This document shows, one piece after another, positions 1-64,000 of a stretch of 64,000 nucleotides of DNA. The DNA comes from a virus: the IMG/VR virus record IMGVR_UViG_3300020204_000019, positions 1 to 64,000 of that record. One strand, 5' to 3'. How positions within the stretch are numbered: position 1 is the first letter of the stretch; the number at the start of each line of letters is the position of its first letter. The notes under the pieces were generated by a model. That model ran no database searches and was not told the origin of the DNA. It saw only the letters and a list, made by a program, of their open reading frames with translations. Position numbers and translations under genes: made by a program.

Positions 1-137
1 AACCCACCTATGAGTTAACTGAACTATCCGAAAAGTCTGCTCAAGATGTGGCTTATTGGATAAAGTCGCAGGCGGGATTATCTTTTGTCGTTAAATATCA
101 GGGCAGGGATATATCCGCCCTTTTCATTCCTAGCTAA
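1..137 (+). CDS. 3' end of a hypothetical protein (partial)
   Basis: The frame beginning at base 3 is open from the left edge of the window and ends at TAA 135-137, giving the last 44 residues of a protein whose start lies outside. The tail reads ...AQDVAYWIKSQAGLSF and so on and shows no recognisable motif. It lies on the same strand as the next gene, with 39 bases between them. Confidence 0.55.
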   Translation, partial: PTYELTELSEKSAQDVAYWIKSQAGLSFVVKYQGRDISALFIPS

Positions 138-151
138 ACCTTCTCCCCAAA

Positions 152-173
152 GGGGGGAAAGGATAATCCCCCC
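152..173 (+). promoter_or_regulatory. G-run/C-run hairpin just before the 177 start codon
   Basis: GGGGGGA (152-158) pairs with TCCCCCC (167-173), with the loop AAGGATAA holding the only Shine-Dalgarno-like sequence. The start codon follows three bases later. Folding would bring the loop ribosome-binding site close to the ATG. It could also end the upstream transcript, but no T-run follows, so a leader role is as likely. Confidence 0.4.
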
Positions 174-176
174 TCT

Positions 177-683
177 ATGAAAAAAGACCTCTTCTCCGCT
201 TGTTTTGAAGACGCTAAAAAAGCTGATCCCTCTGTCACAAACACTCAGGTACAGGAAATCTTCTGCCGTGTGTGCAAAAATAGAGAGTGCGGTAGGGCAT
301 CTTGGGCTACTTCAACTTGGGATACACGCATCTCCACTCAGGTAGACCGACTTATCCTAAACCCTAATATCACTTCAGCCACGGATAGCTCTCGATGGCA
401 AGGACTATCCAATTTCGAGAACTTCGTAGAGCCCAATAAGATAGAAGTGTGGGGGAACACGCCCAAAGAAACACCCCCCTTAATTATAATAGACCCTAGC
501 CCAATTCCTCCTCAGGTCCAACCGAATACTTCGCAGGTACAATCGCCTAAGGCGAGTGCTTTTAATACGCCACCACCTAATGGAAGCCTTCTGCTAGGTG
601 GAAACACACAACCTAAACCCGATCCTTGGGCTGCCCCTACACCTAAACTAAAGGTGGGGGGGACTTTCAAGATGGGAGGATAA
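177..683 (+). CDS. Cys-rich N-terminal domain protein with Pro-rich tail
   Basis: A 168-residue protein of unknown function. Residues 1-90 form a compact domain that begins DLFSACFEDAKKADP and contains the cysteine pattern FCRVCKNREC (about residues 29-38), which could bind a metal. Residues 100-168 are rich in proline, glutamine and glycine and look disordered. From memory, similar Cys-containing openings occur in proteins of other large phages, but I could not check this. The gene starts a plus-strand run; its stop is one base before the next gene, so the two are probably cotranscribed. Confidence 0.7.
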   Translation: MKKDLFSACFEDAKKADPSVTNTQVQEIFCRVCKNRECGRASWATSTWDTRISTQVDRLILNPNITSATDSSRWQGLSNFENFVEPNKIEVWGNTPKETPPLIIIDPSPIPPQVQPNTSQVQSPKASAFNTPPPNGSLLLGGNTQPKPDPWAAPTPKLKVGGTFKMGG

Positions 684-684
684 T

Positions 685-900
685 ATGATAGAACTAGTTA
701 TTACTCAGATGTATCGAGACGGATATAAAGTAGTAGTCCCAACCCAACTGAAGCCTAAACTACGCTTACTGCCTTATGTAGATAAGTGCGTCTACACAGA
801 CCCCGAAGAAATTAAAACAGGTGATCGCTTGGTCTTTGTTGATTGGGTCAACTCGACCGATACCGACAAGGCGAAGTGGATGAAGCACTTTGTATCTTGA
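685..900 (+). CDS. Hypothetical 71-residue protein
   Basis: A small protein with no recognised domain. The ATG is preceded by GGGAGGA at a good distance, and the gene abuts 177-683, which supports translation. The sequence is mixed, with a basic first half (KPKLRLLPYVDK) and no membrane segment. It overlaps the next reading frame by 11 bases. Confidence 0.6.
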   Translation: MIELVITQMYRDGYKVVVPTQLKPKLRLLPYVDKCVYTDPEEIKTGDRLVFVDWVNSTDTDKAKWMKHFVS

Positions 901-1231
901 GTGGAAAGTGTCCCCGCAGGGCTTGATACCCACCGACATACTCTTAGACTTCTTAGCTAAGAAACCCGAAGCTATCCAAGAAGCCAAAGATTGGGTCAAC
1001 AGGAACGGACGGATTATCCTATTTACCAAGAGCAAAATAAATGGGGATGAGGATATTTGGGTCACAGATCAGGGTGAGATAATCCTGCGTACCAAGAACC
1101 ATTGTAAAATCCCTCAACTCAGAATCCTCGCCTTTCATACCAACATGGATGTCTACCGACAAGTCTTAGCTCTCGGACAAGACCTGAACGAAGTCATAAA
1201 TTTGTTAAAAAAACATGAACCCTTGTTTTAA
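890..1231 (+). CDS. Hypothetical 113-residue protein
   Basis: Unrecognised soluble protein. The reading frame overlaps the end of 685-900 by 11 bases; the first possible start is TTG at 890 and no strong ribosome-binding site decides it, so the true start may be a few codons downstream. The C-terminal half (…QVLALGQDLNEVINLL…) looks helical. Position suggests the same operon as the two genes before it. Confidence 0.55.
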   Translation: MYLEWKVSPQGLIPTDILLDFLAKKPEAIQEAKDWVNRNGRIILFTKSKINGDEDIWVTDQGEIILRTKNHCKIPQLRILAFHTNMDVYRQVLALGQDLNEVINLLKKHEPLF

Positions 1232-1289
1232 GGGTATTATAAGGGTACTTGAGGGGTTATCAACCCACCCCCCCTCTTTGGAGTTAGTC

Positions 1290-1481
1290 ATGAGTGCAAC
1301 CATGTCTCAGCGTATCGCGTCCCTTAAGAACCTAATCATCGAGATCGAGAGCGATGCTCAGAAGTCCGACAACGGCAACAAGGCAGCAGGTGTCCGTGTC
1401 CGTAAGGCTCTTCTTGAGGCTGTTAATCAGATCAAGGATGCTCGCAAGGCTTCTCTTGAGGGTCGTACAGAGAACGAGTAA
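1290..1481 (+). CDS. Hc1/histone H1-like DNA-binding protein
   Basis: A 63-residue, lysine- and arginine-rich protein. The core GNKAAGVRVRKA (residues 29-40), followed by a helical basic segment, matches the Hc1 family, known from the chlamydial histone H1-like nucleoid protein and small H1-like proteins of Bacteroidetes. Such proteins bind and compact DNA. The start is set by GGAG at 1280-1283, six bases before ATG 1290; in-frame codons upstream lack a ribosome-binding site. Codon choice is strongly biased (CGT, ATC, AAG, GCT), unlike most neighbours, suggesting high expression. A strong bidirectional terminator follows directly. Likely role: packaging of phage DNA or remodelling of the host nucleoid; the choice between these is inference. 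Confidence 0.75.
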   Translation: MSATMSQRIASLKNLIIEIESDAQKSDNGNKAAGVRVRKALLEAVNQIKDARKASLEGRTENE

Positions 1482-1504
1482 TACCCAACAAGATTAAGTG
1501 CCGA

Positions 1505-1548
1505 GACAAACCCCCCTTGAGGTTATAAGTCCTCAAGGGGGGTTTGTC
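1505..1548. terminator. Bidirectional intrinsic terminator
   Basis: Perfect 18-bp inverted repeat beginning GACAAACCCCCC with an 8-base loop, followed by TTTAT on the plus strand and preceded by A-rich sequence in the opposite sense. It sits between the converging Hc1-like gene and the deaminase gene, so it can end both transcripts. Confidence 0.85.
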
Positions 1549-1549
1549 T

Positions 1550-1906
1550 TTATAAGACACCCCAAGAGCCATCCCATAAGGTGTACTTCACTCGACTAAG
1601 CTGGCTAGCCCTTATGTGTTTAAGACAATGAACACAAGGTCTAGCCATCGTTGTGGAACCATCCTTTAAAAACCTCAAGACCTCAAGGGTATCCCCAGGT
1701 TGGGAGAACCTCAAAGCGGACATCTCAGCATGAAGTGTACAAACTACCGTACCATCAGCCGCTATTCTCCTGAACCTAGGGTGTGTCTTATCTGTGTTCA
1801 CTCCAATATAGACAGGCTTACCCCTTCTGTATAGCACACAGGCTACATGATACTTCCCCCCATTCGACAGGGCTAATTCCATAGCTTGTTTATGTATGGG
1901 TTTCAT
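1550..1906 (-). CDS. Cytidine/deoxycytidylate deaminase-like zinc enzyme
   Basis: About 118 residues (121 if GTG at 1915 is used). It carries the zinc-deaminase signature: HAE (His-Ala-Glu, near residue 60) supplying one zinc ligand and the catalytic glutamate, and PCVHC (about 30 residues later) supplying two cysteine ligands. The fold family includes dCMP deaminase, cytidine deaminase and tRNA deaminases. In a phage the usual role is converting dCMP to dUMP for thymidylate supply, but the protein is shorter than typical dCMP deaminases and lacks a recognisable effector site, so the substrate is open. It is transcribed convergently with the Hc1-like gene. No strong ribosome-binding site decides between the two starts. 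Confidence 0.75.
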   Translation of the reverse strand: MKPIHKQAMELALSNGGKYHVACVLYRRGKPVYIGVNTDKTHPRFRRIAADGTVVCTLHAEMSALRFSQPGDTLEVLRFLKDGSTTMARPCVHCLKHIRASQLSRVKYTLWDGSWGVL

Positions 1907-1929
1907 CTGTCTCACACTAAGGTTGCCAT

Positions 1930-2346
1930 ATGGATATCTCTCGGGTCATCCAAGATTGTCTTGACCTCACTTGGACTCCACAACAAGCCCGCGTTAGAGT
2001 TATAGAGTACAACCCCGCAAAGGAATCCCTGTCCTTATCTTTTGAAGCACAACTCACAATCATCCACACCCACCACACAATATCCATTTCAGCCCACAAC
2101 GCATACTACACCTACATCTATACCTTCTTCCCCAAAGGTAAACCAAGAAATATAAAAGGTAACGGACTAGTCCACCACCAACACGACTTGGACACACAAC
2201 TAGACGCTTTATTGTTGGAAGTTATCCGTGAGGCAGCGGAACACGCTACAAACTCTACGAATATCAAAATCCTAAAAGCACTTATCCAAGCTCAACCCAA
2301 CAAGTCCTTCCTGCGGAGGATATATGATAGGCTCTGTCACCGATAG
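1930..2346 (+). CDS. Hypothetical 138-residue protein
   Basis: Unrecognised. ATG is preceded by AAGG eight bases upstream, and the gene is divergent from the deaminase with only about 23 bases between starts. The middle is rich in histidine, threonine and tyrosine (IIHTHHTISISAHN), the C-terminus is basic (FLRRIYDRLCHR). No signal peptide or membrane helix. Confidence 0.6.
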   Translation: MDISRVIQDCLDLTWTPQQARVRVIEYNPAKESLSLSFEAQLTIIHTHHTISISAHNAYYTYIYTFFPKGKPRNIKGNGLVHHQHDLDTQLDALLLEVIREAAEHATNSTNIKILKALIQAQPNKSFLRRIYDRLCHR

Positions 2347-2482
2347 TCTGATCTCCCTTTTTCCCCTCATCTATCAGAAAGTATCGAGGTTTAAAATGTG
2401 GGACTGTTTCTATAGTGAAGAACTGCTAATGTGTGTCTGCATTTTGATTGATACACTCACTCTCGCTTAGAATTCAAAGAAC

Positions 2483-2929
2483 ATGAAAACATACGCTTTC
2501 TTATCCAATAAGTCGCAGCTCTCCGAAAAAGATGTTAGACGGATACCCAAACTAGCCCTATTTTTATCCAATAAGGGTTTCACGCTGTGTACTCGAAATG
2601 AGCATCCCGCTGAAATGCTCATACAGGAAGCAACACCTAACAAGGTCATCCTAGAGCACGGCGTAAACTACTGCGGATACTTTTCCGATAAAACACTTAA
2701 ACTAGGCTCCGAGATTTGTCCTATTACCCTCAATACGCCTAGTATTGAGATATCCAACAAGCTCAAGAACATCCTTCTCCTTGAGGGGCGAGACTTCTTT
2801 GTTTATCTAGCAGACACTCCCGATGAACATCTAGCAGTCTCACTTAGTGCCGCTTCCTCCTTCGGCATCCCCACCTATTCCATGTCTACTCAGGAAACGG
2901 AGTTGGCTCTGTTTCTCAACAGCCTATAA
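2483..2929 (+). CDS. Hypothetical protein, possibly Rossmann-like (SLOG-type)
   Basis: A 148-residue protein opening MKTYAFLSNKSQLSEKDVRR. The pattern of a beta strand, a helix with LALFLSNKGFTL, and later FFVYLADTPDEHLAVSLSAASSFGIPTY is reminiscent of SLOG/DprA-type Rossmann folds in which a nucleotide or its derivative is bound; the resemblance is weak and the glycine-rich loop is not clear. A strong terminator follows five bases after the stop codon, so this is the end of a transcript. Confidence 0.55.
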   Translation: MKTYAFLSNKSQLSEKDVRRIPKLALFLSNKGFTLCTRNEHPAEMLIQEATPNKVILEHGVNYCGYFSDKTLKLGSEICPITLNTPSIEISNKLKNILLLEGRDFFVYLADTPDEHLAVSLSAASSFGIPTYSMSTQETELALFLNSL

Positions 2930-2933
2930 AATC

Positions 2934-2979
2934 GTAAGGGATTTGACCCTTGGTTTTACCCTTGGGTCAAATCCCTTAC
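2934..2979. terminator. Intrinsic terminator
   Basis: Perfect 16-bp inverted repeat beginning GTAAGGGATTTGACCC with a 14-base loop. It lies directly after 2483-2929 (plus) and downstream of the minus-strand tRNA-Val, so it may serve both. Confidence 0.75.
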
Positions 2980-3041
2980 AACACCACGCACACCAACCTA
3001 GGGCTGGTGGCTCTGCCCACACGGAATTATGCAGGTCAGAG

Positions 3042-3114
3042 TACGACCAACAGGACTTGAACCTGTGACATTCACGGTGTAAGCGTGACGCTCTACCAAC
3101 TGAGCTATAGTCGC
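3042..3114 (-). tRNA. tRNA-Val (anticodon TAC)
   Basis: Full cloverleaf on the minus strand: acceptor GCGACTA pairing with TGGTCGT, D-arm GCTC/GAGC, anticodon stem TCACG/CGTGA with loop CTTACAC, T-arm ACAGG TTCAAGT CCTGT and discriminator A. The anticodon TAC reads GTA. The CCA end is not encoded. It lies alone, 29.6 kb from the three other tRNA genes. Confidence 0.93.
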
Positions 3115-3191
3115 ATCTCCACACTTATACCAAATTTAAATTCTCTTTCAATCTTTTTCAGGTTATCCGAACTACAAATCCGAATCCTTTG

Positions 3192-3222
3192 GGGGTTTTA
3201 TTGACTTGGAGAATAAAACCCC
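3192..3222 (+). promoter_or_regulatory. Leader hairpin upstream of the 3237 gene
   Basis: GGGGTTTTATT (3192-3202) and AATAAAACCCC (3212-3222) form a perfect 11-bp stem with a 9-base loop. The ribosome-binding sequence AAGGGAG follows at once, and CCTT just before the stem could pair with its AAGG, which would partly hide the site. Confidence 0.5.
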
Positions 3223-3236
3223 AAGGGAGAGTGCAG

Positions 3237-4172
3237 GTGAACGATCTATTTTGGGTTTGGTGGTGCGATAGACTTTGGGATAACCTAATCGTTTCGGACG
3301 AGGCTCGGTTTAAAGAAGCCCTTAATAAAGGCATTCTGCCGCTTATTGAAGACAAAGTATTTAAGATACTAAGCGAGTGTAGCGGAAACCACACTTGGAG
3401 AGCCGAGAGAGTCCTACAGAGGGCATCAGCTATTCATAATGATCCATATAGAGCCTGTGATCTGCTGTCTGCGATCTTAGACCTCTCTTGTGATAGGGCG
3501 TTTATAGCTGAATTCCACAATGATATATATCGAGAGGATCAAATCATGAGTTGCACCATATCGCCCGCCTCCGTTATTACAAGAGAAGGCAACCTTTGGG
3601 TGATTGACGGAAAGACAAAGGTCTCGGATTTAGACCAATGCAAAACACTCAAGTCTATCCCTAAATCGGATGTCGAAGCCGCTCCCTCAGAACCTTTGAG
3701 CCCTGTAGTCATTCAGCCTCCACCACAACCTATTGTTCAAACCCAACCTATTGTTCAAACCCAACCGATTGTTCAGCAACCAAGCCAAGACCCGCTAGAG
3801 CTAGACCTTGTACAAGTTATCCGCTTGGCAGGAGACAATGTATGGCTCGCCGCTTTACTTGTCATGGCTGTCCTAGCTAAGAAATACATCGACAAGCTAG
3901 AACTATCCAAAGCCACACAAGAACAGTTAAACTCTCAATGTCACGAAAGACACCAAGAAGCACTTAATCAGGTTGGCACCATCAACCAAGGCTTATCCAA
4001 TGTCACTAGAGAAGCCAAGGAATTGGATAGTAAGGTACGGGGCGAATTGGGGAAGCAAATGTCCGACCTAGAGAAAAGACTTCTCGCTGTAGAGATGGAG
4101 CTAAGATATCAGAAACCCGCTGCATCTCCCGTAGGTCGTCCGAAGAAAAATCCAACCGAGGATAACACCTAA
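3237..4172 (+). CDS. Single-helix membrane protein with C-terminal coiled coil
   Basis: About 311 residues from GTG 3237, chosen because AAGGGAG lies about seven bases upstream; a TTG start at 3189 would fall in the leader hairpin. The N-terminal half is a soluble domain with several Trp and Cys residues; then comes a proline/glutamine linker with three copies of PIVQ, a hydrophobic segment (WLAALLVMAVLAKKYI) and a long coiled coil with CHERHQEA. The same order (soluble domain, acidic/proline linker, short membrane helix, C-x2-RHQ, coiled coil) occurs in 39380-39985, so the two are diverged paralogues. The function is unknown; such proteins could act in virion attachment, membrane remodelling or lysis. 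Confidence 0.65.
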   Translation: MNDLFWVWWCDRLWDNLIVSDEARFKEALNKGILPLIEDKVFKILSECSGNHTWRAERVLQRASAIHNDPYRACDLLSAILDLSCDRAFIAEFHNDIYREDQIMSCTISPASVITREGNLWVIDGKTKVSDLDQCKTLKSIPKSDVEAAPSEPLSPVVIQPPPQPIVQTQPIVQTQPIVQQPSQDPLELDLVQVIRLAGDNVWLAALLVMAVLAKKYIDKLELSKATQEQLNSQCHERHQEALNQVGTINQGLSNVTREAKELDSKVRGELGKQMSDLEKRLLAVEMELRYQKPAASPVGRPKKNPTEDNT

Positions 4173-4173
4173 A

Positions 4174-5070
4174 TCACAGGAAGTTTCGGGGCGAAAGAAC
4201 GCCGCGTCCCGTGTGAGGTCCAAAGGCAGACCTGATGCCCACACCGTATTTGGGTTGTTGCAGTCCACGCATGAATTTTGTTGTGCGTGTTTTTGCTTCA
4301 ACGGAAGATTGCCACATAGATTCGGCGGATGATTTTAGTCCTTCATATTTGGAGGATTTGTCAATACTGAGAGAGATGCCTCCTATGGAGTAATCAAACT
4401 CATCTACTATCCAATTCGCTTGTAAAGCCATAGCCGCGAATTGGATAGCTCCTTGTAAGATGGGAGTTCTCCAAGCGGGTTTTTGTAGGATGAGTTGATC
4501 GAGATTGGAAATATCTTCAGTTTCAGGGGGCTGCATATTCCACCAATCGAGCGATCTTTCTAGGTACTCTAGAAGTTCTTCATCTTCCCAAACTTGCCCG
4601 AAGACTCTGTTGTAGTTGTTGATGTGGGATTCGTTTTCAGGGGGTCTAAAGTGATAAAACTTATCGGGATTAGAATCTCTTAAAAGCATACGGAGCTTAT
4701 AGACCATGGTCTTTTGACCTTCGGTCATGGAAACACCAAGAACAACAGCATCGGATACCACTTCAAACTCTTGAACTACGGTTTGAGGTGGGGAATTAAC
4801 TAGTTCTTTAAGCGTCCATCTTATCCTATATCGTCCAAAAGTCGCGGTTGTGGGGATACGGACGGAGGCATAGTATTCACCTACTGACGGGTTTTCGGGT
4901 ATCCGTGCGGGGTCACCTATCAACACATCTGTTTCAGGTGGTCCAATATCCACAAAGTAAAGTGCGTAAGTAATCTCTGCCGCATTGGATACATTCCCTG
5001 CGGAGTTGGTTAAAAATATATCCAAATCTCCCCGACCAAGAATTTGATCCCTTTTGAATACAACAGCCAT
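4174..5070 (-). CDS. Probable virion structural protein
   Basis: A 298-residue protein. Residues 1-110 look like a beta-sandwich (repeated strands, LDIFLTNSAGNVSNAAEITYA, ...RYRIRWTLKE) of the kind found in phage head and tail decoration proteins. Residues 115-298 are helical and contain NPDKFYHFRPPE and a tryptophan-rich segment (SLDWWNMQPPETED). I recall similar architecture in head-proximal proteins of large phages but cannot assign a part of the particle. The start ATG follows GGAGGT, which is buried in a 7-bp hairpin (5076-5103). Convergent with 3237-4172, one base apart. Confidence 0.6.
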   Translation of the reverse strand: MAVVFKRDQILGRGDLDIFLTNSAGNVSNAAEITYALYFVDIGPPETDVLIGDPARIPENPSVGEYYASVRIPTTATFGRYRIRWTLKELVNSPPQTVVQEFEVVSDAVVLGVSMTEGQKTMVYKLRMLLRDSNPDKFYHFRPPENESHINNYNRVFGQVWEDEELLEYLERSLDWWNMQPPETEDISNLDQLILQKPAWRTPILQGAIQFAAMALQANWIVDEFDYSIGGISLSIDKSSKYEGLKSSAESMWQSSVEAKTRTTKFMRGLQQPKYGVGIRSAFGPHTGRGVLSPRNFL

Positions 5071-5075
5071 TATTT

Positions 5076-5103
5076 ACCTCCTGTAATTCCTAACAAAGGA
5101 GGT
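5076..5103 (-). promoter_or_regulatory. Hairpin enclosing the ribosome-binding site of the 5070 gene
   Basis: On the minus strand ACCTCCT pairs with AGGAGGT, and the second arm is the Shine-Dalgarno sequence six bases before ATG 5070. The 7-bp stem would have to open for initiation. Confidence 0.6.
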
Positions 5104-5164
5104 TTAATAAATGCTTTAACGCTCAACCCCGACCGCCAGCACTTAAAACTTAGTCATAGAGGGA

Positions 5165-5623
5165 TCAGTAGCTCATATCTAACCCAAATTTGGCATTACC
5201 GTTCTTGTCAGTCTCCATTCTAAGGGATAAGCGGCGTGTAGTTGCACCGGCCAAGGAGTTGGTAAAAGTGACCTCAACAGCGATGGTCGGTTCCTCTTGG
5301 GACCAGCCATCATAGCTATGTCCAGGGTGGGTGGAGATACCCGTCACCGCAGCATAGATGCTATTGAGATCGCTCCAATCCTCAATCTCTAGCTCGGAGT
5401 CAAGCTTCCCATATACGAAATTCTCAAGACTCTCACCTACGGATTTCCAATAGACGGTCTTGCCGTGGCTCCTGCGGAACGCGGCTATGTACTTTTCACC
5501 CATTAACTGAGCCAGTTCTTGGAGGGTCTTGGCACCACGAGCTGAGGTCTTGGTACGACCTTCGAGGCGAGCAACGCGAGCCTCAAGGCTCTGTAAAACT
5601 TCCGATGCGGTTCTTCTGATCAT
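5165..5623 (-). CDS. Protein with arginine-rich N-terminal leader (paralogue of 33659)
   Basis: About 152 residues from ATG 5623 (GGAG eight bases upstream). The first residues, MIRRTASEVLQSLEARVARL, are nearly identical to those of 33659-34051 while the rest differs. The leader is a basic amphipathic helix. The body (AQLMGEKYIAAFRRSHG ... NFVYGKLDSELEIEDW ... SLAGATTRRLSLRME) has mixed alpha/beta character and no known domain. A shared leader on unrelated bodies suggests a targeting or packaging tag, for instance for inclusion in the virion, possibly removed by a phage protease; this is inference. Confidence 0.65.
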   Translation of the reverse strand: MIRRTASEVLQSLEARVARLEGRTKTSARGAKTLQELAQLMGEKYIAAFRRSHGKTVYWKSVGESLENFVYGKLDSELEIEDWSDLNSIYAAVTGISTHPGHSYDGWSQEEPTIAVEVTFTNSLAGATTRRLSLRMETDKNGNAKFGLDMSY

Positions 5624-5758
5624 GATCAAATCTCCAAAGGATTAATGGATAGGGGATTATCCATTTACGCCCTTGGCGGGTACTATAAATAAACTATAAG
5701 TTTTCCGACTATGTGTCGGTAATCTGAGACGGCAACCATTGACTGAGTGAGGTATCTT

Positions 5759-5971
5759 ATGGTGATTGACTTGGCGGAGGGTTCATTTAACGCGAGGAAG
5801 GTAGCGTTGCAGATAGCGTTAGAGTTTGTAACGAGAACAAGACCAGCGGGTAAAATGACAGAGGTGGAAGAACTTGTAAGAGTAGCGGCTGTGATAGAGG
5901 ATTATCTACAGCCTATGAGCGAGGATTGTTCAGGTGATGTGGATGGATATGAGGATGGCATCACAGACTAG
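5759..5971 (+). CDS. Hypothetical 70-residue acidic protein
   Basis: ATG 5759 is preceded by GAGG six bases upstream; a GTG four codons earlier is less likely. The protein starts MVIDLAEGSFNARKVALQIA and ends in an acidic tail (DCSGDVDGYEDGITD). Unrecognised. The upstream region has a small hairpin (CCGAC...GTCGG) and, further up, TATAAATA at 5684-5691. It ends exactly where the minus-strand membrane-protein gene ends. Confidence 0.5.
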   Translation: MVIDLAEGSFNARKVALQIALEFVTRTRPAGKMTEVEELVRVAAVIEDYLQPMSEDCSGDVDGYEDGITD

Positions 5972-6484
5972 TTAGTCCTTGGGCTCTTCTGTTTTGGGTA
6001 TCCATTCATTAACGATGTTGGGAAGGACAACATCTTGTTCTTTCTTTGTCCTGATCGGGGGCTGTCCATTTGCGAAAATGGACAATCTTTCAATAACGGC
6101 ATTTTGTAGTTCAAAGACTTGTTCCCTTAAGAGTTGCATTTGGATTTGGGCATCTCTTAGGCGAGCGATGAGAGCGGCACGATCAGCATTAGCTGTGGAG
6201 AGTTTATCTTTAAGGTCTTCGACTTCGCTTGGGTCTCTTCCGCTAGCGATGGCGAGCATACTAGAAATAGACCCTGTAAGCATTCCGATGATGCCGATCA
6301 AAATATCCCTGTTTTGTTCTACTATCTGAACATAGGATAAAAAGATGATAAGGGCGACAATAAGGAACATGAAAACTACACTTGCCCACCAGCCCCGTTT
6401 CGCCTTTTCTGTTTGTGTGAATTGCTTATTGTTCATGGTGGGTTTGTTTATTGGTGGAGCGGGGGTCTTTTGCGGCGTGTTCAT
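5972..6484 (-). CDS. Two-helix membrane protein coupled to the cyclase
   Basis: A 170-residue protein. Two hydrophobic helices are visible at about residues 33-53 (ASVVFMFLIVALIIFLSYV) and 61-81 (ILIGIIGMLTGSISSMLAIA), joined by a short turn, followed by a coiled coil at about 88-135 and a charged tail. The topology is holin-like or effector-like. Its ATG overlaps the stop of the upstream cyclase gene (ATGA), so the two are translationally coupled. No cyclic-nucleotide-binding domain is visible, which separates it from the known Pycsar membrane effectors. Proposed role: membrane partner or target of the cyclase; alternatively a holin or antiholin that merely shares the operon. Confidence 0.7.
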   Translation of the reverse strand: MNTPQKTPAPPINKPTMNNKQFTQTEKAKRGWWASVVFMFLIVALIIFLSYVQIVEQNRDILIGIIGMLTGSISSMLAIASGRDPSEVEDLKDKLSTANADRAALIARLRDAQIQMQLLREQVFELQNAVIERLSIFANGQPPIRTKKEQDVVLPNIVNEWIPKTEEPKD

Positions 6485-7350
6485 TTGATACTCTTCCTGA
6501 GTAGATTGAGGACTTGTGTATACACGGCTTTGACGAAGTTGTTGACATCATCAATCCAATCGAATGACTGAAGTCCCGAAACTTCTCGAAGGAAAGGGCT
6601 TGAGAGCAGGAAGTAGATAAGACATATCCATAGAAATCCGCATATCCACAAGAGTTTGTAATAGAGAAACCAAAGTCGTTCTTTTCGTGTAAGGTTAACC
6701 CAACGGATTTTTGATTTTTTGAGCCCTTTTATTCTCTTTGCCTTTTCCGTATCGGGGGGAGGATCAAGGCTTTCAAGTGTTTCCCCTACGGCATAAATCT
6801 CTTGGGCTTGTCGAACACCCTTAAACTTGTACCTGCCTACACAAACATATCGGGTATTGGGTGGAGTGTCTTTATTGGTGCGGAAACGGATAACATTCAT
6901 GGCTTCTCTTGTCAGGAGAACCTGTCCCGATACGCATAAGGACATGGTACGAGCAGCGATGTTTTTAGCCAATCCCTCTAGCTCTATCCGTTTTGCATTT
7001 GCAGCTACCCACACATCATCCTGATGGACTTCGATGATTTTATCCCAATGGATACCTACCCTAGCCCCAATCCCTGTGACAGGCGGGATTGTCTTTTGGT
7101 AGACGAGAGCGAAGTTGACTGCATCTATGACATTTTCAAAGGAGCATAAGAAACCATCGGAGCGGTCTATTTCTCTACCCCTGAAGCGATATAACAATGA
7201 CCTAGTTGCTCTATCATGCTTTTGAAAGTGAAGTGCTGCGGCTTTTGCTCCATACTTTTGGACAAATGCTGTTGAACCTATTAGGTCTAGCAACAAAATC
7301 GCTAGCTTACGCTCCTCCATCCACACACCACTTTTCGGTGGTTCTACCAT
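6481..7350 (-). CDS. Class III nucleotide cyclase with C-terminal membrane helix
   Basis: 289 residues from ATG 7350, chosen because GGAGGT lies seven bases upstream; an earlier ATG at 7383 has none. Residues 14-190 form a class III (adenylate/guanylate-type) cyclase domain: LLLDLIGST (metal ligand Asp22), GREIDRSDGF (second metal Asp65), ARVGIHWDKI, and AKRIELEGLAKNIAARTMSL with the conserved arginine, then a YKFKGVRQAQEIYAVG tail typical of the family. The residues that select adenine in classical enzymes are not in their usual form, so the base of the product cannot be assigned. A hydrophobic segment at about 226-250 anchors the protein in the membrane. It overlaps the two-helix membrane gene by four bases. 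Cyclases are rare in phages; signalling, or interference with host cyclic-nucleotide defence, are both possible. Confidence 0.8.
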   Translation of the reverse strand: MVEPPKSGVWMEERKLAILLLDLIGSTAFVQKYGAKAAALHFQKHDRATRSLLYRFRGREIDRSDGFLCSFENVIDAVNFALVYQKTIPPVTGIGARVGIHWDKIIEVHQDDVWVAANAKRIELEGLAKNIAARTMSLCVSGQVLLTREAMNVIRFRTNKDTPPNTRYVCVGRYKFKGVRQAQEIYAVGETLESLDPPPDTEKAKRIKGLKKSKIRWVNLTRKERLWFLYYKLLWICGFLWICLIYFLLSSPFLREVSGLQSFDWIDDVNNFVKAVYTQVLNLLRKSIK

Positions 7351-7441
7351 TTTTACACCTCCACCGCTATTAGATAAAACCATCCAATAATAGAAGCTCT
7401 ATCGGGGTTGTGCGTATGTGATCATAGGGGGGCAAGAACAG

Positions 7442-7852
7442 ATGAACCAACCTGCCTTGATAGACTTCTTAGCCGACTTGAAGACTCAAATAAGTCCTCA
7501 CAATGGTCGGCTTGTTCAGACACAAGAAGAAGTGTCGCTTAAAGGAATATCTGTATCCAAAATGGATAAGTCTGCATATGGGCTTACATTATCCATAAAA
7601 CTCTTGAACCCACCTCGCTTATCCATTACACATAAGAATAAGGTCTTAGTTGAGACGGATAATTGGAGGGACATAACTGATCCCACGAGAGACCCTAGAT
7701 TTAAGCATCTTATAACGAGCTATCTACACAAAGCCTTTGATAAAGTATCCGATAAGGATAAATACATGGGATTGAGTTCAATAGAAGGGGAAGGAACGAT
7801 GAAGAGGGCGGAAAGTATCCGCAGGGTAGTTAAGGCTTACTTAGGAGACTGA
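7442..7852 (+). CDS. Hypothetical 136-residue protein
   Basis: Start placed at ATG 7442, with AGGGGGG about nine bases upstream; a GTG at 7418 is possible. The sequence is mixed alpha/beta, ending in a helix (MKRAESIRRVVKAYLGD). No known domain. The gene carries eight copies of GGATA/TATCC in 411 bases. Its last 23 bases overlap the end of the convergent gene 7830-8336. Confidence 0.6.
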   Translation: MNQPALIDFLADLKTQISPHNGRLVQTQEEVSLKGISVSKMDKSAYGLTLSIKLLNPPRLSITHKNKVLVETDNWRDITDPTRDPRFKHLITSYLHKAFDKVSDKDKYMGLSSIEGEGTMKRAESIRRVVKAYLGD

Positions 7853-8336
7853 TCCTTAACTCTTGGGAGGGGATGTCCCAAGATACATCTTCAACCAACT
7901 CAGGGAAGTTATCGTAGAGCTTCTTAAAATCACCAAAACTTGGTGTTACCTCCAACAAGGGAGCAAAGACAAGATATCGGTCTTGTTTATCCAAGACCTG
8001 CCACGCCTGCACCAAGTATCCATTCTGATCTGTCCAAAGCCCTCCAAACTCGTACTGCGTATATTGGATAAGTTCCTCGATATTGGCAGGTTGTGTACTC
8101 GATTGGGAGAACACTTCCCATCCCCAAGGTTTGTTATCACCTGAGACAATCAGATGAAACAAGCGGTCAAAAGATTGAGCACAGAAATCTTTTAGTTGTT
8201 CCCGCTCCTTTTCACATCCATCGAGTGCAGTTATTTGATTGGACACTATGTACTGCCCAAGACACTTCAGCACAAGATCAAGAACCTGATCCTGTTGCTC
8301 TGCGGTTAGCTTAGTCCTATGAAACATATTATCCAT
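7830..8336 (-). CDS. Hypothetical 168-residue protein
   Basis: The start at ATG 8336 is preceded by GGAGAAGGA; upstream in-frame codons lack this. The protein begins MDNMFHRTKLTAEQQDQVLD and has a helical first third, then tryptophan-rich segments (NKPWGWEVFSQ, FGGLWTDQNGYLVQAWQVLD). No known domain was recognised. The gene is convergent with, and overlaps, 7442-7852. Confidence 0.6.
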   Translation of the reverse strand: MDNMFHRTKLTAEQQDQVLDLVLKCLGQYIVSNQITALDGCEKEREQLKDFCAQSFDRLFHLIVSGDNKPWGWEVFSQSSTQPANIEELIQYTQYEFGGLWTDQNGYLVQAWQVLDKQDRYLVFAPLLEVTPSFGDFKKLYDNFPELVEDVSWDIPSQELRISLLSKP

Positions 8337-8411
8337 TCCTTCTCCATCCTTATGCGTGTGGTATGATGTGTAGTCCCCCTGTCCCCCACCCACATCTCAA
8401 AGGTTATGTTT

Positions 8412-8597
8412 ATGTCCGAGACTGCACTTTATATTTATGCGATTCTTCTACCTAGCGGTGACATAGCTTCAACACCAAGCGGCTCTTTTTTTACTAGCAG
8501 GGAAACGGCTCGTCAAGCCAAGAAACTTCTCTCCTTCGAGAACGCTCAGGTTGTTCGAGTTCCTGTGAAGAGTTCGTCTTGGGAGCGTGTTCGATAG
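8412..8597 (+). CDS. Small protein similar in pattern to the 19188 product
   Basis: About 61 residues; AAAGG lies eight bases before ATG 8412 (ATG 8406 is too close). The body contains FFTSRETARQAKKLLSFENA and ends QVVRVPVKSSSWERVR. The 67-residue protein at 19188 has the same layout: a short beta opening, then F-x-S-x-x-E/T-A-x-Q-x-A-K-x-L, then a valine-rich strand. They may be distant paralogues of unknown function. Confidence 0.55.
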   Translation: MSETALYIYAILLPSGDIASTPSGSFFTSRETARQAKKLLSFENAQVVRVPVKSSSWERVR

Positions 8598-8610
8598 TAT
8601 TTTTATTATT

Positions 8611-8641
8611 TCTCTCTCTAGGAAATCATCACTAGGAGAGA
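8611..8641 (+). promoter_or_regulatory. Hairpin enclosing the ribosome-binding site of the 8646 gene
   Basis: TCTCTC-CTAG pairs with CTAGGAGAGA (10 bp with one bulged T, 10-base loop). The second arm contains AGGAG, the Shine-Dalgarno sequence of the TTG start at 8646. Confidence 0.5.
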
Positions 8642-8645
8642 TAAA

Positions 8646-10703
8646 TTGCACGGATATTTCCGCAGGATCGCAAGTCATACGCACTTACAAGGTGTTAAAG
8701 TTAAGTATACTGATTTTGGGATAAGATACCCCGGTACATTCGATATGGGGGAAACCGTAGAGAGAGCAAAAAAGGTCTTAAATGGAGCCTCAATATCCGT
8801 TTTCAATAGCGATATTGAGGCAGTTCATAGGCTGTTCCTCTTTGTCTATACTAGAGTAGCTTTTCCATCAAATAAACTCAGCTTCATGAAGAAGTTTAGT
8901 AAGACTGAGGGTTTCGGTAAGAGGTTCAAAAAAATTACAACTGCGAAGGCTGCCGATTTTCTGGATAATCCGGACAAGAGGGAAGCGTTGAAGGCTCTAT
9001 TAGAGTTGGCAACCTATCCTTTGGTAACGGATCACGAAATAACGGCAGGTCCGTTTAAAATCCAAAACCCAACGAATCTTCCTAGACAGGATGTCGAAAC
9101 TGCCCAAAAGGTTATTGCCAAACTAGCCAAATACGCAACCAACGATGTTATCCCAAACTTCACAAAAGTCTTGTACGGAGATGTAATTCTTTCACCTCCG
9201 CTAGCAGCCTCAGGGGTTCTTGCCACCTATGACCCTTCTTTGGATTTCATCACTTTTTACACGCATAAAACATTATTTGGAGGGAAGATAGGTCTAAGGA
9301 CCCTTTTACATGAGCTAGGACATCGCTACTATAGAACAATGGAAGCCCCAAAAAAAATGGAGTGGGCTCAATGGCACATACAGGCTTTAAAAGGTGGTTC
9401 GGGTGCCGCTAATTTTGAGGCGAACAAAACCGCCATGCTAGGCGTTCAGGTGAAGGCTTCTTTTGTTGTTAACGACGACCCTCGTCCCTCCGCCCCCCCG
9501 AGTTTTATACAGGCTCTTTCCTTTGTAGGAAAGGGAAAACTATATTATATAGTCTCTGCTTCGACAGCGGAACAAACTAACCCTGGGTGTACTCGGAGGA
9601 TACTTTCATCTAGAGATTACGAAGGAAAAGGGATGGATAATACCTATGGGATAGTACAAAACAATAAGTTGGGGGGCTTTTTTCATCCCATATCCACTCG
9701 TGAGTTAGACAGGTTAACCCGCATGGCAATAGAACTAACTTTGATAGAGGGTGCAATAGACCGTGGTCTCTTGCCCACCCGATACGCGAGAACTAACTCG
9801 GAAGAACACTTTTGTGAGGCTTTGTCTTTTAGAGCAGTTGGTGACCTGCCTGAGATTATGTCTGAGAAGTTTGAGATGATATTCTTTGGTTCTCGGAAAC
9901 ATTTGGTTGTTCCGTCTGAAACAGAGTTAACCGTTGACATTCCAACCCCCACAGCCCCAATAGCTCCCACAGCCCCCACAGAAGTATCCGCTGCTGTAGG
10001 CTCAAAGAGCGAAATGGATAAGAAAGGGAATGGACTTGCCCAAGGGCTTGGGTTATCCTATGTGAGTGGGCGTAAGTACGGAACCTTCGTGTACACGAAC
10101 AATGAGACACTAAGCACTCATGCCTATATGTTCTTGGACTATGCTTCAGGCAACCTGTTTGTACCCAAGACAAAAGCCTTCCCCAACCTTGATGTGAATA
10201 TCGCTAACCTATTGGATAAGGATGTGGCAGACGCTACTTCATTTACCCGTATGAGTAAACTCCGCCCCAAGTGGAGAACACAAGCGACCATAGAAGAAGG
10301 CATCGCTCCTGCTCACGACCCTCAGACTCCTGTAGTCCCTGATCTGACACCTCAAGTCTCAGATCAGGAGATGGAGCCTGATCTACCACAACCCCCTGAG
10401 CAAGTATCCGTTGATGTGGTAACGGCTTCAACTAATGCGGCTAAGTTGTTGGGGATGTCTGCCGAAGTGTTGCGTAAATATGTACGCATCAGATATCTGA
10501 ACGAACAACTAGGTGACCCTCATGCTTATTTGTTTGTAGCCAAATCCGATGGTGCCATCTATACGCCCAAAGCGGGACACCAAGCCTCTACTGAGATGAT
10601 TGGGAATATCTTTGAACCCAACATCATCAGCAAGATATTGCCCACTTCTTTGTACAAAAACGATAAGTGGAAAACCAAGTTCACCATAGTGGAGACCGTC
10701 TAA
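8646..10703 (+). CDS. Zincin metalloprotease with duplicated C-terminal domain
   Basis: 685 residues from TTG 8646, with AGGAG seven bases upstream. The zinc-protease motif LLHELGHRYY places HExxH at residues 222-226 (zinc ligands His222 and His226, catalytic Glu223); a later EEHFCEALSFRAVG probably gives the third ligand. After a proline/alanine/threonine linker (PTAPIAPTAPT) come two similar C-terminal repeats, one with THAYMFLDYASGNLFVPK and one with PHAYLFVAKSDGAIYTPK. The N-terminus (HGYFRRIASHTHLQG) is basic. This is one of three unrelated-looking zincins in the window. Probable roles are virion-protein processing or a virion-borne protease acting on the host; the substrate is unknown. 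The ribosome-binding site is inside a hairpin, and the next gene overlaps the stop (TAATG). Confidence 0.75.
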   Translation: MHGYFRRIASHTHLQGVKVKYTDFGIRYPGTFDMGETVERAKKVLNGASISVFNSDIEAVHRLFLFVYTRVAFPSNKLSFMKKFSKTEGFGKRFKKITTAKAADFLDNPDKREALKALLELATYPLVTDHEITAGPFKIQNPTNLPRQDVETAQKVIAKLAKYATNDVIPNFTKVLYGDVILSPPLAASGVLATYDPSLDFITFYTHKTLFGGKIGLRTLLHELGHRYYRTMEAPKKMEWAQWHIQALKGGSGAANFEANKTAMLGVQVKASFVVNDDPRPSAPPSFIQALSFVGKGKLYYIVSASTAEQTNPGCTRRILSSRDYEGKGMDNTYGIVQNNKLGGFFHPISTRELDRLTRMAIELTLIEGAIDRGLLPTRYARTNSEEHFCEALSFRAVGDLPEIMSEKFEMIFFGSRKHLVVPSETELTVDIPTPTAPIAPTAPTEVSAAVGSKSEMDKKGNGLAQGLGLSYVSGRKYGTFVYTNNETLSTHAYMFLDYASGNLFVPKTKAFPNLDVNIANLLDKDVADATSFTRMSKLRPKWRTQATIEEGIAPAHDPQTPVVPDLTPQVSDQEMEPDLPQPPEQVSVDVVTASTNAAKLLGMSAEVLRKYVRIRYLNEQLGDPHAYLFVAKSDGAIYTPKAGHQASTEMIGNIFEPNIISKILPTSLYKNDKWKTKFTIVETV

Positions 10704-11173
10704 TGGATACCGATTTAGTCACTAAAATATCTAGTCTAGTAGCGGAAGTGAACGACCCCGAGTCTCTGCTTGAGTGGTGGGACTCTGTTCCCAACACGCC
10801 TGCTATTCCAACTTATTGGAAACGCAAAGGTGAAAGGGCTGTTCTTCTGTCCTTTGGCTCAAGGGGTTCTATTATTGACCTTCGGCAATACACCACAATA
10901 TTGGGCAGGGAGAAAACGCTCATCATAAATGGATGGATCAGTACCCCCACCTTTATCGCTCTCACCATAGACCCAAATGGGCTCCCTTCACAGGCTCTCT
11001 ATCCGTTTCTCATCGTAGCCACATCAAGTGATTTCTTTGACCCTGAACGGATGGACTATGATGTTAAGACTCTCAAGCGTAATCCTATAAATCACTCCGT
11101 CCAAGCCACTATTGGATATGCTGATAGGATGCGTAAGAAAGTCCGCTTTGATGTGCCTCAAGACTTGTTCTAA
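10703..11173 (+). CDS. Hypothetical 156-residue protein
   Basis: Its ATG overlaps the stop codon of the metalloprotease gene (TAATG), so it is translationally coupled. The opening is acidic (MDTDLVTKISSLVAEVND), the middle is beta-rich with AVLLSFGSRGSIIDLRQY, and the end is basic (GYADRMRKKVRFDVPQDLF). No domain was recognised. The coupling suggests a job together with the protease, for instance as an inhibitor, chaperone or substrate; this is inference only. Confidence 0.6.
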   Translation: MDTDLVTKISSLVAEVNDPESLLEWWDSVPNTPAIPTYWKRKGERAVLLSFGSRGSIIDLRQYTTILGREKTLIINGWISTPTFIALTIDPNGLPSQALYPFLIVATSSDFFDPERMDYDVKTLKRNPINHSVQATIGYADRMRKKVRFDVPQDLF

Positions 11174-11177
11174 GGAC

Positions 11178-11221
11178 AAGCGAGTATCCCAAACATCACT
11201 ATCCAATATTAGTGAGGTGAA
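11178..11221 (+). promoter_or_regulatory. GTATCCC-type promoter/leader of the 11248 gene
   Basis: GAGTATCCCAAA (GTATCCC at 11184-11190) lies 58 bases before the start codon and is followed by a hairpin TCACTA...TAGTGA and AGGTGA. It is one of seven matching sites in the window. Confidence 0.5.
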
Positions 11222-11247
11222 CGACCCATCTTAACAAGGATTTTCCC

Positions 11248-11688
11248 ATGTTGGTCAATTGCCCCCATTGTCAGTTGCCTTATGTCAAAGAGCAGTCTTA
11301 TCAGCGTTCCTGCATCTATTGTTGGAGAGAAGAACAAGGACACAAGCTCGGAACCGTGGATGCGGCTTTCCGCCGCCTTCAAGAAGAAGCTAAGAAGAAG
11401 ATCAATACTCCCCCTCTCCAACAGGTTGATATAAGGTCTCCTGACGCTTCGTTACAAATGAAGCTCCAAGCCACACAATTGCTGGTCAATTCTCTCGAAA
11501 AGGAGGTCAGCGAGTTAAAGCGGAAACTCGCTGAACGACCCGTTCCTCCGCCTCCTCCACCCTCTGCTGGTTCTCTCACACAAGATTCTATCCGTGAGTT
11601 AATCACACTTTGTCACCCCGATAAACACTCGAACTCTCCTCTAGCCACCAAGATAACGCAATGGTTAGTTTCTCTTAGGAGAAGATAG
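11248..11688 (+). CDS. Zinc-ribbon, coiled-coil and J-domain-like protein
   Basis: 146 residues. An N-terminal zinc ribbon has CPHC (5-8) and CIYC (22-25). A helical coiled-coil segment follows (about 70-95), then a run of prolines, then a C-terminal J-like motif, IRELITLCHPDKH, with HPD at 123-125 and a helix ending TQWLVSLRRR. HPD is the DnaJ signature that stimulates the ATPase of Hsp70, but only helices II and III of a J domain seem present. The protein may recruit host DnaK for phage assembly or takeover. AAGGA precedes ATG by eight bases, and a GTATCCC-type promoter lies upstream. Confidence 0.65.
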   Translation: MLVNCPHCQLPYVKEQSYQRSCIYCWREEQGHKLGTVDAAFRRLQEEAKKKINTPPLQQVDIRSPDASLQMKLQATQLLVNSLEKEVSELKRKLAERPVPPPPPPSAGSLTQDSIRELITLCHPDKHSNSPLATKITQWLVSLRRR

Positions 11689-11696
11689 GATAAGAA

Positions 11697-11918
11697 ATGA
11701 TAACCTGTGATCTCTGCCAAAAGACCTGTAACGAGTACTATGTACACGAGCTAGCTCCTGATATTATGCTTTGTCCCGTCTGTAGACGGATGAGTGCGGC
11801 AGAAGTCGTGAGACACTATCTTAGTGCCTCATGGTCGAAGTGTCATAAGACAGGATTAGCCTGTAGGACGGGAACCTGTGAAACCTGTAAGGACATTGAG
11901 GTTAGCCAAGAGAAATGA
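11697..11918 (+). CDS. Small double zinc-ribbon protein
   Basis: 73 residues with nine cysteines arranged as CDLC, CPVC and later a CRTGTCETCK cluster, plus histidines, consistent with one or two zinc sites. Such phage zinc ribbons often bind nucleic acid or host RNA polymerase, but no function can be assigned. It starts eight bases after the 11248 gene and its stop overlaps the next start (ATGA), so it belongs to the same operon. Confidence 0.65.
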   Translation: MITCDLCQKTCNEYYVHELAPDIMLCPVCRRMSAAEVVRHYLSASWSKCHKTGLACRTGTCETCKDIEVSQEK

Positions 11919-12373
11919 GTTCTCTCAAAGCGTCGGATACTTCACGCCACTCTGCCGTAGCGGCAGAGAAGGCAATAGAATTCGTGGAGGCTCGCCTTCC
12001 TGAGATACATGACCTGTTCTCCATAGAGAAGGCTAATAATGCCATCAAGGAAGCCCGCGATGCTATCTTATCCGTAGATAGAGCAATCGCGAATGTGGTA
12101 AGGGCATCTCAAGCCTTGGACGAAGCCCGAGCCTCTTTACAAGATGCCGTTCGATCTTGTAGGATCGCGAGCGAAAGAGCTTTCAGTTCCACCCCTGTTA
12201 TCCTATCTGACACAACACCTTCAGAAGACCTTGTTGTCGGGCAGAAGGTGATTGTTCAAAATAGGTACAGAACCACCATATCTGAAGGTTTTGTAACTGA
12301 TGTAAATGACGACTTTGTTTGGGTAAGGGGCGAGATTTTTAGCACGGAAGATCATATCTTCGTAGCCGTGTAA
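11915..12373 (+). CDS. Coiled-coil protein with C-terminal beta domain
   Basis: 152 residues. Residues 10-95 are a long alanine/arginine/glutamate-rich helical region (AIEFVEARLPEIHDLFSIEK ... ARASLQDAVRS). The last 50 residues (VVGQKVIVQNRYRTTISEGF ...) look like a small SH3- or Tudor-like barrel. Function unknown. Overlaps the preceding gene by four bases; the next gene has its own GTATCCC-type promoter. Confidence 0.6.
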   Translation: MSSLKASDTSRHSAVAAEKAIEFVEARLPEIHDLFSIEKANNAIKEARDAILSVDRAIANVVRASQALDEARASLQDAVRSCRIASERAFSSTPVILSDTTPSEDLVVGQKVIVQNRYRTTISEGFVTDVNDDFVWVRGEIFSTEDHIFVAV

Positions 12374-12446
12374 ATAGAGTATCCCAAGGGGGGTTATCCA
12401 TTATTAGTTAGGTGTGAGAGATAGATACCTAACCCCCCCCCAACAA
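12371..12446 (+). promoter_or_regulatory. GTATCCC-type promoter and leader of the 12465 gene
   Basis: AAATAGAGTATCCCAAGG (GTATCCC 12379-12385) is followed by GGGGGGTTATCC, ATTATTAGTTAGG and an ACCTAAC that can pair with GTTAGGT. The minus-strand leader at about 26500-26545 matches over more than 40 positions, including GAGTATCCCAAxGGGGGTT and CCATTATTAGTTAGG, so the pair share an extended element. Confidence 0.6.
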
Positions 12447-12464
12447 AGAGAGAGATAAGACATC

Positions 12465-12707
12465 ATGCAGAACATCAGCTTCAACATCCGTCGCCCCTTC
12501 GGCCCCGTCAGCCTGACCCTCAACACCACCACGGGCGAGGTGACCCGCCAGGGTGATGGGTGGGTTCCCACCACCACCCGCACCCTGCCCCTTGAGGGGC
12601 TGGCGGAGGGGCTGAAGATGTGGGAGGGCGGCAACCTGATCCAGACCTCCCTGCCCCGCCTCCCTGCGGAGGATCGGGAGTGGCTGATGACGGGTCTGAC
12701 GGACTGA
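12465..12707 (+). CDS. GC-rich 80-residue protein, likely highly expressed
   Basis: Unrecognised protein beginning MQNISFNIRRPFGPVSLTLN. Its codons end almost only in G or C (CTG, ACC, GGC, CGC), so GC content is far above that of the surrounding genes. The protein has a beta-rich first half and a helical second half. It sits behind the extended GTATCCC leader and before a strong G/C hairpin. The composition fits either recent acquisition or, since other genes of the same promoter class share the bias, codon adaptation for early strong expression. Confidence 0.65.
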   Translation: MQNISFNIRRPFGPVSLTLNTTTGEVTRQGDGWVPTTTRTLPLEGLAEGLKMWEGGNLIQTSLPRLPAEDREWLMTGLTD

Positions 12708-12713
12708 GAAAGG

Positions 12714-12730
12714 GGGGGGGCAACCCCCCC
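12714..12730 (+). terminator. G7/C7 hairpin between two GC-rich genes
   Basis: Seven G residues and seven C residues flank the three-base loop CAA. No T-run follows, so it may be an mRNA-end stabiliser or attenuator rather than a complete terminator. Confidence 0.4.
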
Positions 12731-12758
12731 ACCAACCAACCCTAAGAAAGGAATACAG

Positions 12759-12977
12759 ATGAAGGTTTATCCCCCCAAGGTGATTAAGGCGGCTGTAGCC
12801 GCCCATGAGGAGACTCTTCTCGGCAAGATTGTCACGCTGATGGGGCGTGAGTTAACCGAAGAGGAGTTGGACACGATCAAGGACTCGATCTACATGATCA
12901 AGATGGATTCACGCGAGTGGGGTGAGGCTCGCGTGTATAAGCGTCATAATCTTGTGACCGAGTATCACGAGGACTGA
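12759..12977 (+). CDS. Hypothetical 72-residue protein
   Basis: ATG is preceded by AAAGGA. The protein is helical and charged (EETLLGKIVTLMGRELTEEE) and ends EYHED. Codon use is GC-biased as in 12465-12707. Function unknown. The stop codon abuts the convergent gene 12978-14030. Confidence 0.6.
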   Translation: MKVYPPKVIKAAVAAHEETLLGKIVTLMGRELTEEELDTIKDSIYMIKMDSREWGEARVYKRHNLVTEYHED

Positions 12978-14030
12978 TCAGCCCTCAAGGTTGGCGAGAT
13001 CGGCAAGTCTAGCTCTCAAGTCCTCGCCCCAAGTAGAGGGAAGCTCGGATAAGGGAGCTATGAAGTAAACCTTGCCCTTAGAAGGCGAGAAGAAAGTGTC
13101 CGTTCCTGCGGATAGTTTTGTATCCATTGCGAAGTAGAGACTTCCGTCTTTACCCGTCATGCCATATTTGATTGGACCGATGTAGTAACGGCTAGAGAAT
13201 GCCTCTACATGGTCAATAATGTCGGCAAACTCGCCCAACATCTGAGTTTTCCTTGTTCTAGCCCCAACGGAAGTACTAACAAAGTCTTTACGGATAGCGG
13301 GAGTAGGTGCAGAGCCTCCTCTCTCATATACGACCACAAATTGGGTCTGTCCCTCAAACATGGCGAGATACTTCTGATAGGAGGCAAGGTTTTTGAACCC
13401 TGATCTATAAATGCCGAGTCCGTCATGGGGAGTAAGGCTCTTTTCACGCAGTTCTCTTTTTACCTCCAAGACCTTATCCAAATCGCCCTTCTTTGTAGCC
13501 CTCTCTAAATCCTTAAGAAGTCCTGCGATGCGGGTAGGCAACGCGGCTTCAAAGTTAAAAGTCCTAGAACCAACCTTACCATCAAGTAGCGGGGAAATGA
13601 CGACTGTGCATTTCTCATCCATATCCTCAGGGCAGATCACATCTTTTACAATGAAGTAAACGGGATTAGCTGGATTGAATCCAAGTGCTTCGCAGTTCTT
13701 CTTATTGGTGGGGTTCACGCACTTAGAAGCATCAACAAGCACAATCTCTCCCACACTTAAAGGACCTCTGACCGCAGAAGGAATATCTGCGGCAGGTTCC
13801 TTAATGGATACTCCGTTACTCACAAGAGCACTCTTCACATTGTTTTCTGTCATGCCGATTGGATTGGATAAAATCGCCCAACAAGCAAAAGCACCCGTGT
13901 CGGCAGGTGAAGCCGACTTATCTACAGATGCTGTGTGTCCCTCTCCCTTCAGGATGGGGATTAGAAAGGGACGGATATCAGGGTTCTCTTTCGCGAGACG
14001 GATAACGGCTTTTCTTAGGTCGTTCATCAT
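12978..14030 (-). CDS. Probable virion-associated protein with LRKAVIRLA leader
   Basis: 350 residues; GGAGTAG precedes ATG. The N-terminus reads MMNDLRKAVIRLAKENPDI and is a basic amphipathic helix of the type that recurs at the front of several proteins in this window. A Cys-containing loop region (DASKCVNPTNKKNCEALG, DVICPEDMDEKC) follows, then a helical linker (AGLLKDLERATKKGDLDKVL) and a beta-rich C-terminus ending in RARLADLANLEG. No enzymatic motif is seen. The leader and long mixed structure suggest a virion or head-packaged protein, with low certainty. It is convergent with 12759-12977. Confidence 0.6.
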   Translation of the reverse strand: MMNDLRKAVIRLAKENPDIRPFLIPILKGEGHTASVDKSASPADTGAFACWAILSNPIGMTENNVKSALVSNGVSIKEPAADIPSAVRGPLSVGEIVLVDASKCVNPTNKKNCEALGFNPANPVYFIVKDVICPEDMDEKCTVVISPLLDGKVGSRTFNFEAALPTRIAGLLKDLERATKKGDLDKVLEVKRELREKSLTPHDGLGIYRSGFKNLASYQKYLAMFEGQTQFVVVYERGGSAPTPAIRKDFVSTSVGARTRKTQMLGEFADIIDHVEAFSSRYYIGPIKYGMTGKDGSLYFAMDTKLSAGTDTFFSPSKGKVYFIAPLSELPSTWGEDLRARLADLANLEG

Positions 14031-14078
14031 CTACTCCAAAGTTGGGTTCAGACATATTCTGTCCCCATAAAAAAAGTA

Positions 14079-14450
14079 TTAAACCGAGGTTATCCGTTCT
14101 AGCTCTGCCTGTAGGTGATATTCGGTATTGGATAGTTGGTTGAGTAGAAGTGCCACGAGTGCATTGTTTAGGTGTGTGGATAGGGGGAAGGCTTTTTGTA
14201 CTTCCACTAGAGAGAGGGAGGGGGTTGTTGTGATTGATGTATGGGCTTGCATTTGAATTTGGCGTTGCGTGTACCAAAGGGCTTTCCTCAGGTCTTCTAG
14301 TGTGTTCTCGCCAGGTTTCTTACCTGCACGGAGGATGTATTTGACGGCTGAACCCAAAGAGAAGTTCAGCCCATACGCCTCAATCACATCAATCGCTTTT
14401 AATCCATTCCCATCGTAGTGATTAGGATTGTTTATCTTTTCATAACTCAT
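14079..14450 (-). CDS. DUF3310-type protein
   Basis: About 123 residues from ATG 14450; further ATGs at 14468 and 14507 are in frame and the ribosome-binding site is weak, so the start is uncertain. The N-terminal part has NPNHYDGNGLKAIDVIEAYG followed by LGSAVKYILRAGKK and LEDLRKALWYTQRQI, the signature of the small DUF3310 family found in many phages and linked, without proof, to nucleotide metabolism. A longer C-terminal tail of about 65 residues is specific to this protein. Divergent from the repeat-protein gene 14506. Confidence 0.75.
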   Translation of the reverse strand: MSYEKINNPNHYDGNGLKAIDVIEAYGLNFSLGSAVKYILRAGKKPGENTLEDLRKALWYTQRQIQMQAHTSITTTPSLSLVEVQKAFPLSTHLNNALVALLLNQLSNTEYHLQAELERITSV

Positions 14451-14505
14451 TAGTAGGCTCTTTATCATTTGTAGTGGTGTGGACATTTCTATTACCGAGG
14501 TCAAC

Positions 14506-16647
14506 ATGGCAAATCTATCCTCATTTTATCAGCTTTTCGGTGAACTGCCCACTAGAACTCTAAAGGGACTAGACCCCACATCTTCGTCTTCGCTTTTCGC
14601 CAATGCCCGAGGACAAGATATCTCTCTCCTTGCCTCTAGCGGGATTGAACAAAGAGGTGGTGTCGTCCTCATCAGCGGAGGTCGCGGTGGTTCCACTTCA
14701 GGTAGTAATGGAGGCGGTGTTTCCCTCTATGGCGGAGACTCGATTGCTGCTTCTTCTCAAGGAGGGGGTATCCAAATTTATGGCGGTGATTCAGATGTCC
14801 AAACAGGATATGTGACAATAAGTGCTTATTATGCACAGGGAGCACCTGATGTCGCTCCCACTATCACACTCGGCAGTTTTAGTGGCACCACAGGGGGGGT
14901 GGTATCCATTACAAGCGGGAAACCTGCAAGCGGTTCTACTTCGGGCGACATATCCATAACATCTGCAAATGGTGTTGGTTCTAATAGCGGTAGTGGAGAC
15001 ATCTCATTCAGTACAGGGAACGCCCAAACTAATGCCTCTAGTGGAGAGATTTCTGTCTCAACAGGCACCTCAACAGGAAACCAACCCACAGGTCGGATAG
15101 TTACCAAAACGGGTAGCTCATCAGGTTCTGCCGACTCAGGCTATGTCGAGTTCTCTACAGGTCTTACCTATGGAACGGGAAACTCAGGTTTTGTTCTCCT
15201 CTCTTCGGGTGATAGCAACCAATCTTCGGGCTATATTTCACTTAACTCAGGTTATGGCATTACTGAAAGCGGATATATACTTATCCAATCAGGCTTTTCG
15301 GACACCATAAGCGGAGAAGTATCCATTATTAGTGGAGATGGTGGCTCGAATAGTGGTGATGTGTCTATTTCTACAGGGTCGGCAGAGAGCACAGGGGATT
15401 GGATAGCTACAACAGGTCAAGCTACTAGTGGTTCTTCGGGAAGCATATATCTAAATACAGGCACGGCAACGACCCAATCGGGATCGCTTGATGTATTTAC
15501 GGAAGACGCTCCTATTACGGGAGACTTGACTATCCAAACAGGTACTGCTTCCTCAGGTAATGCGGGCGATATTTATCTCATAGCTGGCTCAGGTACTACC
15601 CATGCAAAAAGCGGTAGTTTGGACCTAACGGCTAAGAGTGTTATTTGGGGAACAAACAGTCCGACTAACTCTGATGTTCTACTACAGGTATCCGATGGTG
15701 GACTAAATATCTCTTCTTCCGCTACCATTAACATGACTTCTCTCAATGGACAGCTCAAGATTGAATCCTCAGATTCTATCCTATTTCAGGCTCCATACTA
15801 CACTTTTGACACTCCCGAATCGACACATGACCCTGTAGAGATTGGCATAGGTGGAAATAACCAACTACTTCTCCCCGATCTCACCTCTCTCACTACTGAG
15901 AACTTATCCAATATCAACCTCACATTCACCAATGTGGACATAGACCTAGAGACAGGATTCTACCTCGGTGTCTCTGCTGATCAAACTATCCTAAATACGG
16001 ATAACGCTACTATCCGTAGTAGAACACCCGACCAAGCCGTTCAACTCACAATAGGTGATGGTGTTTATACAGGGCTCGCTTTGAACGCCATTTCAAAAGG
16101 GTCACTCTCGGGGGTGGCGGAGGGGGATGTCTCGATTACATCTACTACGGGTGAAGTATCTCTTATCGCACCACAAGGTGTTAACCTTATTTCCACCTTG
16201 GGCGAAATAGATATTGCTGGGGCAAATATCAACCTGACCGGTTTCCACCCCACCAATCCCACATACATTAATGTCTCTAGCACCAATATACCCACCACAG
16301 GTCCTACCGCTGTGGATAATAGACTTCTCCAAGTAGGTGCTAGCGGCATCTTGTCCGCTCTCGGATTTAAGTTTCAAATTTTGGAAGTCGGGGTTTCAGC
16401 TACAGTAGCCTTAGGCAATATCACGGACCTCTATTTCAACATAGGTGCCGCGTACACAACACCCAAAGACAGGCTAATCTATAGTCTTGAGATAAACGGA
16501 GATGTCGCTTTAGATCATCAGTTCTACTTTAGGGGATACACCACAAATCCCGTTGGATCATCCCCTTGTATCCACCTTCATTCAGGTACTAACAACTTTG
16601 GAGGTATATATACTGTTAGGATTTATTATCTCATCTTCAACTCATAA
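14506..16647 (+). CDS. Gly/Ser-rich repetitive appendage protein
   Basis: 713 residues from ATG 14506 (GAGG six bases upstream). Residues 55-320 consist of short repeats of the type SGDISISTG / SGYILIQSG, every 12-20 residues, each a strand plus a glycine/serine turn, which predicts a beta-solenoid or triple beta-helix. Residues 330-600 continue with less regular strands, and a distinct C-terminal domain (residues about 600-713) ends in YTVRIYYLIFNS. The design is that of a phage fibre, spike or filamentous appendage; the C-terminal domain may trimerise it or bind the receptor. It is far from the main tail-fibre operon at 42-64 kb. Confidence 0.65.
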   Translation: MANLSSFYQLFGELPTRTLKGLDPTSSSSLFANARGQDISLLASSGIEQRGGVVLISGGRGGSTSGSNGGGVSLYGGDSIAASSQGGGIQIYGGDSDVQTGYVTISAYYAQGAPDVAPTITLGSFSGTTGGVVSITSGKPASGSTSGDISITSANGVGSNSGSGDISFSTGNAQTNASSGEISVSTGTSTGNQPTGRIVTKTGSSSGSADSGYVEFSTGLTYGTGNSGFVLLSSGDSNQSSGYISLNSGYGITESGYILIQSGFSDTISGEVSIISGDGGSNSGDVSISTGSAESTGDWIATTGQATSGSSGSIYLNTGTATTQSGSLDVFTEDAPITGDLTIQTGTASSGNAGDIYLIAGSGTTHAKSGSLDLTAKSVIWGTNSPTNSDVLLQVSDGGLNISSSATINMTSLNGQLKIESSDSILFQAPYYTFDTPESTHDPVEIGIGGNNQLLLPDLTSLTTENLSNINLTFTNVDIDLETGFYLGVSADQTILNTDNATIRSRTPDQAVQLTIGDGVYTGLALNAISKGSLSGVAEGDVSITSTTGEVSLIAPQGVNLISTLGEIDIAGANINLTGFHPTNPTYINVSSTNIPTTGPTAVDNRLLQVGASGILSALGFKFQILEVGVSATVALGNITDLYFNIGAAYTTPKDRLIYSLEINGDVALDHQFYFRGYTTNPVGSSPCIHLHSGTNNFGGIYTVRIYYLIFNS

Positions 16648-16700
16648 CTTTTATTCATTTATAATGCTCAATGAATGGATACAACACAAAGGATAGTGCA

Positions 16701-17012
16701 ATGAGAAATGAGATAATCCGCCTCCACAGAAGAATAGCCCGTCTAGAGCGTATTGCAGGTACAACCAAGTCCGCAGGGGGAGTGAAAGAACTCCTTATGG
16801 ATTCGGTGGCAAAGAACAAGAATAAGCTGATTAAGGCGTGGGGGGGCAATCCCAACGATATAGACCTTGAGTTATGGTTTCAAAGTCTAGACGGTGGTGA
16901 TGTCTATGGAGCCCTTAGGGATGCTCCCAACAGGGAGGTTGCCAAGATCATCAAGAACGACATCATCAAACCCATCGAGGATGACTCGATGGATGAGGAT
17001 GTTCCCTTTTAA
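16701..17012 (+). CDS. Small protein with arginine-rich helical leader
   Basis: 103 residues from ATG 16701, chosen for AAAGGA seven bases upstream (an ATG at 16671 is also in frame). The N-terminus MRNEIIRLHRRIARLERIAG resembles the R-x-x-x-L-E-x-R-V-x-R-L-E leader of 5165-5623 and 33659-34051. The body contains AWGGNPNDIDLELWFQSL and an acidic tail (DDSMDEDVPF). Function unknown; probable member of the leader-tagged set. Confidence 0.6.
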   Translation: MRNEIIRLHRRIARLERIAGTTKSAGGVKELLMDSVAKNKNKLIKAWGGNPNDIDLELWFQSLDGGDVYGALRDAPNREVAKIIKNDIIKPIEDDSMDEDVPF

Positions 17013-17782
17013 GCCCCTGCGATAATCACATCGAACAACTTACCATTCCCCACCTTCCCGACACTCAAGAGTACGCCACCTGAGGCGGAGAGGTCGTTAC
17101 ACTCAATCTCTCCGATACAGATTTTAGCCCTTGGGTCGGAGACCTTGAAGGTCAAGCCCCCAATCGAGACGGAGCTATCCAATTTCGGGGTTTCGGTAGT
17201 AACCTGCGGGGGAGGGCTGATGGACTCCACTCGATAGGGGGTAAGAATAACAGGTTCATCGTTGACGATAGGTTCGACAGGTTCATCGTTGACCACAGGG
17301 GTAACCTTTGGGGAGATCACCCTACGACTCTTACCATCGATTTTGGTCAAATTAGAAGTTAAATTGCGAAAGTGGTCGGGAACCCGAGTGCCGAACACGC
17401 AGACAAAATGGCGATTAAAATCCGCCGCGTTTAGGAACTTGTGTGCGTTGGCTTCGATGTAGGATAAGTACAACGAATCAAAAGATTCTTTATCCTTAGT
17501 CTTAAGGGATGCCTTTAACCGCAGTTCTTTCCAAGCCTCAACATAATCCTTTAAAGGGATAGACTTATCCGTGTACTGATACATGAGGGAAGGGGGGATC
17601 GGCAACTCGGTGATCTGAGGTTTCAGATTGGGGTTTGCAGACGATAAATTTCCACGATAATCCACCCGAAAGTCAATAAAAGGGACTTGAGTGTTGGGGT
17701 TGTCGAGGAAGTGTTGGATAAACTTCGACCTAATACGCATCGGGGGGACTAACCTTATTGAAGAGAGTAAGGGAGGGTTCAT
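17009..17782 (-). CDS. Hypothetical protein, C-terminal domain shared with 17812
   Basis: 257 residues with GGAGATAAA before ATG. The first 150 residues are mixed alpha/beta with no known domain. A linker holds a duplicated VNDEPV. The last 45 residues (SIGGLTFKVSDPRAKICIGE ... GVLLSVGKVGNGKLFDVIIA) match the end of the neighbouring 431-residue protein in length and pattern, so a common C-terminal beta domain is carried on two different N-terminal parts. The genes are 29 bases apart and probably cotranscribed. The shared end may be a docking or oligomerisation module. Confidence 0.6.
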   Translation of the reverse strand: MNPPLLSSIRLVPPMRIRSKFIQHFLDNPNTQVPFIDFRVDYRGNLSSANPNLKPQITELPIPPSLMYQYTDKSIPLKDYVEAWKELRLKASLKTKDKESFDSLYLSYIEANAHKFLNAADFNRHFVCVFGTRVPDHFRNLTSNLTKIDGKSRRVISPKVTPVVNDEPVEPIVNDEPVILTPYRVESISPPPQVTTETPKLDSSVSIGGLTFKVSDPRAKICIGEIECNDLSASGGVLLSVGKVGNGKLFDVIIAGA

Positions 17783-17811
17783 TTTATCTCCAAGGTGGGA
17801 ATTGTGGGTGG

Positions 17812-19107
17812 TTACTTACGGATAGTCACATTGTGCAAGCCGAGAGAGTCTACCTTGCCAATAGACAACTCGACTGACCCGTGAACGGATACCTCTGAAA
17901 AGTCCACCTGAACGAGTGTGAGGTGTATGGGAGCTGTAGCTGGCGTGATCTTGAATGAGCCGAGGAGTACATAATCCTTGGGAGTTGTGGTCTCCACCTT
18001 CGGGATCAAGGGCATATCTTCCACTAGGGTTTCCTTCTCAATCACAGCAGGGGTGGCAGGGAGATCATGCTCAATCTCAGCAGGGGTATCTTCCTCAGTC
18101 TTAGGGGCATCTTCCTCAGTCTTAGGGGCATCTTCCTCAACCGCAGGGGCATCCACATCAATCTCAGCAGGGGCATCCTGCTCAGTCTTAGGGAGATCAT
18201 GCTCAGTCTCAGGGGTGTCCCCTTGGGTGTTTGAAACTCTACGAGATTCGAGAGCCGCGATAGAAGGGAGGTCGGAGGATTTAAGCCCAAAGATGGTATC
18301 GAGGGCAAAGTCCAAAGCCTTCTTCTTTAAGTGAACGCCGCTCGTGAATGTCCAAGACTCTGCGAGAGAGACAAGATTCTCATAGGCAAGAGAAGTGGGG
18401 TCTTTGGATACTTTCTGAAAGAGAGCGAGCATGGTGTAGTATCCGCTTCTGCCCGCATTAGAAGCCCACTCCCTTTCGAGAAAGCTAGATACAGACACAG
18501 ATGGGAGCGATCCATGGTCACGATTAGGATCGTGCTTTAGGATGACCTTCTTGACGAGAGAGAAGTAAATCTTATCCCATTTAGCGACAAGTGACCTCTT
18601 TGAGCCGAGAACATATGGCAGGGACTCGGAGAGTTTGATCCCGATGCCCCACTTATGGGGGAGAGGTAAATGCCACCCGTGCTGTTGGGTGATTTCGTCC
18701 CACATCTCTTCGAGGGACTTATCATCTTCTTCGTGATTTACTTGAGAGATGGGAAGAGAGAGCATCTTACGGATGTCTTTTTCCGCCACAGCCACCTTGT
18801 GTACACACTCAATCCACAGGGTGTCTGATGTGGTGGCGTAATGGATAGCGGCATCGCGTAGGCGGTGGCTGATGTTAGACTTGAGAATAAGGATAAGATC
18901 GGTCTTGACCGATGGCAGTCCCCCCTTGTTGGGGTTAGTGTCCCAACAATGGTGTCCGACGAGGTTCATTTGAACCTCATCGCCTGCGAGTCGGGCATTC
19001 AGTTTGTTGATGAACGCTTCAGCGAACTTCAACTCTGAGCCGAATATGAATGTATTGAGTTCAAGCACGGATGATAACTCCTTGTTTAAGTGTGTCCGTC
19101 TCACCAT
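17812..19107 (-). CDS. Hypothetical protein with acidic repeat linker and shared C-terminal domain
   Basis: 431 residues. The N-terminal 280 residues contain helical segments and DLILILKSNISHRL followed by LWIECVHKVAVAEKDIRKML, which vaguely recalls a nuclease-like core but lacks a clear catalytic set. Residues about 295-370 are an acidic, disordered linker of repeats such as DAPKTEEDAPKTEED. The C-terminus (VHGSVELSIGKVDSLGLHNV) matches that of 17009-17782. The start has no Shine-Dalgarno sequence, and a GTATCCC-type promoter ends only 22 bases upstream, so this mRNA may have a very short leader. Confidence 0.6.
   Translation of the reverse strand: MVRRTHLNKELSSVLELNTFIFGSELKFAEAFINKLNARLAGDEVQMNLVGHHCWDTNPNKGGLPSVKTDLILILKSNISHRLRDAAIHYATTSDTLWIECVHKVAVAEKDIRKMLSLPISQVNHEEDDKSLEEMWDEITQQHGWHLPLPHKWGIGIKLSESLPYVLGSKRSLVAKWDKIYFSLVKKVILKHDPNRDHGSLPSVSVSSFLEREWASNAGRSGYYTMLALFQKVSKDPTSLAYENLVSLAESWTFTSGVHLKKKALDFALDTIFGLKSSDLPSIAALESRRVSNTQGDTPETEHDLPKTEQDAPAEIDVDAPAVEEDAPKTEEDAPKTEEDTPAEIEHDLPATPAVIEKETLVEDMPLIPKVETTTPKDYVLLGSFKITPATAPIHLTLVQVDFSEVSVHGSVELSIGKVDSLGLHNVTIRK
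18040..18215. repeat. Imperfect tandem repeats coding an acidic linker
   Basis: Units of 24 bases around CTCAGTCTTAGGGGCATCTT recur about seven times with substitutions. They are in frame with 17812-19107 and encode D-A/L/T-P-K/A-T/E-E repeats. Such arrays change length readily by slippage. Confidence 0.75.
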
Positions 19108-19128
19108 TTATATGGAGTGGCGGCGGTT

Positions 19129-19145
19129 GGGATACTCTTTTTAAA
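19129..19145 (-). promoter_or_regulatory. GTATCCC-type promoter of the 19107 gene
   Basis: On the minus strand AAAAAGAGTATCCCAACC precedes the start codon by about 22 bases. It matches the other sites in the AT-rich upstream part and GTATCCCA core but has no long leader. Confidence 0.5.
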
Positions 19146-19187
19146 CCTTAAATAAGTGGGGGGGTTTTACGATAGGAGGGACGCTCT

Positions 19188-19391
19188 ATGTATGTCCTAG
19201 AGAACACACTTACAGGCAGACTTCTTTACCCTGCGTTAATCGGAAGGGTAAAGAAGGCATATCTGTTCAAATCCGAAGCGGAGCAGGTCGCTAAGAGCCT
19301 AGCCCCCATCGTCCATCCAAAACGGATAGATGTGGTCGAGTTATCCAAGTCTGCCCAACTATGGATGGAGAACCAAAAGAGAAATGGATAA
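19188..19391 (+). CDS. Hypothetical 67-residue protein
   Basis: GGAGGG lies six bases before ATG. The sequence MYVLENTLTGRLLYP ... LFKSEAEQVAKSLAPIV ... RIDVVELSKSAQL has the same pattern as 8412-8597. Function unknown. Its last bases overlap the start of the next gene (ATGGATAA). Confidence 0.6.
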   Translation: MYVLENTLTGRLLYPALIGRVKKAYLFKSEAEQVAKSLAPIVHPKRIDVVELSKSAQLWMENQKRNG

Positions 19392-19695
19392 CATGACGAA
19401 GGCGGATCGGATAGTATCCGAAATCCAAGCTGGAAGAAAGATGGGTTTGGATTTATTCTTGCCGATAGATACTTATCAAGGTAGGGGGGATGAAACTTCT
19501 GTGTATGAGTTATGGGTAGCCAATCCCTGTAAAGAAGTAATCATCATAACAGCAGGGTTCGTTGAACCATATTATGGGATAAGGCTATCCGAAGAATTGA
19601 TGTGGAACAAAACAGAAAAGTGTTATGGGACGAATGACTTTTTTAAGGTTCTTGAAGGTGTGTCAGAGCTATTAGATTTATTTAGGTCTAGGTAA
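19384..19695 (+). CDS. Hypothetical 103-residue protein
   Basis: Start at ATG 19384 overlapping the previous stop, or at ATG 19393. The protein (MDNMTKADRIVSEIQAGRKM ... ETSVYELWVANPCKEVIIIT ... VLEGVSELLDLFRSR) is mixed alpha/beta, without a known domain. It forms a two-gene operon with 19188-19391 and is convergent with the protease gene 19700-22432. Confidence 0.55.
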   Translation: MDNMTKADRIVSEIQAGRKMGLDLFLPIDTYQGRGDETSVYELWVANPCKEVIIITAGFVEPYYGIRLSEELMWNKTEKCYGTNDFFKVLEGVSELLDLFRSR

Positions 19696-19699
19696 GGTT

Positions 19700-22432
19700 C
19701 TATTTCTTAGCTAGGGAAGCAACCCTGAGAGCGGAGGCTTTAAGAGAAGCGATTCTAGCGGGGTTCCAATTGAAAGGAGCCTGTTCAAACTTGCCCTTTT
19801 CATCGAACTCAGAATATTGGATAACCTCTAGTTTACAGATGGGTTCTTCATCGGATTCAAAGCGTTTCTCATAACCCAAGAAGTCCACATCATTAGGGAT
19901 AAGGTAAACCACCATTTTCTTTTGCTGTGGGTCGAACATGATTTGAGATGTGGAGTATAGACCATTAGGGACTTTCCTAACAGGGATAAAGGGGTCGTCC
20001 ATTTTATCCCAGCGGTATCCGTAAAGTGCAGGGGCTGCATCTTTAATATCGGTCACATTGGATAGTATTTCTGTGGCGAGTTCTCTTCTTCTTAGGGAGG
20101 ATTGGCGATCATCTCCGCTTTGATAACCTGCATCAGGATGGTTGATGCCGTGATTTGTGCGTACATGGAGTTTGTGTCTTTGTAGAGTTTTAACAACAGG
20201 TTGGTGGATGGAAGTTTGTTCTATGATTTTTGCCCGCGTCCCATCTGATATGATGGTATGTCCATGTACGGGTACATGGAACGAGTTACCTGCGATGCAC
20301 TTTAGGGCTTCTTCAATCGTTTTGCACTTGAGTGCATTTAGCAGGTAGAAGCCATCTTGAGAAATCATGGGTTCTTTCTTTTGATTACGGCTTGAACCTT
20401 CTTCTTCATCTTCGCGTACATTGAGAGCGGAGTTGACAATGGATATTCCATAGCTGTTTACGCCTTCTAGCCAACCTGTCACATTGTCGATGTAATAAAG
20501 AACCTCAACTCCGTCATACAGGTCGTGATAGATTTTGATTTCGGGGTTGTAGTTTCTATCCCTTATTTTCAGTAGGTAACGCTTGTCGTCTAGATCGAGG
20601 CAGGATATGACACAGGCGGATTTATTCATGGACGATTTCCTTTTGGATAGTTTCATTACTCTAGCTCCTGTTGAGTCGGATAGCCCTAAAGTTCTGCCCA
20701 TTCTCCACCTCGCAGTTTGAGACAGCTTGCTTGGGTCTAAGACAAACTGCACAAATGTTTCGGCAAAATCTTCTTTCTCATTTGTCTTCCCGTAATCCGT
20801 GGGTATCCCCAAAGCCTGTTTCATTTCTTCGATAGTTCTCAGGTGTAGTTCTCTATCGGCTAGGGCGAACTCTTTTGTTTTATCCGATTCGAGTTGTAGT
20901 CCAACATCTTCCCACAATCCACTAAGCATAAAGATTCTGTTAATGTTTTCTGTAGCTCTTTCTAGAGCATCTTGTTCATTCCAATCTTCACGGGAGTGTC
21001 CTCTAACTTCGTAGAAGTAGTGGAGAGGGTCTTTAAAGAACTCCATGACCACCTTGCCCTCGGCGGTGAGTCTAAAGTTAGAGGGTGTCATGAGTGGTTT
21101 ACGCCCTGACAACTGAGTAAACAGTCCGTGTATTTTCAGAATATCTAAGGGCGAAGCATTGCTCTTGACGATTTTGGGGTCGCCCTTGGCTTCTTGAAAC
21201 ATAGTGAAGTATCGAGACCTGTCCTCAGGAGTGATTGTGAACTTTTTGAGGTTCTTTTCAAAGAAGTCTTCTTTCTCTCTGTTGATATATTCCCAACCGC
21301 TATCCCAAAACTCTCTTGCCTCTCTTGTGATGTAGTTTAGATGCACCCAATGTCCTATTTCATGGAGCAGTACTTCATGGACAAAGTTAGCTAAGACTCG
21401 ACCTTTTACGCCGAAGCTGTTTGTAAACATCTTTAAGGTTCGAGTAGTAGATATCCATTCACCTGCCGTACTTGAGCCCTGCTCTTGGCGGAGCAATTGG
21501 ATAGAAGTAATCGAATCACGCATGATGGGGGTCATGTCGCGTTCTTTGAAGATTGCTTCTATGAAGTCGATCCCATCAAGGAAACTACGGACTTCATTAT
21601 CCGAAAGGTCAAAGCTCTCAACATTGAAGCCTTTGTATTTGAATTTCTGATAGTCGATTTTCACGCTGTGTCTTTCTATGTCTAGAGAAGCCAGCTTCAT
21701 TTTGTCAATGGCGGTGTTGAGGCGTGCGATGTTAGGTAAACTTACTGCATCGGGCAGTTCAAGGATTTGTGAAATAAGTTGGCGATACTTCCCAACGGCT
21801 CTATTTAGCCCAAGATACTCTATTCTAGCTTCCGTACCTACGATGTTTTGTAGTACAGAGTCTCTTAGCCGACTAGTGAATTCCATGTATAGCTCTTGGA
21901 GAGCTTGTGCATTCCTAGTTGTCCGCAGGATTTTCCAAACATCGGTTTTAAAGTTTTCGATGATGATGTGAGGGAGTTCTATGGTTGCAGAAGACTTCTT
22001 AGATGGGGTGTGTTTAATCTTCCATGCTTTCCATTTAGCGTGTTGGGGGCTAGACTTCAAAGACGGATCGTGACCCCAATTTCTGAGACTTATTTCCCAC
22101 TTGGACATTCCGCTTTCGCCCACAGGATCACCAGGCTTGCCACCGAGCATCCTAGAGTTAAATCCATTTTCTTGGGCTGCATTATCGAAGTCATCATTTG
22201 TCCAATCCTTAAAGGGTTTCTCTTTCCGTCTTTTGATTCGATGAAAAGAGTCATAACCTGATTGGATATCTCCTGATTCTTTGGCCTCTTCTCTATTTAT
22301 GGAAGCCAATAATCTATTGTCGTTTTCAGCCCAATCATCGAGGGCTTTTTGACTCATGTTAATAAGATCGTGCCACTTGTTGTATACTTCTTTTTTCTCT
22401 TCTTCAGACCTAGTTTTTGCGTATTTCATCAT
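19700..22432 (-). CDS. Metalloprotease fused to an Ntn-hydrolase-like domain
   Basis: About 910 residues (numbers below count from a TTG one codon upstream). Residues 1-145 form a distinct domain with SGYDSFHRIKRR and MSKWEISLRNWGHDP. Residues 150-590 contain a zincin: VLLHEIGHWVH with His358, Glu359, His362, and KEDFAETF near 555-560 as likely third ligand. Residues 603-880 resemble an Ntn hydrolase of the choloylglycine/acyl-transferase type: MNKSACVISCL puts a candidate nucleophile at Cys608, followed by IRDRNY, GWLEGVNSYGISIVNSAL, GHTIISDG and RTNHGI. An in-frame ATG at 20629 has AAAAGGAAA seven bases upstream, so the hydrolase may also be made alone. The C-terminus ends in a basic helix (ARIASLKASALRVASLAKK). 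The ribosome-binding site lies in a 9-bp hairpin. Possible roles are self-maturation and processing of virion or host substrates. Confidence 0.7.
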   Translation of the reverse strand: MMKYAKTRSEEEKKEVYNKWHDLINMSQKALDDWAENDNRLLASINREEAKESGDIQSGYDSFHRIKRRKEKPFKDWTNDDFDNAAQENGFNSRMLGGKPGDPVGESGMSKWEISLRNWGHDPSLKSSPQHAKWKAWKIKHTPSKKSSATIELPHIIIENFKTDVWKILRTTRNAQALQELYMEFTSRLRDSVLQNIVGTEARIEYLGLNRAVGKYRQLISQILELPDAVSLPNIARLNTAIDKMKLASLDIERHSVKIDYQKFKYKGFNVESFDLSDNEVRSFLDGIDFIEAIFKERDMTPIMRDSITSIQLLRQEQGSSTAGEWISTTRTLKMFTNSFGVKGRVLANFVHEVLLHEIGHWVHLNYITREAREFWDSGWEYINREKEDFFEKNLKKFTITPEDRSRYFTMFQEAKGDPKIVKSNASPLDILKIHGLFTQLSGRKPLMTPSNFRLTAEGKVVMEFFKDPLHYFYEVRGHSREDWNEQDALERATENINRIFMLSGLWEDVGLQLESDKTKEFALADRELHLRTIEEMKQALGIPTDYGKTNEKEDFAETFVQFVLDPSKLSQTARWRMGRTLGLSDSTGARVMKLSKRKSSMNKSACVISCLDLDDKRYLLKIRDRNYNPEIKIYHDLYDGVEVLYYIDNVTGWLEGVNSYGISIVNSALNVREDEEEGSSRNQKKEPMISQDGFYLLNALKCKTIEEALKCIAGNSFHVPVHGHTIISDGTRAKIIEQTSIHQPVVKTLQRHKLHVRTNHGINHPDAGYQSGDDRQSSLRRRELATEILSNVTDIKDAAPALYGYRWDKMDDPFIPVRKVPNGLYSTSQIMFDPQQKKMVVYLIPNDVDFLGYEKRFESDEEPICKLEVIQYSEFDEKGKFEQAPFNWNPARIASLKASALRVASLAKK
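20627..20645 (-). promoter_or_regulatory. Candidate internal translation start for the Ntn-hydrolase domain
   Basis: AAAAGGAAATCGTCCATG reads on the minus strand with the Shine-Dalgarno part seven bases from the ATG. Starting here gives a 309-residue product that begins MNKSAC, just ahead of the proposed catalytic cysteine. Confidence 0.4.
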
Positions 22433-22435
22433 CAA

Positions 22436-22466
22436 CCTACCTAGCGTATATTAGATACTAGGTAGG
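22436..22466 (-). promoter_or_regulatory. Hairpin enclosing the ribosome-binding site of the 22432 gene
   Basis: CCTACCTAG and CTAGGTAGG form a perfect 9-bp stem with a 13-base loop. The arm nearest the gene contains AGGTAGG, the only Shine-Dalgarno candidate before the start codon. Confidence 0.6.
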
Positions 22467-22485
22467 TTGATATAAATAGATTACT

Positions 22486-22857
22486 TCATCTCCAAGATGT
22501 ATTGGTGCTGAACCTTGTAAAGCGTGGGATAACTAAGTCAACACCTGTGGTGATGGGGGCATCAGGATCGACCCCCACACCAATTTTGAGTGGATTATTT
22601 CCGTCACCAATCACTTTGGATATTTTCGCACCAAAAGATAATATCGGGGGAGTGATCGTGTCATCGGCGGATTTCACCCCCTTGTTCAAAATGGATAACA
22701 CCACAAATCCAGCGGGGACAGAACCTCCACCCATATCAACGGATTTTCCGAGAGTCGCGGGTAGGAAGAGTTGGTCGCCTGTAGAGCCTTCAAAACGCAC
22801 TCTAGCTTCAATAGCCGTGGTGTAGACCTTGATGAAAGGCGGGATGATATCCGACAT
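22486..22857 (-). CDS. Hypothetical tail-region protein
   Basis: 123 residues, with AAGGAGA before ATG. The sequence is beta-rich with glycine/proline turns (MGGGSVPAGFVVLSILNKGV, NNPLKIGVGVDPDAPITTGV) and no enzyme motif. It lies 12 bases downstream of the large 22870-24930 gene in the same direction, so it is probably a small structural partner. Confidence 0.55.
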   Translation of the reverse strand: MSDIIPPFIKVYTTAIEARVRFEGSTGDQLFLPATLGKSVDMGGGSVPAGFVVLSILNKGVKSADDTITPPILSFGAKISKVIGDGNNPLKIGVGVDPDAPITTGVDLVIPRFTRFSTNTSWR

Positions 22858-22869
22858 CGTGGTCTCCTT

Positions 22870-24930
22870 TTAGATTTGGAACGAGGCGGAAATGTTAATG
22901 AAGCCCGCACCTGAGATAGTAACGGGGATGAGGGTATCACCTGCGGCAGAAGTTGTGGTGGTGAGTGTAGTTGTTCCGTTGGATGTGAACACAGCATGGG
23001 TAGCTGTAATCTCTAGACGGACGCTCTTGGCAACTCTATCCCCATCTGAGTCATAAGTATTGACCACAAGGTTTTTCGACAAGTTAGCCCCTGTGAACAC
23101 AAAGTCTCCTGAGTCTTGCCACACGCAGGAAACTAGATTGGGTAAAGAGGAAGAAATGACATGGGTATTCACTTCAAAGGTTTTGAAAGACCCTGAGGCG
23201 AAGTTACCATCCGCAGACTGAGCAGGGATATCGGTACTGCTAACGGATACTGCCCAATATCTACCTTGATCATCAAAAGTCATACCTGTGAAGTATCCCG
23301 CTTCGTATGCAGTCTTTGTCCATCCACCTGCTGTCCAATCATAAATGGATGCTTCGTTCTCAAAGAGACACATAAGACGGGTGTTGTTTATGTTCTGAGG
23401 AGCCCAACCCAAAACAGGGAAGGTATCTGAACTATGATAGGTCAAGGAGCTAAAGTCGGAGGAGTCGATGGCAAAAGTGGTGATCTTCTTCCATGTGGCG
23501 GTTGTGTTAAGTGCCAACATGGCAGGGGAAGTGTGTGAATAAAAGACACTTAGATAATAATCCGCTCCGCTTTTGGTCAAAACGCAGTTTAAACGCATCT
23601 GTTGATTTGTGGTGTCGTTGTATTGCTTATAGGTCACATAGTCAGAAATCGTATCAATCCCTGCCATTGTCACAGAGCAAATTTCCATTGTCAGCGTATC
23701 GTTGGCTTTGTTCCAAACCAAGAGCAAGAAACTAAGGGTTGGAGTATCTGCCTTTGGTCCAAAGCAAGGCACATAGGCATAATAGATATCCGTTTCACCA
23801 CCTATGGGAGAAGCCTCGAAATGAGTAGGTGTGTATGTATTTAATTGGGCATCAGCGATGTTTGTAGTTAACGCCACATTTCCAACGAAACCTTGATTGC
23901 CCCTGCGGTCAGCTAAAAGAGTTAAGATATTTGTGCCAGCGTTATACTTGTAGAACAAGTATTGTCCCAAGTTGGTCTTGGTGTAGTTGGATGCGTTATA
24001 TACGGTGGTGTGACCGAATCCATTTCCATCTAAGTTGATTTGTCCATTATTCTCGATGGACATTAAGAAACAATATTCCCCTGCATTGTTTGTCCCTGCA
24101 TAGAAAATCGGATTGGAGTCCATGTACCAAGCCGATCCTCCGTAAGAAAGAGAGAGTTTTGTAGGTGTACCTATGGTGATAGACCCATTGTCTCCGCTAG
24201 TGGTGTAGGTAGCCTTCCACAGACTAGTCTTTCTGAAGTTTTGGAGCGTTCTTTGAGAAGAGCCGTATGTGGCGTAATCCCTGTTGGCAAAATAGGTCTG
24301 TCTACCCGCACCTCTTAATAAAAGAGTCTTGTTTGTCGTATCCACGGCAAGGACTGCAAACTGAGAAATCCAACTTGGACTTGAGGCGTTGTATGCAGCT
24401 AGCGTAGCTCCTGATTCGGATTGAAAGTTGTACGCTCCCACATCTTCAAAGTCTGTATCGGATACTTCATGTATTGTTCCGTCATACATGAACAGCCCAT
24501 TGACGGTTTCTCCTGCATTGAAGTTCATTACATTGATGTTGGCTCCCGTATTATCCGTAAATGAAATGAGTGACCCAATATCTATCCTATCCGACTTATC
24601 CATTACATGAAGTTGGCTAGCATTTATCCATTCCGACAAATTCTCGCCGTATGTAACTTCAGAGTCGGTGCCATTGGTGAAGGGGGAAAACACACTAGAC
24701 TTGTTAGAGACTAGTGTTGCCCTTACAGGGTAAACCGTGCGTGTCCCCCCTATTGGATAAAAGGCTTCATTAGGTTTATCAAAGACGGGAGATAGCGTGG
24801 TGTAGTCATATGCCTGATCTCCTATCCAAATGTAGTCTTGATCAGGGGAGATAACCAAACCACAAGTGGTTTTGGAGATGTGGAAGTTAGTTCCATCATA
24901 TAGACCGAATAGACTTTTGATCTTGGGCAT
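22870..24930 (-). CDS. Probable tail or fibre protein, beta-propeller-like
   Basis: 686 residues from ATG 24930 (GGAG seven bases upstream). The protein is almost all beta: it opens MPKIKSLFGLYDGTNFHISK, has repeated segments in which a strand ends in tryptophan or tyrosine (DYIWIGDQAYDYTTL, SSLTYHSSDTFPVLGW, STDIPAQSADGNF), and ends in an immunoglobulin-like domain (LRLEITATHAVFTSNG... by pattern). This is compatible with a propeller or multi-domain adhesin. It lies in a five-gene minus-strand operon (26210 to 22486) of tail-like proteins. Confidence 0.55.
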   Translation of the reverse strand: MPKIKSLFGLYDGTNFHISKTTCGLVISPDQDYIWIGDQAYDYTTLSPVFDKPNEAFYPIGGTRTVYPVRATLVSNKSSVFSPFTNGTDSEVTYGENLSEWINASQLHVMDKSDRIDIGSLISFTDNTGANINVMNFNAGETVNGLFMYDGTIHEVSDTDFEDVGAYNFQSESGATLAAYNASSPSWISQFAVLAVDTTNKTLLLRGAGRQTYFANRDYATYGSSQRTLQNFRKTSLWKATYTTSGDNGSITIGTPTKLSLSYGGSAWYMDSNPIFYAGTNNAGEYCFLMSIENNGQINLDGNGFGHTTVYNASNYTKTNLGQYLFYKYNAGTNILTLLADRRGNQGFVGNVALTTNIADAQLNTYTPTHFEASPIGGETDIYYAYVPCFGPKADTPTLSFLLLVWNKANDTLTMEICSVTMAGIDTISDYVTYKQYNDTTNQQMRLNCVLTKSGADYYLSVFYSHTSPAMLALNTTATWKKITTFAIDSSDFSSLTYHSSDTFPVLGWAPQNINNTRLMCLFENEASIYDWTAGGWTKTAYEAGYFTGMTFDDQGRYWAVSVSSTDIPAQSADGNFASGSFKTFEVNTHVISSSLPNLVSCVWQDSGDFVFTGANLSKNLVVNTYDSDGDRVAKSVRLEITATHAVFTSNGTTTLTTTTSAAGDTLIPVTISGAGFINISASFQI

Positions 24931-24934
24931 TTCT

Positions 24935-25144
24935 TTACTCCTCCCCACCTATGGGTTGGGCTTCTGTGGTTGTTTGGAAATAGGATAACGCCTCTTCTTC
25001 GGAAAGAAAGGGAGCGTTATTGGGACTCGTAGGATTCCCTTTGGTCTGATACAACACCTGTCCGTCTTTGGATACCTTCAAGTCCCCCTCTTCCAAAGCC
25101 AAGGTGAAGTTGCCCTTGCCAATTACACTTACGATCATGCTCAT
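24935..25144 (-). CDS. Hypothetical 69-residue protein
   Basis: AGGAG lies six bases before ATG. The protein is a small beta domain (MIVSVIGKGNFTLALEEGDL) with an acidic helical end (SEEEALSYFQ). Its stop is five bases before the next start. It may be a small structural or assembly protein of the tail operon. Confidence 0.55.
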   Translation of the reverse strand: MSMIVSVIGKGNFTLALEEGDLKVSKDGQVLYQTKGNPTSPNNAPFLSEEEALSYFQTTTEAQPIGGEE

Positions 25145-25158
25145 CTCTAACTCCTAGT

Positions 25159-25509
25159 TCAGTTGTGGTAGTTCATAGAGAAGATCAAATCTGCACCCCC
25201 ATAGTTGGCACAGACTGCACTCACTATCAGACTCATTGTATCTCCAGCTTCCAACAAGGCTTCCGTACTCGCCGTGACCACATACTCTCCCGCCTCAAAA
25301 GACACCTGATAAATCACATCAGTAGGGTCAAAATTACGGATAAGTTTTATGGTCGTAAACCCTGCCCCCTCAGGGGCTTGATCCAACGATACTCTGTATC
25401 CCTTGAGGTACATATCTCTCAAGGGCTTGTATGGCGTAGATGAAGCTAAGGGGATTATTTCCCCCACTATGTAGGCATGGACTTCTAGCTTAGTTGTCAG
25501 CCGACTCAT
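25159..25509 (-). CDS. Hypothetical tail-region protein
   Basis: 116 residues from ATG 25509, which overlaps the stop of the upstream gene (TAATG) and has GGAGG seven bases upstream. Beta-rich (KLEVHAYIVGEIIPLASSTP, EAGEYVVTASTEALLEAGDT) without known domain. It was chosen over an ATG five codons upstream because of this coupling. Confidence 0.55.
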   Translation of the reverse strand: MSRLTTKLEVHAYIVGEIIPLASSTPYKPLRDMYLKGYRVSLDQAPEGAGFTTIKLIRNFDPTDVIYQVSFEAGEYVVTASTEALLEAGDTMSLIVSAVCANYGGADLIFSMNYHN

Positions 25510-26210
25510 TACACAACCTCCCATGTGTTATCCGTAGTGTTCGCCACTAGTGTGATGGAGTCATATTGCACATCTAAGGTGAAACTCGTGGCTCCATTGA
25601 TCAAATCCCCACCCGATCTTTGAACCACTAAGTTATTCCCTGCCGCTCGACCCCTTAGATAAAATCGGATAGTATCGCCATCATCGACACCTGACAATAA
25701 AGGCAAGGTAGCCGTGATTGTCCCTGCCGCACTATTGACAGAGTAGTGATATCCCACAGCCGCATTAAAACTCACAGCTTGTCTTGAGAACTCTAACCCA
25801 CCTGCTGTCGATAATACGCTGTCGATTGCGGATAAATGTGTACTGATACTATCCGTATTTAGTGCCACATAGTTGGTCGGACTCACATTAGCCGTTATGT
25901 CGTCCGATGTGATGACCGAGTTTATCCAATTTGTCCCATCGAATGAGAGCAAGTCCCCTTCATTTATTCCGCCCCCAATCACCACATCGGAAAGTGTGTT
26001 TATGCTCCCCAAGCTCGTGAGATTGACTCCACTTAGTGCGGGTAAAGTCTCCGCTACGGATAGTTGCAGTACTTCTCCCGCTCCCACCCCCGCATCAAGG
26101 GAGGCACTTGTTCCTGCATCCGTAATGTCGGCAAGACTAAGGGAAACACCCTCTAAGTATCCATTTGAAAACTTGAGGTGGTTCCCCCCATTTAGTTTTA
26201 GAACCCACAT
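25509..26210 (-). CDS. Probable tail fibre protein
   Basis: 233 residues. The first half carries repeated A/G/D/S segments (SLADITDAGTSASLDAGVGA, GDLLSFDGTNWINSVIT) typical of fibre shafts; the last 80 residues, with ATLPLLSGVDDGDTIRFYLR and NNLVVQRSGGDLINGATSF, match the beta-sandwich domains often found at the end of phage tail proteins. GGGGGAAG precedes ATG. First gene of the 26210-22486 operon and preceded by a terminator that ends the small upstream gene. Confidence 0.65.
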   Translation of the reverse strand: MWVLKLNGGNHLKFSNGYLEGVSLSLADITDAGTSASLDAGVGAGEVLQLSVAETLPALSGVNLTSLGSINTLSDVVIGGGINEGDLLSFDGTNWINSVITSDDITANVSPTNYVALNTDSISTHLSAIDSVLSTAGGLEFSRQAVSFNAAVGYHYSVNSAAGTITATLPLLSGVDDGDTIRFYLRGRAAGNNLVVQRSGGDLINGATSFTLDVQYDSITLVANTTDNTWEVV

Positions 26211-26220
26211 TGTGCTTCCC

Positions 26221-26248
26221 CCTTAGTGTTTGTAAGCAAACACTAAGG
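26221..26248 (-). terminator. Hairpin terminator after the 26475 gene
   Basis: CCTTAGTGTTTG and CAAACACTAAGG form a perfect 12-bp stem with loop TAAG. It lies 20 bases beyond the stop of 26269-26475 and just ahead of the fibre gene. No long T-run follows on the minus strand. Confidence 0.6.
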
Positions 26249-26268
26249 GAAACATAAAAGGTTTAGGG

Positions 26269-26475
26269 CTAGTCTTCCGTGGGCAAGTCGCCCACAAAGA
26301 AGTACCCCGTCCCACCACCCTTATTCAGCCACTCGTCAAGGAGGGCGTGGAGCATACCCCGCGTCTTGTCATCAGGGTTGACCGCCACGAACCCAAAATC
26401 CGAATGGACACCCTCGCCGTCCTCGCGGGTGTACTGAATCTCGCCGTGAACAATGGGGACTTCGATGTTCTTCAT
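26269..26475 (-). CDS. GC-rich 68-residue protein, likely highly expressed
   Basis: Unrecognised protein (MKNIEVPIVHGEIQYTREDG ... FGFVAVNPDDKTRGMLHALL ... GYFFVGDLPTED). Codons end mostly in G or C, in contrast with its neighbours and like 12465-12707, with which it also shares a leader of more than 40 matching positions around GTATCCC. A terminator isolates it as a single-gene transcript. Confidence 0.65.
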   Translation of the reverse strand: MKNIEVPIVHGEIQYTREDGEGVHSDFGFVAVNPDDKTRGMLHALLDEWLNKGGGTGYFFVGDLPTED

Positions 26476-26497
26476 AATGTAATCTCTCTTTCTGTTT

Positions 26498-26550
26498 CAG
26501 GGGTCTCGCCTAACTAATAATGGAGAACCCCCTTTGGGATACTCTAAAGA
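26498..26550 (-). promoter_or_regulatory. GTATCCC-type promoter and leader of the 26475 gene
   Basis: On the minus strand CTTTAGAGTATCCCAAAG (core 26542-26536) is followed by GGGGGTTCTCC, ATTATTAGTTAGG and CGAGACC. This is nearly the same as the leader of 12465-12707 on the other strand 14 kb away. Confidence 0.6.
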
Positions 26551-27128
26551 TTCTTTACGATTCTAAATCCAACCATCGTAGATGGAACATGAGCATAGTG
26601 TGTCCGTCTATTGCAGGGTAAACGACACATCATGCTCGGATCGCTCCAACCCCCTCCCAAGATATACTTCTTTCCATATTCATCTCCATCCCACATCCAC
26701 TCAGATACATTTCCGCACATATCATATAAACCCAAGGCGTTCGGCTTTTTGAAGCCGACTTCATGTGTTGTACCCCCCGAGTTATCCCAATACCATGCCA
26801 AGTTGCCCAAATCATTCCCGCCTGAAAAAGCGTACCTCTTGTTATTAAACCTAGCGGCATGAAGCCACTCCGCCCTTGTGGGGAGGCGATACCCTTTAGA
26901 TTTGGAACAGCGTGTAATCCGACCCGTCTTATGAAAATTGTAATAAGGCGTTAGCCCTTCTTTAACGCTTTTGGCATTACAGAACTCAAGAGCCTCTTTC
27001 CAAGTGACACTCTCTACAGGGAGATCATCTCCCCTGAACACGCTGTTATTGGACATGAACTCGCTGTACTCCTTCTGTGTCACCAAACAAGGCGACATGG
27101 AGATACGCTTCTTTGGCAGGTCAATCAT
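26544..27128 (-). CDS. Formylglycine-generating-enzyme-fold protein
   Basis: 194 residues with the landmarks of the FGE-sulfatase (SUMF1) domain: VTQKEYSEF, PVESVTWKEALEFC, GYRLPTRAEWLHAAR (79-93), NALGLYDMCGNVSEWMWDGD (130-149), LGGGW (167-171) and a C-terminal VGFRI (186-190). The family includes true formylglycine-generating enzymes, which oxidise a cysteine in sulfatases using a Cys pair, and many non-catalytic ligand-binding lectin-like proteins. Two cysteines near the end (178 and 182) sit where the catalytic pair would be, but three rather than four residues apart. No sulfatase gene is in the window. Roles as adhesin domain, modification enzyme or protein of unknown use are open. GAGG precedes ATG. 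Confidence 0.75.
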   Translation of the reverse strand: MIDLPKKRISMSPCLVTQKEYSEFMSNNSVFRGDDLPVESVTWKEALEFCNAKSVKEGLTPYYNFHKTGRITRCSKSKGYRLPTRAEWLHAARFNNKRYAFSGGNDLGNLAWYWDNSGGTTHEVGFKKPNALGLYDMCGNVSEWMWDGDEYGKKYILGGGWSDPSMMCRLPCNRRTHYAHVPSTMVGFRIVKNL

Positions 27129-27173
27129 TGAAAAACCTCGTTTCTCTAGATGGTGGGGGGGGGTTGCCCACTT

Positions 27174-27692
27174 CTATCCTTTATAGAAGTGATGGGCTAC
27201 ATACTGCATGAGAATCCCGCTAGCGGTACCCACATTGACCGACCTAACGCTTCCATATTGTTGAATGTACACACAAGCGTCACAAATGGATAAAACATCT
27301 TGAGAGATGCCCATCATTTCCTCTCCAAAGATAAATATATCATTTGGCTCAGGCTTGAAGTCCATGAGATTTATGGCTGTAGAAATCCCGTTCTCTACTG
27401 CCACTAGCCTGTGTTTATCCTTAAGGGCTTTGATCTCTTCGATCCCATCCAAATGGATAAGCTGTGTGTAGTTGTGAGTACCCACAGCTCCTCTTCTGTC
27501 CCATTTACGCTTTCCGTAGTAGTAAACGCACTCCACTCCAAACGCATTACCATTACGGATAAAGGTGGAGATATTAAAATCTCCCTGTATGTGTTGCATC
27601 ATCACCCGATAAGGGAACGCCTTTCGCTCCAAGTCCTCCCTGATTTTAATCAGTTCCCAATCTTTGTATGCGTCTATAACATTTTTATCCAT
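27174..27692 (-). CDS. SpoU/TrmH-family RNA 2'-O-methyltransferase
   Basis: 172 residues with the three SPOUT motifs: NISTFIRNGNAFGVECVY (40-57, with the catalytic-type arginine at 46), DIFIFGEEMMGIS (118-130) and VYIQQYGSVRSVNVGTASGI (141-160), which form the trefoil knot that binds S-adenosylmethionine. The family methylates ribose 2'-OH in tRNA or rRNA. There is no separate RNA-binding domain, which suggests a tRNA (TrmL-like) target. With four tRNA genes in the window, modification of phage or host tRNA is a reasonable guess. Confidence 0.8.
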   Translation of the reverse strand: MDKNVIDAYKDWELIKIREDLERKAFPYRVMMQHIQGDFNISTFIRNGNAFGVECVYYYGKRKWDRRGAVGTHNYTQLIHLDGIEEIKALKDKHRLVAVENGISTAINLMDFKPEPNDIFIFGEEMMGISQDVLSICDACVYIQQYGSVRSVNVGTASGILMQYVAHHFYKG

Positions 27693-27762
27693 TTGCGGTG
27701 CCTTTTTTTACTCTATTTATGGGGCGTACCTACTTGAACCTACTATAGAAAGGTAGAGAACG

Positions 27763-28863
27763 ATGTTTAAGACTTCTATGATCCGCAGAGCCTTTTTGAT
27801 GCGTCAGGCTGCCCACAAGCATCTCATGAAGAATGCAGGGCCTTTGACGGATGTGAGTCATCTCCGCCATCAGGCTGTGTTTTTGATGGGTGCTCCCGGT
27901 TCAGGTAAGGGATTCGTCAGCAAGAGGCTGTATCTCAAGTATATGCCCGGTGGCGGTGCTGGTGGCTCTTTAGACCCCCAAATGTTTCAGCGTGAGCTTT
28001 CGGAGCAAGAGAGAGGACTCACCAACCTAAACTTTGAGAGCGTCAGAGACCGTATTGAGACTTATGGTTTTAGGTTAGAGGTGAATGAGGGGGGGAATTC
28101 CGCGACTATCCCTTTCCGCATTTATGACAACAACGAAGTCCTTATTCCGAGAGACCAATGGGAGGAGAAGGCTCCTGATATTGTCGATATGATTGAGGGA
28201 CTAGAAGAAGTGGTTTTCGCAGCCCCCAAGCATGAGCTTCCCTCATATTGGAGAGTTGTAGACCCTGATATGTACAAGGAAGAGCTTGAAGGCTACTTAG
28301 AGACCAAGCCTGGTTATGTTCACGAAATGTCTTCTGAGATGTCCAAGGCGTACTTCGAGGCGGCTATTGCCACAGGTGACCCCGTTATCGTTGACGGCAC
28401 GGGTGCAAAAGCTGCCAAGTATGTCGAACAAATTAAAGTCGCAAGAGATGCTGGCTACAGCATCACACTTGTTTGGATTTATGTGCCTCTTGTCGCCAAC
28501 ATCATCCGTAACTGCACAAGAGCTAGAGTTGTGCATATCAGCCATGTGACTCGCCTCTTTAAGCAGATGGCGATTACTTGGAAAGCCTTAAGCCCCTATC
28601 TCGATAAATCAAAGGTGATTAATACCTTTGACCCTAGCTCTTCGGGTGGTGATGCTAAGTCCTACCTCTCAAAGAAGAGCCTTGTGGACGGATATGTCCA
28701 AGAGCATATGGGATATCCTGATCTCTACACCTATATGACCCAATCGCCCGATGTCCCTCAGGATCAGAAAGACCTAGCGATGGGACTGAGATGGCTAAGT
28801 GGTGGAGCGATGAGCGATAAAGAAAGACGGATGCAGGAACTCCGCAATAAGTTTAACCGTTAA
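27763..28863 (+). CDS. Zeta-toxin-like P-loop kinase
   Basis: 366 residues. The N-terminus MFKTSMIRRAFLMRQAAHKH is basic and helical like other leaders in the window. A Walker A motif MGAPGSGKG lies at 42-50; later IVDGTGAKAAKYVEQIKVAR, a VWIYVPLVANIIRNCTRARV segment and an arginine cluster follow the order of zeta-toxin/polynucleotide-kinase-type P-loop proteins. Zeta toxins phosphorylate UDP-N-acetylglucosamine; phage relatives are usually annotated only by fold, so the substrate is unknown. No antitoxin gene is adjacent. AAAGGTAG lies before ATG. Plus-strand singleton between minus-strand genes. Confidence 0.7.
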   Translation: MFKTSMIRRAFLMRQAAHKHLMKNAGPLTDVSHLRHQAVFLMGAPGSGKGFVSKRLYLKYMPGGGAGGSLDPQMFQRELSEQERGLTNLNFESVRDRIETYGFRLEVNEGGNSATIPFRIYDNNEVLIPRDQWEEKAPDIVDMIEGLEEVVFAAPKHELPSYWRVVDPDMYKEELEGYLETKPGYVHEMSSEMSKAYFEAAIATGDPVIVDGTGAKAAKYVEQIKVARDAGYSITLVWIYVPLVANIIRNCTRARVVHISHVTRLFKQMAITWKALSPYLDKSKVINTFDPSSSGGDAKSYLSKKSLVDGYVQEHMGYPDLYTYMTQSPDVPQDQKDLAMGLRWLSGGAMSDKERRMQELRNKFNR

Positions 28864-28911
28864 TAAATCAGCCCCCTCCTCCCCGCTAATAAATCAGTCC
28901 CCCTCCGTCCA
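28862..28911. repeat. Short direct repeat after the kinase gene
   Basis: TAATAAATCAGCCCCCTCC and TAATAAATCAGTCCCCCTCC occur 28 bases apart. The second copy overlaps the end of the minus-strand gene at 28886. A small duplication at the junction of two convergent genes. Confidence 0.6.
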
Positions 28912-29263
28912 ACGGACTGCCCTCATTAAAAAAGAACACAAGTTCCTTCGCAAGATAGCCGAGTAAGAACAAATCAAACGAATCGGCAAAATGACGGTGT
29001 TCTATCTTTGAGTATGTCCTCTCATATATCCGATATATCCTAGGCATATCACCTCGATAGATACGCCTAAATTCCTCGTTGAATACTTTATAAAAGTAGT
29101 TCCCCCAAGTAGGACGGACAAGCATCTTAGATGCAAACTCCTCCTCCAACATCTCAAGAACTAGGTTCTCTGTCTCCCTATAGTACTGAAAACTCTCCAT
29201 CTTCGCATAAACATCCTCCCTAGTAAGAAGCGGGGTCTGCTTTTTATTCGATCTCCTGTACAT
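28886..29263 (-). CDS. Hypothetical 125-residue protein
   Basis: AGGAG precedes ATG. The protein is helical and rich in aromatic and charged residues (MESFQYYRETENLVLEMLEE, PRIYRIYERTYSKIEHRHFA, LFLLGYLAKELVFFF). The last segment is hydrophobic but interrupted by charges. No known domain. Last gene of the minus-strand run 31066-28886. Confidence 0.55.
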   Translation of the reverse strand: MYRRSNKKQTPLLTREDVYAKMESFQYYRETENLVLEMLEEEFASKMLVRPTWGNYFYKVFNEEFRRIYRGDMPRIYRIYERTYSKIEHRHFADSFDLFLLGYLAKELVFFFNEGSPLDGGGLIY

Positions 29264-29301
29264 TCTAGGCTCCTCTTAGTCTCACTTATAGTGAATGATC
29301 A

Positions 29302-29718
29302 TTAAGAACCTAGCGACTTTTTATCCATTAAGAACTGCCCTAAAGATGCACGAACGGATAACCACACACTCACATCACAAGGGTCACCTAGGTTTTCTTT
29401 ACCCATCTGATCTATTTCGGAACAAATACGCTGAACAGTACTCACGGCAAATTGCTCTTTGTTTTTCATGATGTATCTAGCTACATCAGAAACTACATAA
29501 GTTCGCCTTCCTAATGCGTACCTAAAAGATAGGAACAACAACTGATCTAGTTCTTGTACAGATATCAGAGCCATTTGCTCTACACTTCTATTGTCCAAGA
29601 CCGCAGCCTCCCCATCGGAGTTGACGGCATTAATCTTATTACTTAAAGGCACCTGATCTTCAGTAATAAGATATGTGTGTGAACCCGACATAACCACGGT
29701 TGCTTTTCTAAGCGTCAT
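29302..29718 (-). CDS. Hypothetical protein sharing a module with 30125
   Basis: 138 residues. Residues 6-50 (VVMSGSHTYLITEDQVPLSN ... AVLDNRSVEQMAL) match the C-terminal end of 30125-30583 (VVSEDVHLYTLSEDQVPQSH ... CVLDIRYLKLHAL). The rest is helical (QELDQLLFLSFRYALGRRTY). The module is therefore present in two adjacent genes, at the N-terminus of one and the C-terminus of the other. Function unknown. Confidence 0.55.
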   Translation of the reverse strand: MTLRKATVVMSGSHTYLITEDQVPLSNKINAVNSDGEAAVLDNRSVEQMALISVQELDQLLFLSFRYALGRRTYVVSDVARYIMKNKEQFAVSTVQRICSEIDQMGKENLGDPCDVSVWLSVRASLGQFLMDKKSLGS

Positions 29719-29844
29719 TACTCACTCTTTCTCTTTCAGGGTATTGGATAGTGCTTTACCGATCCTAGTGCAGAGACACAATCAAATCGTAGTCGCTGAT
29801 TTCCTTTATAAGGATGATTCCCTCAAAAGGGGGTCAATGCCCGA

Positions 29845-30183
29845 TTATATAGAATCTGTTTTCGCCCATCCAACACTTAGTGCGAAAGCCTGTTCTTTCA
29901 GCTTGAAGGCTTCCCGCTCCATCTCCATTATTTCTCGCGTGTGGAAGCCATGCGGACCCGACTCAAACACGAGCAGAAATAGAGCTATGCTGTAGTTAGT
30001 TACTCTGTTTACCGCCCGAGTAGCCTTCTTGTTATCCCCACAAGCCACAGCTAGCTCGACATCTTTGAAAGCCCTTTTGGTCAGGGCGAGATAATGCTTT
30101 GCTTTTAGGTGTTCCTCGTTTGGGCTACTTAGGGAGGGCGTGGAGTTTGAGGTATCGAATGTCGAGGACACAGGATTCTCCAT
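29845..30183 (-). CDS. Helical protein whose 3' end is duplicated at 31.3 kb
   Basis: 112 residues; AGGA lies seven bases before ATG 30183, and the start overlaps the end of 30125-30583 by 59 bases. The protein is helical, with the C-terminal sequence REIMEMEREAFKLKEQAF followed by ALSVGWAKTDSI. The DNA of this end (29852-29952) recurs at 31298-31398 with six differences in 101 bases. Function unknown. Confidence 0.6.
   Translation of the reverse strand: MENPVSSTFDTSNSTPSLSSPNEEHLKAKHYLALTKRAFKDVELAVACGDNKKATRAVNRVTNYSIALFLLVFESGPHGFHTREIMEMEREAFKLKEQAFALSVGWAKTDSI
29852..29952. repeat. Direct repeat copy A (101 bp)
   Basis: Matches 31298-31398 at 95 of 101 positions by eye. This copy lies inside the intact gene 29845-30183. 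Confidence 0.85.
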
Positions 30184-30583
30184 TTGCGTTCCTAGCGTGG
30201 ATTTTATGCGACTGAGGTACTTGGTCTTCGCTTAGTGTGTAGAGATGTACATCCTCGGAGACAACCATGTCTTTCTTAAAGACAAAGTTTTTGCTGACGA
30301 TGGGTAAGAGGCTCAGGAAATGATTTATGGGGAGATAAGGATATATCTCCCCATCCCATATGGGGAACCCAAAAGGCAGGTACGGAGGGCAGGTGTACTG
30401 CATATCCTTCAAACAAAAAAATAACTCAACTGAGAGATATCTCCCATCTTGGTCTTCTTCTGAGTATGATCCTTCTCCCGCATAAATAAAAAGATCATGG
30501 TCTTGATCTACTTCAATCTTATAGAGCTTGCTTATGGGTCTGATACATTCAAATCCATAATCGAGTAAAACTCGTAATTCCAT
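30125..30583 (-). CDS. Hypothetical 152-residue protein
   Basis: AAAGG precedes ATG by eight bases. The first part (MELRVLLDYGFECIRPISKL ... DLFIYAGEGSYSEEDQDGRY) and middle (CPPYLPFGFPIWDGEIYPYL) are unrecognised; the C-terminal 45 residues form the module shared with 29302-29718. It overlaps the downstream gene by 59 bases. Confidence 0.55.
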   Translation of the reverse strand: MELRVLLDYGFECIRPISKLYKIEVDQDHDLFIYAGEGSYSEEDQDGRYLSVELFFCLKDMQYTCPPYLPFGFPIWDGEIYPYLPINHFLSLLPIVSKNFVFKKDMVVSEDVHLYTLSEDQVPQSHKIHARNANGESCVLDIRYLKLHALPK

Positions 30584-30622
30584 TTGGAGTGCCTTTCAAG
30601 TTTATTCCCTGTTCTCAGGGAT

Positions 30623-31066
30623 TTAACAGGTTGCGTTATCTTCCAACAGCACCACATCCCCCCCCTTCACCACATGGAGCAACATCGCCATCACACCGAT
30701 GTCGGGGATGTCGCAATCCTTAACGAACACGCGATACATCCCTATACGAGAGTATAGAGAAAAGACCTTCCCTTCAGTTGTCACAAAAGTCCACCCATGT
30801 GAGTCTCCCTCAACACGATGAGGGGTGCCAAACGCCTTGAGAAAGTTCCCCTCCTCGTCTGTGAGCAAGCCACCATAACCCTGAGTCGTGGTCATAGTAG
30901 CCTTCCTCAGAAAAGGGGTCGAGGAAAAGTTTCCCATAGAGACTTCAGATAAAGCGAGCTTGAAGGCGGCGGAAGTCGCCTCGTTACGAACTGCAAGGTC
31001 AGCGTCGGAGACGACATGACCGGGCGGGATGGGGGAAACGCTTAATACAACAAACGGCTTACTCAT
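30623..31066 (-). CDS. Hypothetical protein with GC-biased codons
   Basis: 147 residues, AAAGGTAG upstream of ATG. The sequence opens MSKPFVVLSVSPIPPGHVVS, and contains YGGLLTDEEGNFLKAFGTPH and LYSRIGMYRVFVKDCDIPDI. Codons favour G/C at the third position, as in other probably strongly expressed small genes here. The leader contains two hairpins (TCTAAT...ATTAGA and GACCC...GGGTC). Confidence 0.6.
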   Translation of the reverse strand: MSKPFVVLSVSPIPPGHVVSDADLAVRNEATSAAFKLALSEVSMGNFSSTPFLRKATMTTTQGYGGLLTDEEGNFLKAFGTPHRVEGDSHGWTFVTTEGKVFSLYSRIGMYRVFVKDCDIPDIGVMAMLLHVVKGGDVVLLEDNATC

Positions 31067-31096
31067 ATCTGAACTACCTTTTGACCCTTGAGGGGT

Positions 31097-31315
31097 CTAA
31101 TGTGGTCTATTAGACGGAAGCCTTTTGAGTACAAAGGCTCGCATCATCGGGACACACGGACTAATGGAATATCTTCGCTCGTCATACACTTCATCAAAAG
31201 GGGAAAGTTCTGCAATCAGCACTTTCAGCACATTTTGGATAAGTTCACACGAACTCACAGATTGGACAATCTTCACGGATTGATCCTTATGCTGTGGGAA
31301 TCTGTTTTTGCCCAT
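31097..31315 (-). CDS. Possible small gene downstream of the Dcm methylase
   Basis: A 72-residue frame starting ATGGGC inside repeat copy B, in a different frame from the duplicated gene. It contains ELIQNVLKVLIAELSPFDEV and ends LKRLPSNRPH. The start codon lies in the truncated copy and has no clear ribosome-binding site, so this could be a chance frame, or a real gene whose own 5' end was replaced during recombination. Otherwise the 31067-31373 stretch holds only copy B and leader hairpins. Confidence 0.3.
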   Translation of the reverse strand: MGKNRFPQHKDQSVKIVQSVSSCELIQNVLKVLIAELSPFDEVYDERRYSISPCVPMMRAFVLKRLPSNRPH

Positions 31316-31398
31316 CCAACACTTAGTTCGAAAGCCTGTTCTTTCAGCTTGAAGGCTCCCCGCTCCATCTCCATTATTTCTCGGATATGGAAGCCATG
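31298..31398 (-). pseudogene. Truncated 3' copy of 29845-30183 (repeat copy B)
   Basis: Reads REIMEMERGAFKLKEQAF and ELSVGWAKTDS on the minus strand before running into a stop about ten codons later. It has no start of its own and its upstream edge is joined to the 3' end of the Dcm gene, whose last codons and stop read through it in another frame. Confidence 0.8.
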
Positions 31399-32573
31399 TG
31401 TTCTTTCAAGGAGTGTTTGATATTCTTGGCAATTTCTTGAAAGATAACAGTAGGAACCGATTCACCAAGCGATTGCCTAATCTTAAGCTCTTCTTTTTTT
31501 AAGAATTTTGTTTTATCAGCCAATGAGAGATTGTTTAGATATTCTAAATCATGAACTGCCCATTTGAAAGATGATGGAACCGTCATCATGCACATCAACT
31601 CTCGGATACTAAATACGCGGTCATCCGCAGGATGTATCGTATTTTGACTAGCGAGTTGGTCATTTCGAGTGTGAATGCAAGGGCCAATTTTATCCCAATA
31701 TTGACGCTTATATTTGTCACCATTTTTTTGTTGATTAATAACAATGCTTCCGTCTTTCACTTGGTGTGGTTTTTTATGATTGTCCTTGTTTTCAAATGCA
31801 GATTGCCCCTCTTTTAAATCACAAATCCACTCCCTCATGTGTTTTGGATAGACTCTAAAAGCATGATAAATATCATTTGAGTCAATTTCTCCGAGGATTT
31901 TAAGTGGTCTTAGGTGACCGATTACCTCTCTTAAAGTATTCTCTTTTTTTAACGATGGATATAAGTCATATGGTGATATATCATCTGCTAACTCATTCAA
32001 AACGCCAATAACTAATGTTCTTTGCCTACTTGAGCACGCTCCATGATTTTTGAAATTTATTGTTTTGGATATGTAAGAGTATTGTCCACCCAAGGCGTTT
32101 TTAATTGCACTCTCAATCGTTTTGTCCACATAATCAATATCCGTACAAATGGTTTTCATAAAAGCTGGGACATTTTCAAATATAAAAATTCTCGGCTTAA
32201 TTTTACTGATTAGTTTAATAGACTCTACCACCAAAGAATTTCTAATAATTTCATCACCTTTCTTATTATGATTGGCGACCGACATCCCTTGGCAAGGTGG
32301 AGTTGCGATAACAACATCAATCTGATTAACTTTCTCTTTTTTTTCCCACAGATCAATTTCTGCGATCACTTGAGATTTGATTTCATCAGTAGATATGTCC
32401 CCATAGATATATCCACTTCCATACTTACACTTAGTATTAAATCTTTGAATATCCAATCGTCTTTGAATTAATTCATTAGTAGCTACGCATTCAAAACCCT
32501 CTGATTTAAAACCATAACATCCGATGCCCGCACCGCTGAAAAGACTAATATATGTTAGTTTGTTTTTTTTCAT
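31374..32573 (-). CDS. dcm: C5-cytosine DNA methyltransferase
   Basis: 399 residues from ATG 32573 (GGAG 11 bases upstream; a start at 32642 is also in frame). The ordered motifs of DNA (cytosine-5) methylases are present: LFSGAGIG (motif I, 11-18), TPPCQGMS (motif IV, catalytic Cys94), FENVP (motif VI, 132-136) and GACSSRQR (motif VIII). The target-recognition region lies at about 240-330. The gene is markedly more AT-rich than its neighbours and its last 25 bases lie in a duplicated fragment of another gene, so it is probably a recent arrival. No partner restriction enzyme is adjacent, so a protective (anti-restriction) role is likely; the recognition sequence cannot be read from the protein. 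Confidence 0.9.
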   Translation of the reverse strand: MKKNKLTYISLFSGAGIGCYGFKSEGFECVATNELIQRRLDIQRFNTKCKYGSGYIYGDISTDEIKSQVIAEIDLWEKKEKVNQIDVVIATPPCQGMSVANHNKKGDEIIRNSLVVESIKLISKIKPRIFIFENVPAFMKTICTDIDYVDKTIESAIKNALGGQYSYISKTINFKNHGACSSRQRTLVIGVLNELADDISPYDLYPSLKKENTLREVIGHLRPLKILGEIDSNDIYHAFRVYPKHMREWICDLKEGQSAFENKDNHKKPHQVKDGSIVINQQKNGDKYKRQYWDKIGPCIHTRNDQLASQNTIHPADDRVFSIRELMCMMTVPSSFKWAVHDLEYLNNLSLADKTKFLKKEELKIRQSLGESVPTVIFQEIAKNIKHSLKEHMASISEK

Positions 32574-32675
32574 TTGTCTGTTTCTCCGTCGTTCGGTTGT
32601 GGGGGCTTTAACAACTAGGTTCAGTATAGTCTGAACACTCATAGGTCTTTCGTTCGGGTTCTCATTTCTTATGAA

Positions 32676-32749
32676 TGGGCAATCTGGGGCTTGAACCCAG
32701 GACCGACCGTTTATGAGACGGGTGCTCTAACCAACTGAGCTAAATGCCC
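32676..32749 (-). tRNA. tRNA-Met (anticodon CAT)
   Basis: Cloverleaf with acceptor GGGCATT/ATTGCCC (one T-T mismatch), D-arm GCTC/GAGC, anticodon stem CCCGT/ACGGT with loop CTCATAA, T-arm CTGGG TTCAAGC CCCAG, discriminator A. CAT may read ATG or, if modified, ATA; the 1-72 G-C pair argues for an elongator type. Confidence 0.92.
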
Positions 32750-32845
32750 TTAGATTCAATGTCCCATCTGACTGTGCCGCTTCTATACGGCTGCCACCAG
32801 ATTGTACGATTTAAGCTGAGGTTCACGACCGTAGGGAACATCGAG

Positions 32846-32919
<74 letters not shown>

Positions 32920-32967
32920 TTATATGAATACTATACCACGCCGGCGGGGGCGTTATAACATTTCAAA

Positions 32968-33049
32968 TGCCCAAGGTCGGACTTGAACCGACACTCCCGA
33001 AGGAAACGGATTTTGAATCCGCCGCGTCTACCAATTCCACCACTCGGGC
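32968..33049 (-). tRNA. tRNA-Leu (anticodon CAA)
   Basis: Acceptor GCCCGAG/CTTGGGC, anticodon stem GCGGA/TCCGT with loop TTCAAAA, a long variable arm (about 12 bases, TTCCTTCGGGAG) as expected of leucine tRNAs, and T-arm GTCGG TTCAAGT CCGAC. It reads TTG, the leucine codon that precedes GAT in the enriched word TTGGATA. Confidence 0.92.
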
Positions 33050-33055
33050 TAATGT

Positions 33056-33073
33056 CCCCATCCGTTGATGGGG
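33056..33073. terminator. Hairpin between the Nudix gene and the tRNA cluster
   Basis: CCCCATC and GATGGGG form a 7-bp stem with a 4-base loop, 7 bases upstream of tRNA-Leu. It may end the Nudix transcript or guide processing of a tRNA precursor; there is no T-run. Confidence 0.4.
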
Positions 33074-33146
33074 AGGGGAGGTTTGAACCGCTGTTCTCCT
33101 ACACTAGTATAGAAACCTGACTAGGACTTCAAGGAAAAAAGAAGCA

Positions 33147-33536
33147 TCAGCCCCATTTTAACAGAAAAGGTTTTTTATCCTTGGGGTGTAGAGGATATCT
33201 CAGAACATCTGAGATAGGAACCCACTTCCAATCCATGTGTTCGTCATTGATGGTGGGCGTAAACTTTACATCTACTTCGGCTAGATAGAGCGTGTACCCA
33301 CTACAGTAGATTTCGTCATAGATTTGATACGGCACCCCGCTGCCAATAAGTTGCCGTTCTTCATCTCCTCCTAGCTCTTCATATGTTTCTCTGAGAGCTG
33401 TGGTGTAGTGATCTTCGCCTTCTTCAGTCTTCCCCCCTGGGAAGTTCCATGTACCGCCCCACTTGTCGTGTGGAGATAAGACCCTCTTTAGGATAAGCGT
33501 ATCACTTCCACATATGAACATAACTCCTGCACCCAT
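33147..33536 (-). CDS. Nudix hydrolase
   Basis: 129 residues with a full Nudix box, G-x5-E-x7-RE-x2-EE-LG, at 35-57 (GKTEEGEDHYTTALRETYEE, then LGGD), which binds the metal that cleaves nucleoside diphosphate-X bonds. The preceding WNFPGGK is typical of MutT-like enzymes. Possible tasks are cleaning oxidised nucleotides or removing 5' caps of mRNA. AAGGAG precedes ATG by eight bases. Confidence 0.88.
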   Translation of the reverse strand: MGAGVMFICGSDTLILKRVLSPHDKWGGTWNFPGGKTEEGEDHYTTALRETYEELGGDEERQLIGSGVPYQIYDEIYCSGYTLYLAEVDVKFTPTINDEHMDWKWVPISDVLRYPLHPKDKKPFLLKWG

Positions 33537-33625
33537 ACTAGTTCTCCTTCTTATGGTGTCGATTAGGTCTAGGTTTTACCAAGTGGGCTGAGTTTTCTTA
33601 TTTCTTTTATACTAGTTGCATATGT

Positions 33626-33643
33626 CGGTCAAAAAACCGACCC
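33626..33643 (+). promoter_or_regulatory. Leader hairpin of the 33659 gene
   Basis: GTCGGT and ACCGAC form a 6-bp stem with loop CAAAAA, 15 bases before the start codon. The Shine-Dalgarno GGAG lies just outside. AT-rich sequence with TTATACTAG upstream could be a promoter. Confidence 0.4.
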
Positions 33644-33658
33644 TATGGAGTCACAATC

Positions 33659-34051
33659 ATGATAAGAAGAACCGCTAGTGAAGTTTTAAGAAGCCTTGAG
33701 ATGAGAGTCTCCCGCCTTGAGGGTAAGACAGCGACTCGCAGAACCGCTGCCAAGAAAATCCGTTTGGATAGAAATGTGGAGCAGAGGGTGATGAGAGAGA
33801 TCGCTGATCGGTTTGACATAGAAATGGATGAAGACTCATATTATTGGCACAACCCTGTTTTTGAGGTTTTAGCTGAAGAAAAGGGTAGCCGCAATGTGTC
33901 CGAAGGTTCAATATTTCAGCTTCTAAAGCTAGCGAATGACGACTACTATGTGGTGCTACAGGTCATCCCTTTCGCAAATGACTCGGACATCATAGGTGTT
34001 TACGACAGCATCTCTGATGCCCTGCGTGATTTCAAGCTAGCCAACCGCTAA
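33659..34051 (+). CDS. Protein with arginine-rich N-terminal leader (paralogue of 5165)
   Basis: 130 residues. Leader MIRRTASEVLRSLEMRVSRL is nearly the same as in 5165-5623, followed by EGKTATRRTAAKK. The body (VEQRVMREIADRFDIEMDED ... VLQVIPFANDSDIIGVYDSI) is unrelated to that of 5165 and unrecognised. GGAG precedes ATG. The repeated leader suggests a common destination, perhaps the capsid interior. Confidence 0.65.
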   Translation: MIRRTASEVLRSLEMRVSRLEGKTATRRTAAKKIRLDRNVEQRVMREIADRFDIEMDEDSYYWHNPVFEVLAEEKGSRNVSEGSIFQLLKLANDDYYVVLQVIPFANDSDIIGVYDSISDALRDFKLANR

Positions 34052-34069
34052 TAAGCCTTCTATTATCTA

Positions 34070-34100
34070 ATGTAGCTCCATACCGACAATGGAGCTACAT
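34070..34100 (+). promoter_or_regulatory. Hairpin enclosing the ribosome-binding site of the 34103 gene
   Basis: ATGTAGCTCCAT and ATGGAGCTACAT make a perfect 12-bp stem with loop ACCGACA. GGAG in the second arm is the Shine-Dalgarno sequence, eight bases before ATG 34103. Confidence 0.7.
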
Positions 34101-34102
34101 AG

Positions 34103-34474
34103 ATGAAGTACCTGTATCACTACGAAGCTGAGGTTTTATCCGTATATGACGGAGATACCTGCACTCTTCAAATAGCCTGTGGGTTTGATATGTTCACGCG
34201 GGTGACATTTAGGCTGACGGGGATAGACACGCCTGAGATGAAGTCCAAAGACGCGACCAAGAAAGAGGCGGCAGTATCTGCGAGAGACCACTTAAGAAGT
34301 CGTATCATGGGGAAGAAAGTAATAGTGAACACGAAGGAGAGAGAGAAGTACGGAAGGTGGCTCGGTTATTTGTGGGTGGATGAAAATGGGGATGAACTTG
34401 GGGAGTCTCTTAATGAGGAGATGATCCGTCTAGGTCACGCTTCTCCCTATGATGGTGGAAAGAAGACCCTATGA
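34103..34474 (+). CDS. Staphylococcal-nuclease-like (SNase) endonuclease
   Basis: 123 residues. All catalytic landmarks of the thermonuclease family are present: VYDGDTCTL (Asp18), FRLTGIDTPE (Arg37, Asp42, Glu45) and KYGRWLGYLW (Arg85). These bind calcium and cleave DNA or RNA phosphodiesters. There is no signal peptide, so it acts in the cell; degradation of host DNA or mRNA is likely. A tight 12-bp hairpin over its ribosome-binding site may keep a toxic nuclease in check until needed. The last bases are partly duplicated (CTATGATGGnGGAAAGAAGA twice, 34448-34490). Confidence 0.85.
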   Translation: MKYLYHYEAEVLSVYDGDTCTLQIACGFDMFTRVTFRLTGIDTPEMKSKDATKKEAAVSARDHLRSRIMGKKVIVNTKEREKYGRWLGYLWVDENGDELGESLNEEMIRLGHASPYDGGKKTL

Positions 34475-34491
34475 TGGGGGAAAGAAGAGCG

Positions 34492-34872
34492 TTATTCCTT
34501 TTCAGGTGCGGTTTGGATAACCAAACCATCTAAGTCCATGAGGTCAACAGGTTCATCAAAAGACGGCTCATCGGGTACCTCAGGGATAAAGTCGAAAAGC
34601 CCCTGAGTTTCGTTCATCCAATCCTCGTACTTCTCTGCCTTGTCGGACTCGTGCCAAGAGTCCGACAACCCATCAAAGTAGTCTTGCTGTGCGTCTACCA
34701 CATCTTGGATGGCGTTGATGAGGTCGTCACTCTTGGACGAGACCTGCAAGAGAAGGTTCTCCAACTTGTCCCGAGCCTCAGCGAGGGCTGTGTTGTATGC
34801 CTCGATAGAGGCGTTGAGGTCAGCGAATCCATTTTGGATATCCTTTTGCTGTGCCATATTGAACTTGATCAT
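34492..34872 (-). CDS. Coiled-coil acidic protein
   Basis: 126 residues; GGGGAG lies seven bases before ATG 34872. The first 70 residues are helical heptads (GFADLNASIEAYNTALAEAR, LENLLLQVSSKSDDLINAIQ), the rest is acidic and proline-containing (FIPEVPDEPSFDEPVDLMDL). Codons are GC-biased and a GTATCCC-type promoter lies upstream, so strong early expression is likely. Could be a host-takeover or DNA-mimic protein; that is speculation. Confidence 0.6.
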   Translation of the reverse strand: MIKFNMAQQKDIQNGFADLNASIEAYNTALAEARDKLENLLLQVSSKSDDLINAIQDVVDAQQDYFDGLSDSWHESDKAEKYEDWMNETQGLFDFIPEVPDEPSFDEPVDLMDLDGLVIQTAPEKE

Positions 34873-34933
34873 GCTGATCTCCCCGTTTGGTTGGGTGGTG
34901 GTTGCCCCTCTCTAATGCACCACTAGAGGGTTT

Positions 34934-34952
34934 GGGATACAAAATTTGTAGT
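34934..34952 (-). promoter_or_regulatory. GTATCCC-type promoter of the 34872 gene
   Basis: On the minus strand ACAAATTTTGTATCCCAAAC lies 62 bases before the start, followed by a leader hairpin CCCTCTA...TAGAGAGGG. Confidence 0.5.
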
Positions 34953-34968
34953 CTTTAATTAGGAAGAG

Positions 34969-35853
34969 CTAGTTCTTTACTATAAGGATTTCGTGAGAAG
35001 CCTTCGGCGTATTTCCTATTTCCTGCTTATTTTTGCCGACGCGGGTTTCACCTTGTCCATATGAATATGCCCATTCAGGAAAGTAAAACTCGAACCCCTC
35101 ATAGTAATTACGGATTTCTTCGCAGTCGTTGTATGAGAGAACGAACCGACCTTTATGGGAGTGGAGCAAGTCTCTCAGCTTCTCATGGTCGAAGGAGTTA
35201 TGGTGAACCGCGAAGTTTCCATTGGGGTATAGCCCCTTGAACATCTTGTTGTCCTCAGACTCCTCTAAGAAATAAGGAGGGTCTAGGTAGAGGACATCAT
35301 TTGGGTGAGCCTCGATGACTTTCTCGAAGCTGCTTTCTTCTACTATGAGGGAAGGGTTGCGGTAGTTTCTGAGCTTATAACACATATCCTCCCATTTCTT
35401 GGGGGTATATATCGAGGAGAGCCAACCGAGATATTGAGGTCCGTAGGACAGGTTATGGTTGAAGAAATAATAGGCTGCTCCGATGATAGGGTCGAGTTCG
35501 ATAGGGTTTCGAGCATAGTGGTTGGTATGCCAACCCACGAAGAGAGCTTGGCTTTTGTTCCAAGAGAGGAGCTGTTCTTTGATGGTGTCGTAGTCTGACA
35601 GGCTGAGTTTAGAGGCTTCCTCGTAGAGTTTCTGAGGTTCTGTGAGAAGAACTCGCCAAAAGTTTACGAGGATTGAGAATATGTCGAAGCCTAAAACTTG
35701 AACCATTTTCTCACTTGCCCACCGAGACTCAAGGCTCCCTCCACCGAGAAAGGGAGAAACGATAGTTTTGGGATAGCTCTTGGAGAATAAGTGTGGGGTG
35801 ATTAGCTCATACGCTTTTGACTTACCACCAGGGTATCTTAAGGGAGTCTTCAC
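34969..35853 (-). CDS. dam: D12-class adenine-N6 DNA methyltransferase (Dam-like)
   Basis: 294 residues from GTG 35853 (AAGGA six bases upstream). Motifs of the D12/Dam class are clear: RYPGGK (6-11), PFLGGGS (34-40, AdoMet binding) and the catalytic DPPY (191-194). The helical target-recognition region lies between. The enzyme methylates adenine in DNA; the target sequence is not readable. It lies 94 bases downstream of 35947-36600, a candidate nuclease of the same strand, so the two could form a restriction-modification-like pair; protection against host restriction is the simpler role. Confidence 0.9.
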   Translation of the reverse strand: MKTPLRYPGGKSKAYELITPHLFSKSYPKTIVSPFLGGGSLESRWASEKMVQVLGFDIFSILVNFWRVLLTEPQKLYEEASKLSLSDYDTIKEQLLSWNKSQALFVGWHTNHYARNPIELDPIIGAAYYFFNHNLSYGPQYLGWLSSIYTPKKWEDMCYKLRNYRNPSLIVEESSFEKVIEAHPNDVLYLDPPYFLEESEDNKMFKGLYPNGNFAVHHNSFDHEKLRDLLHSHKGRFVLSYNDCEEIRNYYEGFEFYFPEWAYSYGQGETRVGKNKQEIGNTPKASHEILIVKN

Positions 35854-35946
35854 GGAGGTTCCTTAACGCTTTAGACTTTTTATAGTGGTTTATACCACAC
35901 CCATCCATTAGGGGTATGTCCCTAGTCCATCAGTTCTGAGTGTTTT

Positions 35947-36600
35947 TCAGAAGACTATCCGATACGGATAAATGGATTGGATAGTTAGGGGCTGAAGTTT
36001 ATCTATTGCGATAAATGCGGATTTTCCTTTGTCCCTTGCCGCGTGAGCTCGGACAAACTCACGCCTAAAGTTGTTGGGGTCTGTTAAGTCGTTTGGGCTA
36101 GAGAGACCTGCTATGTAGAACATCTCCCGATCATTAGAGGTTTCCCTGAAGACAATCACCTCAGGTGAAGAGCCTTGTCGGTTGGGGTACATTATGGGAT
36201 AGTTCCCCCAGCAGACGCTCTTTACTCCGACCGCATATCCCGCTTGGCTAAGATCGGAAGAGAATTCTTGCGAGCACCTAACGGATAAGTCCAACACTTC
36301 GGTGAAGTCCAAACCCAAGAACTTGCAGACCGCAGCTTCGCCGTACAGCCCCGTCCTCCATCTTTTTTCTTCCTCGTTGGGGTCTTTCTGATGGTCTGCT
36401 TCGGTCTTCTTCTTTTTTATGATTTTAAAAATACGCTCATCGAGGTAGTCCACCTCCCCTTTATCCAATTCGACTTTTGGATATGTGTTCTTGAGTGGTG
36501 CGACACAGATTTGAAAGTGCTGTTCGGCATCACCCCACTTCACAAGTTTTTCGGGTGTAACTGCGACATCTGCATCGTCAAAGTCTTTTATCCAATTCAT
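35947..36600 (-). CDS. Probable PD-(D/E)XK-type nuclease-like protein
   Basis: 217 residues with GGAGGA before ATG. The central part, RWRTGLYGEAAVCKFLGLDF, then FSSDLSQAGYAVGVKSVCWG and PEVIVFRE with FYIAGLSS, follows the pattern of PD-(D/E)XK folds: a helix with a conserved glutamate, an Asp (SSDL), and a strand ending V-K-S. The middle acidic residue expected in E-x-K appears as glycine (GVKS), so activity is doubtful or the active site is permuted. Adjacent to the Dam-like gene on the same strand. Confidence 0.5.
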   Translation of the reverse strand: MNWIKDFDDADVAVTPEKLVKWGDAEQHFQICVAPLKNTYPKVELDKGEVDYLDERIFKIIKKKKTEADHQKDPNEEEKRWRTGLYGEAAVCKFLGLDFTEVLDLSVRCSQEFSSDLSQAGYAVGVKSVCWGNYPIMYPNRQGSSPEVIVFRETSNDREMFYIAGLSSPNDLTDPNNFRREFVRAHAARDKGKSAFIAIDKLQPLTIQSIYPYRIVF

Positions 36601-36688
36601 GTTATTCCTCCGTTGTGTGTTCTCTTACATATAGGAATTGTAATGGTTCTATGAATCCTAAAAGGTATCTCGATATTAGGTGAGAAAT

Positions 36689-38605
36689 ATGAAATACGCA
36701 TACAGAACACCCAAGTTATTTAGCCTACAGCCTCTTCTTAGGCTGTTTAGATCGAAAGGTATTGGATACTCCGTCGACAGGTTCAAGGGTGAAAGGGAAG
36801 ACCGTTTCTTTTCGGTTATTTCAGTTGCCTTAAACGCTGAGGATTGGATAGTTCGCCCGCAGGCTATAGGATTAAAGAGCGAAGAAGGCTTAGAGTTTAT
36901 GGATATTAGATTTACTAAGGTGAACTACAAGAAGTTCCACGAGTACATGATGGAGACCAAGGCTGAGTTAGCTCTCCCCCGTTTGGAAGATAGCTACATG
37001 GAACAGCGAGTAGAACTATCCAAAGAAGTCTTGATTGTTGTAGTGCGTGAGGACAGATCAGGATATAGGGGTATTTCAAATCTAATGGAGGATTGGGGCA
37101 TCCGCACGGATCGACTTCTAAAAACCAAAGCTCTTTTACTTAAAAAGGCTGAGGGTGAGTCTATTGAACAAGACTTAAGGGGAGTACCTGCCACGGATAT
37201 TTCGGGTAATACTTCAGCTAAGGAAGATAAAGCCATCGACCAAAGGTTCATTCAACCGATGCTTGAAAAGCATCGGCTCTCTGCTGAGATAATGGAAAAG
37301 AAGGCAGGTATTTTCAAAACGCACAAATCGAGTTTTGGTCGTCGGATTATTGCCGCCACCCACTCTTATTCCAAAACAACGGGGCGACCCCTGTATGTAG
37401 AGTTGGACAACATACTTGGAGATACCTCCATAAACTACGCGGGCTCTTTACTAGAGAGATATGCCTGTCAGCACCTATCGGAAACTACGCTGCCCGATTT
37501 CCTTTTAAAGGCAGAGCTAGAACTGAAAGACGCTATCTATTTACCATCAGGGCGGAAAAGAAATGAGAGTGTCTATGACGAGATGGCTAAGAAGATAAAG
37601 AAAGATACCGAGGAAAGTCTAAAGGCTTGGCTCGATCTCAATGGTGTACAACTTGGTCTCTCAATGGATACTTTTATCGACAGGGGCTTCCGTTCAACTG
37701 CAACGGAATATCTCTCAAGATTGAGAGATAAGATATCCGTAGCAATCAAGCCCAAAAGGAAACTCGTAGATGGCATCCCTGATATGTACGAAACTAAGAC
37801 TAAATCTGAGTACATATCAGGACTAATGGAGCTAAATGGATTACTTGGTGGACACACAGACATAGAAACAGAAATAGCAAGGGCGGAGGGACACCCACAT
37901 TTAGTTTACGCCAGCCATGTACCCAAATCCATATTGGAACTGAACAAGACGGAAATGGTTAAGAGACAGGAAAAAGATGAAACCATACTTCTCGACACAC
38001 TTACTTCCCTTACACCTCAAACAATAGCCCCTCAAACAATAACAAGGGATGGACATAACCTTATCGTGTGTTCGGAGTATCCGGGTTTTGGAGTTATTTA
38101 TGATGAGTTAGGTGTTACGCCTGAGAAGGTTCATTTGGAGGGGATTTTTTATGCTCTGAAAATCATGAGCCACTATACGGATAAAAGGGTGATACAGCTC
38201 AAATATGAGAAGGGAGTTAGGGCAAACTATCTTGTGGCGGGATTGGGGGGGTTAGGTAGAATTGAAATGGATAGAAAAGATGACCTAAGAGTTGCTATCC
38301 ATGAGGCGATGCACGCACTTGAATGGCACTCTCCGTCTATATGTTCCCTTGTGACAGCGTTTTGTGCTAGTCGCTTCAATCCTTTCGAGGAAAAGAACAT
38401 AGGGAGAGGCGAAAAAGCCTTCTCAGGTCTTTGGGATATTTACGCAGGTAAAATGTATGATGGCGATACAATGAGTGAGTTTATTACAATGGGGGTTCAG
38501 GAGTTCAGAAGTGCAAAAACAATCGTAGGACTCGCTAAGAAAGACTACCCACACTTCCTCTTTACCCACGCTCTAGTCACAGGGAAGCTGAAGGAATATC
38601 TATGA
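36689..38605 (+). CDS. Third zincin metalloprotease
   Basis: 638 residues from ATG 36689 (AGGTGAG six bases upstream; GTG 36680 possible). The zinc motif AIHEAMHALEWHS places His538, Glu539 and His542; SEFITMG downstream may give the third ligand. The N-terminus (MKYAYRTPKLFSLQPLLRLF) is basic and hydrophobic. A long central helical region (residues 150-450, e.g. LLKAELELKDAIYL, EMAKKIKKDTEESLKAWLDL) precedes the protease domain. Compared with the zincins at 8646 and 19700 only the HExxH region and the general design (long N-terminus, protease towards the end or middle) agree. The next gene overlaps the stop by four bases. A weak 5-bp hairpin (CCTAA/TTAGG) touches the ribosome-binding site. 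Confidence 0.72.
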   Translation: MKYAYRTPKLFSLQPLLRLFRSKGIGYSVDRFKGEREDRFFSVISVALNAEDWIVRPQAIGLKSEEGLEFMDIRFTKVNYKKFHEYMMETKAELALPRLEDSYMEQRVELSKEVLIVVVREDRSGYRGISNLMEDWGIRTDRLLKTKALLLKKAEGESIEQDLRGVPATDISGNTSAKEDKAIDQRFIQPMLEKHRLSAEIMEKKAGIFKTHKSSFGRRIIAATHSYSKTTGRPLYVELDNILGDTSINYAGSLLERYACQHLSETTLPDFLLKAELELKDAIYLPSGRKRNESVYDEMAKKIKKDTEESLKAWLDLNGVQLGLSMDTFIDRGFRSTATEYLSRLRDKISVAIKPKRKLVDGIPDMYETKTKSEYISGLMELNGLLGGHTDIETEIARAEGHPHLVYASHVPKSILELNKTEMVKRQEKDETILLDTLTSLTPQTIAPQTITRDGHNLIVCSEYPGFGVIYDELGVTPEKVHLEGIFYALKIMSHYTDKRVIQLKYEKGVRANYLVAGLGGLGRIEMDRKDDLRVAIHEAMHALEWHSPSICSLVTAFCASRFNPFEEKNIGRGEKAFSGLWDIYAGKMYDGDTMSEFITMGVQEFRSAKTIVGLAKKDYPHFLFTHALVTGKLKEYL

Positions 38606-38910
38606 CCACCACCACTATCCATTTTCGGTACGGAAGTGTGAAAGCCCAAGTCTTAATCTTTTACAGCGATCCGTTTATGATTGAGGGTTATGAGTTCTCA
38701 GGGGATGGGACAATCATAAACATCTACAAAAGCAAACTAGGGGGAGAACCTTCAGGTTACTTCATCGGTTCTGCCTCTGTAGATAACATAGAATACTTCA
38801 TCAATGCGGCATATGATGCCAAAAGAGATTTCGAGCGGCTAGAGTATGCCATAGTCAACCCTCCCAACCTTAGCAGGAACAACTCAGACAACCCTGATGC
38901 CGTCTACTAA
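38602..38910 (+). CDS. Hypothetical 102-residue protein coupled to the protease
   Basis: Its ATG overlaps the stop of the metalloprotease gene (ATGA). The sequence (MTTTTIHFRYGSVKAQVLIF ... YEFSGDGTIINIYKSKLGGE) is beta-rich with a helical end and unrecognised. A small gene directly coupled to a protease gene also occurs at 10703, which may indicate a recurring protease-partner arrangement. Confidence 0.55.
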   Translation: MTTTTIHFRYGSVKAQVLIFYSDPFMIEGYEFSGDGTIINIYKSKLGGEPSGYFIGSASVDNIEYFINAAYDAKRDFERLEYAIVNPPNLSRNNSDNPDAVY

Positions 38911-38989
38911 GGATAGCTGATTAATAGTTTGTTTATGGGGGTACTCAAACGGATACTAACCCTCCCGACCCTTTTGAGGTACACAGAGT

Positions 38990-39376
38990 ATGCCCCTAGT
39001 TCATCAGCACATTGTGATTCGTTCCCATGTCATGAAGCCTCCCATGAGCGAGGAACAGACGAAGAATTGGCTCAAAGAGCTTATTTCCAAGATTGACATG
39101 AAGATTCTTAATGGACCTCATGCGACATATTTGGATAAAGAGGGAAATAGGGGCGTAACAGGGGTCTGCATTATTGAGACTTCTCATATCGCCATCCATG
39201 TGTGGGACGAGGAGTCACCGGGGCTGATTCAGCTTGATGTGTACTCATGTAAGGACTTCGATAAGGAAGTGGTATTTGACCACTTCAAGTGTTTCGAGCC
39301 TGTGTCCACCGAGTGGTTCATGCTCGACCGCACGGACAAGCTGTCCATCACGGATGATATTCAGGCAAAGAAATAA
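38990..39376 (+). CDS. speD: S-adenosylmethionine decarboxylase-like protein
   Basis: 128 residues, the length of the small prokaryotic AdoMetDC. The core GVCIIETSHIAIHVWDE (58-74) matches the region around the self-cleavage serine of SpeD (Ser65, followed by His66, with His70), and LDVYSCKDFD supplies the conserved Cys87. In the known family the residue before the serine is glutamate; here it is threonine, so autocatalytic formation of the pyruvoyl cofactor is not certain. The enzyme makes decarboxylated AdoMet for spermidine synthesis; phage polyamines can neutralise packaged DNA. SpeD genes are known in marine cyanophages. Confidence 0.8.
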   Translation: MPLVHQHIVIRSHVMKPPMSEEQTKNWLKELISKIDMKILNGPHATYLDKEGNRGVTGVCIIETSHIAIHVWDEESPGLIQLDVYSCKDFDKEVVFDHFKCFEPVSTEWFMLDRTDKLSITDDIQAKK

Positions 39377-39379
39377 GAA

Positions 39380-39985
39380 ATGGCAGACGGAGAGTGCATA
39401 ATAGGGGGTGATGTATCTCTCGTCTTTTGGAAAGATGGCGGATGGTATGCTGATGGGGAGTATCTAACGGACGATATAGGGAAGTGCAAAATCCTCCCAT
39501 CGAGTGAAGACAGGAAGATTGTCTTATCGGTGGGAGAACCTCCCCGCATATTTGTCCCCAAGAAGTTACCTGAGCCTGAGCCTGAGCCTGTGAGGGCAAT
39601 TGAGAAATCGTCCGTTCAAGAGGTTCAGCCCATAGCGGAAGTACTTCAGGTGGTAGAGGACACTATTTTAGAGAAAGTTTTGGATAAACTAGGCGACAAT
39701 CCATTAGCTGTTGTTGTCGCGATTGGATTTGTGGTCTTTAAGAAGATGATCGAGGGTAAACAGACCAAATCTGAAAGTGAAATGGATAAAAGGTGTAGCG
39801 GTCGTCATCAGGGTTCAGATGTTCAGACCAAAGAGCTAGAGAAGCAGGTTGAAGATTTGAAACAGAGATTGGAAGAAGTGAGTTCTAACTACGAGCTAAG
39901 TAAATCTAGCTCTGTGTCCCGCAGGGATTACAACAAGCTACTTGATCGGATGGAAGCACTTGAAAATTTATTGGATAAAAAATAG
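39380..39985 (+). CDS. Membrane/coiled-coil protein, paralogue of 3237
   Basis: 201 residues. A small N-terminal domain with tryptophans (LVFWKDGGWYADGEYLTDDI), a PEPEPEP linker, a hydrophobic segment at about 107-121 (NPLAVVVAIGFVVFKKM), the motif CSGRHQGS and a coiled coil (VQTKELEKQVEDLKQRLEE) follow the same order as in 3237-4172. Both probably sit in a membrane by a single helix, with the coil on one side. Three bases after speD, so cotranscribed. Function unknown. Confidence 0.6.
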   Translation: MADGECIIGGDVSLVFWKDGGWYADGEYLTDDIGKCKILPSSEDRKIVLSVGEPPRIFVPKKLPEPEPEPVRAIEKSSVQEVQPIAEVLQVVEDTILEKVLDKLGDNPLAVVVAIGFVVFKKMIEGKQTKSESEMDKRCSGRHQGSDVQTKELEKQVEDLKQRLEEVSSNYELSKSSSVSRRDYNKLLDRMEALENLLDKK

Positions 39986-39990
39986 TCAGC

Positions 39991-40770
39991 TTATAGCGTA
40001 TCTGTACTAAGGCTTAGGACTACAAAATCTTCGCTTTTGACCCCTATTTGACACTCGATGAGCCAATCAATAAACATCTTTCCATCAACTAGGGCGATGG
40101 GTTTATTATCTTTACGGCTGGCTTCTTCAATTGCCTCTTTGGTGAAGCCCGAGGTGCAGATGATCATCCCGCTTTCATGCTTGAGGCTTCCTCTTAGCTC
40201 CCTAACTTCCTTTGATCCGACTTTGTTTTTCCCTGCGTATCTCTTAACCTGTATAGCAACCTCAGTATTGATTAAGCCTATATAAATGGCTCTTATGTCT
40301 ATACCCTTATCTTTAGTGGGTGGTGTGACTCGAACATCACGACAGCCCTTTCGAGACAAGACACCTGCCACAAAATGTTCAAACTGAGTCCCATTATACT
40401 TACCCAATACATTATCCAAAAGTTGCTTTCTTACCTTGTCGTTGTGGGCTTTGATCTCAGATAAGAAGTTGTCTTGGTGAGGGTGAGCGGGGGACGGCTT
40501 TGGATTGGTCTTGGGAGTCTTGGTGGTGGGGGGGTGGGTAGCCTGAGCGGTTTTTATCCAATAAAGACCTGCCTTATCTAAGGTGAAGTCGCCATGCCTC
40601 TTCATGTGCTTATACAAAGCGGCTTGGATTGTAGCTTTGGGTCTCTTTCCGCCCAAGGGGGGAGACCCCTTCTTTTCTAGAATCTTATCCGTGAGGTCAT
40701 CGAGAGTCAGACCTTGAGATTGTTCTTGGAGAACCTTGATGGCGAGGGAAACATAGGAGTCTTGTTGCAT
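39991..40770 (-). CDS. Mrr-like restriction endonuclease
   Basis: 259 residues. Residues 1-75 are a winged-helix (HARE-HTH-like) domain, VSLAIKVLQEQSQGLTLDDL. After a Pro/Thr/Lys linker, residues 125-240 are an Mrr catalytic domain: FEHFVAGVLSRKGCRDVRVT, GIDIRAIY (Asp148), VAIQVKRY (Gln164, Lys166; QxK form), and IICTSGFTKEAIEEA. Mrr enzymes cut methylated DNA. In this phage it may destroy host or rival DNA; the phage's own methylases would have to avoid the target. A GTATCCC-type promoter with hairpin leader lies upstream. Confidence 0.82.
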   Translation of the reverse strand: MQQDSYVSLAIKVLQEQSQGLTLDDLTDKILEKKGSPPLGGKRPKATIQAALYKHMKRHGDFTLDKAGLYWIKTAQATHPPTTKTPKTNPKPSPAHPHQDNFLSEIKAHNDKVRKQLLDNVLGKYNGTQFEHFVAGVLSRKGCRDVRVTPPTKDKGIDIRAIYIGLINTEVAIQVKRYAGKNKVGSKEVRELRGSLKHESGMIICTSGFTKEAIEEASRKDNKPIALVDGKMFIDWLIECQIGVKSEDFVVLSLSTDTL

Positions 40771-40843
40771 AATGGAGGTAACTTCTCTTTTGGATTTTGG
40801 GTTCTATCTCTCACTCGCCATACAATAATTGTATAACCCGAAT

Positions 40844-40862
40844 GGGATACTAAATATAAGTG
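40844..40862 (-). promoter_or_regulatory. GTATCCC-type promoter of the 40770 gene
   Basis: On the minus strand TTATATTTAGTATCCCATTC lies 74 bases before the start, followed by hairpin ATACAAT/ATTGTAT in the leader. Confidence 0.5.
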
Positions 40863-40901
40863 TTTTACTAGGGAAGTGTTCCCCCGTTGGGGATCGCTCT
40901 T

Positions 40902-41768
40902 TCAGTATCCGAAATCGGTGGGGTTTTGGGCGATGACCTTTTCGATCACTTCGATGTGTTTCTTTAGGTGTATGGTGGTGATGCCTTTAGCCTCAGCCCA
41001 CTCTTGGTGGGTTTGATAGGTGCCTTCGACCTTATCACGATATATTCCATATCGGATAAGACCTGTCTCCTGACCGAACTTGGAGGTGAGGAGGTGTTTG
41101 ACATGATTTGAGATGGAATCAGCTTCAGCTAGCTTTTCAGCTTCGGAGGTGTAGTCGTAAAAGTAGTCTACTTCGGTGTTTTCGGGGTTATCCTCGTCCA
41201 CCTTTGTCACCACTTTAGCGGAGTCTTCGGACTGATAGTGATACCGAGAACCACGCTTACACTCTTGTTGAGTCTTACGCCCGCGTTGGCGTTGCAGGGC
41301 ATCTTGTCCCTCGACCATACTTGCCCGCCACACGAACTGCTTAAAATGGTAGAAGATTGAGTTTTGTGTGGGTTCTTTGCCTTTATCCACCATAGCGGAA
41401 AGATTGTTCTTGTCGCAGATGAAGACGATAAAATCTTGAAAATAATCTTCCAAGTCGCCTAGAGCAAAGTTTATAGCTGTGTCCCTGCCCCCATGACGGA
41501 GGCAAAACTCTCTCAGCTTTTCGTAGTTGGCGGACTTTCCGTCATACAGCCACTTCTCTGTGGAGTTGTAAGTCCTCCTTGAGGGGCGGTTTTTAGGCGG
41601 TTGGATCGTGACAACCTGATACGACTCAATCTCGTTGAACATGGTGTCGAAAATCGAGTCTTTATTTTCAAGGGCTTTGATCTGAGCCTCTAGAGCTTTG
41701 ATCTGAGCCTCCACCTTCGCCGCTTCCTCCCGCTTCCCAAAAAGGTCTTGCCGCAGTTTCTCTAACAC
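40902..41768 (-). CDS. Sigma-factor-like protein
   Basis: 288 residues from GTG 41768 (GGAG eight bases upstream). An N-terminal coiled coil (VEAQIKALEAQIKALENKDS) precedes a region resembling sigma region 2: ALGDLEDYFQDFIVFICDKN, then FYHFKQFVWRASMVEGQDAL with QRQRGRKTQ. An acidic linker and a C-terminal helix-turn-helix (THQEWAEAKGITTIHLKKHI) occupy the position of region 4. The overall order is that of ECF-type sigma factors, at low sequence identity. It carries the longest GTATCCC-type leader (127 bases), so it might direct transcription of its own class. Alternative: a DNA-binding protein without sigma activity. Confidence 0.5.
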   Translation of the reverse strand: MLEKLRQDLFGKREEAAKVEAQIKALEAQIKALENKDSIFDTMFNEIESYQVVTIQPPKNRPSRRTYNSTEKWLYDGKSANYEKLREFCLRHGGRDTAINFALGDLEDYFQDFIVFICDKNNLSAMVDKGKEPTQNSIFYHFKQFVWRASMVEGQDALQRQRGRKTQQECKRGSRYHYQSEDSAKVVTKVDEDNPENTEVDYFYDYTSEAEKLAEADSISNHVKHLLTSKFGQETGLIRYGIYRDKVEGTYQTHQEWAEAKGITTIHLKKHIEVIEKVIAQNPTDFGY

Positions 41769-41894
41769 GATGGTCTCCTCATAGAGAGGGTTAGTTGTGC
41801 CTCATATGGTTGGTCACCGAGACACGGGGGGTAGCACCTAGTCTACACAGGGTAGGTGGTGTCAGTCAACACTAATCATGTTAGTTGGGGGTGT

Positions 41895-41912
41895 GGGATA
41901 CTTTTTTTCTGT
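41895..41912 (-). promoter_or_regulatory. GTATCCC-type promoter of the 41768 gene
   Basis: On the minus strand AGAAAAAAAGTATCCCACAC is followed by a leader with CCAACTAACATGATTAGTG and two further short inverted repeats. The 41769-41953 gap holds only this leader and the start region of the divergent 41954 gene. Confidence 0.5.
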
Positions 41913-41953
41913 TTATTGACAACCGGCTAAGAATCTTCTGAAAGGATAAGATA

Positions 41954-43546
41954 ATGGACAAGAAACTACTGACCTTAGGTGTTCTGATCGAGCGGAGTGG
42001 GTTTGCCTCCCACAACAAGGAAGCGGCTGAATTTTTGTCCGCTTTAAAGAAACAGGCAGGAATGGATAAACTCGCCATGTTGCCGACCAAATGGGATAGT
42101 CCAGCTAAGAAACAAGAATATGGGGAAATGCCCCTAGATACCCTTCAGCACTTTTTTGTTCAGATGTGGTGGGGTGCGATGGTGAAGCTAGGTACGACCA
42201 CCGTACAGCCTCCCGCTGAACTCAAGATGACCAACATGAAGTTTATAGATCGTTTCTTGGGTGCTCCACTTAAGGCATCTTCCAATCCTAAGCCGAATAC
42301 GGAGATTAATCAGCTTTGGGCTTCTCTTAAGGAGGCATGGAACAGACACCGCACCGACTACGAGTCGGCTTGGAACCGCATTTGGTTTAGGGCATATAAC
42401 GCTACAAGCTATGTCCGTGGTACTAGGAGTTACCCAACCACAGAGGCACGCAATCAAGCTGAATCTGAGCAGTCCGTTGCGGTCTTTGATAAGTATTTTA
42501 AGGGTAACTCGTTATTTAACTTTGTTTTGAAATTAAATCTCGGCTCACTAGAGTCGGTCTTTGAGCAGACCTCGGCTCTGATTGTATCTAACATCGCCAA
42601 TGGGAATGTATCCTCAAAGTCGGTCAAAAGCATCTCCACAGACTTTTCCGCTCCCGAAGATGAAGATGGTGGTGGTGCGGGTGATGCTTACAACTTCACC
42701 TATGAAGATGCCGTCATTAACTATCCGAGTAAACCGAGAGCAGTCACAGAAAAGCTGTTAGGAGATGATGGTACATGGCAAGCCTTCATCAATGAAGCCG
42801 TGAAGAATGATGCTTCTTTTATGGCGGATTTAAATGGGGTAATTAAGGATGCGTTAGAGATACCTGCTATGTCTGAGGATGTGTTGTTATCCACAAGGAT
42901 AACAAGTTTGCCTCAGATGGAAATACTCGCAACCCTTATTGATGATTGCATCTCTCCTTTAGCGACAAGGCGTATTCAAAATACGGATAGGAACGCGATA
43001 TCCAGCGGAGGTTATGCTGTCCTTTACGCATATCTAGCCTTGTCGGGGGTGACTTTTGAAGTGGCCGGAGGGGGTACAACGACTGTGAAGCTGTCGGTTA
43101 ACCCTTTCTTACTTAACTTCAGAGAGTTGCAGAGAGTCGCTCCTGAATTTAGAAAGGCGGCAGACTTTGGGGGATTGGTGGCTAGTCTTTGGGCTTCCGT
43201 AGAGAGGTATATGCCCACAAAGTTACTCGTCATGAATCAAGCTGTGTTCACGACTCAGATGATCAAGTTTGTTTGGGGTGGGAGTGGTATAGCTCCTTAT
43301 CAGTCCGAGAAGTTCCCTGAGGGTCCCATGAAGGCAGGTAGAAGATATTTTGCAGCCTGCCTCAAAGAGTTTATCCGTCTTCGCCTTATCCTTGAAGTTT
43401 CAAACCGCCAAGTTTTGGCAGATGCCGAACCGGGTTTAAAGGGTTCTACCTGTGTGGATGCTCTTAGAGCAATCACTATGGCACCTAAGTCGGTTATTGA
43501 TGTTGCTCGTACACTTCTGATTCAGGACTTAGTGGGAATGAAGTAA
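41954..43546 (+). CDS. Probable structural protein, first gene of the baseplate operon
   Basis: 530 residues. The N-terminus has helical segments with lysines (AAEFLSALKKQAGMDKLAML). The middle is helical and aromatic (AWNRHRTDYESAWNRIWFRA), with a flexible glycine/aspartate loop (APEDEDGGGAGDAYNF). No enzyme motif. It starts the plus-strand operon that continues with gp25-like and J-like baseplate genes, so a baseplate or tail-tube-associated role is likely from position only. Confidence 0.5.
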   Translation: MDKKLLTLGVLIERSGFASHNKEAAEFLSALKKQAGMDKLAMLPTKWDSPAKKQEYGEMPLDTLQHFFVQMWWGAMVKLGTTTVQPPAELKMTNMKFIDRFLGAPLKASSNPKPNTEINQLWASLKEAWNRHRTDYESAWNRIWFRAYNATSYVRGTRSYPTTEARNQAESEQSVAVFDKYFKGNSLFNFVLKLNLGSLESVFEQTSALIVSNIANGNVSSKSVKSISTDFSAPEDEDGGGAGDAYNFTYEDAVINYPSKPRAVTEKLLGDDGTWQAFINEAVKNDASFMADLNGVIKDALEIPAMSEDVLLSTRITSLPQMEILATLIDDCISPLATRRIQNTDRNAISSGGYAVLYAYLALSGVTFEVAGGGTTTVKLSVNPFLLNFRELQRVAPEFRKAADFGGLVASLWASVERYMPTKLLVMNQAVFTTQMIKFVWGGSGIAPYQSEKFPEGPMKAGRRYFAACLKEFIRLRLILEVSNRQVLADAEPGLKGSTCVDALRAITMAPKSVIDVARTLLIQDLVGMK

Positions 43547-43561
43547 ATCTTTTATTGATGC

Positions 43562-43612
43562 CCCCATGTAACTATCCGTTTTGTGTGGATAGTTAACCAC
43601 TTCTTCATGGGG
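43562..43612 (+). promoter_or_regulatory. Nested hairpin enclosing the ribosome-binding site of the 43620 gene
   Basis: Outer arms CCCCATG (43562-43568) and CATGGGG (43606-43612); inner arms AACTATCC (43570-43577) and GGATAGTT (43587-43594). The GGGG of the outer arm is the Shine-Dalgarno sequence before ATG 43620. The inner stem is built from the enriched TATCC/GGATA words. Confidence 0.6.
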
Positions 43613-43619
43613 TGACAAT

Positions 43620-44660
43620 ATGAGTAAAGACTTGCAGATAGCTCACGCTTGCCCTCATCTTATCCGTTATGAGCGGGTGTTTTTAGATGGGGGCAAGTTT
43701 ATTTCACCTGCGAGTCCAATCGAAGGTGAAAATCTTTTGGTCTTGAGGAGAGACGGAATAGAACTGCCCTCGGTGGGCTTGTTCAGAGAGGCTTCAGTAA
43801 TATCTCCTCTTAAAGGTCCATATCGGATAAAGGCGGGGGCGAATGAGTTGGTGGTGGAGTTAGAGGGTGGAGTTTCTTATGATTTGATCATTCCACCTAA
43901 AATTTACAGCACAGCTACGCTTGTTTCTTTTTTAGAGAACAAGTTGGGCGAGATTTCTGTGATGGAACATCAGTTAGCATTAAAGTTTACGGATAACCGC
44001 AGGGGAGTAGGGTTTAGCGTAAGGGGTTCAGTAATGGATAGTTTGGGTTTTTCGGTTTCAAAGGTGAGAGCGAAGCCACAAAGGATAACGCCGAGTTGGA
44101 AGTTGAGGAAAAGCGGAGTGGGGGGGTATATGTTGGCGTTTGATAAACCTCTAGACCCTGAGGGGTTATTGGATATCACCTACACAACCATCAAGTCTCA
44201 ATGTCGTAGGTGCAATGCAACAGGGGTAGAGAATGACCTTAGATTTTCTACCACGGGTGATTTATCCATAGTGGAGGGATATGACCTATTGTATCAGAAC
44301 ATAGCGAAGACGCTATTGACAATACAGGGTAGCAATCCATATCACGATTGGTATGGGTCTAATGCGGTTGGTCTAGTGGGTAAGAAGTCTAGTACTGCCC
44401 TTCCGTCTTTGATAAGGCAAAGTGTCAAAGAAGCATTGGATAGATTTCAAGGGTTACAGAGAGAGCAATCCAAGCTACAGGTGGTGACGAATGAAGAACG
44501 CTTGTTGAGTTTGGATAGCGTCTCTGTGGAACGGATAGGGAACGATGAGACGAGTGTATTGTGTACTGTGGTGGTGAGAGCGGCTAGTGGCTCTCCCGTG
44601 AACATAAACATTGTATTTGCCGTTCCTGGCAGTATCCCGCTAGATGGAGACCTATCATGA
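43620..44660 (+). CDS. gp25-like baseplate wedge protein
   Basis: 346 residues. The C-terminal 130 residues, with IQGSNPYHDWYGSNAVGLVG, IRQSVKEALDRFQGLQREQS and LLSLDSVSVERIGNDE, follow the pattern of the T4 gp25/phage W baseplate family, which sits in the inner baseplate wedge beside the J/gp47 protein. The N-terminal 200 residues are beta-rich and end in a CRRCNATGVENDLRFS segment that may bind a metal. The next gene (J-like) overlaps the stop by four bases, the usual gp25-J order. Translation may be controlled by the hairpin over its ribosome-binding site. Confidence 0.7.
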   Translation: MSKDLQIAHACPHLIRYERVFLDGGKFISPASPIEGENLLVLRRDGIELPSVGLFREASVISPLKGPYRIKAGANELVVELEGGVSYDLIIPPKIYSTATLVSFLENKLGEISVMEHQLALKFTDNRRGVGFSVRGSVMDSLGFSVSKVRAKPQRITPSWKLRKSGVGGYMLAFDKPLDPEGLLDITYTTIKSQCRRCNATGVENDLRFSTTGDLSIVEGYDLLYQNIAKTLLTIQGSNPYHDWYGSNAVGLVGKKSSTALPSLIRQSVKEALDRFQGLQREQSKLQVVTNEERLLSLDSVSVERIGNDETSVLCTVVVRAASGSPVNINIVFAVPGSIPLDGDLS

Positions 44661-47600
44661 GTTTATTTGAGATCATTCGCCCTGATGGGGTTAAGACTTC
44701 AGCGGCTAGTGTGGTGTATTCAACCTTAAGGGAAGAGGTTGTCCTAAGAGGGAACATTTCGGATTACACCGAGATAACAATTCTATTTAATGGGACAAGT
44801 TATACATCGGTGGGAGTAGATGCGGACATAGAGATAATAGGAACCACATGGATATTTCCATCTATGGGTGGGATAGACATTTCGCAGGGATCGAACTCAT
44901 TTGAAATAACGGCTAGTGGTGCGGGTTTGACGGATAAAACTATCCGTCTTGATGTGGTTTCCCCTGAGAATGAACAGGTGACACCACCATCGGCTCCCAC
45001 AAATATCCGTATCGGTCGGTCACAAAATGCTGTGGATATTTCTTTTGATCACACGGACAATGATGTGACCTACTACAACATCTATGGTTCTACATCAAGT
45101 GGTGGTGGGCTAAATGGATACTATCTAATAAATGCGATACCGCTAGACCCTGTGTCTTATGGTGTGCGGACGGAGCGGATAACTGAGTTGGGGGGTTTGA
45201 CGGCGGATTTGAGTCCGAGTGTAGCTGATCCTTTGTTTGTGGAAGTTCAGGCGTTACAGAATTCTTCTTCAGCCGTACTATCTACGGCTTCTCTTGGGGA
45301 TGTGGAGATACCTGAAACAACAACAAGGATAAGAGTTTCGGCAGTAGTGTCGGCAATGAGTCTGAGTGTGGAGATGAAGTTTAGGCACTCAAGGACAGCC
45401 ACGCCGAACTCACAGCCACCGACTTATCAAGTGGGAGAGTTTTCAACCCTTCCTGCGACTAGCCCTATTTATTATGTTGTGACTGCGGTTAAAGTGGTTG
45501 ATGATCTTGAGATAGAATCCGTTTATAGCATTGAGGTTTCAGGACAACCGATAGACATTCAAACCACAACGCTTAGTCTTCCAAATGTTTCGGATAGCGA
45601 CCTGACCACAAGTCTGATTCAGACGATTTACGCCGCTGATGAGGATGCGGCAGTACAAGCAGGATCAGCTATCCGAGATTTGATGATAGACCCGATGGTG
45701 TCTGAGTTATCCCGTAATAGATTTGTGTTGGATTTCTCTTATCGAGCCACGAGTTTTCTGAGTCTATTAAACATAGATGACCCTTTGAACACGGGTGCAT
45801 CTATATCGGTCTCCAACAGTTCATATAAGCTGGCTCTAAAAGATGCGTTATTTCTTCAGACGGATGTTCAGACACAAAACATCATAGATGGTGCCTTTGA
45901 GAGACTAGCGTCTAATTTTGGATTATCGCGTAGATTGGGGGTTCGGGCGAGGGGAGAAGTGATCTTTTATTTATCTAATAAGCCTACATTTACCTTATCC
46001 GTGCCTTTAGGAACGGTGTTAACGGGAGGGGGGGTTTCATTTAAGACGATTCAATCAGGGGGTTTTAGTGCTGAAAATGCGGCTTCGCTTTATAACCCTG
46101 TGCGTAAACGCTATGAATTGACCTTACAGATAGAAGCAATAGAGGAAGGGTTAAGGGGGAATTTAACAAGTGGTCAAATCACTCAGGGAGCCCCTGCGGG
46201 ATTAAGGGTGATCAACACAGCTGCTACTTTTGGTGGTCAGGATATTGAGAGCAACAGCGATTTGACGGCAAGGTCTTTAGGGTATTTGTCCTCTGTGGAT
46301 GTGGGGACAAGAAATGGATACCTTAGGGTGGCGAGAGAGACCTCAGGGGTAGTTTCCGTCTTGGTCATAGATGCGGACAGCCCATATATGGTGAGAGACG
46401 ATGGACTAGGCGGAAAGGTAGATGTTTGGATAAGGGGCGAGAGCGTAGCTAGTGTAACGGATACTTATGCACCTACATACAAGACCAAACGCGGGGCAAG
46501 GTTTCTTCCTCTTGTGAGCGAAGGTTCTTATTTATTTAAACTCGCTGATGCCTCCTCCCCATCTTTATTCGCCATGATAGATCGAGAAGACTTAGGTTTA
46601 GGTCTAAAGAATGCCACGAGTGGAGAGTTCTTTGACTTGACCGATGCTGTAATTACAAATGGGACTACCATTCAGCTTGAGGTCTCAATCACACAACCGA
46701 CATATGCTTTTGGCGATATCATATTGGGTGATTATCGCTCAGAGATCAGTTCAGATATCCATTTGGACAGGCAACCCGTTAGAGAAGTGGTTTCCGTAAC
46801 CAAGCCTGATGGGTCGAACTTGGAGTTCGACTTCTTTAAGTCTGAAGACCCGCTGATGTTGGGTCAATCCACGAGAGCTTCGGATTATATCCGTGTTCAA
46901 AATGATGGACTTGAGAAAATCATAGATGTCACTCAAGAAGCCCACACGCTGATTGGATTTTATCCTGATAGGTTAGCAAACTTAGGTGTCGATGTAAACA
47001 GTATTGTGGTGACAAACACTTCAGGTGTGGTGTTTGATAGCCCTCTTGATCCAAGTGTAACTTCGCCTGATTATGAAATCATCTCAGAAGGTGATGTGGT
47101 TTCTATTCGTAGGACTAGTGCCGCAGGGGGGATAACAGATGGAGAGGTGGTGTTGGTCACATACCAACACCTTGAAAACATCACAGTCACCTACAAAACA
47201 AATATCGTATTATCCAATTTGCAGGTTGAGTTAGAGGCTAATAAACACCTAGGGGCTGATGTATTGGCGAAGGAGGTGTCCCCCGTGTATGTGGACATAA
47301 AGGCTGTAGTTGTTTTGGAGCGGGGTTCCAACATCAATACGGTTGACTCCCTTATCCGTAATAACCTTTCCAATCTCATCTTGGGTCAAGTGTTAGGTGG
47401 ATCACTTCGGGTTTCGGATATTATCCGTGAGATAGATGGAACAACAGGTGTGGCATATGTGATCATGCCATTGACGCAGCTAGCACTTCAGGCAGGGGGG
47501 TCTATTCTAAGAGAACCCGTGGTGGTAGGTTCGTTAAGAAACATAACCCAACTCAACAACTCCACACATCAGGTTTGGATACTTGACACGGGACTATCCA

Positions 47601-47959
47601 ATAACGCGAGTGTAGAGGGCGGGGTAAATGCACGGGTTTTCCTTGATGGGCAGGAGATACCTTTGTTGGGCATCTCACAAAGATCATTTAAGGCAAATTG
47701 GATAAAAACCTCAGCCACAATCATGGGGGTAGAGGGACTGAGCGTTTATGACACAGGTCTAGGTGTTTATGTAGATGTCCCAAATACACAACACAAGGTG
47801 GGATTATGTTTACCCATAGGGGATCATCCGAGTAACCACACGATAAGTGTCAACTACACAACAGGCGATTCCACAGGTGTAGTCAGAGATGTGGTGATAA
47901 ATGAGTTCTCATATCTACAGGTGGGGGATGTGAGCTTTACTTACGAGGAGGCGAGATGA
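44657..47959 (+). CDS. Baseplate J-like protein
   Basis: 1,100 residues, starting in the stop codon of the gp25-like gene (GGAG seven bases upstream). The segment at about residues 430-600, with GEVIFYLSNKPTFTLSVPLG, a DLTARSLGYLSSVDVGTRNG stretch and GVVSVLVIDAD, is characteristic of the phage Mu gpJ/T4 gp47 family that builds the baseplate wedge. Residues 100-230 look like a fibronectin type III-like domain (APTNIRIGRSQNAVDISF). The C-terminal third has additional beta domains. The length is about twice that of simple J proteins, as in other jumbo phages. The following gene overlaps by four bases. Confidence 0.8.
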   Translation: MSLFEIIRPDGVKTSAASVVYSTLREEVVLRGNISDYTEITILFNGTSYTSVGVDADIEIIGTTWIFPSMGGIDISQGSNSFEITASGAGLTDKTIRLDVVSPENEQVTPPSAPTNIRIGRSQNAVDISFDHTDNDVTYYNIYGSTSSGGGLNGYYLINAIPLDPVSYGVRTERITELGGLTADLSPSVADPLFVEVQALQNSSSAVLSTASLGDVEIPETTTRIRVSAVVSAMSLSVEMKFRHSRTATPNSQPPTYQVGEFSTLPATSPIYYVVTAVKVVDDLEIESVYSIEVSGQPIDIQTTTLSLPNVSDSDLTTSLIQTIYAADEDAAVQAGSAIRDLMIDPMVSELSRNRFVLDFSYRATSFLSLLNIDDPLNTGASISVSNSSYKLALKDALFLQTDVQTQNIIDGAFERLASNFGLSRRLGVRARGEVIFYLSNKPTFTLSVPLGTVLTGGGVSFKTIQSGGFSAENAASLYNPVRKRYELTLQIEAIEEGLRGNLTSGQITQGAPAGLRVINTAATFGGQDIESNSDLTARSLGYLSSVDVGTRNGYLRVARETSGVVSVLVIDADSPYMVRDDGLGGKVDVWIRGESVASVTDTYAPTYKTKRGARFLPLVSEGSYLFKLADASSPSLFAMIDREDLGLGLKNATSGEFFDLTDAVITNGTTIQLEVSITQPTYAFGDIILGDYRSEISSDIHLDRQPVREVVSVTKPDGSNLEFDFFKSEDPLMLGQSTRASDYIRVQNDGLEKIIDVTQEAHTLIGFYPDRLANLGVDVNSIVVTNTSGVVFDSPLDPSVTSPDYEIISEGDVVSIRRTSAAGGITDGEVVLVTYQHLENITVTYKTNIVLSNLQVELEANKHLGADVLAKEVSPVYVDIKAVVVLERGSNINTVDSLIRNNLSNLILGQVLGGSLRVSDIIREIDGTTGVAYVIMPLTQLALQAGGSILREPVVVGSLRNITQLNNSTHQVWILDTGLSNNASVEGGVNARVFLDGQEIPLLGISQRSFKANWIKTSATIMGVEGLSVYDTGLGVYVDVPNTQHKVGLCLPIGDHPSNHTISVNYTTGDSTGVVRDVVINEFSYLQVGDVSFTYEEAR

Positions 47960-50900
47960 GTATTTATCCATATGATCCTAGAGTTCAAAAAGACCCTTTG
48001 GGTAGAAAGTCTAGTTCACGCCGACTCCTTGAGGATATCTTGGCGGAACGCATCGTTTCTTCTCTAGCTAGGAGCACCGCTTCTAACTATATCACGGAAG
48101 CATATGGAGCAAATCACAGGATATTTTATGAGGGCATAGCGGCTATCTTAGCAGAGTTCTTGGTGGACTCGGTGGATAACATAGACGATGCCGATCTCAC
48201 ACAAATGAGAGCTGAGTTTATCTCGACAAGGCTTTTGTACTCTGTCTTTCCACCCAACGAATCTGCCATACCCTCCACGGATACCATTGAAGAACTGCAC
48301 TCCATTCTTCAGGACACGCTGAAGTCGCTCTTCAAGGGAAGCGGTAACTCCTCAATTCTAGAGGCTTTAAACTCTCTTGGTTCAGAAGTCTCCTTAGAGA
48401 TTGAAAACTTTGTTGTTAATCTCACATCTAGCATCCTCAGCATCACTTCTATAGCTGAGGATCACCGACACTTTGTGTTCTCTCGACCCACGGGATTGGG
48501 AAGCACAAGTTATCCTATTGGTATGAAGTGGGGAGATGCACTTCATACCCATCTAGTTATTGATGGTGTGGTTCAGCCTTATACGGATACGCAGGGGACT
48601 ACACACACTCACGAGGCATCTCTTGGTCTAAGTCTCAATGTTCTTAAGATTCAGGAAAATCTAAGAAAGGTATTTTCGGTTCTTAAGCCAGCCCACATAA
48701 AGACGGGTGTGGTCGCTTCTCTCTTAGAAGAAGATGAGACTCTTGGCGTGACTGAGGATGGAATGTCTTTATCCTTGGGTGAGTTCCACCAAGAGGATAT
48801 GAGAAAAGTCCGTCTAGGGACATGGGGAGATGTCTTGTTTGGATATGCCTCTAATAAGACCCTGAGGCTCTATCGAACAAACATCACCAAACCCAACTCT
48901 CTTCTGATTAAAGCCTCTGAAAATGCTCCCTCTGGTCAACGCCGAAGAGTCATCTCCGTCTCTAACAGCACACCACCCTCAGGTGACTATCCAATTTGGA
49001 GTTTTCCATTAGACGCAGTAGCCGAGGAAGTGTTACGCGACATAGGAGTGGATGTCTTATCCGTAGATGCTGATGGTTTTGTTGTTGGCAAGAACACATC
49101 TACTTCTACAACCCAAATGTTATCCTATTTGGGTGATGGTAGTTTGGTGTTGTTAAACGGTGTGGCGTATTACTTGGATATGTTTCTAAAAACACCCGTC
49201 AAACACAAGTTATCTGCCAAGGTCATTCAACTAGATTCTGTGAGTGCATCTCAGGGCGTTGTGGAAATCACAAACCTCTCTAGTCCTTGGAAGGTTCGGC
49301 AAGACATACGCTATGAGAGCTACACCTTTACTTATTATCCGCCTGATATTTCAAATCTGTGGTTTAGTTTCCCTGATCTCAATATCCGTTTCTTTTACAA
49401 GGGAATCGCCTTAGGTCTCACACAATCATGTTCTATATTCGTGAATGGCATCGAATTACCAGCCGATAAAATCAAGTTTTACAGCTATTTTGACAATCGG
49501 TTTTATGTTTTAAATCCCGATGGATCATCATATCTAAATGACCTTGATAGGATAACCATCGTTTATCCATATGACGAAGATGAAGTCTATCGGTTTACAG
49601 CACTAAACGATACTCGTTTGGTCTTAAATGCTACCCGCAAGCTCGGACAAGTCACCACCACACAAGGTCGTAAGTCTGCCTACTCCGCCCCCTCCGCTCC
49701 ACCTTATTATATAAGACGGAAAAACTTTGTACTGAACAAAGTAGAACCCATAAGCCCTTTGTTTTTTGAACAAAGAGAGGCTAGCTATGGTCTTAATTCT
49801 ACATCCACGACAAACACCACCACACAATATCTAAATAGCTCTTTTATACTGAATAGAGTATCCTCGTCATCTAAGGTATCAAACATATCAGCCCCCGCTA
49901 CGGCAAACCTAAGCACGAGCGATGGGAAAATATCTTTTGTTCAACTCGGCTTCAAACCTGATTACATACTATCAATAACGGATACTGATGGGAATGAATA
50001 TCTAGGCACATTGGATAGTGGGTATTTATTGGTGCAGGGTGTGGATGTCTTAACGACCCTTGAGATATCGGCTGTAAGTTCAAACCCGCTCACAAGTGAA
50101 GGCACTTGGTTCTCGGGAGAGAAACTCCTTGAAGGTCAAGCCCCACTTAAGAAACCAACACATTCATTCAGCGGTTTATCCGAAAGCACATCAGATGAGA
50201 TTATGTCTAATCCTTTGGGATTAGCTGAACCTCAAATAGGTGGCGGATATAAAGATGCAACACGAAGCGTTATTGCTCGATCTTCCACGACTCAAGTCGG
50301 AGTGGCAGGGGAACCCGTCTTTTATGAAGATCGCCCCACAGCGTTTTCTGTGGGTGGTTATTTATCCGAATTACACACCGAGACTTCTTATGTAGACGAA
50401 GTGTTGTATGGGGATTACTCTCTGTACACGCTTGGACCTATCTCGACAACAGAGCTAACCACATTCACAACAATCCCCACCTACTTGTTCTTTCAGTACA
50501 ACTCCCTCAGTTTATTCGGAGGGGACGGATACTACTTCTCGATTTATCGGATAAGTAGTGATGGGATCAAATACTATCAAACCCTTTATCCGATTGCAGA
50601 CGGAGGCGGCTTTGAGTGTTTTGAACAACACCCGTCTCCTCCGAATGGGGCTCCTCTTGCATATAGATGGATAGACCAAGGAACAGGAAGCGGCTTTAGC
50701 CTCAACTACGATAATGGAAACTTCGACTTTCCGTTATATGAAGCTGACCCAAATGGATACTTTAATCATATTCCAAATCAGACCTATTACATAGAAGTAT
50801 ATATGGAGCAAAACGCAGGTGCTGATGGACTTAGGTTTTTCTCTAGTGGCACGAATGCCCCCTACGCATTAAATACCCCTTGGGCTTCTTCTTCCGAAGT

Positions 50901-53900
50901 TTATGACTTAGATGACCCTATGGACATGGGGTTCAACAAGACCTACACTTTTCAGGTCACTTTTGCGACAAATCCAGGAGAGGTCACTTCTTGGCTGATG
51001 GTCTCAGACCCTGATGTTCTTGCCCCCAAATCCTCCGAAGATGTCGGGGCAAGTATTGAGATTGTGGCAGATGTGTTTTATCCAAGCGAGCCACTACATG
51101 GAGATCGCTTATCTTTTATCCCTAGCAGCATTTACAACACAATCACACCTGAGATACCACTCATCTCCATATCAGATGTTGTAGACGCTCCCACAGATGC
51201 TTTAACTTTCGCTCAGTCCAAGTTTATCCAAGAAAACATACCTGCACCTACGGATGTACTCAGCACAAGTTATCTCATCCTCCCTAGCTCCGTCACCGAA
51301 ACCACTCAATCTATTACGGATAGTTTCAGTTACCTTTATCGCTTGTCCATAATGGATAGCTTGTCATCCATCAATGACTCCACATCTACCCAAATCATTA
51401 CTCTGATATTGGATAGTTTATCCGTAATAGATAATGCGGATGCGGTTTTGGGTCTTTACTTTTCAGATGGAGTCTCTCTTATTTCGGACTCCGTGTCTGT
51501 TTTGGAGAGTTTGTCTTTAAATTTGGGAGATTCTTTAGGTCTTAGTGATGCGGCATCAGTCACTTATGGTTTTGTACCTGCATTATCGGCGGATAATATC
51601 CCTAATCTCTTGGACAATGTTTCTACTTCTGAAACCAAGTTCATACAAGACACACTCGCTTCAATCACGGATAGCGTAATAACAGGTCTATCGGGATTTA
51701 ACTTTTCTGATGTGTTGGGTGCCTCATCTGATGAAGTAGAGACCCTTTACGCCTACCTGCCGAGGACTGCATCAGATGTCATCAACAACATTCTTGATGC
51801 TGTTCTCTTAAGATACTCCACTTCAGTATCCGATAACCTAAGCCCTATCTTGGATAGCGTTCTCTCACAATTGTCTGCATATCTGTTATTGGATAGTGTG
51901 ACCTTTAGTGATGTAGTGACCACATCATATGCGTACACGCCCATGCAGGTCCAAGATGCAGTATCGGGTATCTCAGATCAGATTTCTTTTGGCATCTCCA
52001 CAAATGTCTCTGAAGTGTTATCCGTGACTGATGATTTATCCTATCTCTTTGGGGATTCCCTGAGTGTGCAGGATAGTCTGAGCGTTACGGATAGTGTGAT
52101 CACATCTTACCTGTATGGCAACATTGGGATAACAGAGAGTGTTGCGGGGATTTTGGATAGTGTGATCACATCTTATTTGTATGCGGCTGTGGGTGTGTCT
52201 GATGAAGTAGTTGAGTTGGTAGATAGCGTCTTTGCCCGAATTAAGAGCTTGAGTGTTCAGGACAGCCTGAGCGTTACGGATAGCGGATTGGTATTTATCG
52301 CATCCACCAACCTCACCGATAACATCTCCATTACGGATAGTGCGGGGTTCCGTGTACCTGTCGTATCGTTATTGGATAGTGTGGATATAACGGATGAAGG
52401 AGGTGCGTTTATAGCGTCTCAGTCGGTGTCTGATCTTGTGCCTGTGTTGGGGGATGAAATATCATCATTACTAGAGTTGGGGGCTGTTTCGGTATCGGAT
52501 TTAATAATTGTGTCTGATAGCGTAGTGGCGAGCTATGAGTACACGGCGGCGGTGGTTTTGGAAGAGGGTGTACAGATAGACGATTCAACGGAAACGAGTT
52601 TAAGGCTTGTGCTGTCGGATAGCGTATCAGCATCCACGGATACCATCTCTACTTCAGCCGTTTTTGTTCCGATGAATCAAACGGATAGTGTAGGTGTTGT
52701 TTCGGATGCACTAACGACTAGTTATTTACTCTTGCCTAGTTCTGTGGTGGAGAGTGTGCCTAGTGTTGCGGATACGACATCGTTGTCTTTGAGTTTGACT
52801 TCTGTTGTAACGGAGGCTCTCGTATCCGTTTCGGACGATTGGACTGCCTATATATCGTCCAAATCTGTATTGGATAGTGTGGGTGTAATCACGGATGAAG
52901 TTTTGACGACTTATGACGAGTTTTTGAGTTTGGTTGATGGGAGCATTTTATTTTCAGGGGAGGACACATCTTACTTGGTGGGAGCGGATATATCTGCTTT
53001 TGACACTTCGACAACCGCCTTCAGGGTGGAGTGGTGGATGTATTTGGATAGTTCAGGGGGAGGGACGAATCCTGTAGTGTTTTCTAGGAACTTGCGTGGG
53101 ACTTCGGATAGGTTCAGAGTTAGGTTATTGAGCCGAACGGGATTAGAGTTTTCGGTTTCAACAGGTTCGGCATCTGTATCCAACAACTTCGGTTCAGTTC
53201 CGAATGACGAGTGGGTTCACATCGCCCTTGTTGGTCGTAGTTCTCAAATACGAGCTTATGCCAATGGAGTTCAGCTTGGTAGCACTTGGTCAACCACCTA
53301 CAACATAAACAACTCAAGTGCGGCTAATCTTTACATAGGTAACGAAACAACTCCCGTAGCCGATAATGCCTTTAAGGGATACCTTACAAACTTAAGGTAT
53401 CTCTATCAGATTTCAGGTACGGCGGATTTGACCACAAGGACGGGAACTTTCAGTATTCCACTTGCCCCACTTCCAAGTGTGAGCATAAATGTCTTTAGAC
53501 TTGTGGCTACTGATGCTGCGACCGCGTTCACAGGTACGGGTACTACACTATCCAACACATCTTCGGTGTCATGGTCGAGTGAAGTACCCACCTTGGCGAA
53601 TCCTATGTCCTCTTTGTCGTTGAGTGGGGTTCTTTCTTATCCGTATTACAACGGATATCTCAGCCGAACGGGAGAGTCGGACTTCAACTTAGGTGCGGGA
53701 GATTTTACGATAGAGTGGTTTCAGTACCTGACTAACGAACAACTCAGTACTAGTTACAGCCATCGGGCATACATCTTTGATCTAGATTATCCGGGTGCGT
53801 CTAAACAACTATCCATTTACTATGATGCGGCATTAGAGACGATATATTTGGCATATCGGATAAATGCTTCGACAAACTACACCATAGGGTTTGCGGTAAA

Positions 53901-55317
53901 TAATATACGCGACCGCTGGAGTCACTTTGCACTAACACGCTACAGCGGAACTCTTTATCTTGCCCAAAATGGATATTCATTGGCGGCGACCAAGATAGAT
54001 GACAGCTTGAGTTTGGTGACTTCTTTGGACTTCACGGGGGCAAGCAATGGAAGCCTCTACATAGGCGGAGATAAAGCCCAAACCGCCAATTATTACTTTA
54101 ATGGATACTTATCGAACTTCCGTATGAGCGTTGGAGTAGCAAGATACACCTCTCAAGATGCACCCTTTACGCCTCCATCGACACAACTCTCTACAGATGC
54201 CAACACCAAACTTCTACTCTTAGCTGTTTCTGATGCCACTACAGACAGTAGTGGTTTATCCAATACCATGACGGCAACAAATGTGGAGCGAGAAGATTTT
54301 AGTGGGGCTTATGGGAACGACAAGCTGAGTGTGGCAGTACAGACTTCTAGTACGCTTTACAGTAGTGCTGCTCAGTTCTTTGTGTACTCGGAAAACGATT
54401 ATTATGCCCGACAAGCCCAAGGGGACAACACATATCCTACCCTTGTGTCGAGCCTTCCGAGATTTATGGAATTCCCTACCAATGCCTTGGCTTATGAGGG
54501 TTTATATAAGGGCTCATTCTCTGCCGCTGTAAGTGCGGGTTATTCCAATACATCCCCGACACAAGCGGATTTGATCTATAGAGCCTTATCTACGAGTACG
54601 ATTAATCATCGTATCGAGGAATATAACTCTCCGACACAACCTACCGAGTATAAAATCTTCGCTAGGTTAAATAACGATGCGAGCCCTACGCCTGAGTTCA
54701 ACATCGCTTTTAAATATACGGATAATACATGGGGTAGTTATTACAACTTATTCCCTTCTACAGGGGCATTGAATGTAAAACGCAACTATCTTCACACACT
54801 TAGAGTTAATACAGACGGAACAACAACATTCACACAAGATACAACGGGTCAGACGGCTATTTATCCATACGCCACACAAGTGCGATTGTATGCCTATTTC
54901 AAGAACCTTGATAATGGATTAGGGGCTGCCGCAGACCCACAATCCAAGATATTGCTCCGCACCGATCCTTCATTAGGTGTTGTGACGGGGAGAGTAGTGA
55001 GTGTGCCTAGTGAGTACTCAGGCACGGGTGGATTAATCCCCAAGTCCGAAATAACGAACACAAATAATGTGTCTCAGGTTTCTTGGTCTGTGACTACAGG
55101 GACAAAATACAGACTTTATTTGGATAAGGACGCGGGCGTTGATTTAATCCTAGCCTTTAGAGCTTACACCTACTCGGCAGGTGCAACGGACTACAACACT
55201 CTGTATGACTCAAACAATCCGCCTGATTACAGATCATTTTCTAACCTGATCTGTCAGCAAAACTTGTTTCTTCAGGTTCTTGAAGACGGAAGCATCCTCA
55301 TAACCCAAGCCTCATAA
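47956..55317 (+). CDS. Giant tail fibre/baseplate protein with repeat stalk and LamG-like domains
   Basis: 2,453 residues. Residues 1-520 look like a baseplate-attached helical and beta region (LEDILAERIVSSLARSTASN). Residues 520-1,060 hold beta domains. About 1,060-1,655 is a stalk of D-S-V/L-S-x-x-D-S repeats roughly every 25-35 residues. Residues about 1,660-1,835 and 1,882-2,095 are two concanavalin/LamG-like sandwiches (FRVEWWMYLDSSGGG..., NDEWVHIALVGRSSQIRAYA; DFTIEWFQYLTNE, WSHFALTRYSGTLYLAQNGY), which bind sugars or proteins. The end is a mixed beta region. The design is that of a receptor-binding fibre joined directly to the baseplate. GGAGG precedes the start, which overlaps the J gene. 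Confidence 0.75.
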   Translation: MSIYPYDPRVQKDPLGRKSSSRRLLEDILAERIVSSLARSTASNYITEAYGANHRIFYEGIAAILAEFLVDSVDNIDDADLTQMRAEFISTRLLYSVFPPNESAIPSTDTIEELHSILQDTLKSLFKGSGNSSILEALNSLGSEVSLEIENFVVNLTSSILSITSIAEDHRHFVFSRPTGLGSTSYPIGMKWGDALHTHLVIDGVVQPYTDTQGTTHTHEASLGLSLNVLKIQENLRKVFSVLKPAHIKTGVVASLLEEDETLGVTEDGMSLSLGEFHQEDMRKVRLGTWGDVLFGYASNKTLRLYRTNITKPNSLLIKASENAPSGQRRRVISVSNSTPPSGDYPIWSFPLDAVAEEVLRDIGVDVLSVDADGFVVGKNTSTSTTQMLSYLGDGSLVLLNGVAYYLDMFLKTPVKHKLSAKVIQLDSVSASQGVVEITNLSSPWKVRQDIRYESYTFTYYPPDISNLWFSFPDLNIRFFYKGIALGLTQSCSIFVNGIELPADKIKFYSYFDNRFYVLNPDGSSYLNDLDRITIVYPYDEDEVYRFTALNDTRLVLNATRKLGQVTTTQGRKSAYSAPSAPPYYIRRKNFVLNKVEPISPLFFEQREASYGLNSTSTTNTTTQYLNSSFILNRVSSSSKVSNISAPATANLSTSDGKISFVQLGFKPDYILSITDTDGNEYLGTLDSGYLLVQGVDVLTTLEISAVSSNPLTSEGTWFSGEKLLEGQAPLKKPTHSFSGLSESTSDEIMSNPLGLAEPQIGGGYKDATRSVIARSSTTQVGVAGEPVFYEDRPTAFSVGGYLSELHTETSYVDEVLYGDYSLYTLGPISTTELTTFTTIPTYLFFQYNSLSLFGGDGYYFSIYRISSDGIKYYQTLYPIADGGGFECFEQHPSPPNGAPLAYRWIDQGTGSGFSLNYDNGNFDFPLYEADPNGYFNHIPNQTYYIEVYMEQNAGADGLRFFSSGTNAPYALNTPWASSSEVYDLDDPMDMGFNKTYTFQVTFATNPGEVTSWLMVSDPDVLAPKSSEDVGASIEIVADVFYPSEPLHGDRLSFIPSSIYNTITPEIPLISISDVVDAPTDALTFAQSKFIQENIPAPTDVLSTSYLILPSSVTETTQSITDSFSYLYRLSIMDSLSSINDSTSTQIITLILDSLSVIDNADAVLGLYFSDGVSLISDSVSVLESLSLNLGDSLGLSDAASVTYGFVPALSADNIPNLLDNVSTSETKFIQDTLASITDSVITGLSGFNFSDVLGASSDEVETLYAYLPRTASDVINNILDAVLLRYSTSVSDNLSPILDSVLSQLSAYLLLDSVTFSDVVTTSYAYTPMQVQDAVSGISDQISFGISTNVSEVLSVTDDLSYLFGDSLSVQDSLSVTDSVITSYLYGNIGITESVAGILDSVITSYLYAAVGVSDEVVELVDSVFARIKSLSVQDSLSVTDSGLVFIASTNLTDNISITDSAGFRVPVVSLLDSVDITDEGGAFIASQSVSDLVPVLGDEISSLLELGAVSVSDLIIVSDSVVASYEYTAAVVLEEGVQIDDSTETSLRLVLSDSVSASTDTISTSAVFVPMNQTDSVGVVSDALTTSYLLLPSSVVESVPSVADTTSLSLSLTSVVTEALVSVSDDWTAYISSKSVLDSVGVITDEVLTTYDEFLSLVDGSILFSGEDTSYLVGADISAFDTSTTAFRVEWWMYLDSSGGGTNPVVFSRNLRGTSDRFRVRLLSRTGLEFSVSTGSASVSNNFGSVPNDEWVHIALVGRSSQIRAYANGVQLGSTWSTTYNINNSSAANLYIGNETTPVADNAFKGYLTNLRYLYQISGTADLTTRTGTFSIPLAPLPSVSINVFRLVATDAATAFTGTGTTLSNTSSVSWSSEVPTLANPMSSLSLSGVLSYPYYNGYLSRTGESDFNLGAGDFTIEWFQYLTNEQLSTSYSHRAYIFDLDYPGASKQLSIYYDAALETIYLAYRINASTNYTIGFAVNNIRDRWSHFALTRYSGTLYLAQNGYSLAATKIDDSLSLVTSLDFTGASNGSLYIGGDKAQTANYYFNGYLSNFRMSVGVARYTSQDAPFTPPSTQLSTDANTKLLLLAVSDATTDSSGLSNTMTATNVEREDFSGAYGNDKLSVAVQTSSTLYSSAAQFFVYSENDYYARQAQGDNTYPTLVSSLPRFMEFPTNALAYEGLYKGSFSAAVSAGYSNTSPTQADLIYRALSTSTINHRIEEYNSPTQPTEYKIFARLNNDASPTPEFNIAFKYTDNTWGSYYNLFPSTGALNVKRNYLHTLRVNTDGTTTFTQDTTGQTAIYPYATQVRLYAYFKNLDNGLGAAADPQSKILLRTDPSLGVVTGRVVSVPSEYSGTGGLIPKSEITNTNNVSQVSWSVTTGTKYRLYLDKDAGVDLILAFRAYTYSAGATDYNTLYDSNNPPDYRSFSNLICQQNLFLQVLEDGSILITQAS
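51150..52910. repeat. Coding repeat array of the fibre stalk
   Basis: Degenerate in-frame units encoding L-D-S-V-S-x-x-D-S. At DNA level they repeatedly use TTGGATAG and ACGGATAG, and near-identical stretches occur (for example around 52060-52100 and 52255-52285, and twice TGGATAGTGTGATCACATCT). Such arrays can gain or lose units by recombination. Confidence 0.8.
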
Positions 55318-55378
55318 ACCACCCATCATAAATCATTTATAGACGCAGGTCTATGAACTAACAACAGGAGTATCCGAA

Positions 55379-56050
55379 ATGATGATCATCACAGGAAAAG
55401 TACACGCACTTGTTCGTAACTGCAAGGGCGAGATTGTTCAGGAAGTCTTTGGGCCGAACGCCGTGGTGGAGATGTCCAACAATATCCTGATGGATGCGGT
55501 CTTCCCTAAACTTGGAACAAATGCAGCCCCCACAGCGATTCCCAATCGCCCTGAGGGAACAAACATGACTGATAATACAACCTTCCCCTCAGGAGGAAAC
55601 TTCATAGGGGCAGGGGGAGCGGATCAAACTATCCAAGAAGCGGCGAGGAACCACATAGCTTATATAGCAATTGGCGACAATGAAGGTTCTAACGACACAG
55701 GTGTGGCGAACCAAAACCAAAAGGTCACTATGGTGGATACAGATTTCAATCCCACCGATGCTGTGACCGTCTATGCTCGGAGAGTCGATTCCGTGACCTT
55801 CCCTGCATACAACCAAGTACGCTTCACAACAACTTATTCCACAGCACAAGGAAACCTAGCGGGCGGGATTGCCGAAATTGGATTGTGGACGGCAGGGAAC
55901 AATGCCGATGCGGATGGATTCCTGACCAATGAAGTGCCTACGGCATCGACCAATATGAGACTTTTTGCCCGTAAGATTTTAGCGAATACCATCACCAAGA
56001 CAGATGACGGTACATTAGAGATCAACTACACGCTTACTTTTGGTGCTTAA
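55379..56050 (+). CDS. Tail-associated protein, paralogue of 56143
   Basis: 223 residues; AGGAG lies eight bases before ATG. The plan is MIITGKVHALVRNCKGEIVQ, then a loop domain with IAYIAIGDNEGSND, FTTTYSTAQGNLAGGIAEIG and a final RLFARKILANTITK ... LEINYTLTF. This order (N-terminal strand, AIG-D/T loop, F-x-T-T-Y/F, E-I/M-GL, W/Y-x-L-T-F end) also describes the next gene, so they are tandem paralogues of a common small tail-protein family. Confidence 0.6.
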   Translation: MMIITGKVHALVRNCKGEIVQEVFGPNAVVEMSNNILMDAVFPKLGTNAAPTAIPNRPEGTNMTDNTTFPSGGNFIGAGGADQTIQEAARNHIAYIAIGDNEGSNDTGVANQNQKVTMVDTDFNPTDAVTVYARRVDSVTFPAYNQVRFTTTYSTAQGNLAGGIAEIGLWTAGNNADADGFLTNEVPTASTNMRLFARKILANTITKTDDGTLEINYTLTFGA

Positions 56051-56106
56051 GTTTAGGGTATTGTAATGCGACGCTAGGTCTTGGGAGGCTTGCTAGTTAT
56101 TAAATA

Positions 56107-56136
56107 CTCCATCACCTAGCCCCATAGGTAATGGAG
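56107..56136 (+). promoter_or_regulatory. Hairpin enclosing the ribosome-binding site of the 56143 gene
   Basis: CTCCATCACCTA and TAGGTAATGGAG pair over 12 positions with one mismatch and loop GCCCCA. GGAG at the end of the stem is part of the Shine-Dalgarno sequence for ATG 56143. Confidence 0.55.
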
Positions 56137-56142
56137 GACAAT

Positions 56143-56799
56143 ATGATCAAGTCTCAAATCCCTGCCCCTAAGACATCAGCTATCCAATTTGGACTTGGGT
56201 TTTCTGAGCTAGGTGTTAAAGTCAAAGGCGATGTGTTTGGAGTTCTAATCCACGCAGATGGATCAGAAGAAGTGGTATTGGATAAGTCTAATATCTACAC
56301 ATTAGATGGGGGCGTATTAGCTGCGTTGTTGTTCTCGGGTGACGCAAGAGCGAGGGCAATAGATATGCTCGGTGTGGGTACGGGAGCGAGCGGAAATGCA
56401 CAATCCCCTGATGTTGCGGATAATCGCCAAAGAAGACTCCAAACACCACTCTATCGTAAGGAGTTTTCTACTCCCATTTTCCGTACCTCTTCGGGAGCCA
56501 TTTCGGAAGATGGTGATGGTAACTCAATTCCCACCAATATTGTAGACTTCACAACCACCTTTGAGGCGAGTGAAGCTGTTGGTGCCTTGACTGAAATGGG
56601 TCTTTTATCCACATCGAGCGGGGTAGAGGGTTCCGTCTTTGACCCTGTACAAGAGTCGGGATCAGATGTGGTTTTCCCAAGTAGAGACACCACAATTGAT
56701 ATCACCGAGTACGATGTGTTGGTCAATTATCTCACTTTTCCCGTGATAAACAAACCCAATGGATCAGTCTTAGCCATAACATGGCGACTCACCTTTTAA
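56143..56799 (+). CDS. Tail-associated protein, paralogue of 55379
   Basis: 218 residues from ATG 56143 (GGAGG six bases upstream); an in-frame ATG at 56131 lies inside the ribosome-binding site. Features include VKGDVFGVLIHADGSEEVVL, a MLGVGTGASGN loop, VDFTTTFEASEAVGALTEMG and a final VLAITWRLTF, in the same order as in 55379-56050. Probably a tail or fibre component. Confidence 0.6.
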   Translation: MIKSQIPAPKTSAIQFGLGFSELGVKVKGDVFGVLIHADGSEEVVLDKSNIYTLDGGVLAALLFSGDARARAIDMLGVGTGASGNAQSPDVADNRQRRLQTPLYRKEFSTPIFRTSSGAISEDGDGNSIPTNIVDFTTTFEASEAVGALTEMGLLSTSSGVEGSVFDPVQESGSDVVFPSRDTTIDITEYDVLVNYLTFPVINKPNGSVLAITWRLTF

Positions 56800-56814
56800 G
56801 AGCGAGTATCCATA

Positions 56815-59800
56815 ATGACTAAGTTTCTATCTACCGTAAGCAGAAATCTATCCCCCTCCAACTACTCTTGGGACTCCGTTGTTCATCAACAATCCCGCCC
56901 TCTATTGGATAGTGAACTCAATCTATCCCAAGACATCCTCTCCGAAAAGTCTCGGATTGACCTGCCTTCAGGCATCCTTTCCCGTTATCCAATAAACGAG
57001 TCGGTTGGCAGTCTTATTTTCTCTCCCACTACTCCAAATGAGTTTGGGGTAAATCCCTTTAAGGCGTTGGTGGCGGGGAAAATCCTTGAAGTAAAAGGAA
57101 CCAACTCCACAACAGATGTGAATAAAATCTACTTGCCAGCCCCTGAGACGACCTCAGGTCCGGGTACGGACTTAAAGAGAACGGATTTCGTATTCCTTGA
57201 AATGTGGCTTCAAGAAGTAACCCCTTCTATGAACGCTCGCTCTCGACTAAGGGTTGTAGGGGTTCTTACAGGCGATACTCTCACTATTGGTGATGGGATT
57301 AATCCTGATATCATCCTAACTGAGGGTACCGACTTCTTTGTTGGTGTTTCAAACCCCCACACGGCAAGAAACATAGCGGAAGCCATCAATGATTATGATG
57401 GACTCAACCTAGGTTTGACAATTGGCGGGGTCACCATCACGGCTGAAACAAGAGGCACGGACTTTTTATTTCTTCTGATGACGGGAGGTGCGAACGGAAA
57501 CAATATCACCTTTACCCCTAGTTCTCTCACATCTATTGAGGTCATCAACTCACCCTCAGGGGGGACAACGGGTACGGGTAAACCTGATGCGGATCATATT
57601 TATTATGCGGGGAATGTTCTTTCGGATAGTTCATTGTGGTTAGACGATAATATCCAAGACCCAAATATTTCCACATCGTCTAGTAGAAGAGTGCAAATCC
57701 AATATCGGATTAGAGTTCACTCTAGCACCTTCTTTAGTCCTGTGAGCACACCCTTTGGGTTAGACGATGGGAGCATTTATGCTCAAGGGGGTGCAGGTAC
57801 AGAAGTGGTGGGTCGCATCTTCTCCCGTCATGATACGGATCATGGATTATGGATAGCAGGAGATGGAGACTTAACATCTTCTACCGAGTTTTCTAGCGTA
57901 GACGGATTTGTCTATGCCATCCCATTGTTCTTTGTCTTTAGACGAAACCAAGCCGATACTGCAAGCGGGTATGGGTTTAATCCAAATGACGATGCCAACA
58001 CAGGTTTGTTATCCACCCATGATGGGACATTCACAAATGCTGTCATTTGTGTTGATCCGATTCCACTTGGGGAATCGGATAGACCTGATGGTCTATTTGC
58101 GGATGAAATATCCACATCTGATGTTTTAGACTTACGAAGAAGAGTTTTCCCACAAGGTGTAGACTTCTCAGCCGCTCTTGAATATCAGTTCCACGCCTTA
58201 TTGGATAACACAAACAGAACATGGTTCTTAGACGAGTCGGTGTTTAACACTTATGCGGACGGCACAGGTGGCATATCCACAACACCCATGGTGTGTGATG
58301 TGTTTGGCTTATCCGATTTAAGTGCGGGTAATTATAAGAGAGACTTTGATCGTGTTTCGAGGAGATTCAGTACTGCCCCTTTGATTGAGCGGACGACTAT
58401 AGTTGCCTATCCACAAGGTACAACATCCCCAACGGGTGTGAGCGTTGCCTCAGCAGGTGGTGATCCTCTGAAGTGGTATGAAGGCGATGTTATCGAGATT
58501 GACTTCTCAGGTTTAAACTCAAGATCAGACGCTTTGTGGACGACCTTTGAGCCTTTAGACCCTGAAACCGATAACCCTGTTGACTTTTGGGTGAATGGAA
58601 CCCGTATCCTTGATATTGGATACTGCTGGCATGACGATACCGATGGCATGGGCAGCACGGATAACACAGCCAAGTTTTCTAAGATAGAAGTGTTATCCGA
58701 AACTTTGGTGCGATTAACCCTAGATAGGAATGATCAACTCGCCAATAGAGGCGATGGGGGTACTCCCCCTGCCTCTACGGATTGTCTTGTTGGTGATGCA
58801 ACAGGGAATACGGGTAGTGAATATGGGATATACATAGAAGTGATCCTTGAATACCCTGCCTCGGATAAGGGCTTAACAGAAACACCAATCAGTACACTTC
58901 AACCTGATGTAACGGCTTATCCAAGAGGTGCAGTTTTAAACTTTCCTGTGGGTACGGAGCCACACTCAGATGCGGACAATGAGAAGCCATTAGTTCACTT
59001 AGAAGATCAAAGGCGAGAGTTATCCATTGAGTACATAGGTGAACAACGCACAGACGAGTTTGTTGCATATAGTGGCACGGCGGTAAGACTCCCCTATCGG
59101 ATTTTTTATGATCCCACGGATGTCCTTACATTACCTGAGGTTTATGACCGTTCAGGTGGTGCAAATGATGGGGACTTATTGGCTTTAAACTTGAGCGAGT
59201 GTCAATTTGGACAAGCAGAGACAATACTTGTTTGGACAGCCGACAGCACCACTTTCCCTAGACTTGTGGAAGTGACTTGTTATCCATTATTGGCGTGTGT
59301 TCCAAATAATGTGAAGTTCTTCGTCTATTATCGAGGCGTGTGTCCCCAAACTTGCGGGACAAAAGCGGGGAGTGTCAACTCAGGTGTCGGAGGTCTTTGT
59401 CCTGATGAGTTGGAGCTAAAACCTTTAGCTGTATCTAGGAACATCACCACCTTGCTACAGGGTGCAGGTGCAGGTAGCTCAGGTTATCCATTTTATGCCC
59501 CTTATGAACAACTTGGCACAAGTTCTAGGGCAGAGGATACTTATGGATACACGGAATGGGGTGTATTGAATGGAACAGAGGTTTATTTGGATGACTTAAG
59601 GATAAATACAGGGATGGTGGACTTGCCGAGTTTCGTTCCGTTCGTCAGTTCTGTAGGAGTGACCTTGGGGGAGATTTCGGGTGGTGGTGTGCCTGTCAAA
59701 GATGATGAAGGTCGGGTGATTTATCCGACTTTAGAAAACGCGAGCTACTTCCCCTCGGCATTTGCTAAGAACTTAAGTGCTTACTACAGAGACTACAAGA

Positions 59801-59994
59801 CTTGCCTGCCAATACTGATGCGTGTGGACTCAGATGCACACACACTTTATCGCAAAAATGAAGTGGTGTTGGTGGTGTTCATTAAGACAACACCTTGGGG
59901 CGAAGGTGTTGCGGTGGATATGAGAGAAGACAATACGAACCTCGTGGTGGCTTGTGTGTATCGCACAACACATCTCATGTTGTTGGGAGAATAA
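56815..59994 (+). CDS. Large tail protein of jumbo-phage type
   Basis: 1,059 residues. It begins MTKFLSTVSRNLSPSNYSWD and then has SVVHQQSRPLLDSELNLSQD, an opening I associate with baseplate or tail proteins of large phages. Further landmarks are DFVFLEMWLQEV, GESDRPDGLFADEISTSDVL with DLRRRVFP, and a Cys-containing segment (FVYYRGVCPQTCGTKAG, VGGLCPDELEL). Almost all beta; no enzyme motif. Five bases separate its stop from the next start, so it is cotranscribed with the fibre genes. Confidence 0.6.
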   Translation: MTKFLSTVSRNLSPSNYSWDSVVHQQSRPLLDSELNLSQDILSEKSRIDLPSGILSRYPINESVGSLIFSPTTPNEFGVNPFKALVAGKILEVKGTNSTTDVNKIYLPAPETTSGPGTDLKRTDFVFLEMWLQEVTPSMNARSRLRVVGVLTGDTLTIGDGINPDIILTEGTDFFVGVSNPHTARNIAEAINDYDGLNLGLTIGGVTITAETRGTDFLFLLMTGGANGNNITFTPSSLTSIEVINSPSGGTTGTGKPDADHIYYAGNVLSDSSLWLDDNIQDPNISTSSSRRVQIQYRIRVHSSTFFSPVSTPFGLDDGSIYAQGGAGTEVVGRIFSRHDTDHGLWIAGDGDLTSSTEFSSVDGFVYAIPLFFVFRRNQADTASGYGFNPNDDANTGLLSTHDGTFTNAVICVDPIPLGESDRPDGLFADEISTSDVLDLRRRVFPQGVDFSAALEYQFHALLDNTNRTWFLDESVFNTYADGTGGISTTPMVCDVFGLSDLSAGNYKRDFDRVSRRFSTAPLIERTTIVAYPQGTTSPTGVSVASAGGDPLKWYEGDVIEIDFSGLNSRSDALWTTFEPLDPETDNPVDFWVNGTRILDIGYCWHDDTDGMGSTDNTAKFSKIEVLSETLVRLTLDRNDQLANRGDGGTPPASTDCLVGDATGNTGSEYGIYIEVILEYPASDKGLTETPISTLQPDVTAYPRGAVLNFPVGTEPHSDADNEKPLVHLEDQRRELSIEYIGEQRTDEFVAYSGTAVRLPYRIFYDPTDVLTLPEVYDRSGGANDGDLLALNLSECQFGQAETILVWTADSTTFPRLVEVTCYPLLACVPNNVKFFVYYRGVCPQTCGTKAGSVNSGVGGLCPDELELKPLAVSRNITTLLQGAGAGSSGYPFYAPYEQLGTSSRAEDTYGYTEWGVLNGTEVYLDDLRINTGMVDLPSFVPFVSSVGVTLGEISGGGVPVKDDEGRVIYPTLENASYFPSAFAKNLSAYYRDYKTCLPILMRVDSDAHTLYRKNEVVLVVFIKTTPWGEGVAVDMREDNTNLVVACVYRTTHLMLLGE

Positions 59995-59998
59995 GATC

Positions 59999-62900
59999 AT
60001 GCCTAAGAAGTCTATCAATCAAAACGATGTGGTCATCACCTCAAACAGAGGAACTGATGAAGCCTCTTGGTTAATTGGTCTTTCCACTAACAATACACTA
60101 TCCGTTAGTGCTAGTGATGTGTCTAGTTCGGGGGCTTTGGGGGGCTATCTCGGTGGGAATGTCCAAGTTAACTTGGACGATCTTACATCTGCCGCTCTAC
60201 AGGATCAACCCCCTCGAATAGGATATCCCCCCATCACATACTCCAACAGGAATGGAGTCATCGCTTCACATGACGGAAGACCCGATTGGGGCGGAGCTAA
60301 GATTAACGATAACCCACCTTGGAAAACTATCCATAAAAAGTGGGCTGAAGAAAGAGAGTTACCCCACAAGGGTGTGGGAGTTAAGCAAAATGATTCAGTT
60401 TATGGGGATTTAGCACGAGAGCAATACAAGTACATAAACGAAGATGGCGTTTATGATGTGGTGGCTTTATCCTATAGAGATGATGGAACGAATAGCTACT
60501 ATGGAATAACGACACCCACTACTCCCGCACTCCCGCAGTTTTCCTCTGGCTTGAACATCGACATTCGACAAGCTGTACCCCGCCGCGTCTATAATCTCGG
60601 ACTCAATGATAACACCATTTATCCATTTTTGCATGGTGGAACAGGTATAGCGGAAACTCAATCAGATATTTTCAACTCGGCTACAGGGTTAAGTATTGGT
60701 TTTACAGGAGACTTGGCAACAGCGAGCTTGGGCGTAAAGAACTCTTTGGAGCCATCACTTGTTGTAGTCCCCTCCGCTCAAGTTTATGACCCCTTAAAAT
60801 CTTACGACCTTCTCGATGCTACTTCTACGGATAATGGATTGGATAATGTGGGGTTGGTTGTTTCGGGCATCTTATTCCCTGCGGATAGGGGGACATTAGC
60901 TTTAATCCGTTTCCCCTCAGACGAGGACGGAGTAAGTGGTTCTATCCTCACACCCGCTGCCTCCACTCAAGATGTACTAGACCGCGTGGTGGCAGCAATC
61001 AACCTTGGTCAAGGTGTTGGTTTAAACGATGGACAACCCGGTGGAGCGTTGTTCAATAATCTAAACAATACGGACTTCCCTAGTCGTTTAACAGGGCAGT
61101 ACGACCTATATGAACTTCATACAGGTAACTACATTCCCCACTCAACCCGATCAGGGGCTATAGGTGGATTGACAGGGGATAAGACCAAAGGTCAGGTCAG
61201 ACTTCTTTCTGACCCTATGGCGTTCAACATCAGTTCTTCGACTATCACAGGGGGCTTACCTGTTTTGTTCTCGCCTTATGTGTGGGACACCACATCAGGC
61301 ACACAGACCTTAAAACAAGACAGAAACTTCCTCAGCTATAGACTACCTTTGTTATCCGATTACTCCCCCACAGGGTTAAAAACTCCCCCTGAGGAAAGAG
61401 ATAGGTTCTATGTTAAGAACAGACCCAACAAGGAAGAATATGATGTGGATTATTATCCGACCTTCGACACGGCTGGCGGATATTTGACTTTTGGTGAGGT
61501 TGATAACTATAGTTATCAGGTTGCTCGTTATCGTCATGTGGTGACTTTGATAGAAGATTACATCGACCACCTGACAAACACCACAGGCGTGGAGGGAGAA
61601 AGCAACTTTGGTAGCTTTGCTCTTATCCATTTCAAGACGGAGGCTGCGTTTGAGAGGCTTGTGAGAGATGGTATCGCCCCTTCTGATGAAGAAGTATATA
61701 GCAAGAACCTCATCTCTTACTCCGACATTAAAAGCAATATCGGTTACTCTCTCGGCACTTCAGGTAATGATGGCTTATTGGATAGTTCAGAGTCGTATGA
61801 GAGAAATGCAGGGTTGTCTATATTTAGACCAAATGTGAGCTTTGAAAGAAGAGCCTTACCCCCTGTAAAAGTATCCATCTCCCATGAGACAAAGACAAGA
61901 TCATATCATCCAAGTGTAGCTGCCGAGACTACGATAGATAAGCTGAATAGCTACTTCATGTTCGTCTCAGGGGTTATTTATACACACCCGACTACCCATA
62001 AAGGCTATACAGGACACGCAGAAACACGAGGCGTGGATGCGGAATTTGTCCTGCCTGAAAGTATCCGTTATAGCAGGATGTCCACAAAGATTGGGGTTTG
62101 GCAACAAACCGCAGCTTTCTTTGGTGGGACTTCTTACTCTTACACCTATTGGGATGGGGCTGAAGAAAACTCAAGTAGTCCTTTTGCTACTATCCGTCCT
62201 CTTTCACAAGTGCTGTTATCCGAGTACACAGCACAAGATAACTTGTACGCTAATAGCTACGAGTATCTAAACTCAGACCCTTTGGCATCTCAGTTTGAGT
62301 TCTATCCAAAACATCAGCAAATGTGGATAACCTTACAGGGGTTTAATGGTGAACTAGACCCAGCGGGTTATGTGTTCACGGAAGTTTTGCCCACGGGAGA
62401 TGCCCCACATCCCATAACAGATTTGTCTCTTTGGGATAAGAAAGACGGCTTGTGTGTCTTTAGTTCTGTGGGAGGCAGAGCAAGTGTACTTGTCAACAAT
62501 CCATATCTTCAGCACTCCAACTTGGGGGTAGATCGCGTTGCTGACAGCGTTGAGTACTCAAATATAGCCAAAGTGCTTTACCATAGTTCCCGCAAGGTAT
62601 CGCTTCTTGAGCTGTATGGACATCGACTATCCCCACAAGGCACCACAAGTTATTATGAGCCCCCCTCGACAACAGGGATCGACACCATCACAAGTGTCAC
62701 CTACAGGGAAAACCCCGACTTTCCTTCTGGGGCATATATTTGGGGAAGCGATGGTGTGGGCATCGTTTATAACGAGTACAATCAAAACTTCAAATATGTC
62801 TATTTGTGGATAGATTGGGCAACTAATCCCACCTACCCATCACCCAAAGCTATGGGTCAATCGTTTGCCATATACCGCTATGACGAAGAAGGATACAAGG

Positions 62901-64000
62901 TCTACCAAGACTTGGAGTTATTGCCTGTAGGTGGTGATGTAGATAATGGATATGCACTAGAGGCGTGTGCAGGATGGGATTGGGTAAATTCAATGGATGC
63001 CGACTTGTCTGTCCCGACAAGTTCAGCTTTCCGTTACCCTGTTGATCGACCCATTTATAGACCACTAGAGAACTCTAGCTCGGGAAGAACAACGGATAAA
63101 ACTCACGCAGATGGGCGTTTCTTAGCTATTAAAGGTGTGACCTATTACATAGAGGTTTTGCCCTCTATCGACACTAGTGCACATACAAACCCTCTCCTTT
63201 GGAATGAAGTAACACAAGTGCTACAGGCGAGAGATGAAACAACCGTCTCAGCAGCGGATGATTTGTGTTTAGGGTTCAGCAATGCTGTATCTACCCCCGC
63301 ATCTACTTACTACAATCTTTACTACAACTACTCGACTGTGCCGTTGACACAAGTGGAGACACTAATATCTGACCCCGCTCCATCAGATCATCCGAGTGCG
63401 ATACAGGGGGCGATATTGGCACTTAGGAAGCTGTTTCTAAATGCAGCTACGGGGTCATTTACATATACTGCCACACCTGTAGCCAACCCGCATCCCTACA
63501 CCACATCCGTAAATGCAGATGGGACGATGAACTACGGATATAGGATAGTGGAGATTGTCCCTTCGGGGAGCAGGCAACTGCCTGAGTATGGAAATCTTAC
63601 TATGGATACAAGGGGGTTCATTTCGGTGTGTGGAGTGGGCAATCCACCTACGAATGCAGGAGATGATATCCTCGCGGTGTCTGATCCTTCATACGCGAGA
63701 AGGGTGCCTTTGAGGTCTTTATTCACCTTGCGTAAAGACACACAAGAGAGGTTCTTAGACGAGTCTTATCGAGTGGAGTCGTTGTTCACCGATATGGAGA
63801 CTGACTCTTTCAGATATAACTCAAACATGGTTGAGAACCTTAGAGGGCCAGGGCTTGCGTTTCCTACAGAGGGAGAGAATATAGCGGGTTATATCGCTTT
63901 CCCCGTGAGAGATGATTACTTTATTACTCCAAATAATCCGCAGAGTGGAATACAGGTTTCCGAATATCAGGTAGCACCCCACGGAAAAGCGGGTTACCTG
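59999..64000 (+). CDS. Giant tail protein, 5' part (runs out of the window)
   Basis: Starts at ATG 59999 with GGGAG upstream, five bases after the previous stop, and stays open to the right edge: at least 1,334 residues. It begins MPKKSINQNDVVITSNRGTD and is beta-rich throughout, with repeated aromatic segments (SYQVARYRHVVTLIEDYIDH, AYIWGSDGVGIVYNEYNQNF). No known domain was recognised. From its place behind the 1,059-residue protein it is probably a tail fibre or baseplate component. Confidence 0.7.
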   Translation, partial: MPKKSINQNDVVITSNRGTDEASWLIGLSTNNTLSVSASDVSSSGALGGYLGGNVQVNLDDLTSAALQDQPPRIGYPPITYSNRNGVIASHDGRPDWGGAKINDNPPWKTIHKKWAEERELPHKGVGVKQNDSVYGDLAREQYKYINEDGVYDVVALSYRDDGTNSYYGITTPTTPALPQFSSGLNIDIRQAVPRRVYNLGLNDNTIYPFLHGGTGIAETQSDIFNSATGLSIGFTGDLATASLGVKNSLEPSLVVVPSAQVYDPLKSYDLLDATSTDNGLDNVGLVVSGILFPADRGTLALIRFPSDEDGVSGSILTPAASTQDVLDRVVAAINLGQGVGLNDGQPGGALFNNLNNTDFPSRLTGQYDLYELHTGNYIPHSTRSGAIGGLTGDKTKGQVRLLSDPMAFNISSSTITGGLPVLFSPYVWDTTSGTQTLKQDRNFLSYRLPLLSDYSPTGLKTPPEERDRFYVKNRPNKEEYDVDYYPTFDTAGGYLTFGEVDNYSYQVARYRHVVTLIEDYIDHLTNTTGVEGESNFGSFALIHFKTEAAFERLVRDGIAPSDEEVYSKNLISYSDIKSNIGYSLGTSGNDGLLDSSESYERNAGLSIFRPNVSFERRALPPVKVSISHETKTRSYHPSVAAETTIDKLNSYFMFVSGVIYTHPTTHKGYTGHAETRGVDAEFVLPESIRYSRMSTKIGVWQQTAAFFGGTSYSYTYWDGAEENSSSPFATIRPLSQVLLSEYTAQDNLYANSYEYLNSDPLASQFEFYPKHQQMWITLQGFNGELDPAGYVFTEVLPTGDAPHPITDLSLWDKKDGLCVFSSVGGRASVLVNNPYLQHSNLGVDRVADSVEYSNIAKVLYHSSRKVSLLELYGHRLSPQGTTSYYEPPSTTGIDTITSVTYRENPDFPSGAYIWGSDGVGIVYNEYNQNFKYVYLWIDWATNPTYPSPKAMGQSFAIYRYDEEGYKVYQDLELLPVGGDVDNGYALEACAGWDWVNSMDADLSVPTSSAFRYPVDRPIYRPLENSSSGRTTDKTHADGRFLAIKGVTYYIEVLPSIDTSAHTNPLLWNEVTQVLQARDETTVSAADDLCLGFSNAVSTPASTYYNLYYNYSTVPLTQVETLISDPAPSDHPSAIQGAILALRKLFLNAATGSFTYTATPVANPHPYTTSVNADGTMNYGYRIVEIVPSGSRQLPEYGNLTMDTRGFISVCGVGNPPTNAGDDILAVSDPSYARRVPLRSLFTLRKDTQERFLDESYRVESLFTDMETDSFRYNSNMVENLRGPGLAFPTEGENIAGYIAFPVRDDYFITPNNPQSGIQVSEYQVAPHGKAGYL

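Follow-up and report, generated by a model that had tools for sequence, protein, structure and literature searches.

A tail-less Hc1-core protein encoded behind the DNA polymerase A gene of an uncultured jumbo phage

The hc1-like gene described here occupies positions 1290–1481 (+) of the window, that is, the whole 64,000-nucleotide stretch of the virus record IMGVR_UViG_3300020204_000019 that was analysed, whose source record is a 108.5-kb virus contig and probably a fragment. Its product of 63 residues (MSATMSQRIASLKNLIIEIESDAQKSDNGNKAAGVRVRKALLEAVNQIKDARKASLEGRTENE) holds the PF07432 core domain without a lysine-rich tail, and the ATG is preceded, at a spacing of 6 nt, by the ribosome-binding site GGAG (1280–1283, +). 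Identical copies of hc1 are present on three other contigs, among which G003 (110 kb) reaches 22 kb further upstream, and a diverged ortholog of 64 residues (86% identical), in which the ribosome-binding site is kept, is found on two contigs, G005 (290 kb) and one of 81 kb. An 88-residue frame from 1215 was discarded as the start of hc1, because a start codon is lacking at that point in the ortholog. No near-DNA match to deposited phages was obtained for positions 1–12,000 of the window.

Upstream of hc1 lie a DNA polymerase A gene (831 residues; PF00476, E 9e-67) and three conserved genes with no assigned function, which encode proteins of 168 residues (177–683, +; with a relative that also stands behind polA in the phage LR745208.1), 71 residues (685–900, +; 67% identical in G005), and 113 residues (890–1231, +; 58% identical in G005). 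Downstream, a hairpin at 1503–1550 is followed by a convergent dCMP/cytidine deaminase gene (1550–1915, −; PF00383, E 5.5e-8; phrog_174, dCMP deaminase). This order—polA, the three conserved genes, hc1, hairpin, and convergent deaminase—is common to the window phage and G005, two phages with 68% DNA identity. The intergenic region ahead of hc1 also holds a 14-bp element, GTATTATAAGGGTA (1234–1247, +), which is unchanged in the ortholog despite the divergence of the flanking intergenic DNA, and which may be a promoter or another cis element. A role as a recurrent phage promoter was ruled out, as the element does not turn up in a comparable setting elsewhere in the genome.

Other features of these phages concern genes at a distance from hc1. 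A common helical start, approximately M(I)RRTASEVLxSLExRVARLEGRTAS, is found on otherwise unrelated open reading frames of the window (5165–5629, −; 16671–17012, +; 33659–34051, +), and a start of the same type on G000 (80050–80475, 83073–83519, and 99637–100080), on the G003 locus L098 (39–614 and 6431–6766), and on six open reading frames of G005. As a guess from the sequences, it may be a shared targeting signal or a cleavable pro-sequence, perhaps for virion proteins. On L098, which belongs to a tailed-phage contig, an open reading frame about 18 kb upstream of hc1 (5017–6015) is a full-length match to the Pfam family Volactin (PF25216, E 4e-72), an actin-like family named from haloarchaea. 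Within the window, the product of 31374–32642 (−) resembles by eye a C5-cytosine DNA methyltransferase, and that of 34969–35853 (−) a Dam-like adenine methyltransferase.

Comparison with the G005 ortholog indicates how hc1 has evolved. Among 189 aligned bases, 38 differ between the two genes, and 28 of these differences fall on third codon positions, which corresponds to a dN of 0.086, a dS of 1.21, and a dN/dS ratio of about 0.07. The open reading frame at 1290–1481 is a real gene under purifying selection.

The first-pass annotation had proposed a phage-encoded member of the Hc1 family, to be checked with the corresponding profile, and this assignment holds. Residues 7–58 match PF07432 (Hc1) almost end to end (profile positions 2–54 of 57), scoring 53.3 bits where the cut-off is 23.5 (E 2.5e-14), and the core motif GNKAAGxRxRK with flanking Lys/Arg residues is present in three alignments. 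All 60 relatives collected also match Hc1, and a PHROGs search with the protein returned no match. The HctA equivalog NF051889 is not reached (27.4 bits against a cut-off of 100, over positions 8–39 of 121 only), and the lysine-rich C-terminal half of HctA is absent, as the window protein stops at residue 63. It is a short Hc1 core, new as a sequence, although proteins of this kind have already been reported from giant phages.

The same annotation had noted a basic helix and suggested that the protein could condense the phage genome or silence the host nucleoid; to see in it a strongly basic, genome-condensing protein goes too far. The protein is mildly basic (net charge +2, pI 9.3), some of its phage relatives are acidic, with a net charge down to −2, and a long basic tail is found in none of the 60 aligned proteins. 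For the chlamydial protein, dimerisation has been assigned tentatively to the N-terminal half, and nucleic-acid binding to the C-terminal half (Pedersen 1996, as cited in PMC3469542). Since the window protein is a core without that second half, it may not bind DNA by itself.

AlphaFold, supplied with 60 aligned sequences, predicts with confidence a helical hairpin composed of helices 5–27 and 31–60 (mean pLDDT 89, pTM 0.70). The conserved motif NKAAGVRVRK (residues 30–39; codons at 1377–1406, +) covers the turn of this hairpin and the start of helix 2 according to the prediction and the alignment of the 60 relatives. The invariance of residues K31–R36 stems, at least in part, from the pattern by which relatives were sought, as it called for these residues. 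Outside this pattern, conservation among the 60 relatives reaches 100% for R38, 98% for D22, 95% for K25 and K39, and 90% for K13. A conserved Lys/Arg cluster (K25, K31, R36, R38, and K39) surrounds the turn of the predicted hairpin. A fold search against the PDB and a viral library gave no significant match, the best viral ones having E values of about 0.05, and two of the matches, from an uncultured virus and Pseudomonas phage ZC08, are annotated as 'Histone H1'. A helical hairpin is too generic a fold for such a search, and no solved structure for the Hc1 family was found in the searches made.

By its share of optimal codons, hc1 stands out among the genes examined. Lysine is encoded by AAG (six of six), glutamate by GAG (six of six), isoleucine by ATC (five of five), and arginine by CGT or CGC (five of five); AGA and AGG, which account for 54% of the arginine codons of the phage, are not used. 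When scored with a preset list of optimal codons, those characteristic of bacterial genes with high expression, hc1 holds 17 optimal codons out of 18, compared to 7.3 expected from the phage's own usage (P 1.9e-6), and ranks first among about 120 open reading frames, which bears out the biased codons that had been noticed at first reading. Only this P value is used, because in a wider codon list the entries for Lys, Glu, and Gln were picked with hc1 already in view. Expressed as a departure from the average usage of the genome, or as high GC3, the bias is not significant (GC3 P 0.07). The G005 ortholog has 11 optimal codons out of 15 (P 0.05), which puts it in second place among 64 within its 60-kb stretch. 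As synonymous sites are near saturation between both genes and the bias is still present in G005, it seems to be maintained rather than to be a relic of recent transfer. This codon usage suggests high expression, with which it is consistent.

A strong terminator had also been taken as a sign of an abundant product. The terminator itself is real, consisting of a perfect 20-bp stem (−39.7 kcal/mol, z −8.9), and a hairpin of different sequence stands at the matching place in G005 (z −4.7). However, the genes on either side of it converge, and either strand forms the hairpin equally well, so that it says little about the abundance of the hc1 product. Membership of the core family, a conserved place behind DNA polymerase A, purifying selection, and a strong codon bias are established for this gene.

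Hc1 cores are widespread. They were found in 61 of 99 sampled genomes from the phylum of a Kapaibacterium genome (Bacteroidota), in 13 of 149 from that of a Phycisphaerales genome (Planctomycetota), in 67 IMG/VR loci, and in other huge uncultured phages, such as LR756500.1. The chromosomal proteins of both phyla are single-domain cores like the window protein, with the motif GNKAAGxRxR and no long basic tail in those examined, but they share about 28–42% identity with it over the alignment. Chlamydial HctA/Hc1 has a comparable N-terminal core (the match to profile positions 8–39 of 121), and differs in its lysine-rich C-terminal DNA-binding half. The tree (69 sequences, 63 columns) does not resolve the placement of the window's hc1, which forms a separate branch of poor resolution with no close bacterial donor. 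Shine-Dalgarno-like sites precede 58 of the 122 larger phage genes, compared to 9 at random positions, and their presence in about half of the larger genes is a mild argument against a Bacteroidota host.

Among phages, PF07432 proteins have been described in four complete moraphages, jumbo phages from aquatic metagenomes, where genome compaction during packaging was proposed (PMC12619734, 2025). These proteins raise the same question of function; the passages of that paper that deal with them do not discuss the missing tail, the gene context, or the codon bias. PF07068 (Gp23), used as a stand-in for the moraphage major capsid protein VOG00292, was found in G010 and G013 but not in G000, G003, or G005; the records searched may be fragments. 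Judging from the lack of a match to this T4-type capsid family in G005, the window phage probably belongs to another lineage than the moraphages. The Prevotella-infecting Lak phages also encode a short core above the Pfam cut-off (59 residues in MK250016.1, 290356–290532), and Hc1 is present in all 15 Lak records listed, although the Lak protein is 38% identical to that of the window, belongs to another lineage, and does not share its neighbour genes.

Among deposited phages, LR745208.1 (485 kb) encodes the polymerase (46% identity) and the SNF2-type helicase (56%) most similar to those of the window phage. A search for hc1 in LR745208.1 found none, which implies either gain or loss of this gene in the wider lineage. 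The polymerase A gene of LR745208.1 (L107, 6691–11967) is a 1758-residue open reading frame that, compared with the gene of the window phage, carries two insertions (about 1.1 and 1.3 kb), possibly inteins.

The reading we favour, at a probability of about one half, is that of an intracellular, probably dimeric, DNA-binding or DNA-bridging Hc1-core protein, abundant near the replication genes. Starting from a predicted hairpin, we infer dimerisation, DNA binding, abundance, timing, and target. The two-helix hairpin would dimerise, probably through its hydrophobic faces, leaving the basic cluster at the turn (K25, K31, R36, R38, and K39) to contact DNA. Produced abundantly next to the replication genes, the protein would attach to phage DNA, or bridge it, within the infected cell, perhaps with host DNA as a further target, so that replicating genomes would be organised or transcription damped. 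The same short proteins may act likewise on Bacteroidota chromosomes. Chlamydial Hc1 condenses DNA and lowers transcription, according to the literature summarised in PMC12619734 and PMC13317200. No binding data or biochemical work on the short form of Hc1 was found in the literature searched.

Alternatively, the hairpin may dimerise without binding DNA, and either partner replication proteins or exert regulation by binding RNA or ribosomes. This is unlikely, but has to be taken seriously because the tail is missing, and it would fit the low charge of the protein, its place behind polA, the dimerisation role proposed for the N-terminal half of Hc1 (Pedersen 1996, as cited in PMC3469542), and best fold matches that are generic hairpins, none of them significant. 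However, contact with nucleic acid explains the conserved Lys/Arg cluster at the turn more easily, and LR745208.1 keeps a related polA without hc1, so that this type of polymerase does not need it. Less likely still is a virion-internal protein, packaged with the genome to help DNA compaction or ejection in the head, in line with the abundance suggested by the codon bias and with the compaction during packaging proposed by the moraphage authors (PMC12619734). Against this, hc1 ends the DNA polymerase A gene cluster instead of standing among head or tail genes, its product lacks the N-terminal RRTASEVLxSLExRVARLE tag, a putative targeting or pro-sequence carried by at least eight other proteins of the phage, and with its charge of +2 it would neutralise little DNA. 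A host take-over factor that coats the host nucleoid and stops host transcription early in infection is similarly improbable: chlamydial Hc1 does condense the nucleoid and reduce synthesis in E. coli (literature cited in PMC12619734) and the predicted expression is high, but the sequence gives no hint of host rather than phage DNA as the target, and the protein lacks the half of Hc1 responsible for nucleic-acid binding in Chlamydia.

Returning to the DNA-binding core, a bolder and rather doubtful extension is that a tail-less Hc1 core, heavily expressed with the phage DNA polymerase, would constitute a phage-encoded chromatin on replicating jumbo-phage DNA, a function that would be common to several unrelated giant-phage lineages. 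Such a chromatin might, for example, shield the DNA from host nucleases or set early and late transcription. Genes for Hc1 cores recur in several lineages of large phages (moraphages, Lak phages, and others in IMG/VR) and in most of the Bacteroidota sampled; to these, the present copy adds a constant location after the DNA polymerase A gene, a codon bias more expression-like than that of any other gene examined, and the lack of the putative DNA-binding tail. Should the core prove to bind DNA by itself, the accepted two-part view of Hc1, with one half for dimerisation and the other for binding, would have to be revised.

What the first reader, a model, noticed from the sequence alone, without database searches (positions are those of the whole stretch)
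11178..41912. A conserved GTATCCCA promoter/leader element on both strands
Seven sites (GTATCCC near 11184, 12379, and on the minus strand near 19129, 26536, 34934, 40844, 41895) each lie 22-127 bases before a start codon. Most have A/T-rich sequence directly upstream, and most are followed by a leader hairpin. The leaders at 12.4 and 26.5 kb agree over more than 40 positions although their proteins differ. The genes include the GC-biased small proteins, Mrr-like nuclease and the sigma-like gene. It looks like a phage promoter class with RNA-stabilising 5' hairpins.
Basis: seen in the sequence. Interest (0 to 1): 0.72.

Follow-up and report, generated by a model that had tools for sequence, protein, structure and literature searches.

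The report
Two-box promoter class of huge phages
The repeated GTATCCCA word is the upstream half of a two-part promoter that a very large bacterial virus uses to switch on many small non-structural genes, most likely read by the host's RNA polymerase carrying a sigma factor that the virus itself encodes; the proposed stabilising RNA hairpins are not there.

Summary
GTATCCCA is real at all seven places, but it is only half of the element. The full element is (G/T)TATCCCAA, then TATTAG 15 bases after TATCCCA, then a G-rich start. In a 131-kb stretch of this phage and a 290-kb relative, TATCCCA-N15-TATTAG occurs 7 and 19 times exactly; at spacings 5-13 and 17-25 it never occurs. In the relative, 30 of 31 sites are intergenic; upstream of orthologous genes both boxes are kept while the first G is not. 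This is a phage promoter class. No RNA polymerase beta subunit was found, but an ECF-like sigma factor is encoded (record 76885-77511), so phage sigma on host polymerase is the best mechanism (inferred). Two more distant huge phages with sigma homologues have promoter classes of similar layout but other boxes; in LR745208.1, CTAAAA-N15-CCGATAG occurs 41 times and resembles the flagellar sigma-28 consensus. Leader hairpins are not above chance (mean z -0.27 and +0.08). GTATCCC alone is not above background, because TATCC is over-represented genome-wide. New variant of a known kind.

The parts
11184..11212 (+). Two-box promoter, strong (GTATCCCA ... TATTAG, spacer 15); upstream of the 146-aa gene 11248-11688
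   Evidence: 34.4 bits
12379..12407 (+). Two-box promoter, strong; upstream of the 80-aa gene 12465-12707
   Evidence: 36.0 bits
19107..19135 (-). Two-box promoter, weaker (box 2 is TATAAA); upstream of the 418-aa gene 17812-19068; ortholog in G007 has TATCCCAA-TATTAA at the same place
   Evidence: 19.1 bits
17812..19068 (-). 418-aa target gene, start corrected to the GTG at 19068 (the ATG at 19107 lies in box 2)
   Evidence: G007 ortholog 47% identical from residue 1
26514..26542 (-). Two-box promoter, strong; upstream of the 68-aa gene 26269-26475
   Evidence: 34.1 bits
34912..34940 (-). Two-box promoter, strong (box 2 is CATTAG); upstream of the 126-aa gene 34492-34872
   Evidence: 29.2 bits
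40822..40850 (-). Two-box promoter, weak variant (box 2 is TATTGT); upstream of the Mrr-type nuclease gene 39991-40770
   Evidence: Mrr_cat 3.2e-27, HARE-HTH 4.7e-9
41872..41901 (-). Two-box promoter, weak variant (spacer 16, GATTAG); upstream of gene 40902-41768; no match was found upstream of its ortholog in G007
40902..41768 (-).
318..325 (-). Decoy: exact GTATCCCA without box 2, on the strand opposite ORF 177-683

Best explanation
The element is a phage-specific two-box promoter: a -35-like box (G/T)TATCCCAA, a -10-like box TATTAG starting 15 bases after TATCCCA, and a start site in the G-rich stretch some 5-8 bases further on, giving leaders of mostly 20-50 bases that end in a ribosome site. 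It drives many small, non-structural genes scattered on both strands. Shown: sequence, fixed geometry, intergenic placement, conservation upstream of orthologous genes. Inferred: the start site; and that it is read by the host RNA polymerase carrying a phage-encoded ECF-like sigma factor (record 76885-77511, minus strand, 208 aa, outside the window), which would be made first from another promoter and would then switch this gene set on.
For: Exact pair at spacing 15: 7 and 19 times, none at spacings 5-13 and 17-25; Markov expectation 0.0. Both boxes kept upstream of orthologous genes in a relative with 71% DNA identity in aligned stretches. 30 of 31 sites intergenic in G007 and 29 of these followed by a suitably placed start codon; 14 of 14 intergenic here. 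No RNA polymerase beta subunit in four records; sigma region 2 match in both phages and ECF sigmas as most of the best fold matches. Sigma gene has no such promoter of its own in the upstream sequence read. Distant phages with sigma homologues have two-box classes of the same build.
Against: No transcript data. The sigma match is weak (Pfam 17-19 bits, below cut-off; fold E 4e-3 at best on a pLDDT 56 model). Other candidate factors exist (the 288-aa protein; a conserved double-HTH protein). G013, whose sigma homologue is 48% identical, shows only a weak motif. The small target genes look early, when a phage sigma would not yet be present unless packaged.
Confidence: 0.65

Rival explanations
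1. The same promoters are read by the host's own (primary or alternative) sigma factor, as early phage promoters usually are.
For: The genes driven are small accessory genes typical of early regions. In LR745208.1 the corresponding class resembles the bacterial sigma-28 consensus (consensus from memory). The host is unknown.
Against: The boxes fit no housekeeping consensus known to me; a scan of 84,980 genomes with a strict form gave seven single hits in seven genomes, fewer than chance expects; the boxes differ between related phages while a sigma homologue is encoded in each.
Confidence: 0.2
2. TATCCCAA is the site of a phage activator (MotA-like) that works with host sigma at a TATTAG -10 box, rather than a -35 box read by a sigma.
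For: Box 1 is longer and far less variable than usual -35 boxes; a conserved double-HTH protein with sigma region-4-like repeats is encoded by G007, by G011 (another contig of this phage) and, twice, by LR745208.1.
Against: Spacing of 15-16 bases is normal for sigma promoters; TATTAG departs from TATAAT, and there is no excess of sigma-70 pairs at spacing 17.
Confidence: 0.12
3. An RNA element: GTATCCCA plus hairpin acts in the transcript (stabiliser, translational switch) or as a hairpin promoter of an N4-type polymerase.
For: Inverted repeats of 4-6 bp span box 2 at 11184, 34940, 40850, 41901 and 81645.
Against: Leader z -0.27 and +0.08; mean stem across box 2 equals shuffles in this phage (3.29 against 3.19); hairpins not kept in G007; no Rfam match. 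A single-subunit polymerase was not searched for specifically.
Confidence: 0.03

Closest known systems
phiEco32 and 7-11 phage sigma factors with their middle/late promoters (PMC4331800)
   Same: Phage-encoded sigma redirects host polymerase to a phage-specific promoter class found between genes; no phage polymerase.
   Different: Their motif is a single short -10-type block (TAATGTATA; TGTGATGTTATA); here there are two boxes at a fixed spacing and a G-rich start.
Jumbo phages with sigma factors and no RNA polymerase (group 2 of PMC7824862)
   Same: Sigma encoded, polymerase absent; host polymerase use proposed.
   Different: The passages read there name RpoD-like and single-HTH sigmas and no promoter class; here the sigma is ECF-like in build and a promoter class is defined.
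Flagellar sigma-28 (FliA) promoters, TAAA-N15-GCCGATAA (from memory)
   Same: Nearly the same as the class found in LR745208.1, including spacing.
   Different: The window phage has other boxes.
T4 middle promoters (MotA box plus -10; from memory)
   Same: Phage-specific upstream box with a -10.
   Different: Spacing and both boxes differ; no MotA or AsiA homologue was looked for specifically.

Membership tests
Phage-sigma-dependent promoter class | Recurrent two-box motif at fixed spacing | tested here: met
   Exact pairs only at spacings 14-16, almost all at 15
Phage-sigma-dependent promoter class | Lies between genes at a leader's distance before start codons | tested here: met
Phage-sigma-dependent promoter class | Conserved upstream of orthologous genes in a relative | tested here: met
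   5 of 8 orthologs
Phage-sigma-dependent promoter class | The phage encodes a sigma factor | tested here: inconclusive
   Sigma70_r2 matches below cut-off in both phages; fold hits mostly ECF sigmas but weak
Phage-sigma-dependent promoter class | That sigma starts transcription at these sites | not testable with these tools
   needs in vitro transcription or 5' end mapping
Sigma-70 housekeeping promoter | TTGACA-N17-TATAAT | tested here: not met
   Consensus differs; no excess of TTGACA/TATAAT pairs at spacing 17 in either phage
RNA leader element | Leader folds better than shuffled sequence and structure is conserved | tested here: not met
   mean z -0.27 and +0.08; no Rfam match
N4-type hairpin promoter | Conserved inverted repeat at every site | tested here: not met
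   stem lengths as in shuffles in this phage
Multisubunit phage RNA polymerase promoter (phiKZ, AR9) | Phage encodes beta/beta' subunits | tested here: not met
   PF00562 absent from G000, G007, G011 and LR745208.1; G000 and G011 are fragments; beta' not searched

The most novel reading that the evidence does not exclude
A lineage of huge phages without RNA polymerase carries one orthologous, diverging ECF-like sigma factor, and each phage has its own two-box promoter class with about 15-base spacing and a -10 ending in TAG followed by G's (TATCCCAA/TATTAG; CTAAAA/CCGATAG; CTAAT/CGGTTAG), so that the sigma and its set of promoters have co-diverged; in one member the promoter has the form of the bacterial flagellar sigma-28 consensus.
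Probability: 0.4. Interest if true: 0.68.

Novelty: new variant of a known kind. Interest (0 to 1): 0.5.

Why it matters
It gives a sequence-level regulon for huge phages known only from metagenomes: one can list which genes are switched on together. Phages with diverged sigmas and diverged boxes form a natural set for reading how a sigma factor and dozens of promoters change together, testable in vitro with purified proteins and short DNA.

Tried and rejected
Counting GTATCCC alone (not above 3rd/4th-order background). RNA families (only tRNAs at gathering level; nothing at the sites). Hairpin leader. Multisubunit RNA polymerase of the phage (beta subunit absent). Window boxes in LR745208.1, G013 and G014: none. 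G013 gave only a weak motif (CCCCC-N10-TTGATATAA, about five sites). Literature: no phage paper found with TATCCCAA.

Full report
What was checked. The window is the first 64 kb of a 108,527-base viral record (G000). It is a contractile-tailed phage (baseplate genes at 43.6-48 kb) and probably a fragment of a huge phage: its 1,100-aa baseplate protein matches over its whole length a 485-kb huge phage, LR745208.1 (38%), and a 290-kb contig, G007 (IMGVR 3300008261_000001, 76%). A near-identical contig adds 22.4 kb of upstream sequence, so a 131-kb stretch could be studied.

The observation. All seven GTATCCCA sites exist. GTATCCC alone is not more frequent in the window than a 3rd/4th-order Markov model predicts (16 against 15.4 and 18.5), because the pentamer TATCC is three to four times over-represented in this genome and in G007. 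A relaxed search showed instead that the sites share a second block at a fixed distance.

The element. In G007 the regions upstream of five orthologous target genes hold TATCCCAA followed, 15 bases after TATCCCA, by TATTAG or a one-base variant of it. Searching that pair: exact matches at spacing 15 number 7 (131 kb) and 19 (G007); spacings 14 and 16 add one or two; at spacings 5-13 and 17-25 there are none. Consensus: in this phage G-TATCCCAA-N14-TATTAGT.aGGtG; in G007 T-TATCCCAA-N14-TATTAGtgGGgg, with A/T-rich sequence just upstream (76% in the last 12 bases in G007, 61% here). A weight matrix separates ten strong sites (29-40 bits) from two weaker ones (19.1, 14.9) and from noise (13.9 and below) in the 131 kb; the ten are among the sequences it was built from. 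In the window the strong ones are 11184, 12379, 26542 and 34940; 19135 is weaker but has an orthologous counterpart; 40850 and 41901 are weak variants. A divergent imperfect site, 75584 minus, was missed by the exact word.

Placement. In G007, 30 of 31 sites with at most one mismatch are intergenic, in a genome 10.7% intergenic by a home-made gene caller, and 29 of these 30 are followed by a start codon with a ribosome-site-like sequence 57-114 bases downstream. In this phage 14 of 14 sites are intergenic. Targets include an Mrr nuclease, an ATP-dependent DNA ligase and a transglycosylase-like protein, a MoxR-like ATPase and many small unknown proteins; no site lies in the baseplate region in either phage. 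A second, single-box motif TTTATA(C/G) lies about 40-70 bases before other genes, among them large ones and the G007 counterpart of the first gene of the baseplate operon. It may be the late class; this is inference.

Hairpins. Leaders from the inferred start to the start codon fold no better than dinucleotide shuffles (mean z -0.27 here, +0.08 in G007), and stems across box 2 are no longer than in shuffles in this phage. A few sites do have inverted repeats across box 2; most do not.

Who reads it. No beta subunit of RNA polymerase was found in this record, G007, another contig of this phage (G011) or LR745208.1. A 208-aa protein (record 76885-77511, minus) matches Sigma70 region 2 weakly but in both phages; its model (pLDDT 56) has ECF sigma factors (SigH, SigE, AlgU and others) as most of its best PDB hits, with E from 4e-3. 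Its region 2 is identical over about 70 residues in the two phages that share the boxes (75% overall). Homologues occur in LR745208.1, G013 (297 kb) and G014 (266 kb). De novo pair counting in LR745208.1 found CTAAAA-N15-CCGATAG: 41 exact at spacing 15, 1 at 14, 3 at 16 and none at other spacings from 8 to 22, close to the flagellar sigma-28 consensus as I recall it. G014 has about eleven CTAA(T/G)...CGGTTAGG sites of the same build. G013 shows only a weak motif. So a sigma homologue and a clear two-box class go together in four of five phages; that this sigma reads these boxes is inference.

Rivals. A host sigma remains possible, because the host is unknown and the targets look early. A strict scan of 84,980 genomes found seven single hits in seven genomes, and neither phage shows an excess of sigma-70 pairs at spacing 17. 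Activator-dependent reading is possible, since other HTH proteins are conserved.

Verdict.

Noticed in passing
Whole record (G000 plus flank), G011 and relative G007 (290 kb): A dispersed word, TTATCC(A/G)(A/T)(T/A)A, is hugely over-represented: TATCCAAT 111 against 5.5 expected in 131 kb, 258 against 10.8 in G007; both strands, coding and intergenic alike, random spacing. TATCCA is kept at 44% of aligned places between the two phages against a mean of 17% for hexamers (rank 3 of 1,517), so it looks selected. Not a DnaA box; absent from G013, G014 and not among the top words of LR745208.1. Unexplained.
   Followed up: partly
window 11184 and 12379; record 81645 and 95839 minus; G003 906: In this phage the same TATCC word sits at one fixed place in the promoter spacer just before box 2 at five of 14 sites; in G007 it does so at about one of 28. 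Possibly an overlapping binding site.
   Followed up: no
LR745208.1 (loci L020, L112-L115, L127-L131): A 485-kb huge phage carries 45 promoters of the form CTAAAA-N14-16-CCGATAG, close to the flagellar sigma-28 consensus, clustered in the first third of the record.
   Followed up: partly
G007 111380-111989; G011 28623-29189; LR745208.1 near 154165 and 420015: A conserved protein with two sigma region-4-like HTH units, a possible activator or sigma partner.
   Followed up: no
record 55336; G007 237128, 78770, 125317 and others: A second, single-box motif TTTATA(C/G) lies about 40-70 bases before other genes, including very large ones and the head of the baseplate operon: a candidate late promoter class.
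   Followed up: partly
window 31374-32642; 32676-33049: A C5 cytosine DNA methylase gene and three tRNA genes, Met, Arg and Leu.
   Followed up: no
G007 58783 minus and 58860 plus: Two of these promoters about 80 bases apart drive, divergently, a MoxR-like AAA ATPase and a 402-aa protein that looks CobT-like by eye (no Pfam match).
   Followed up: no
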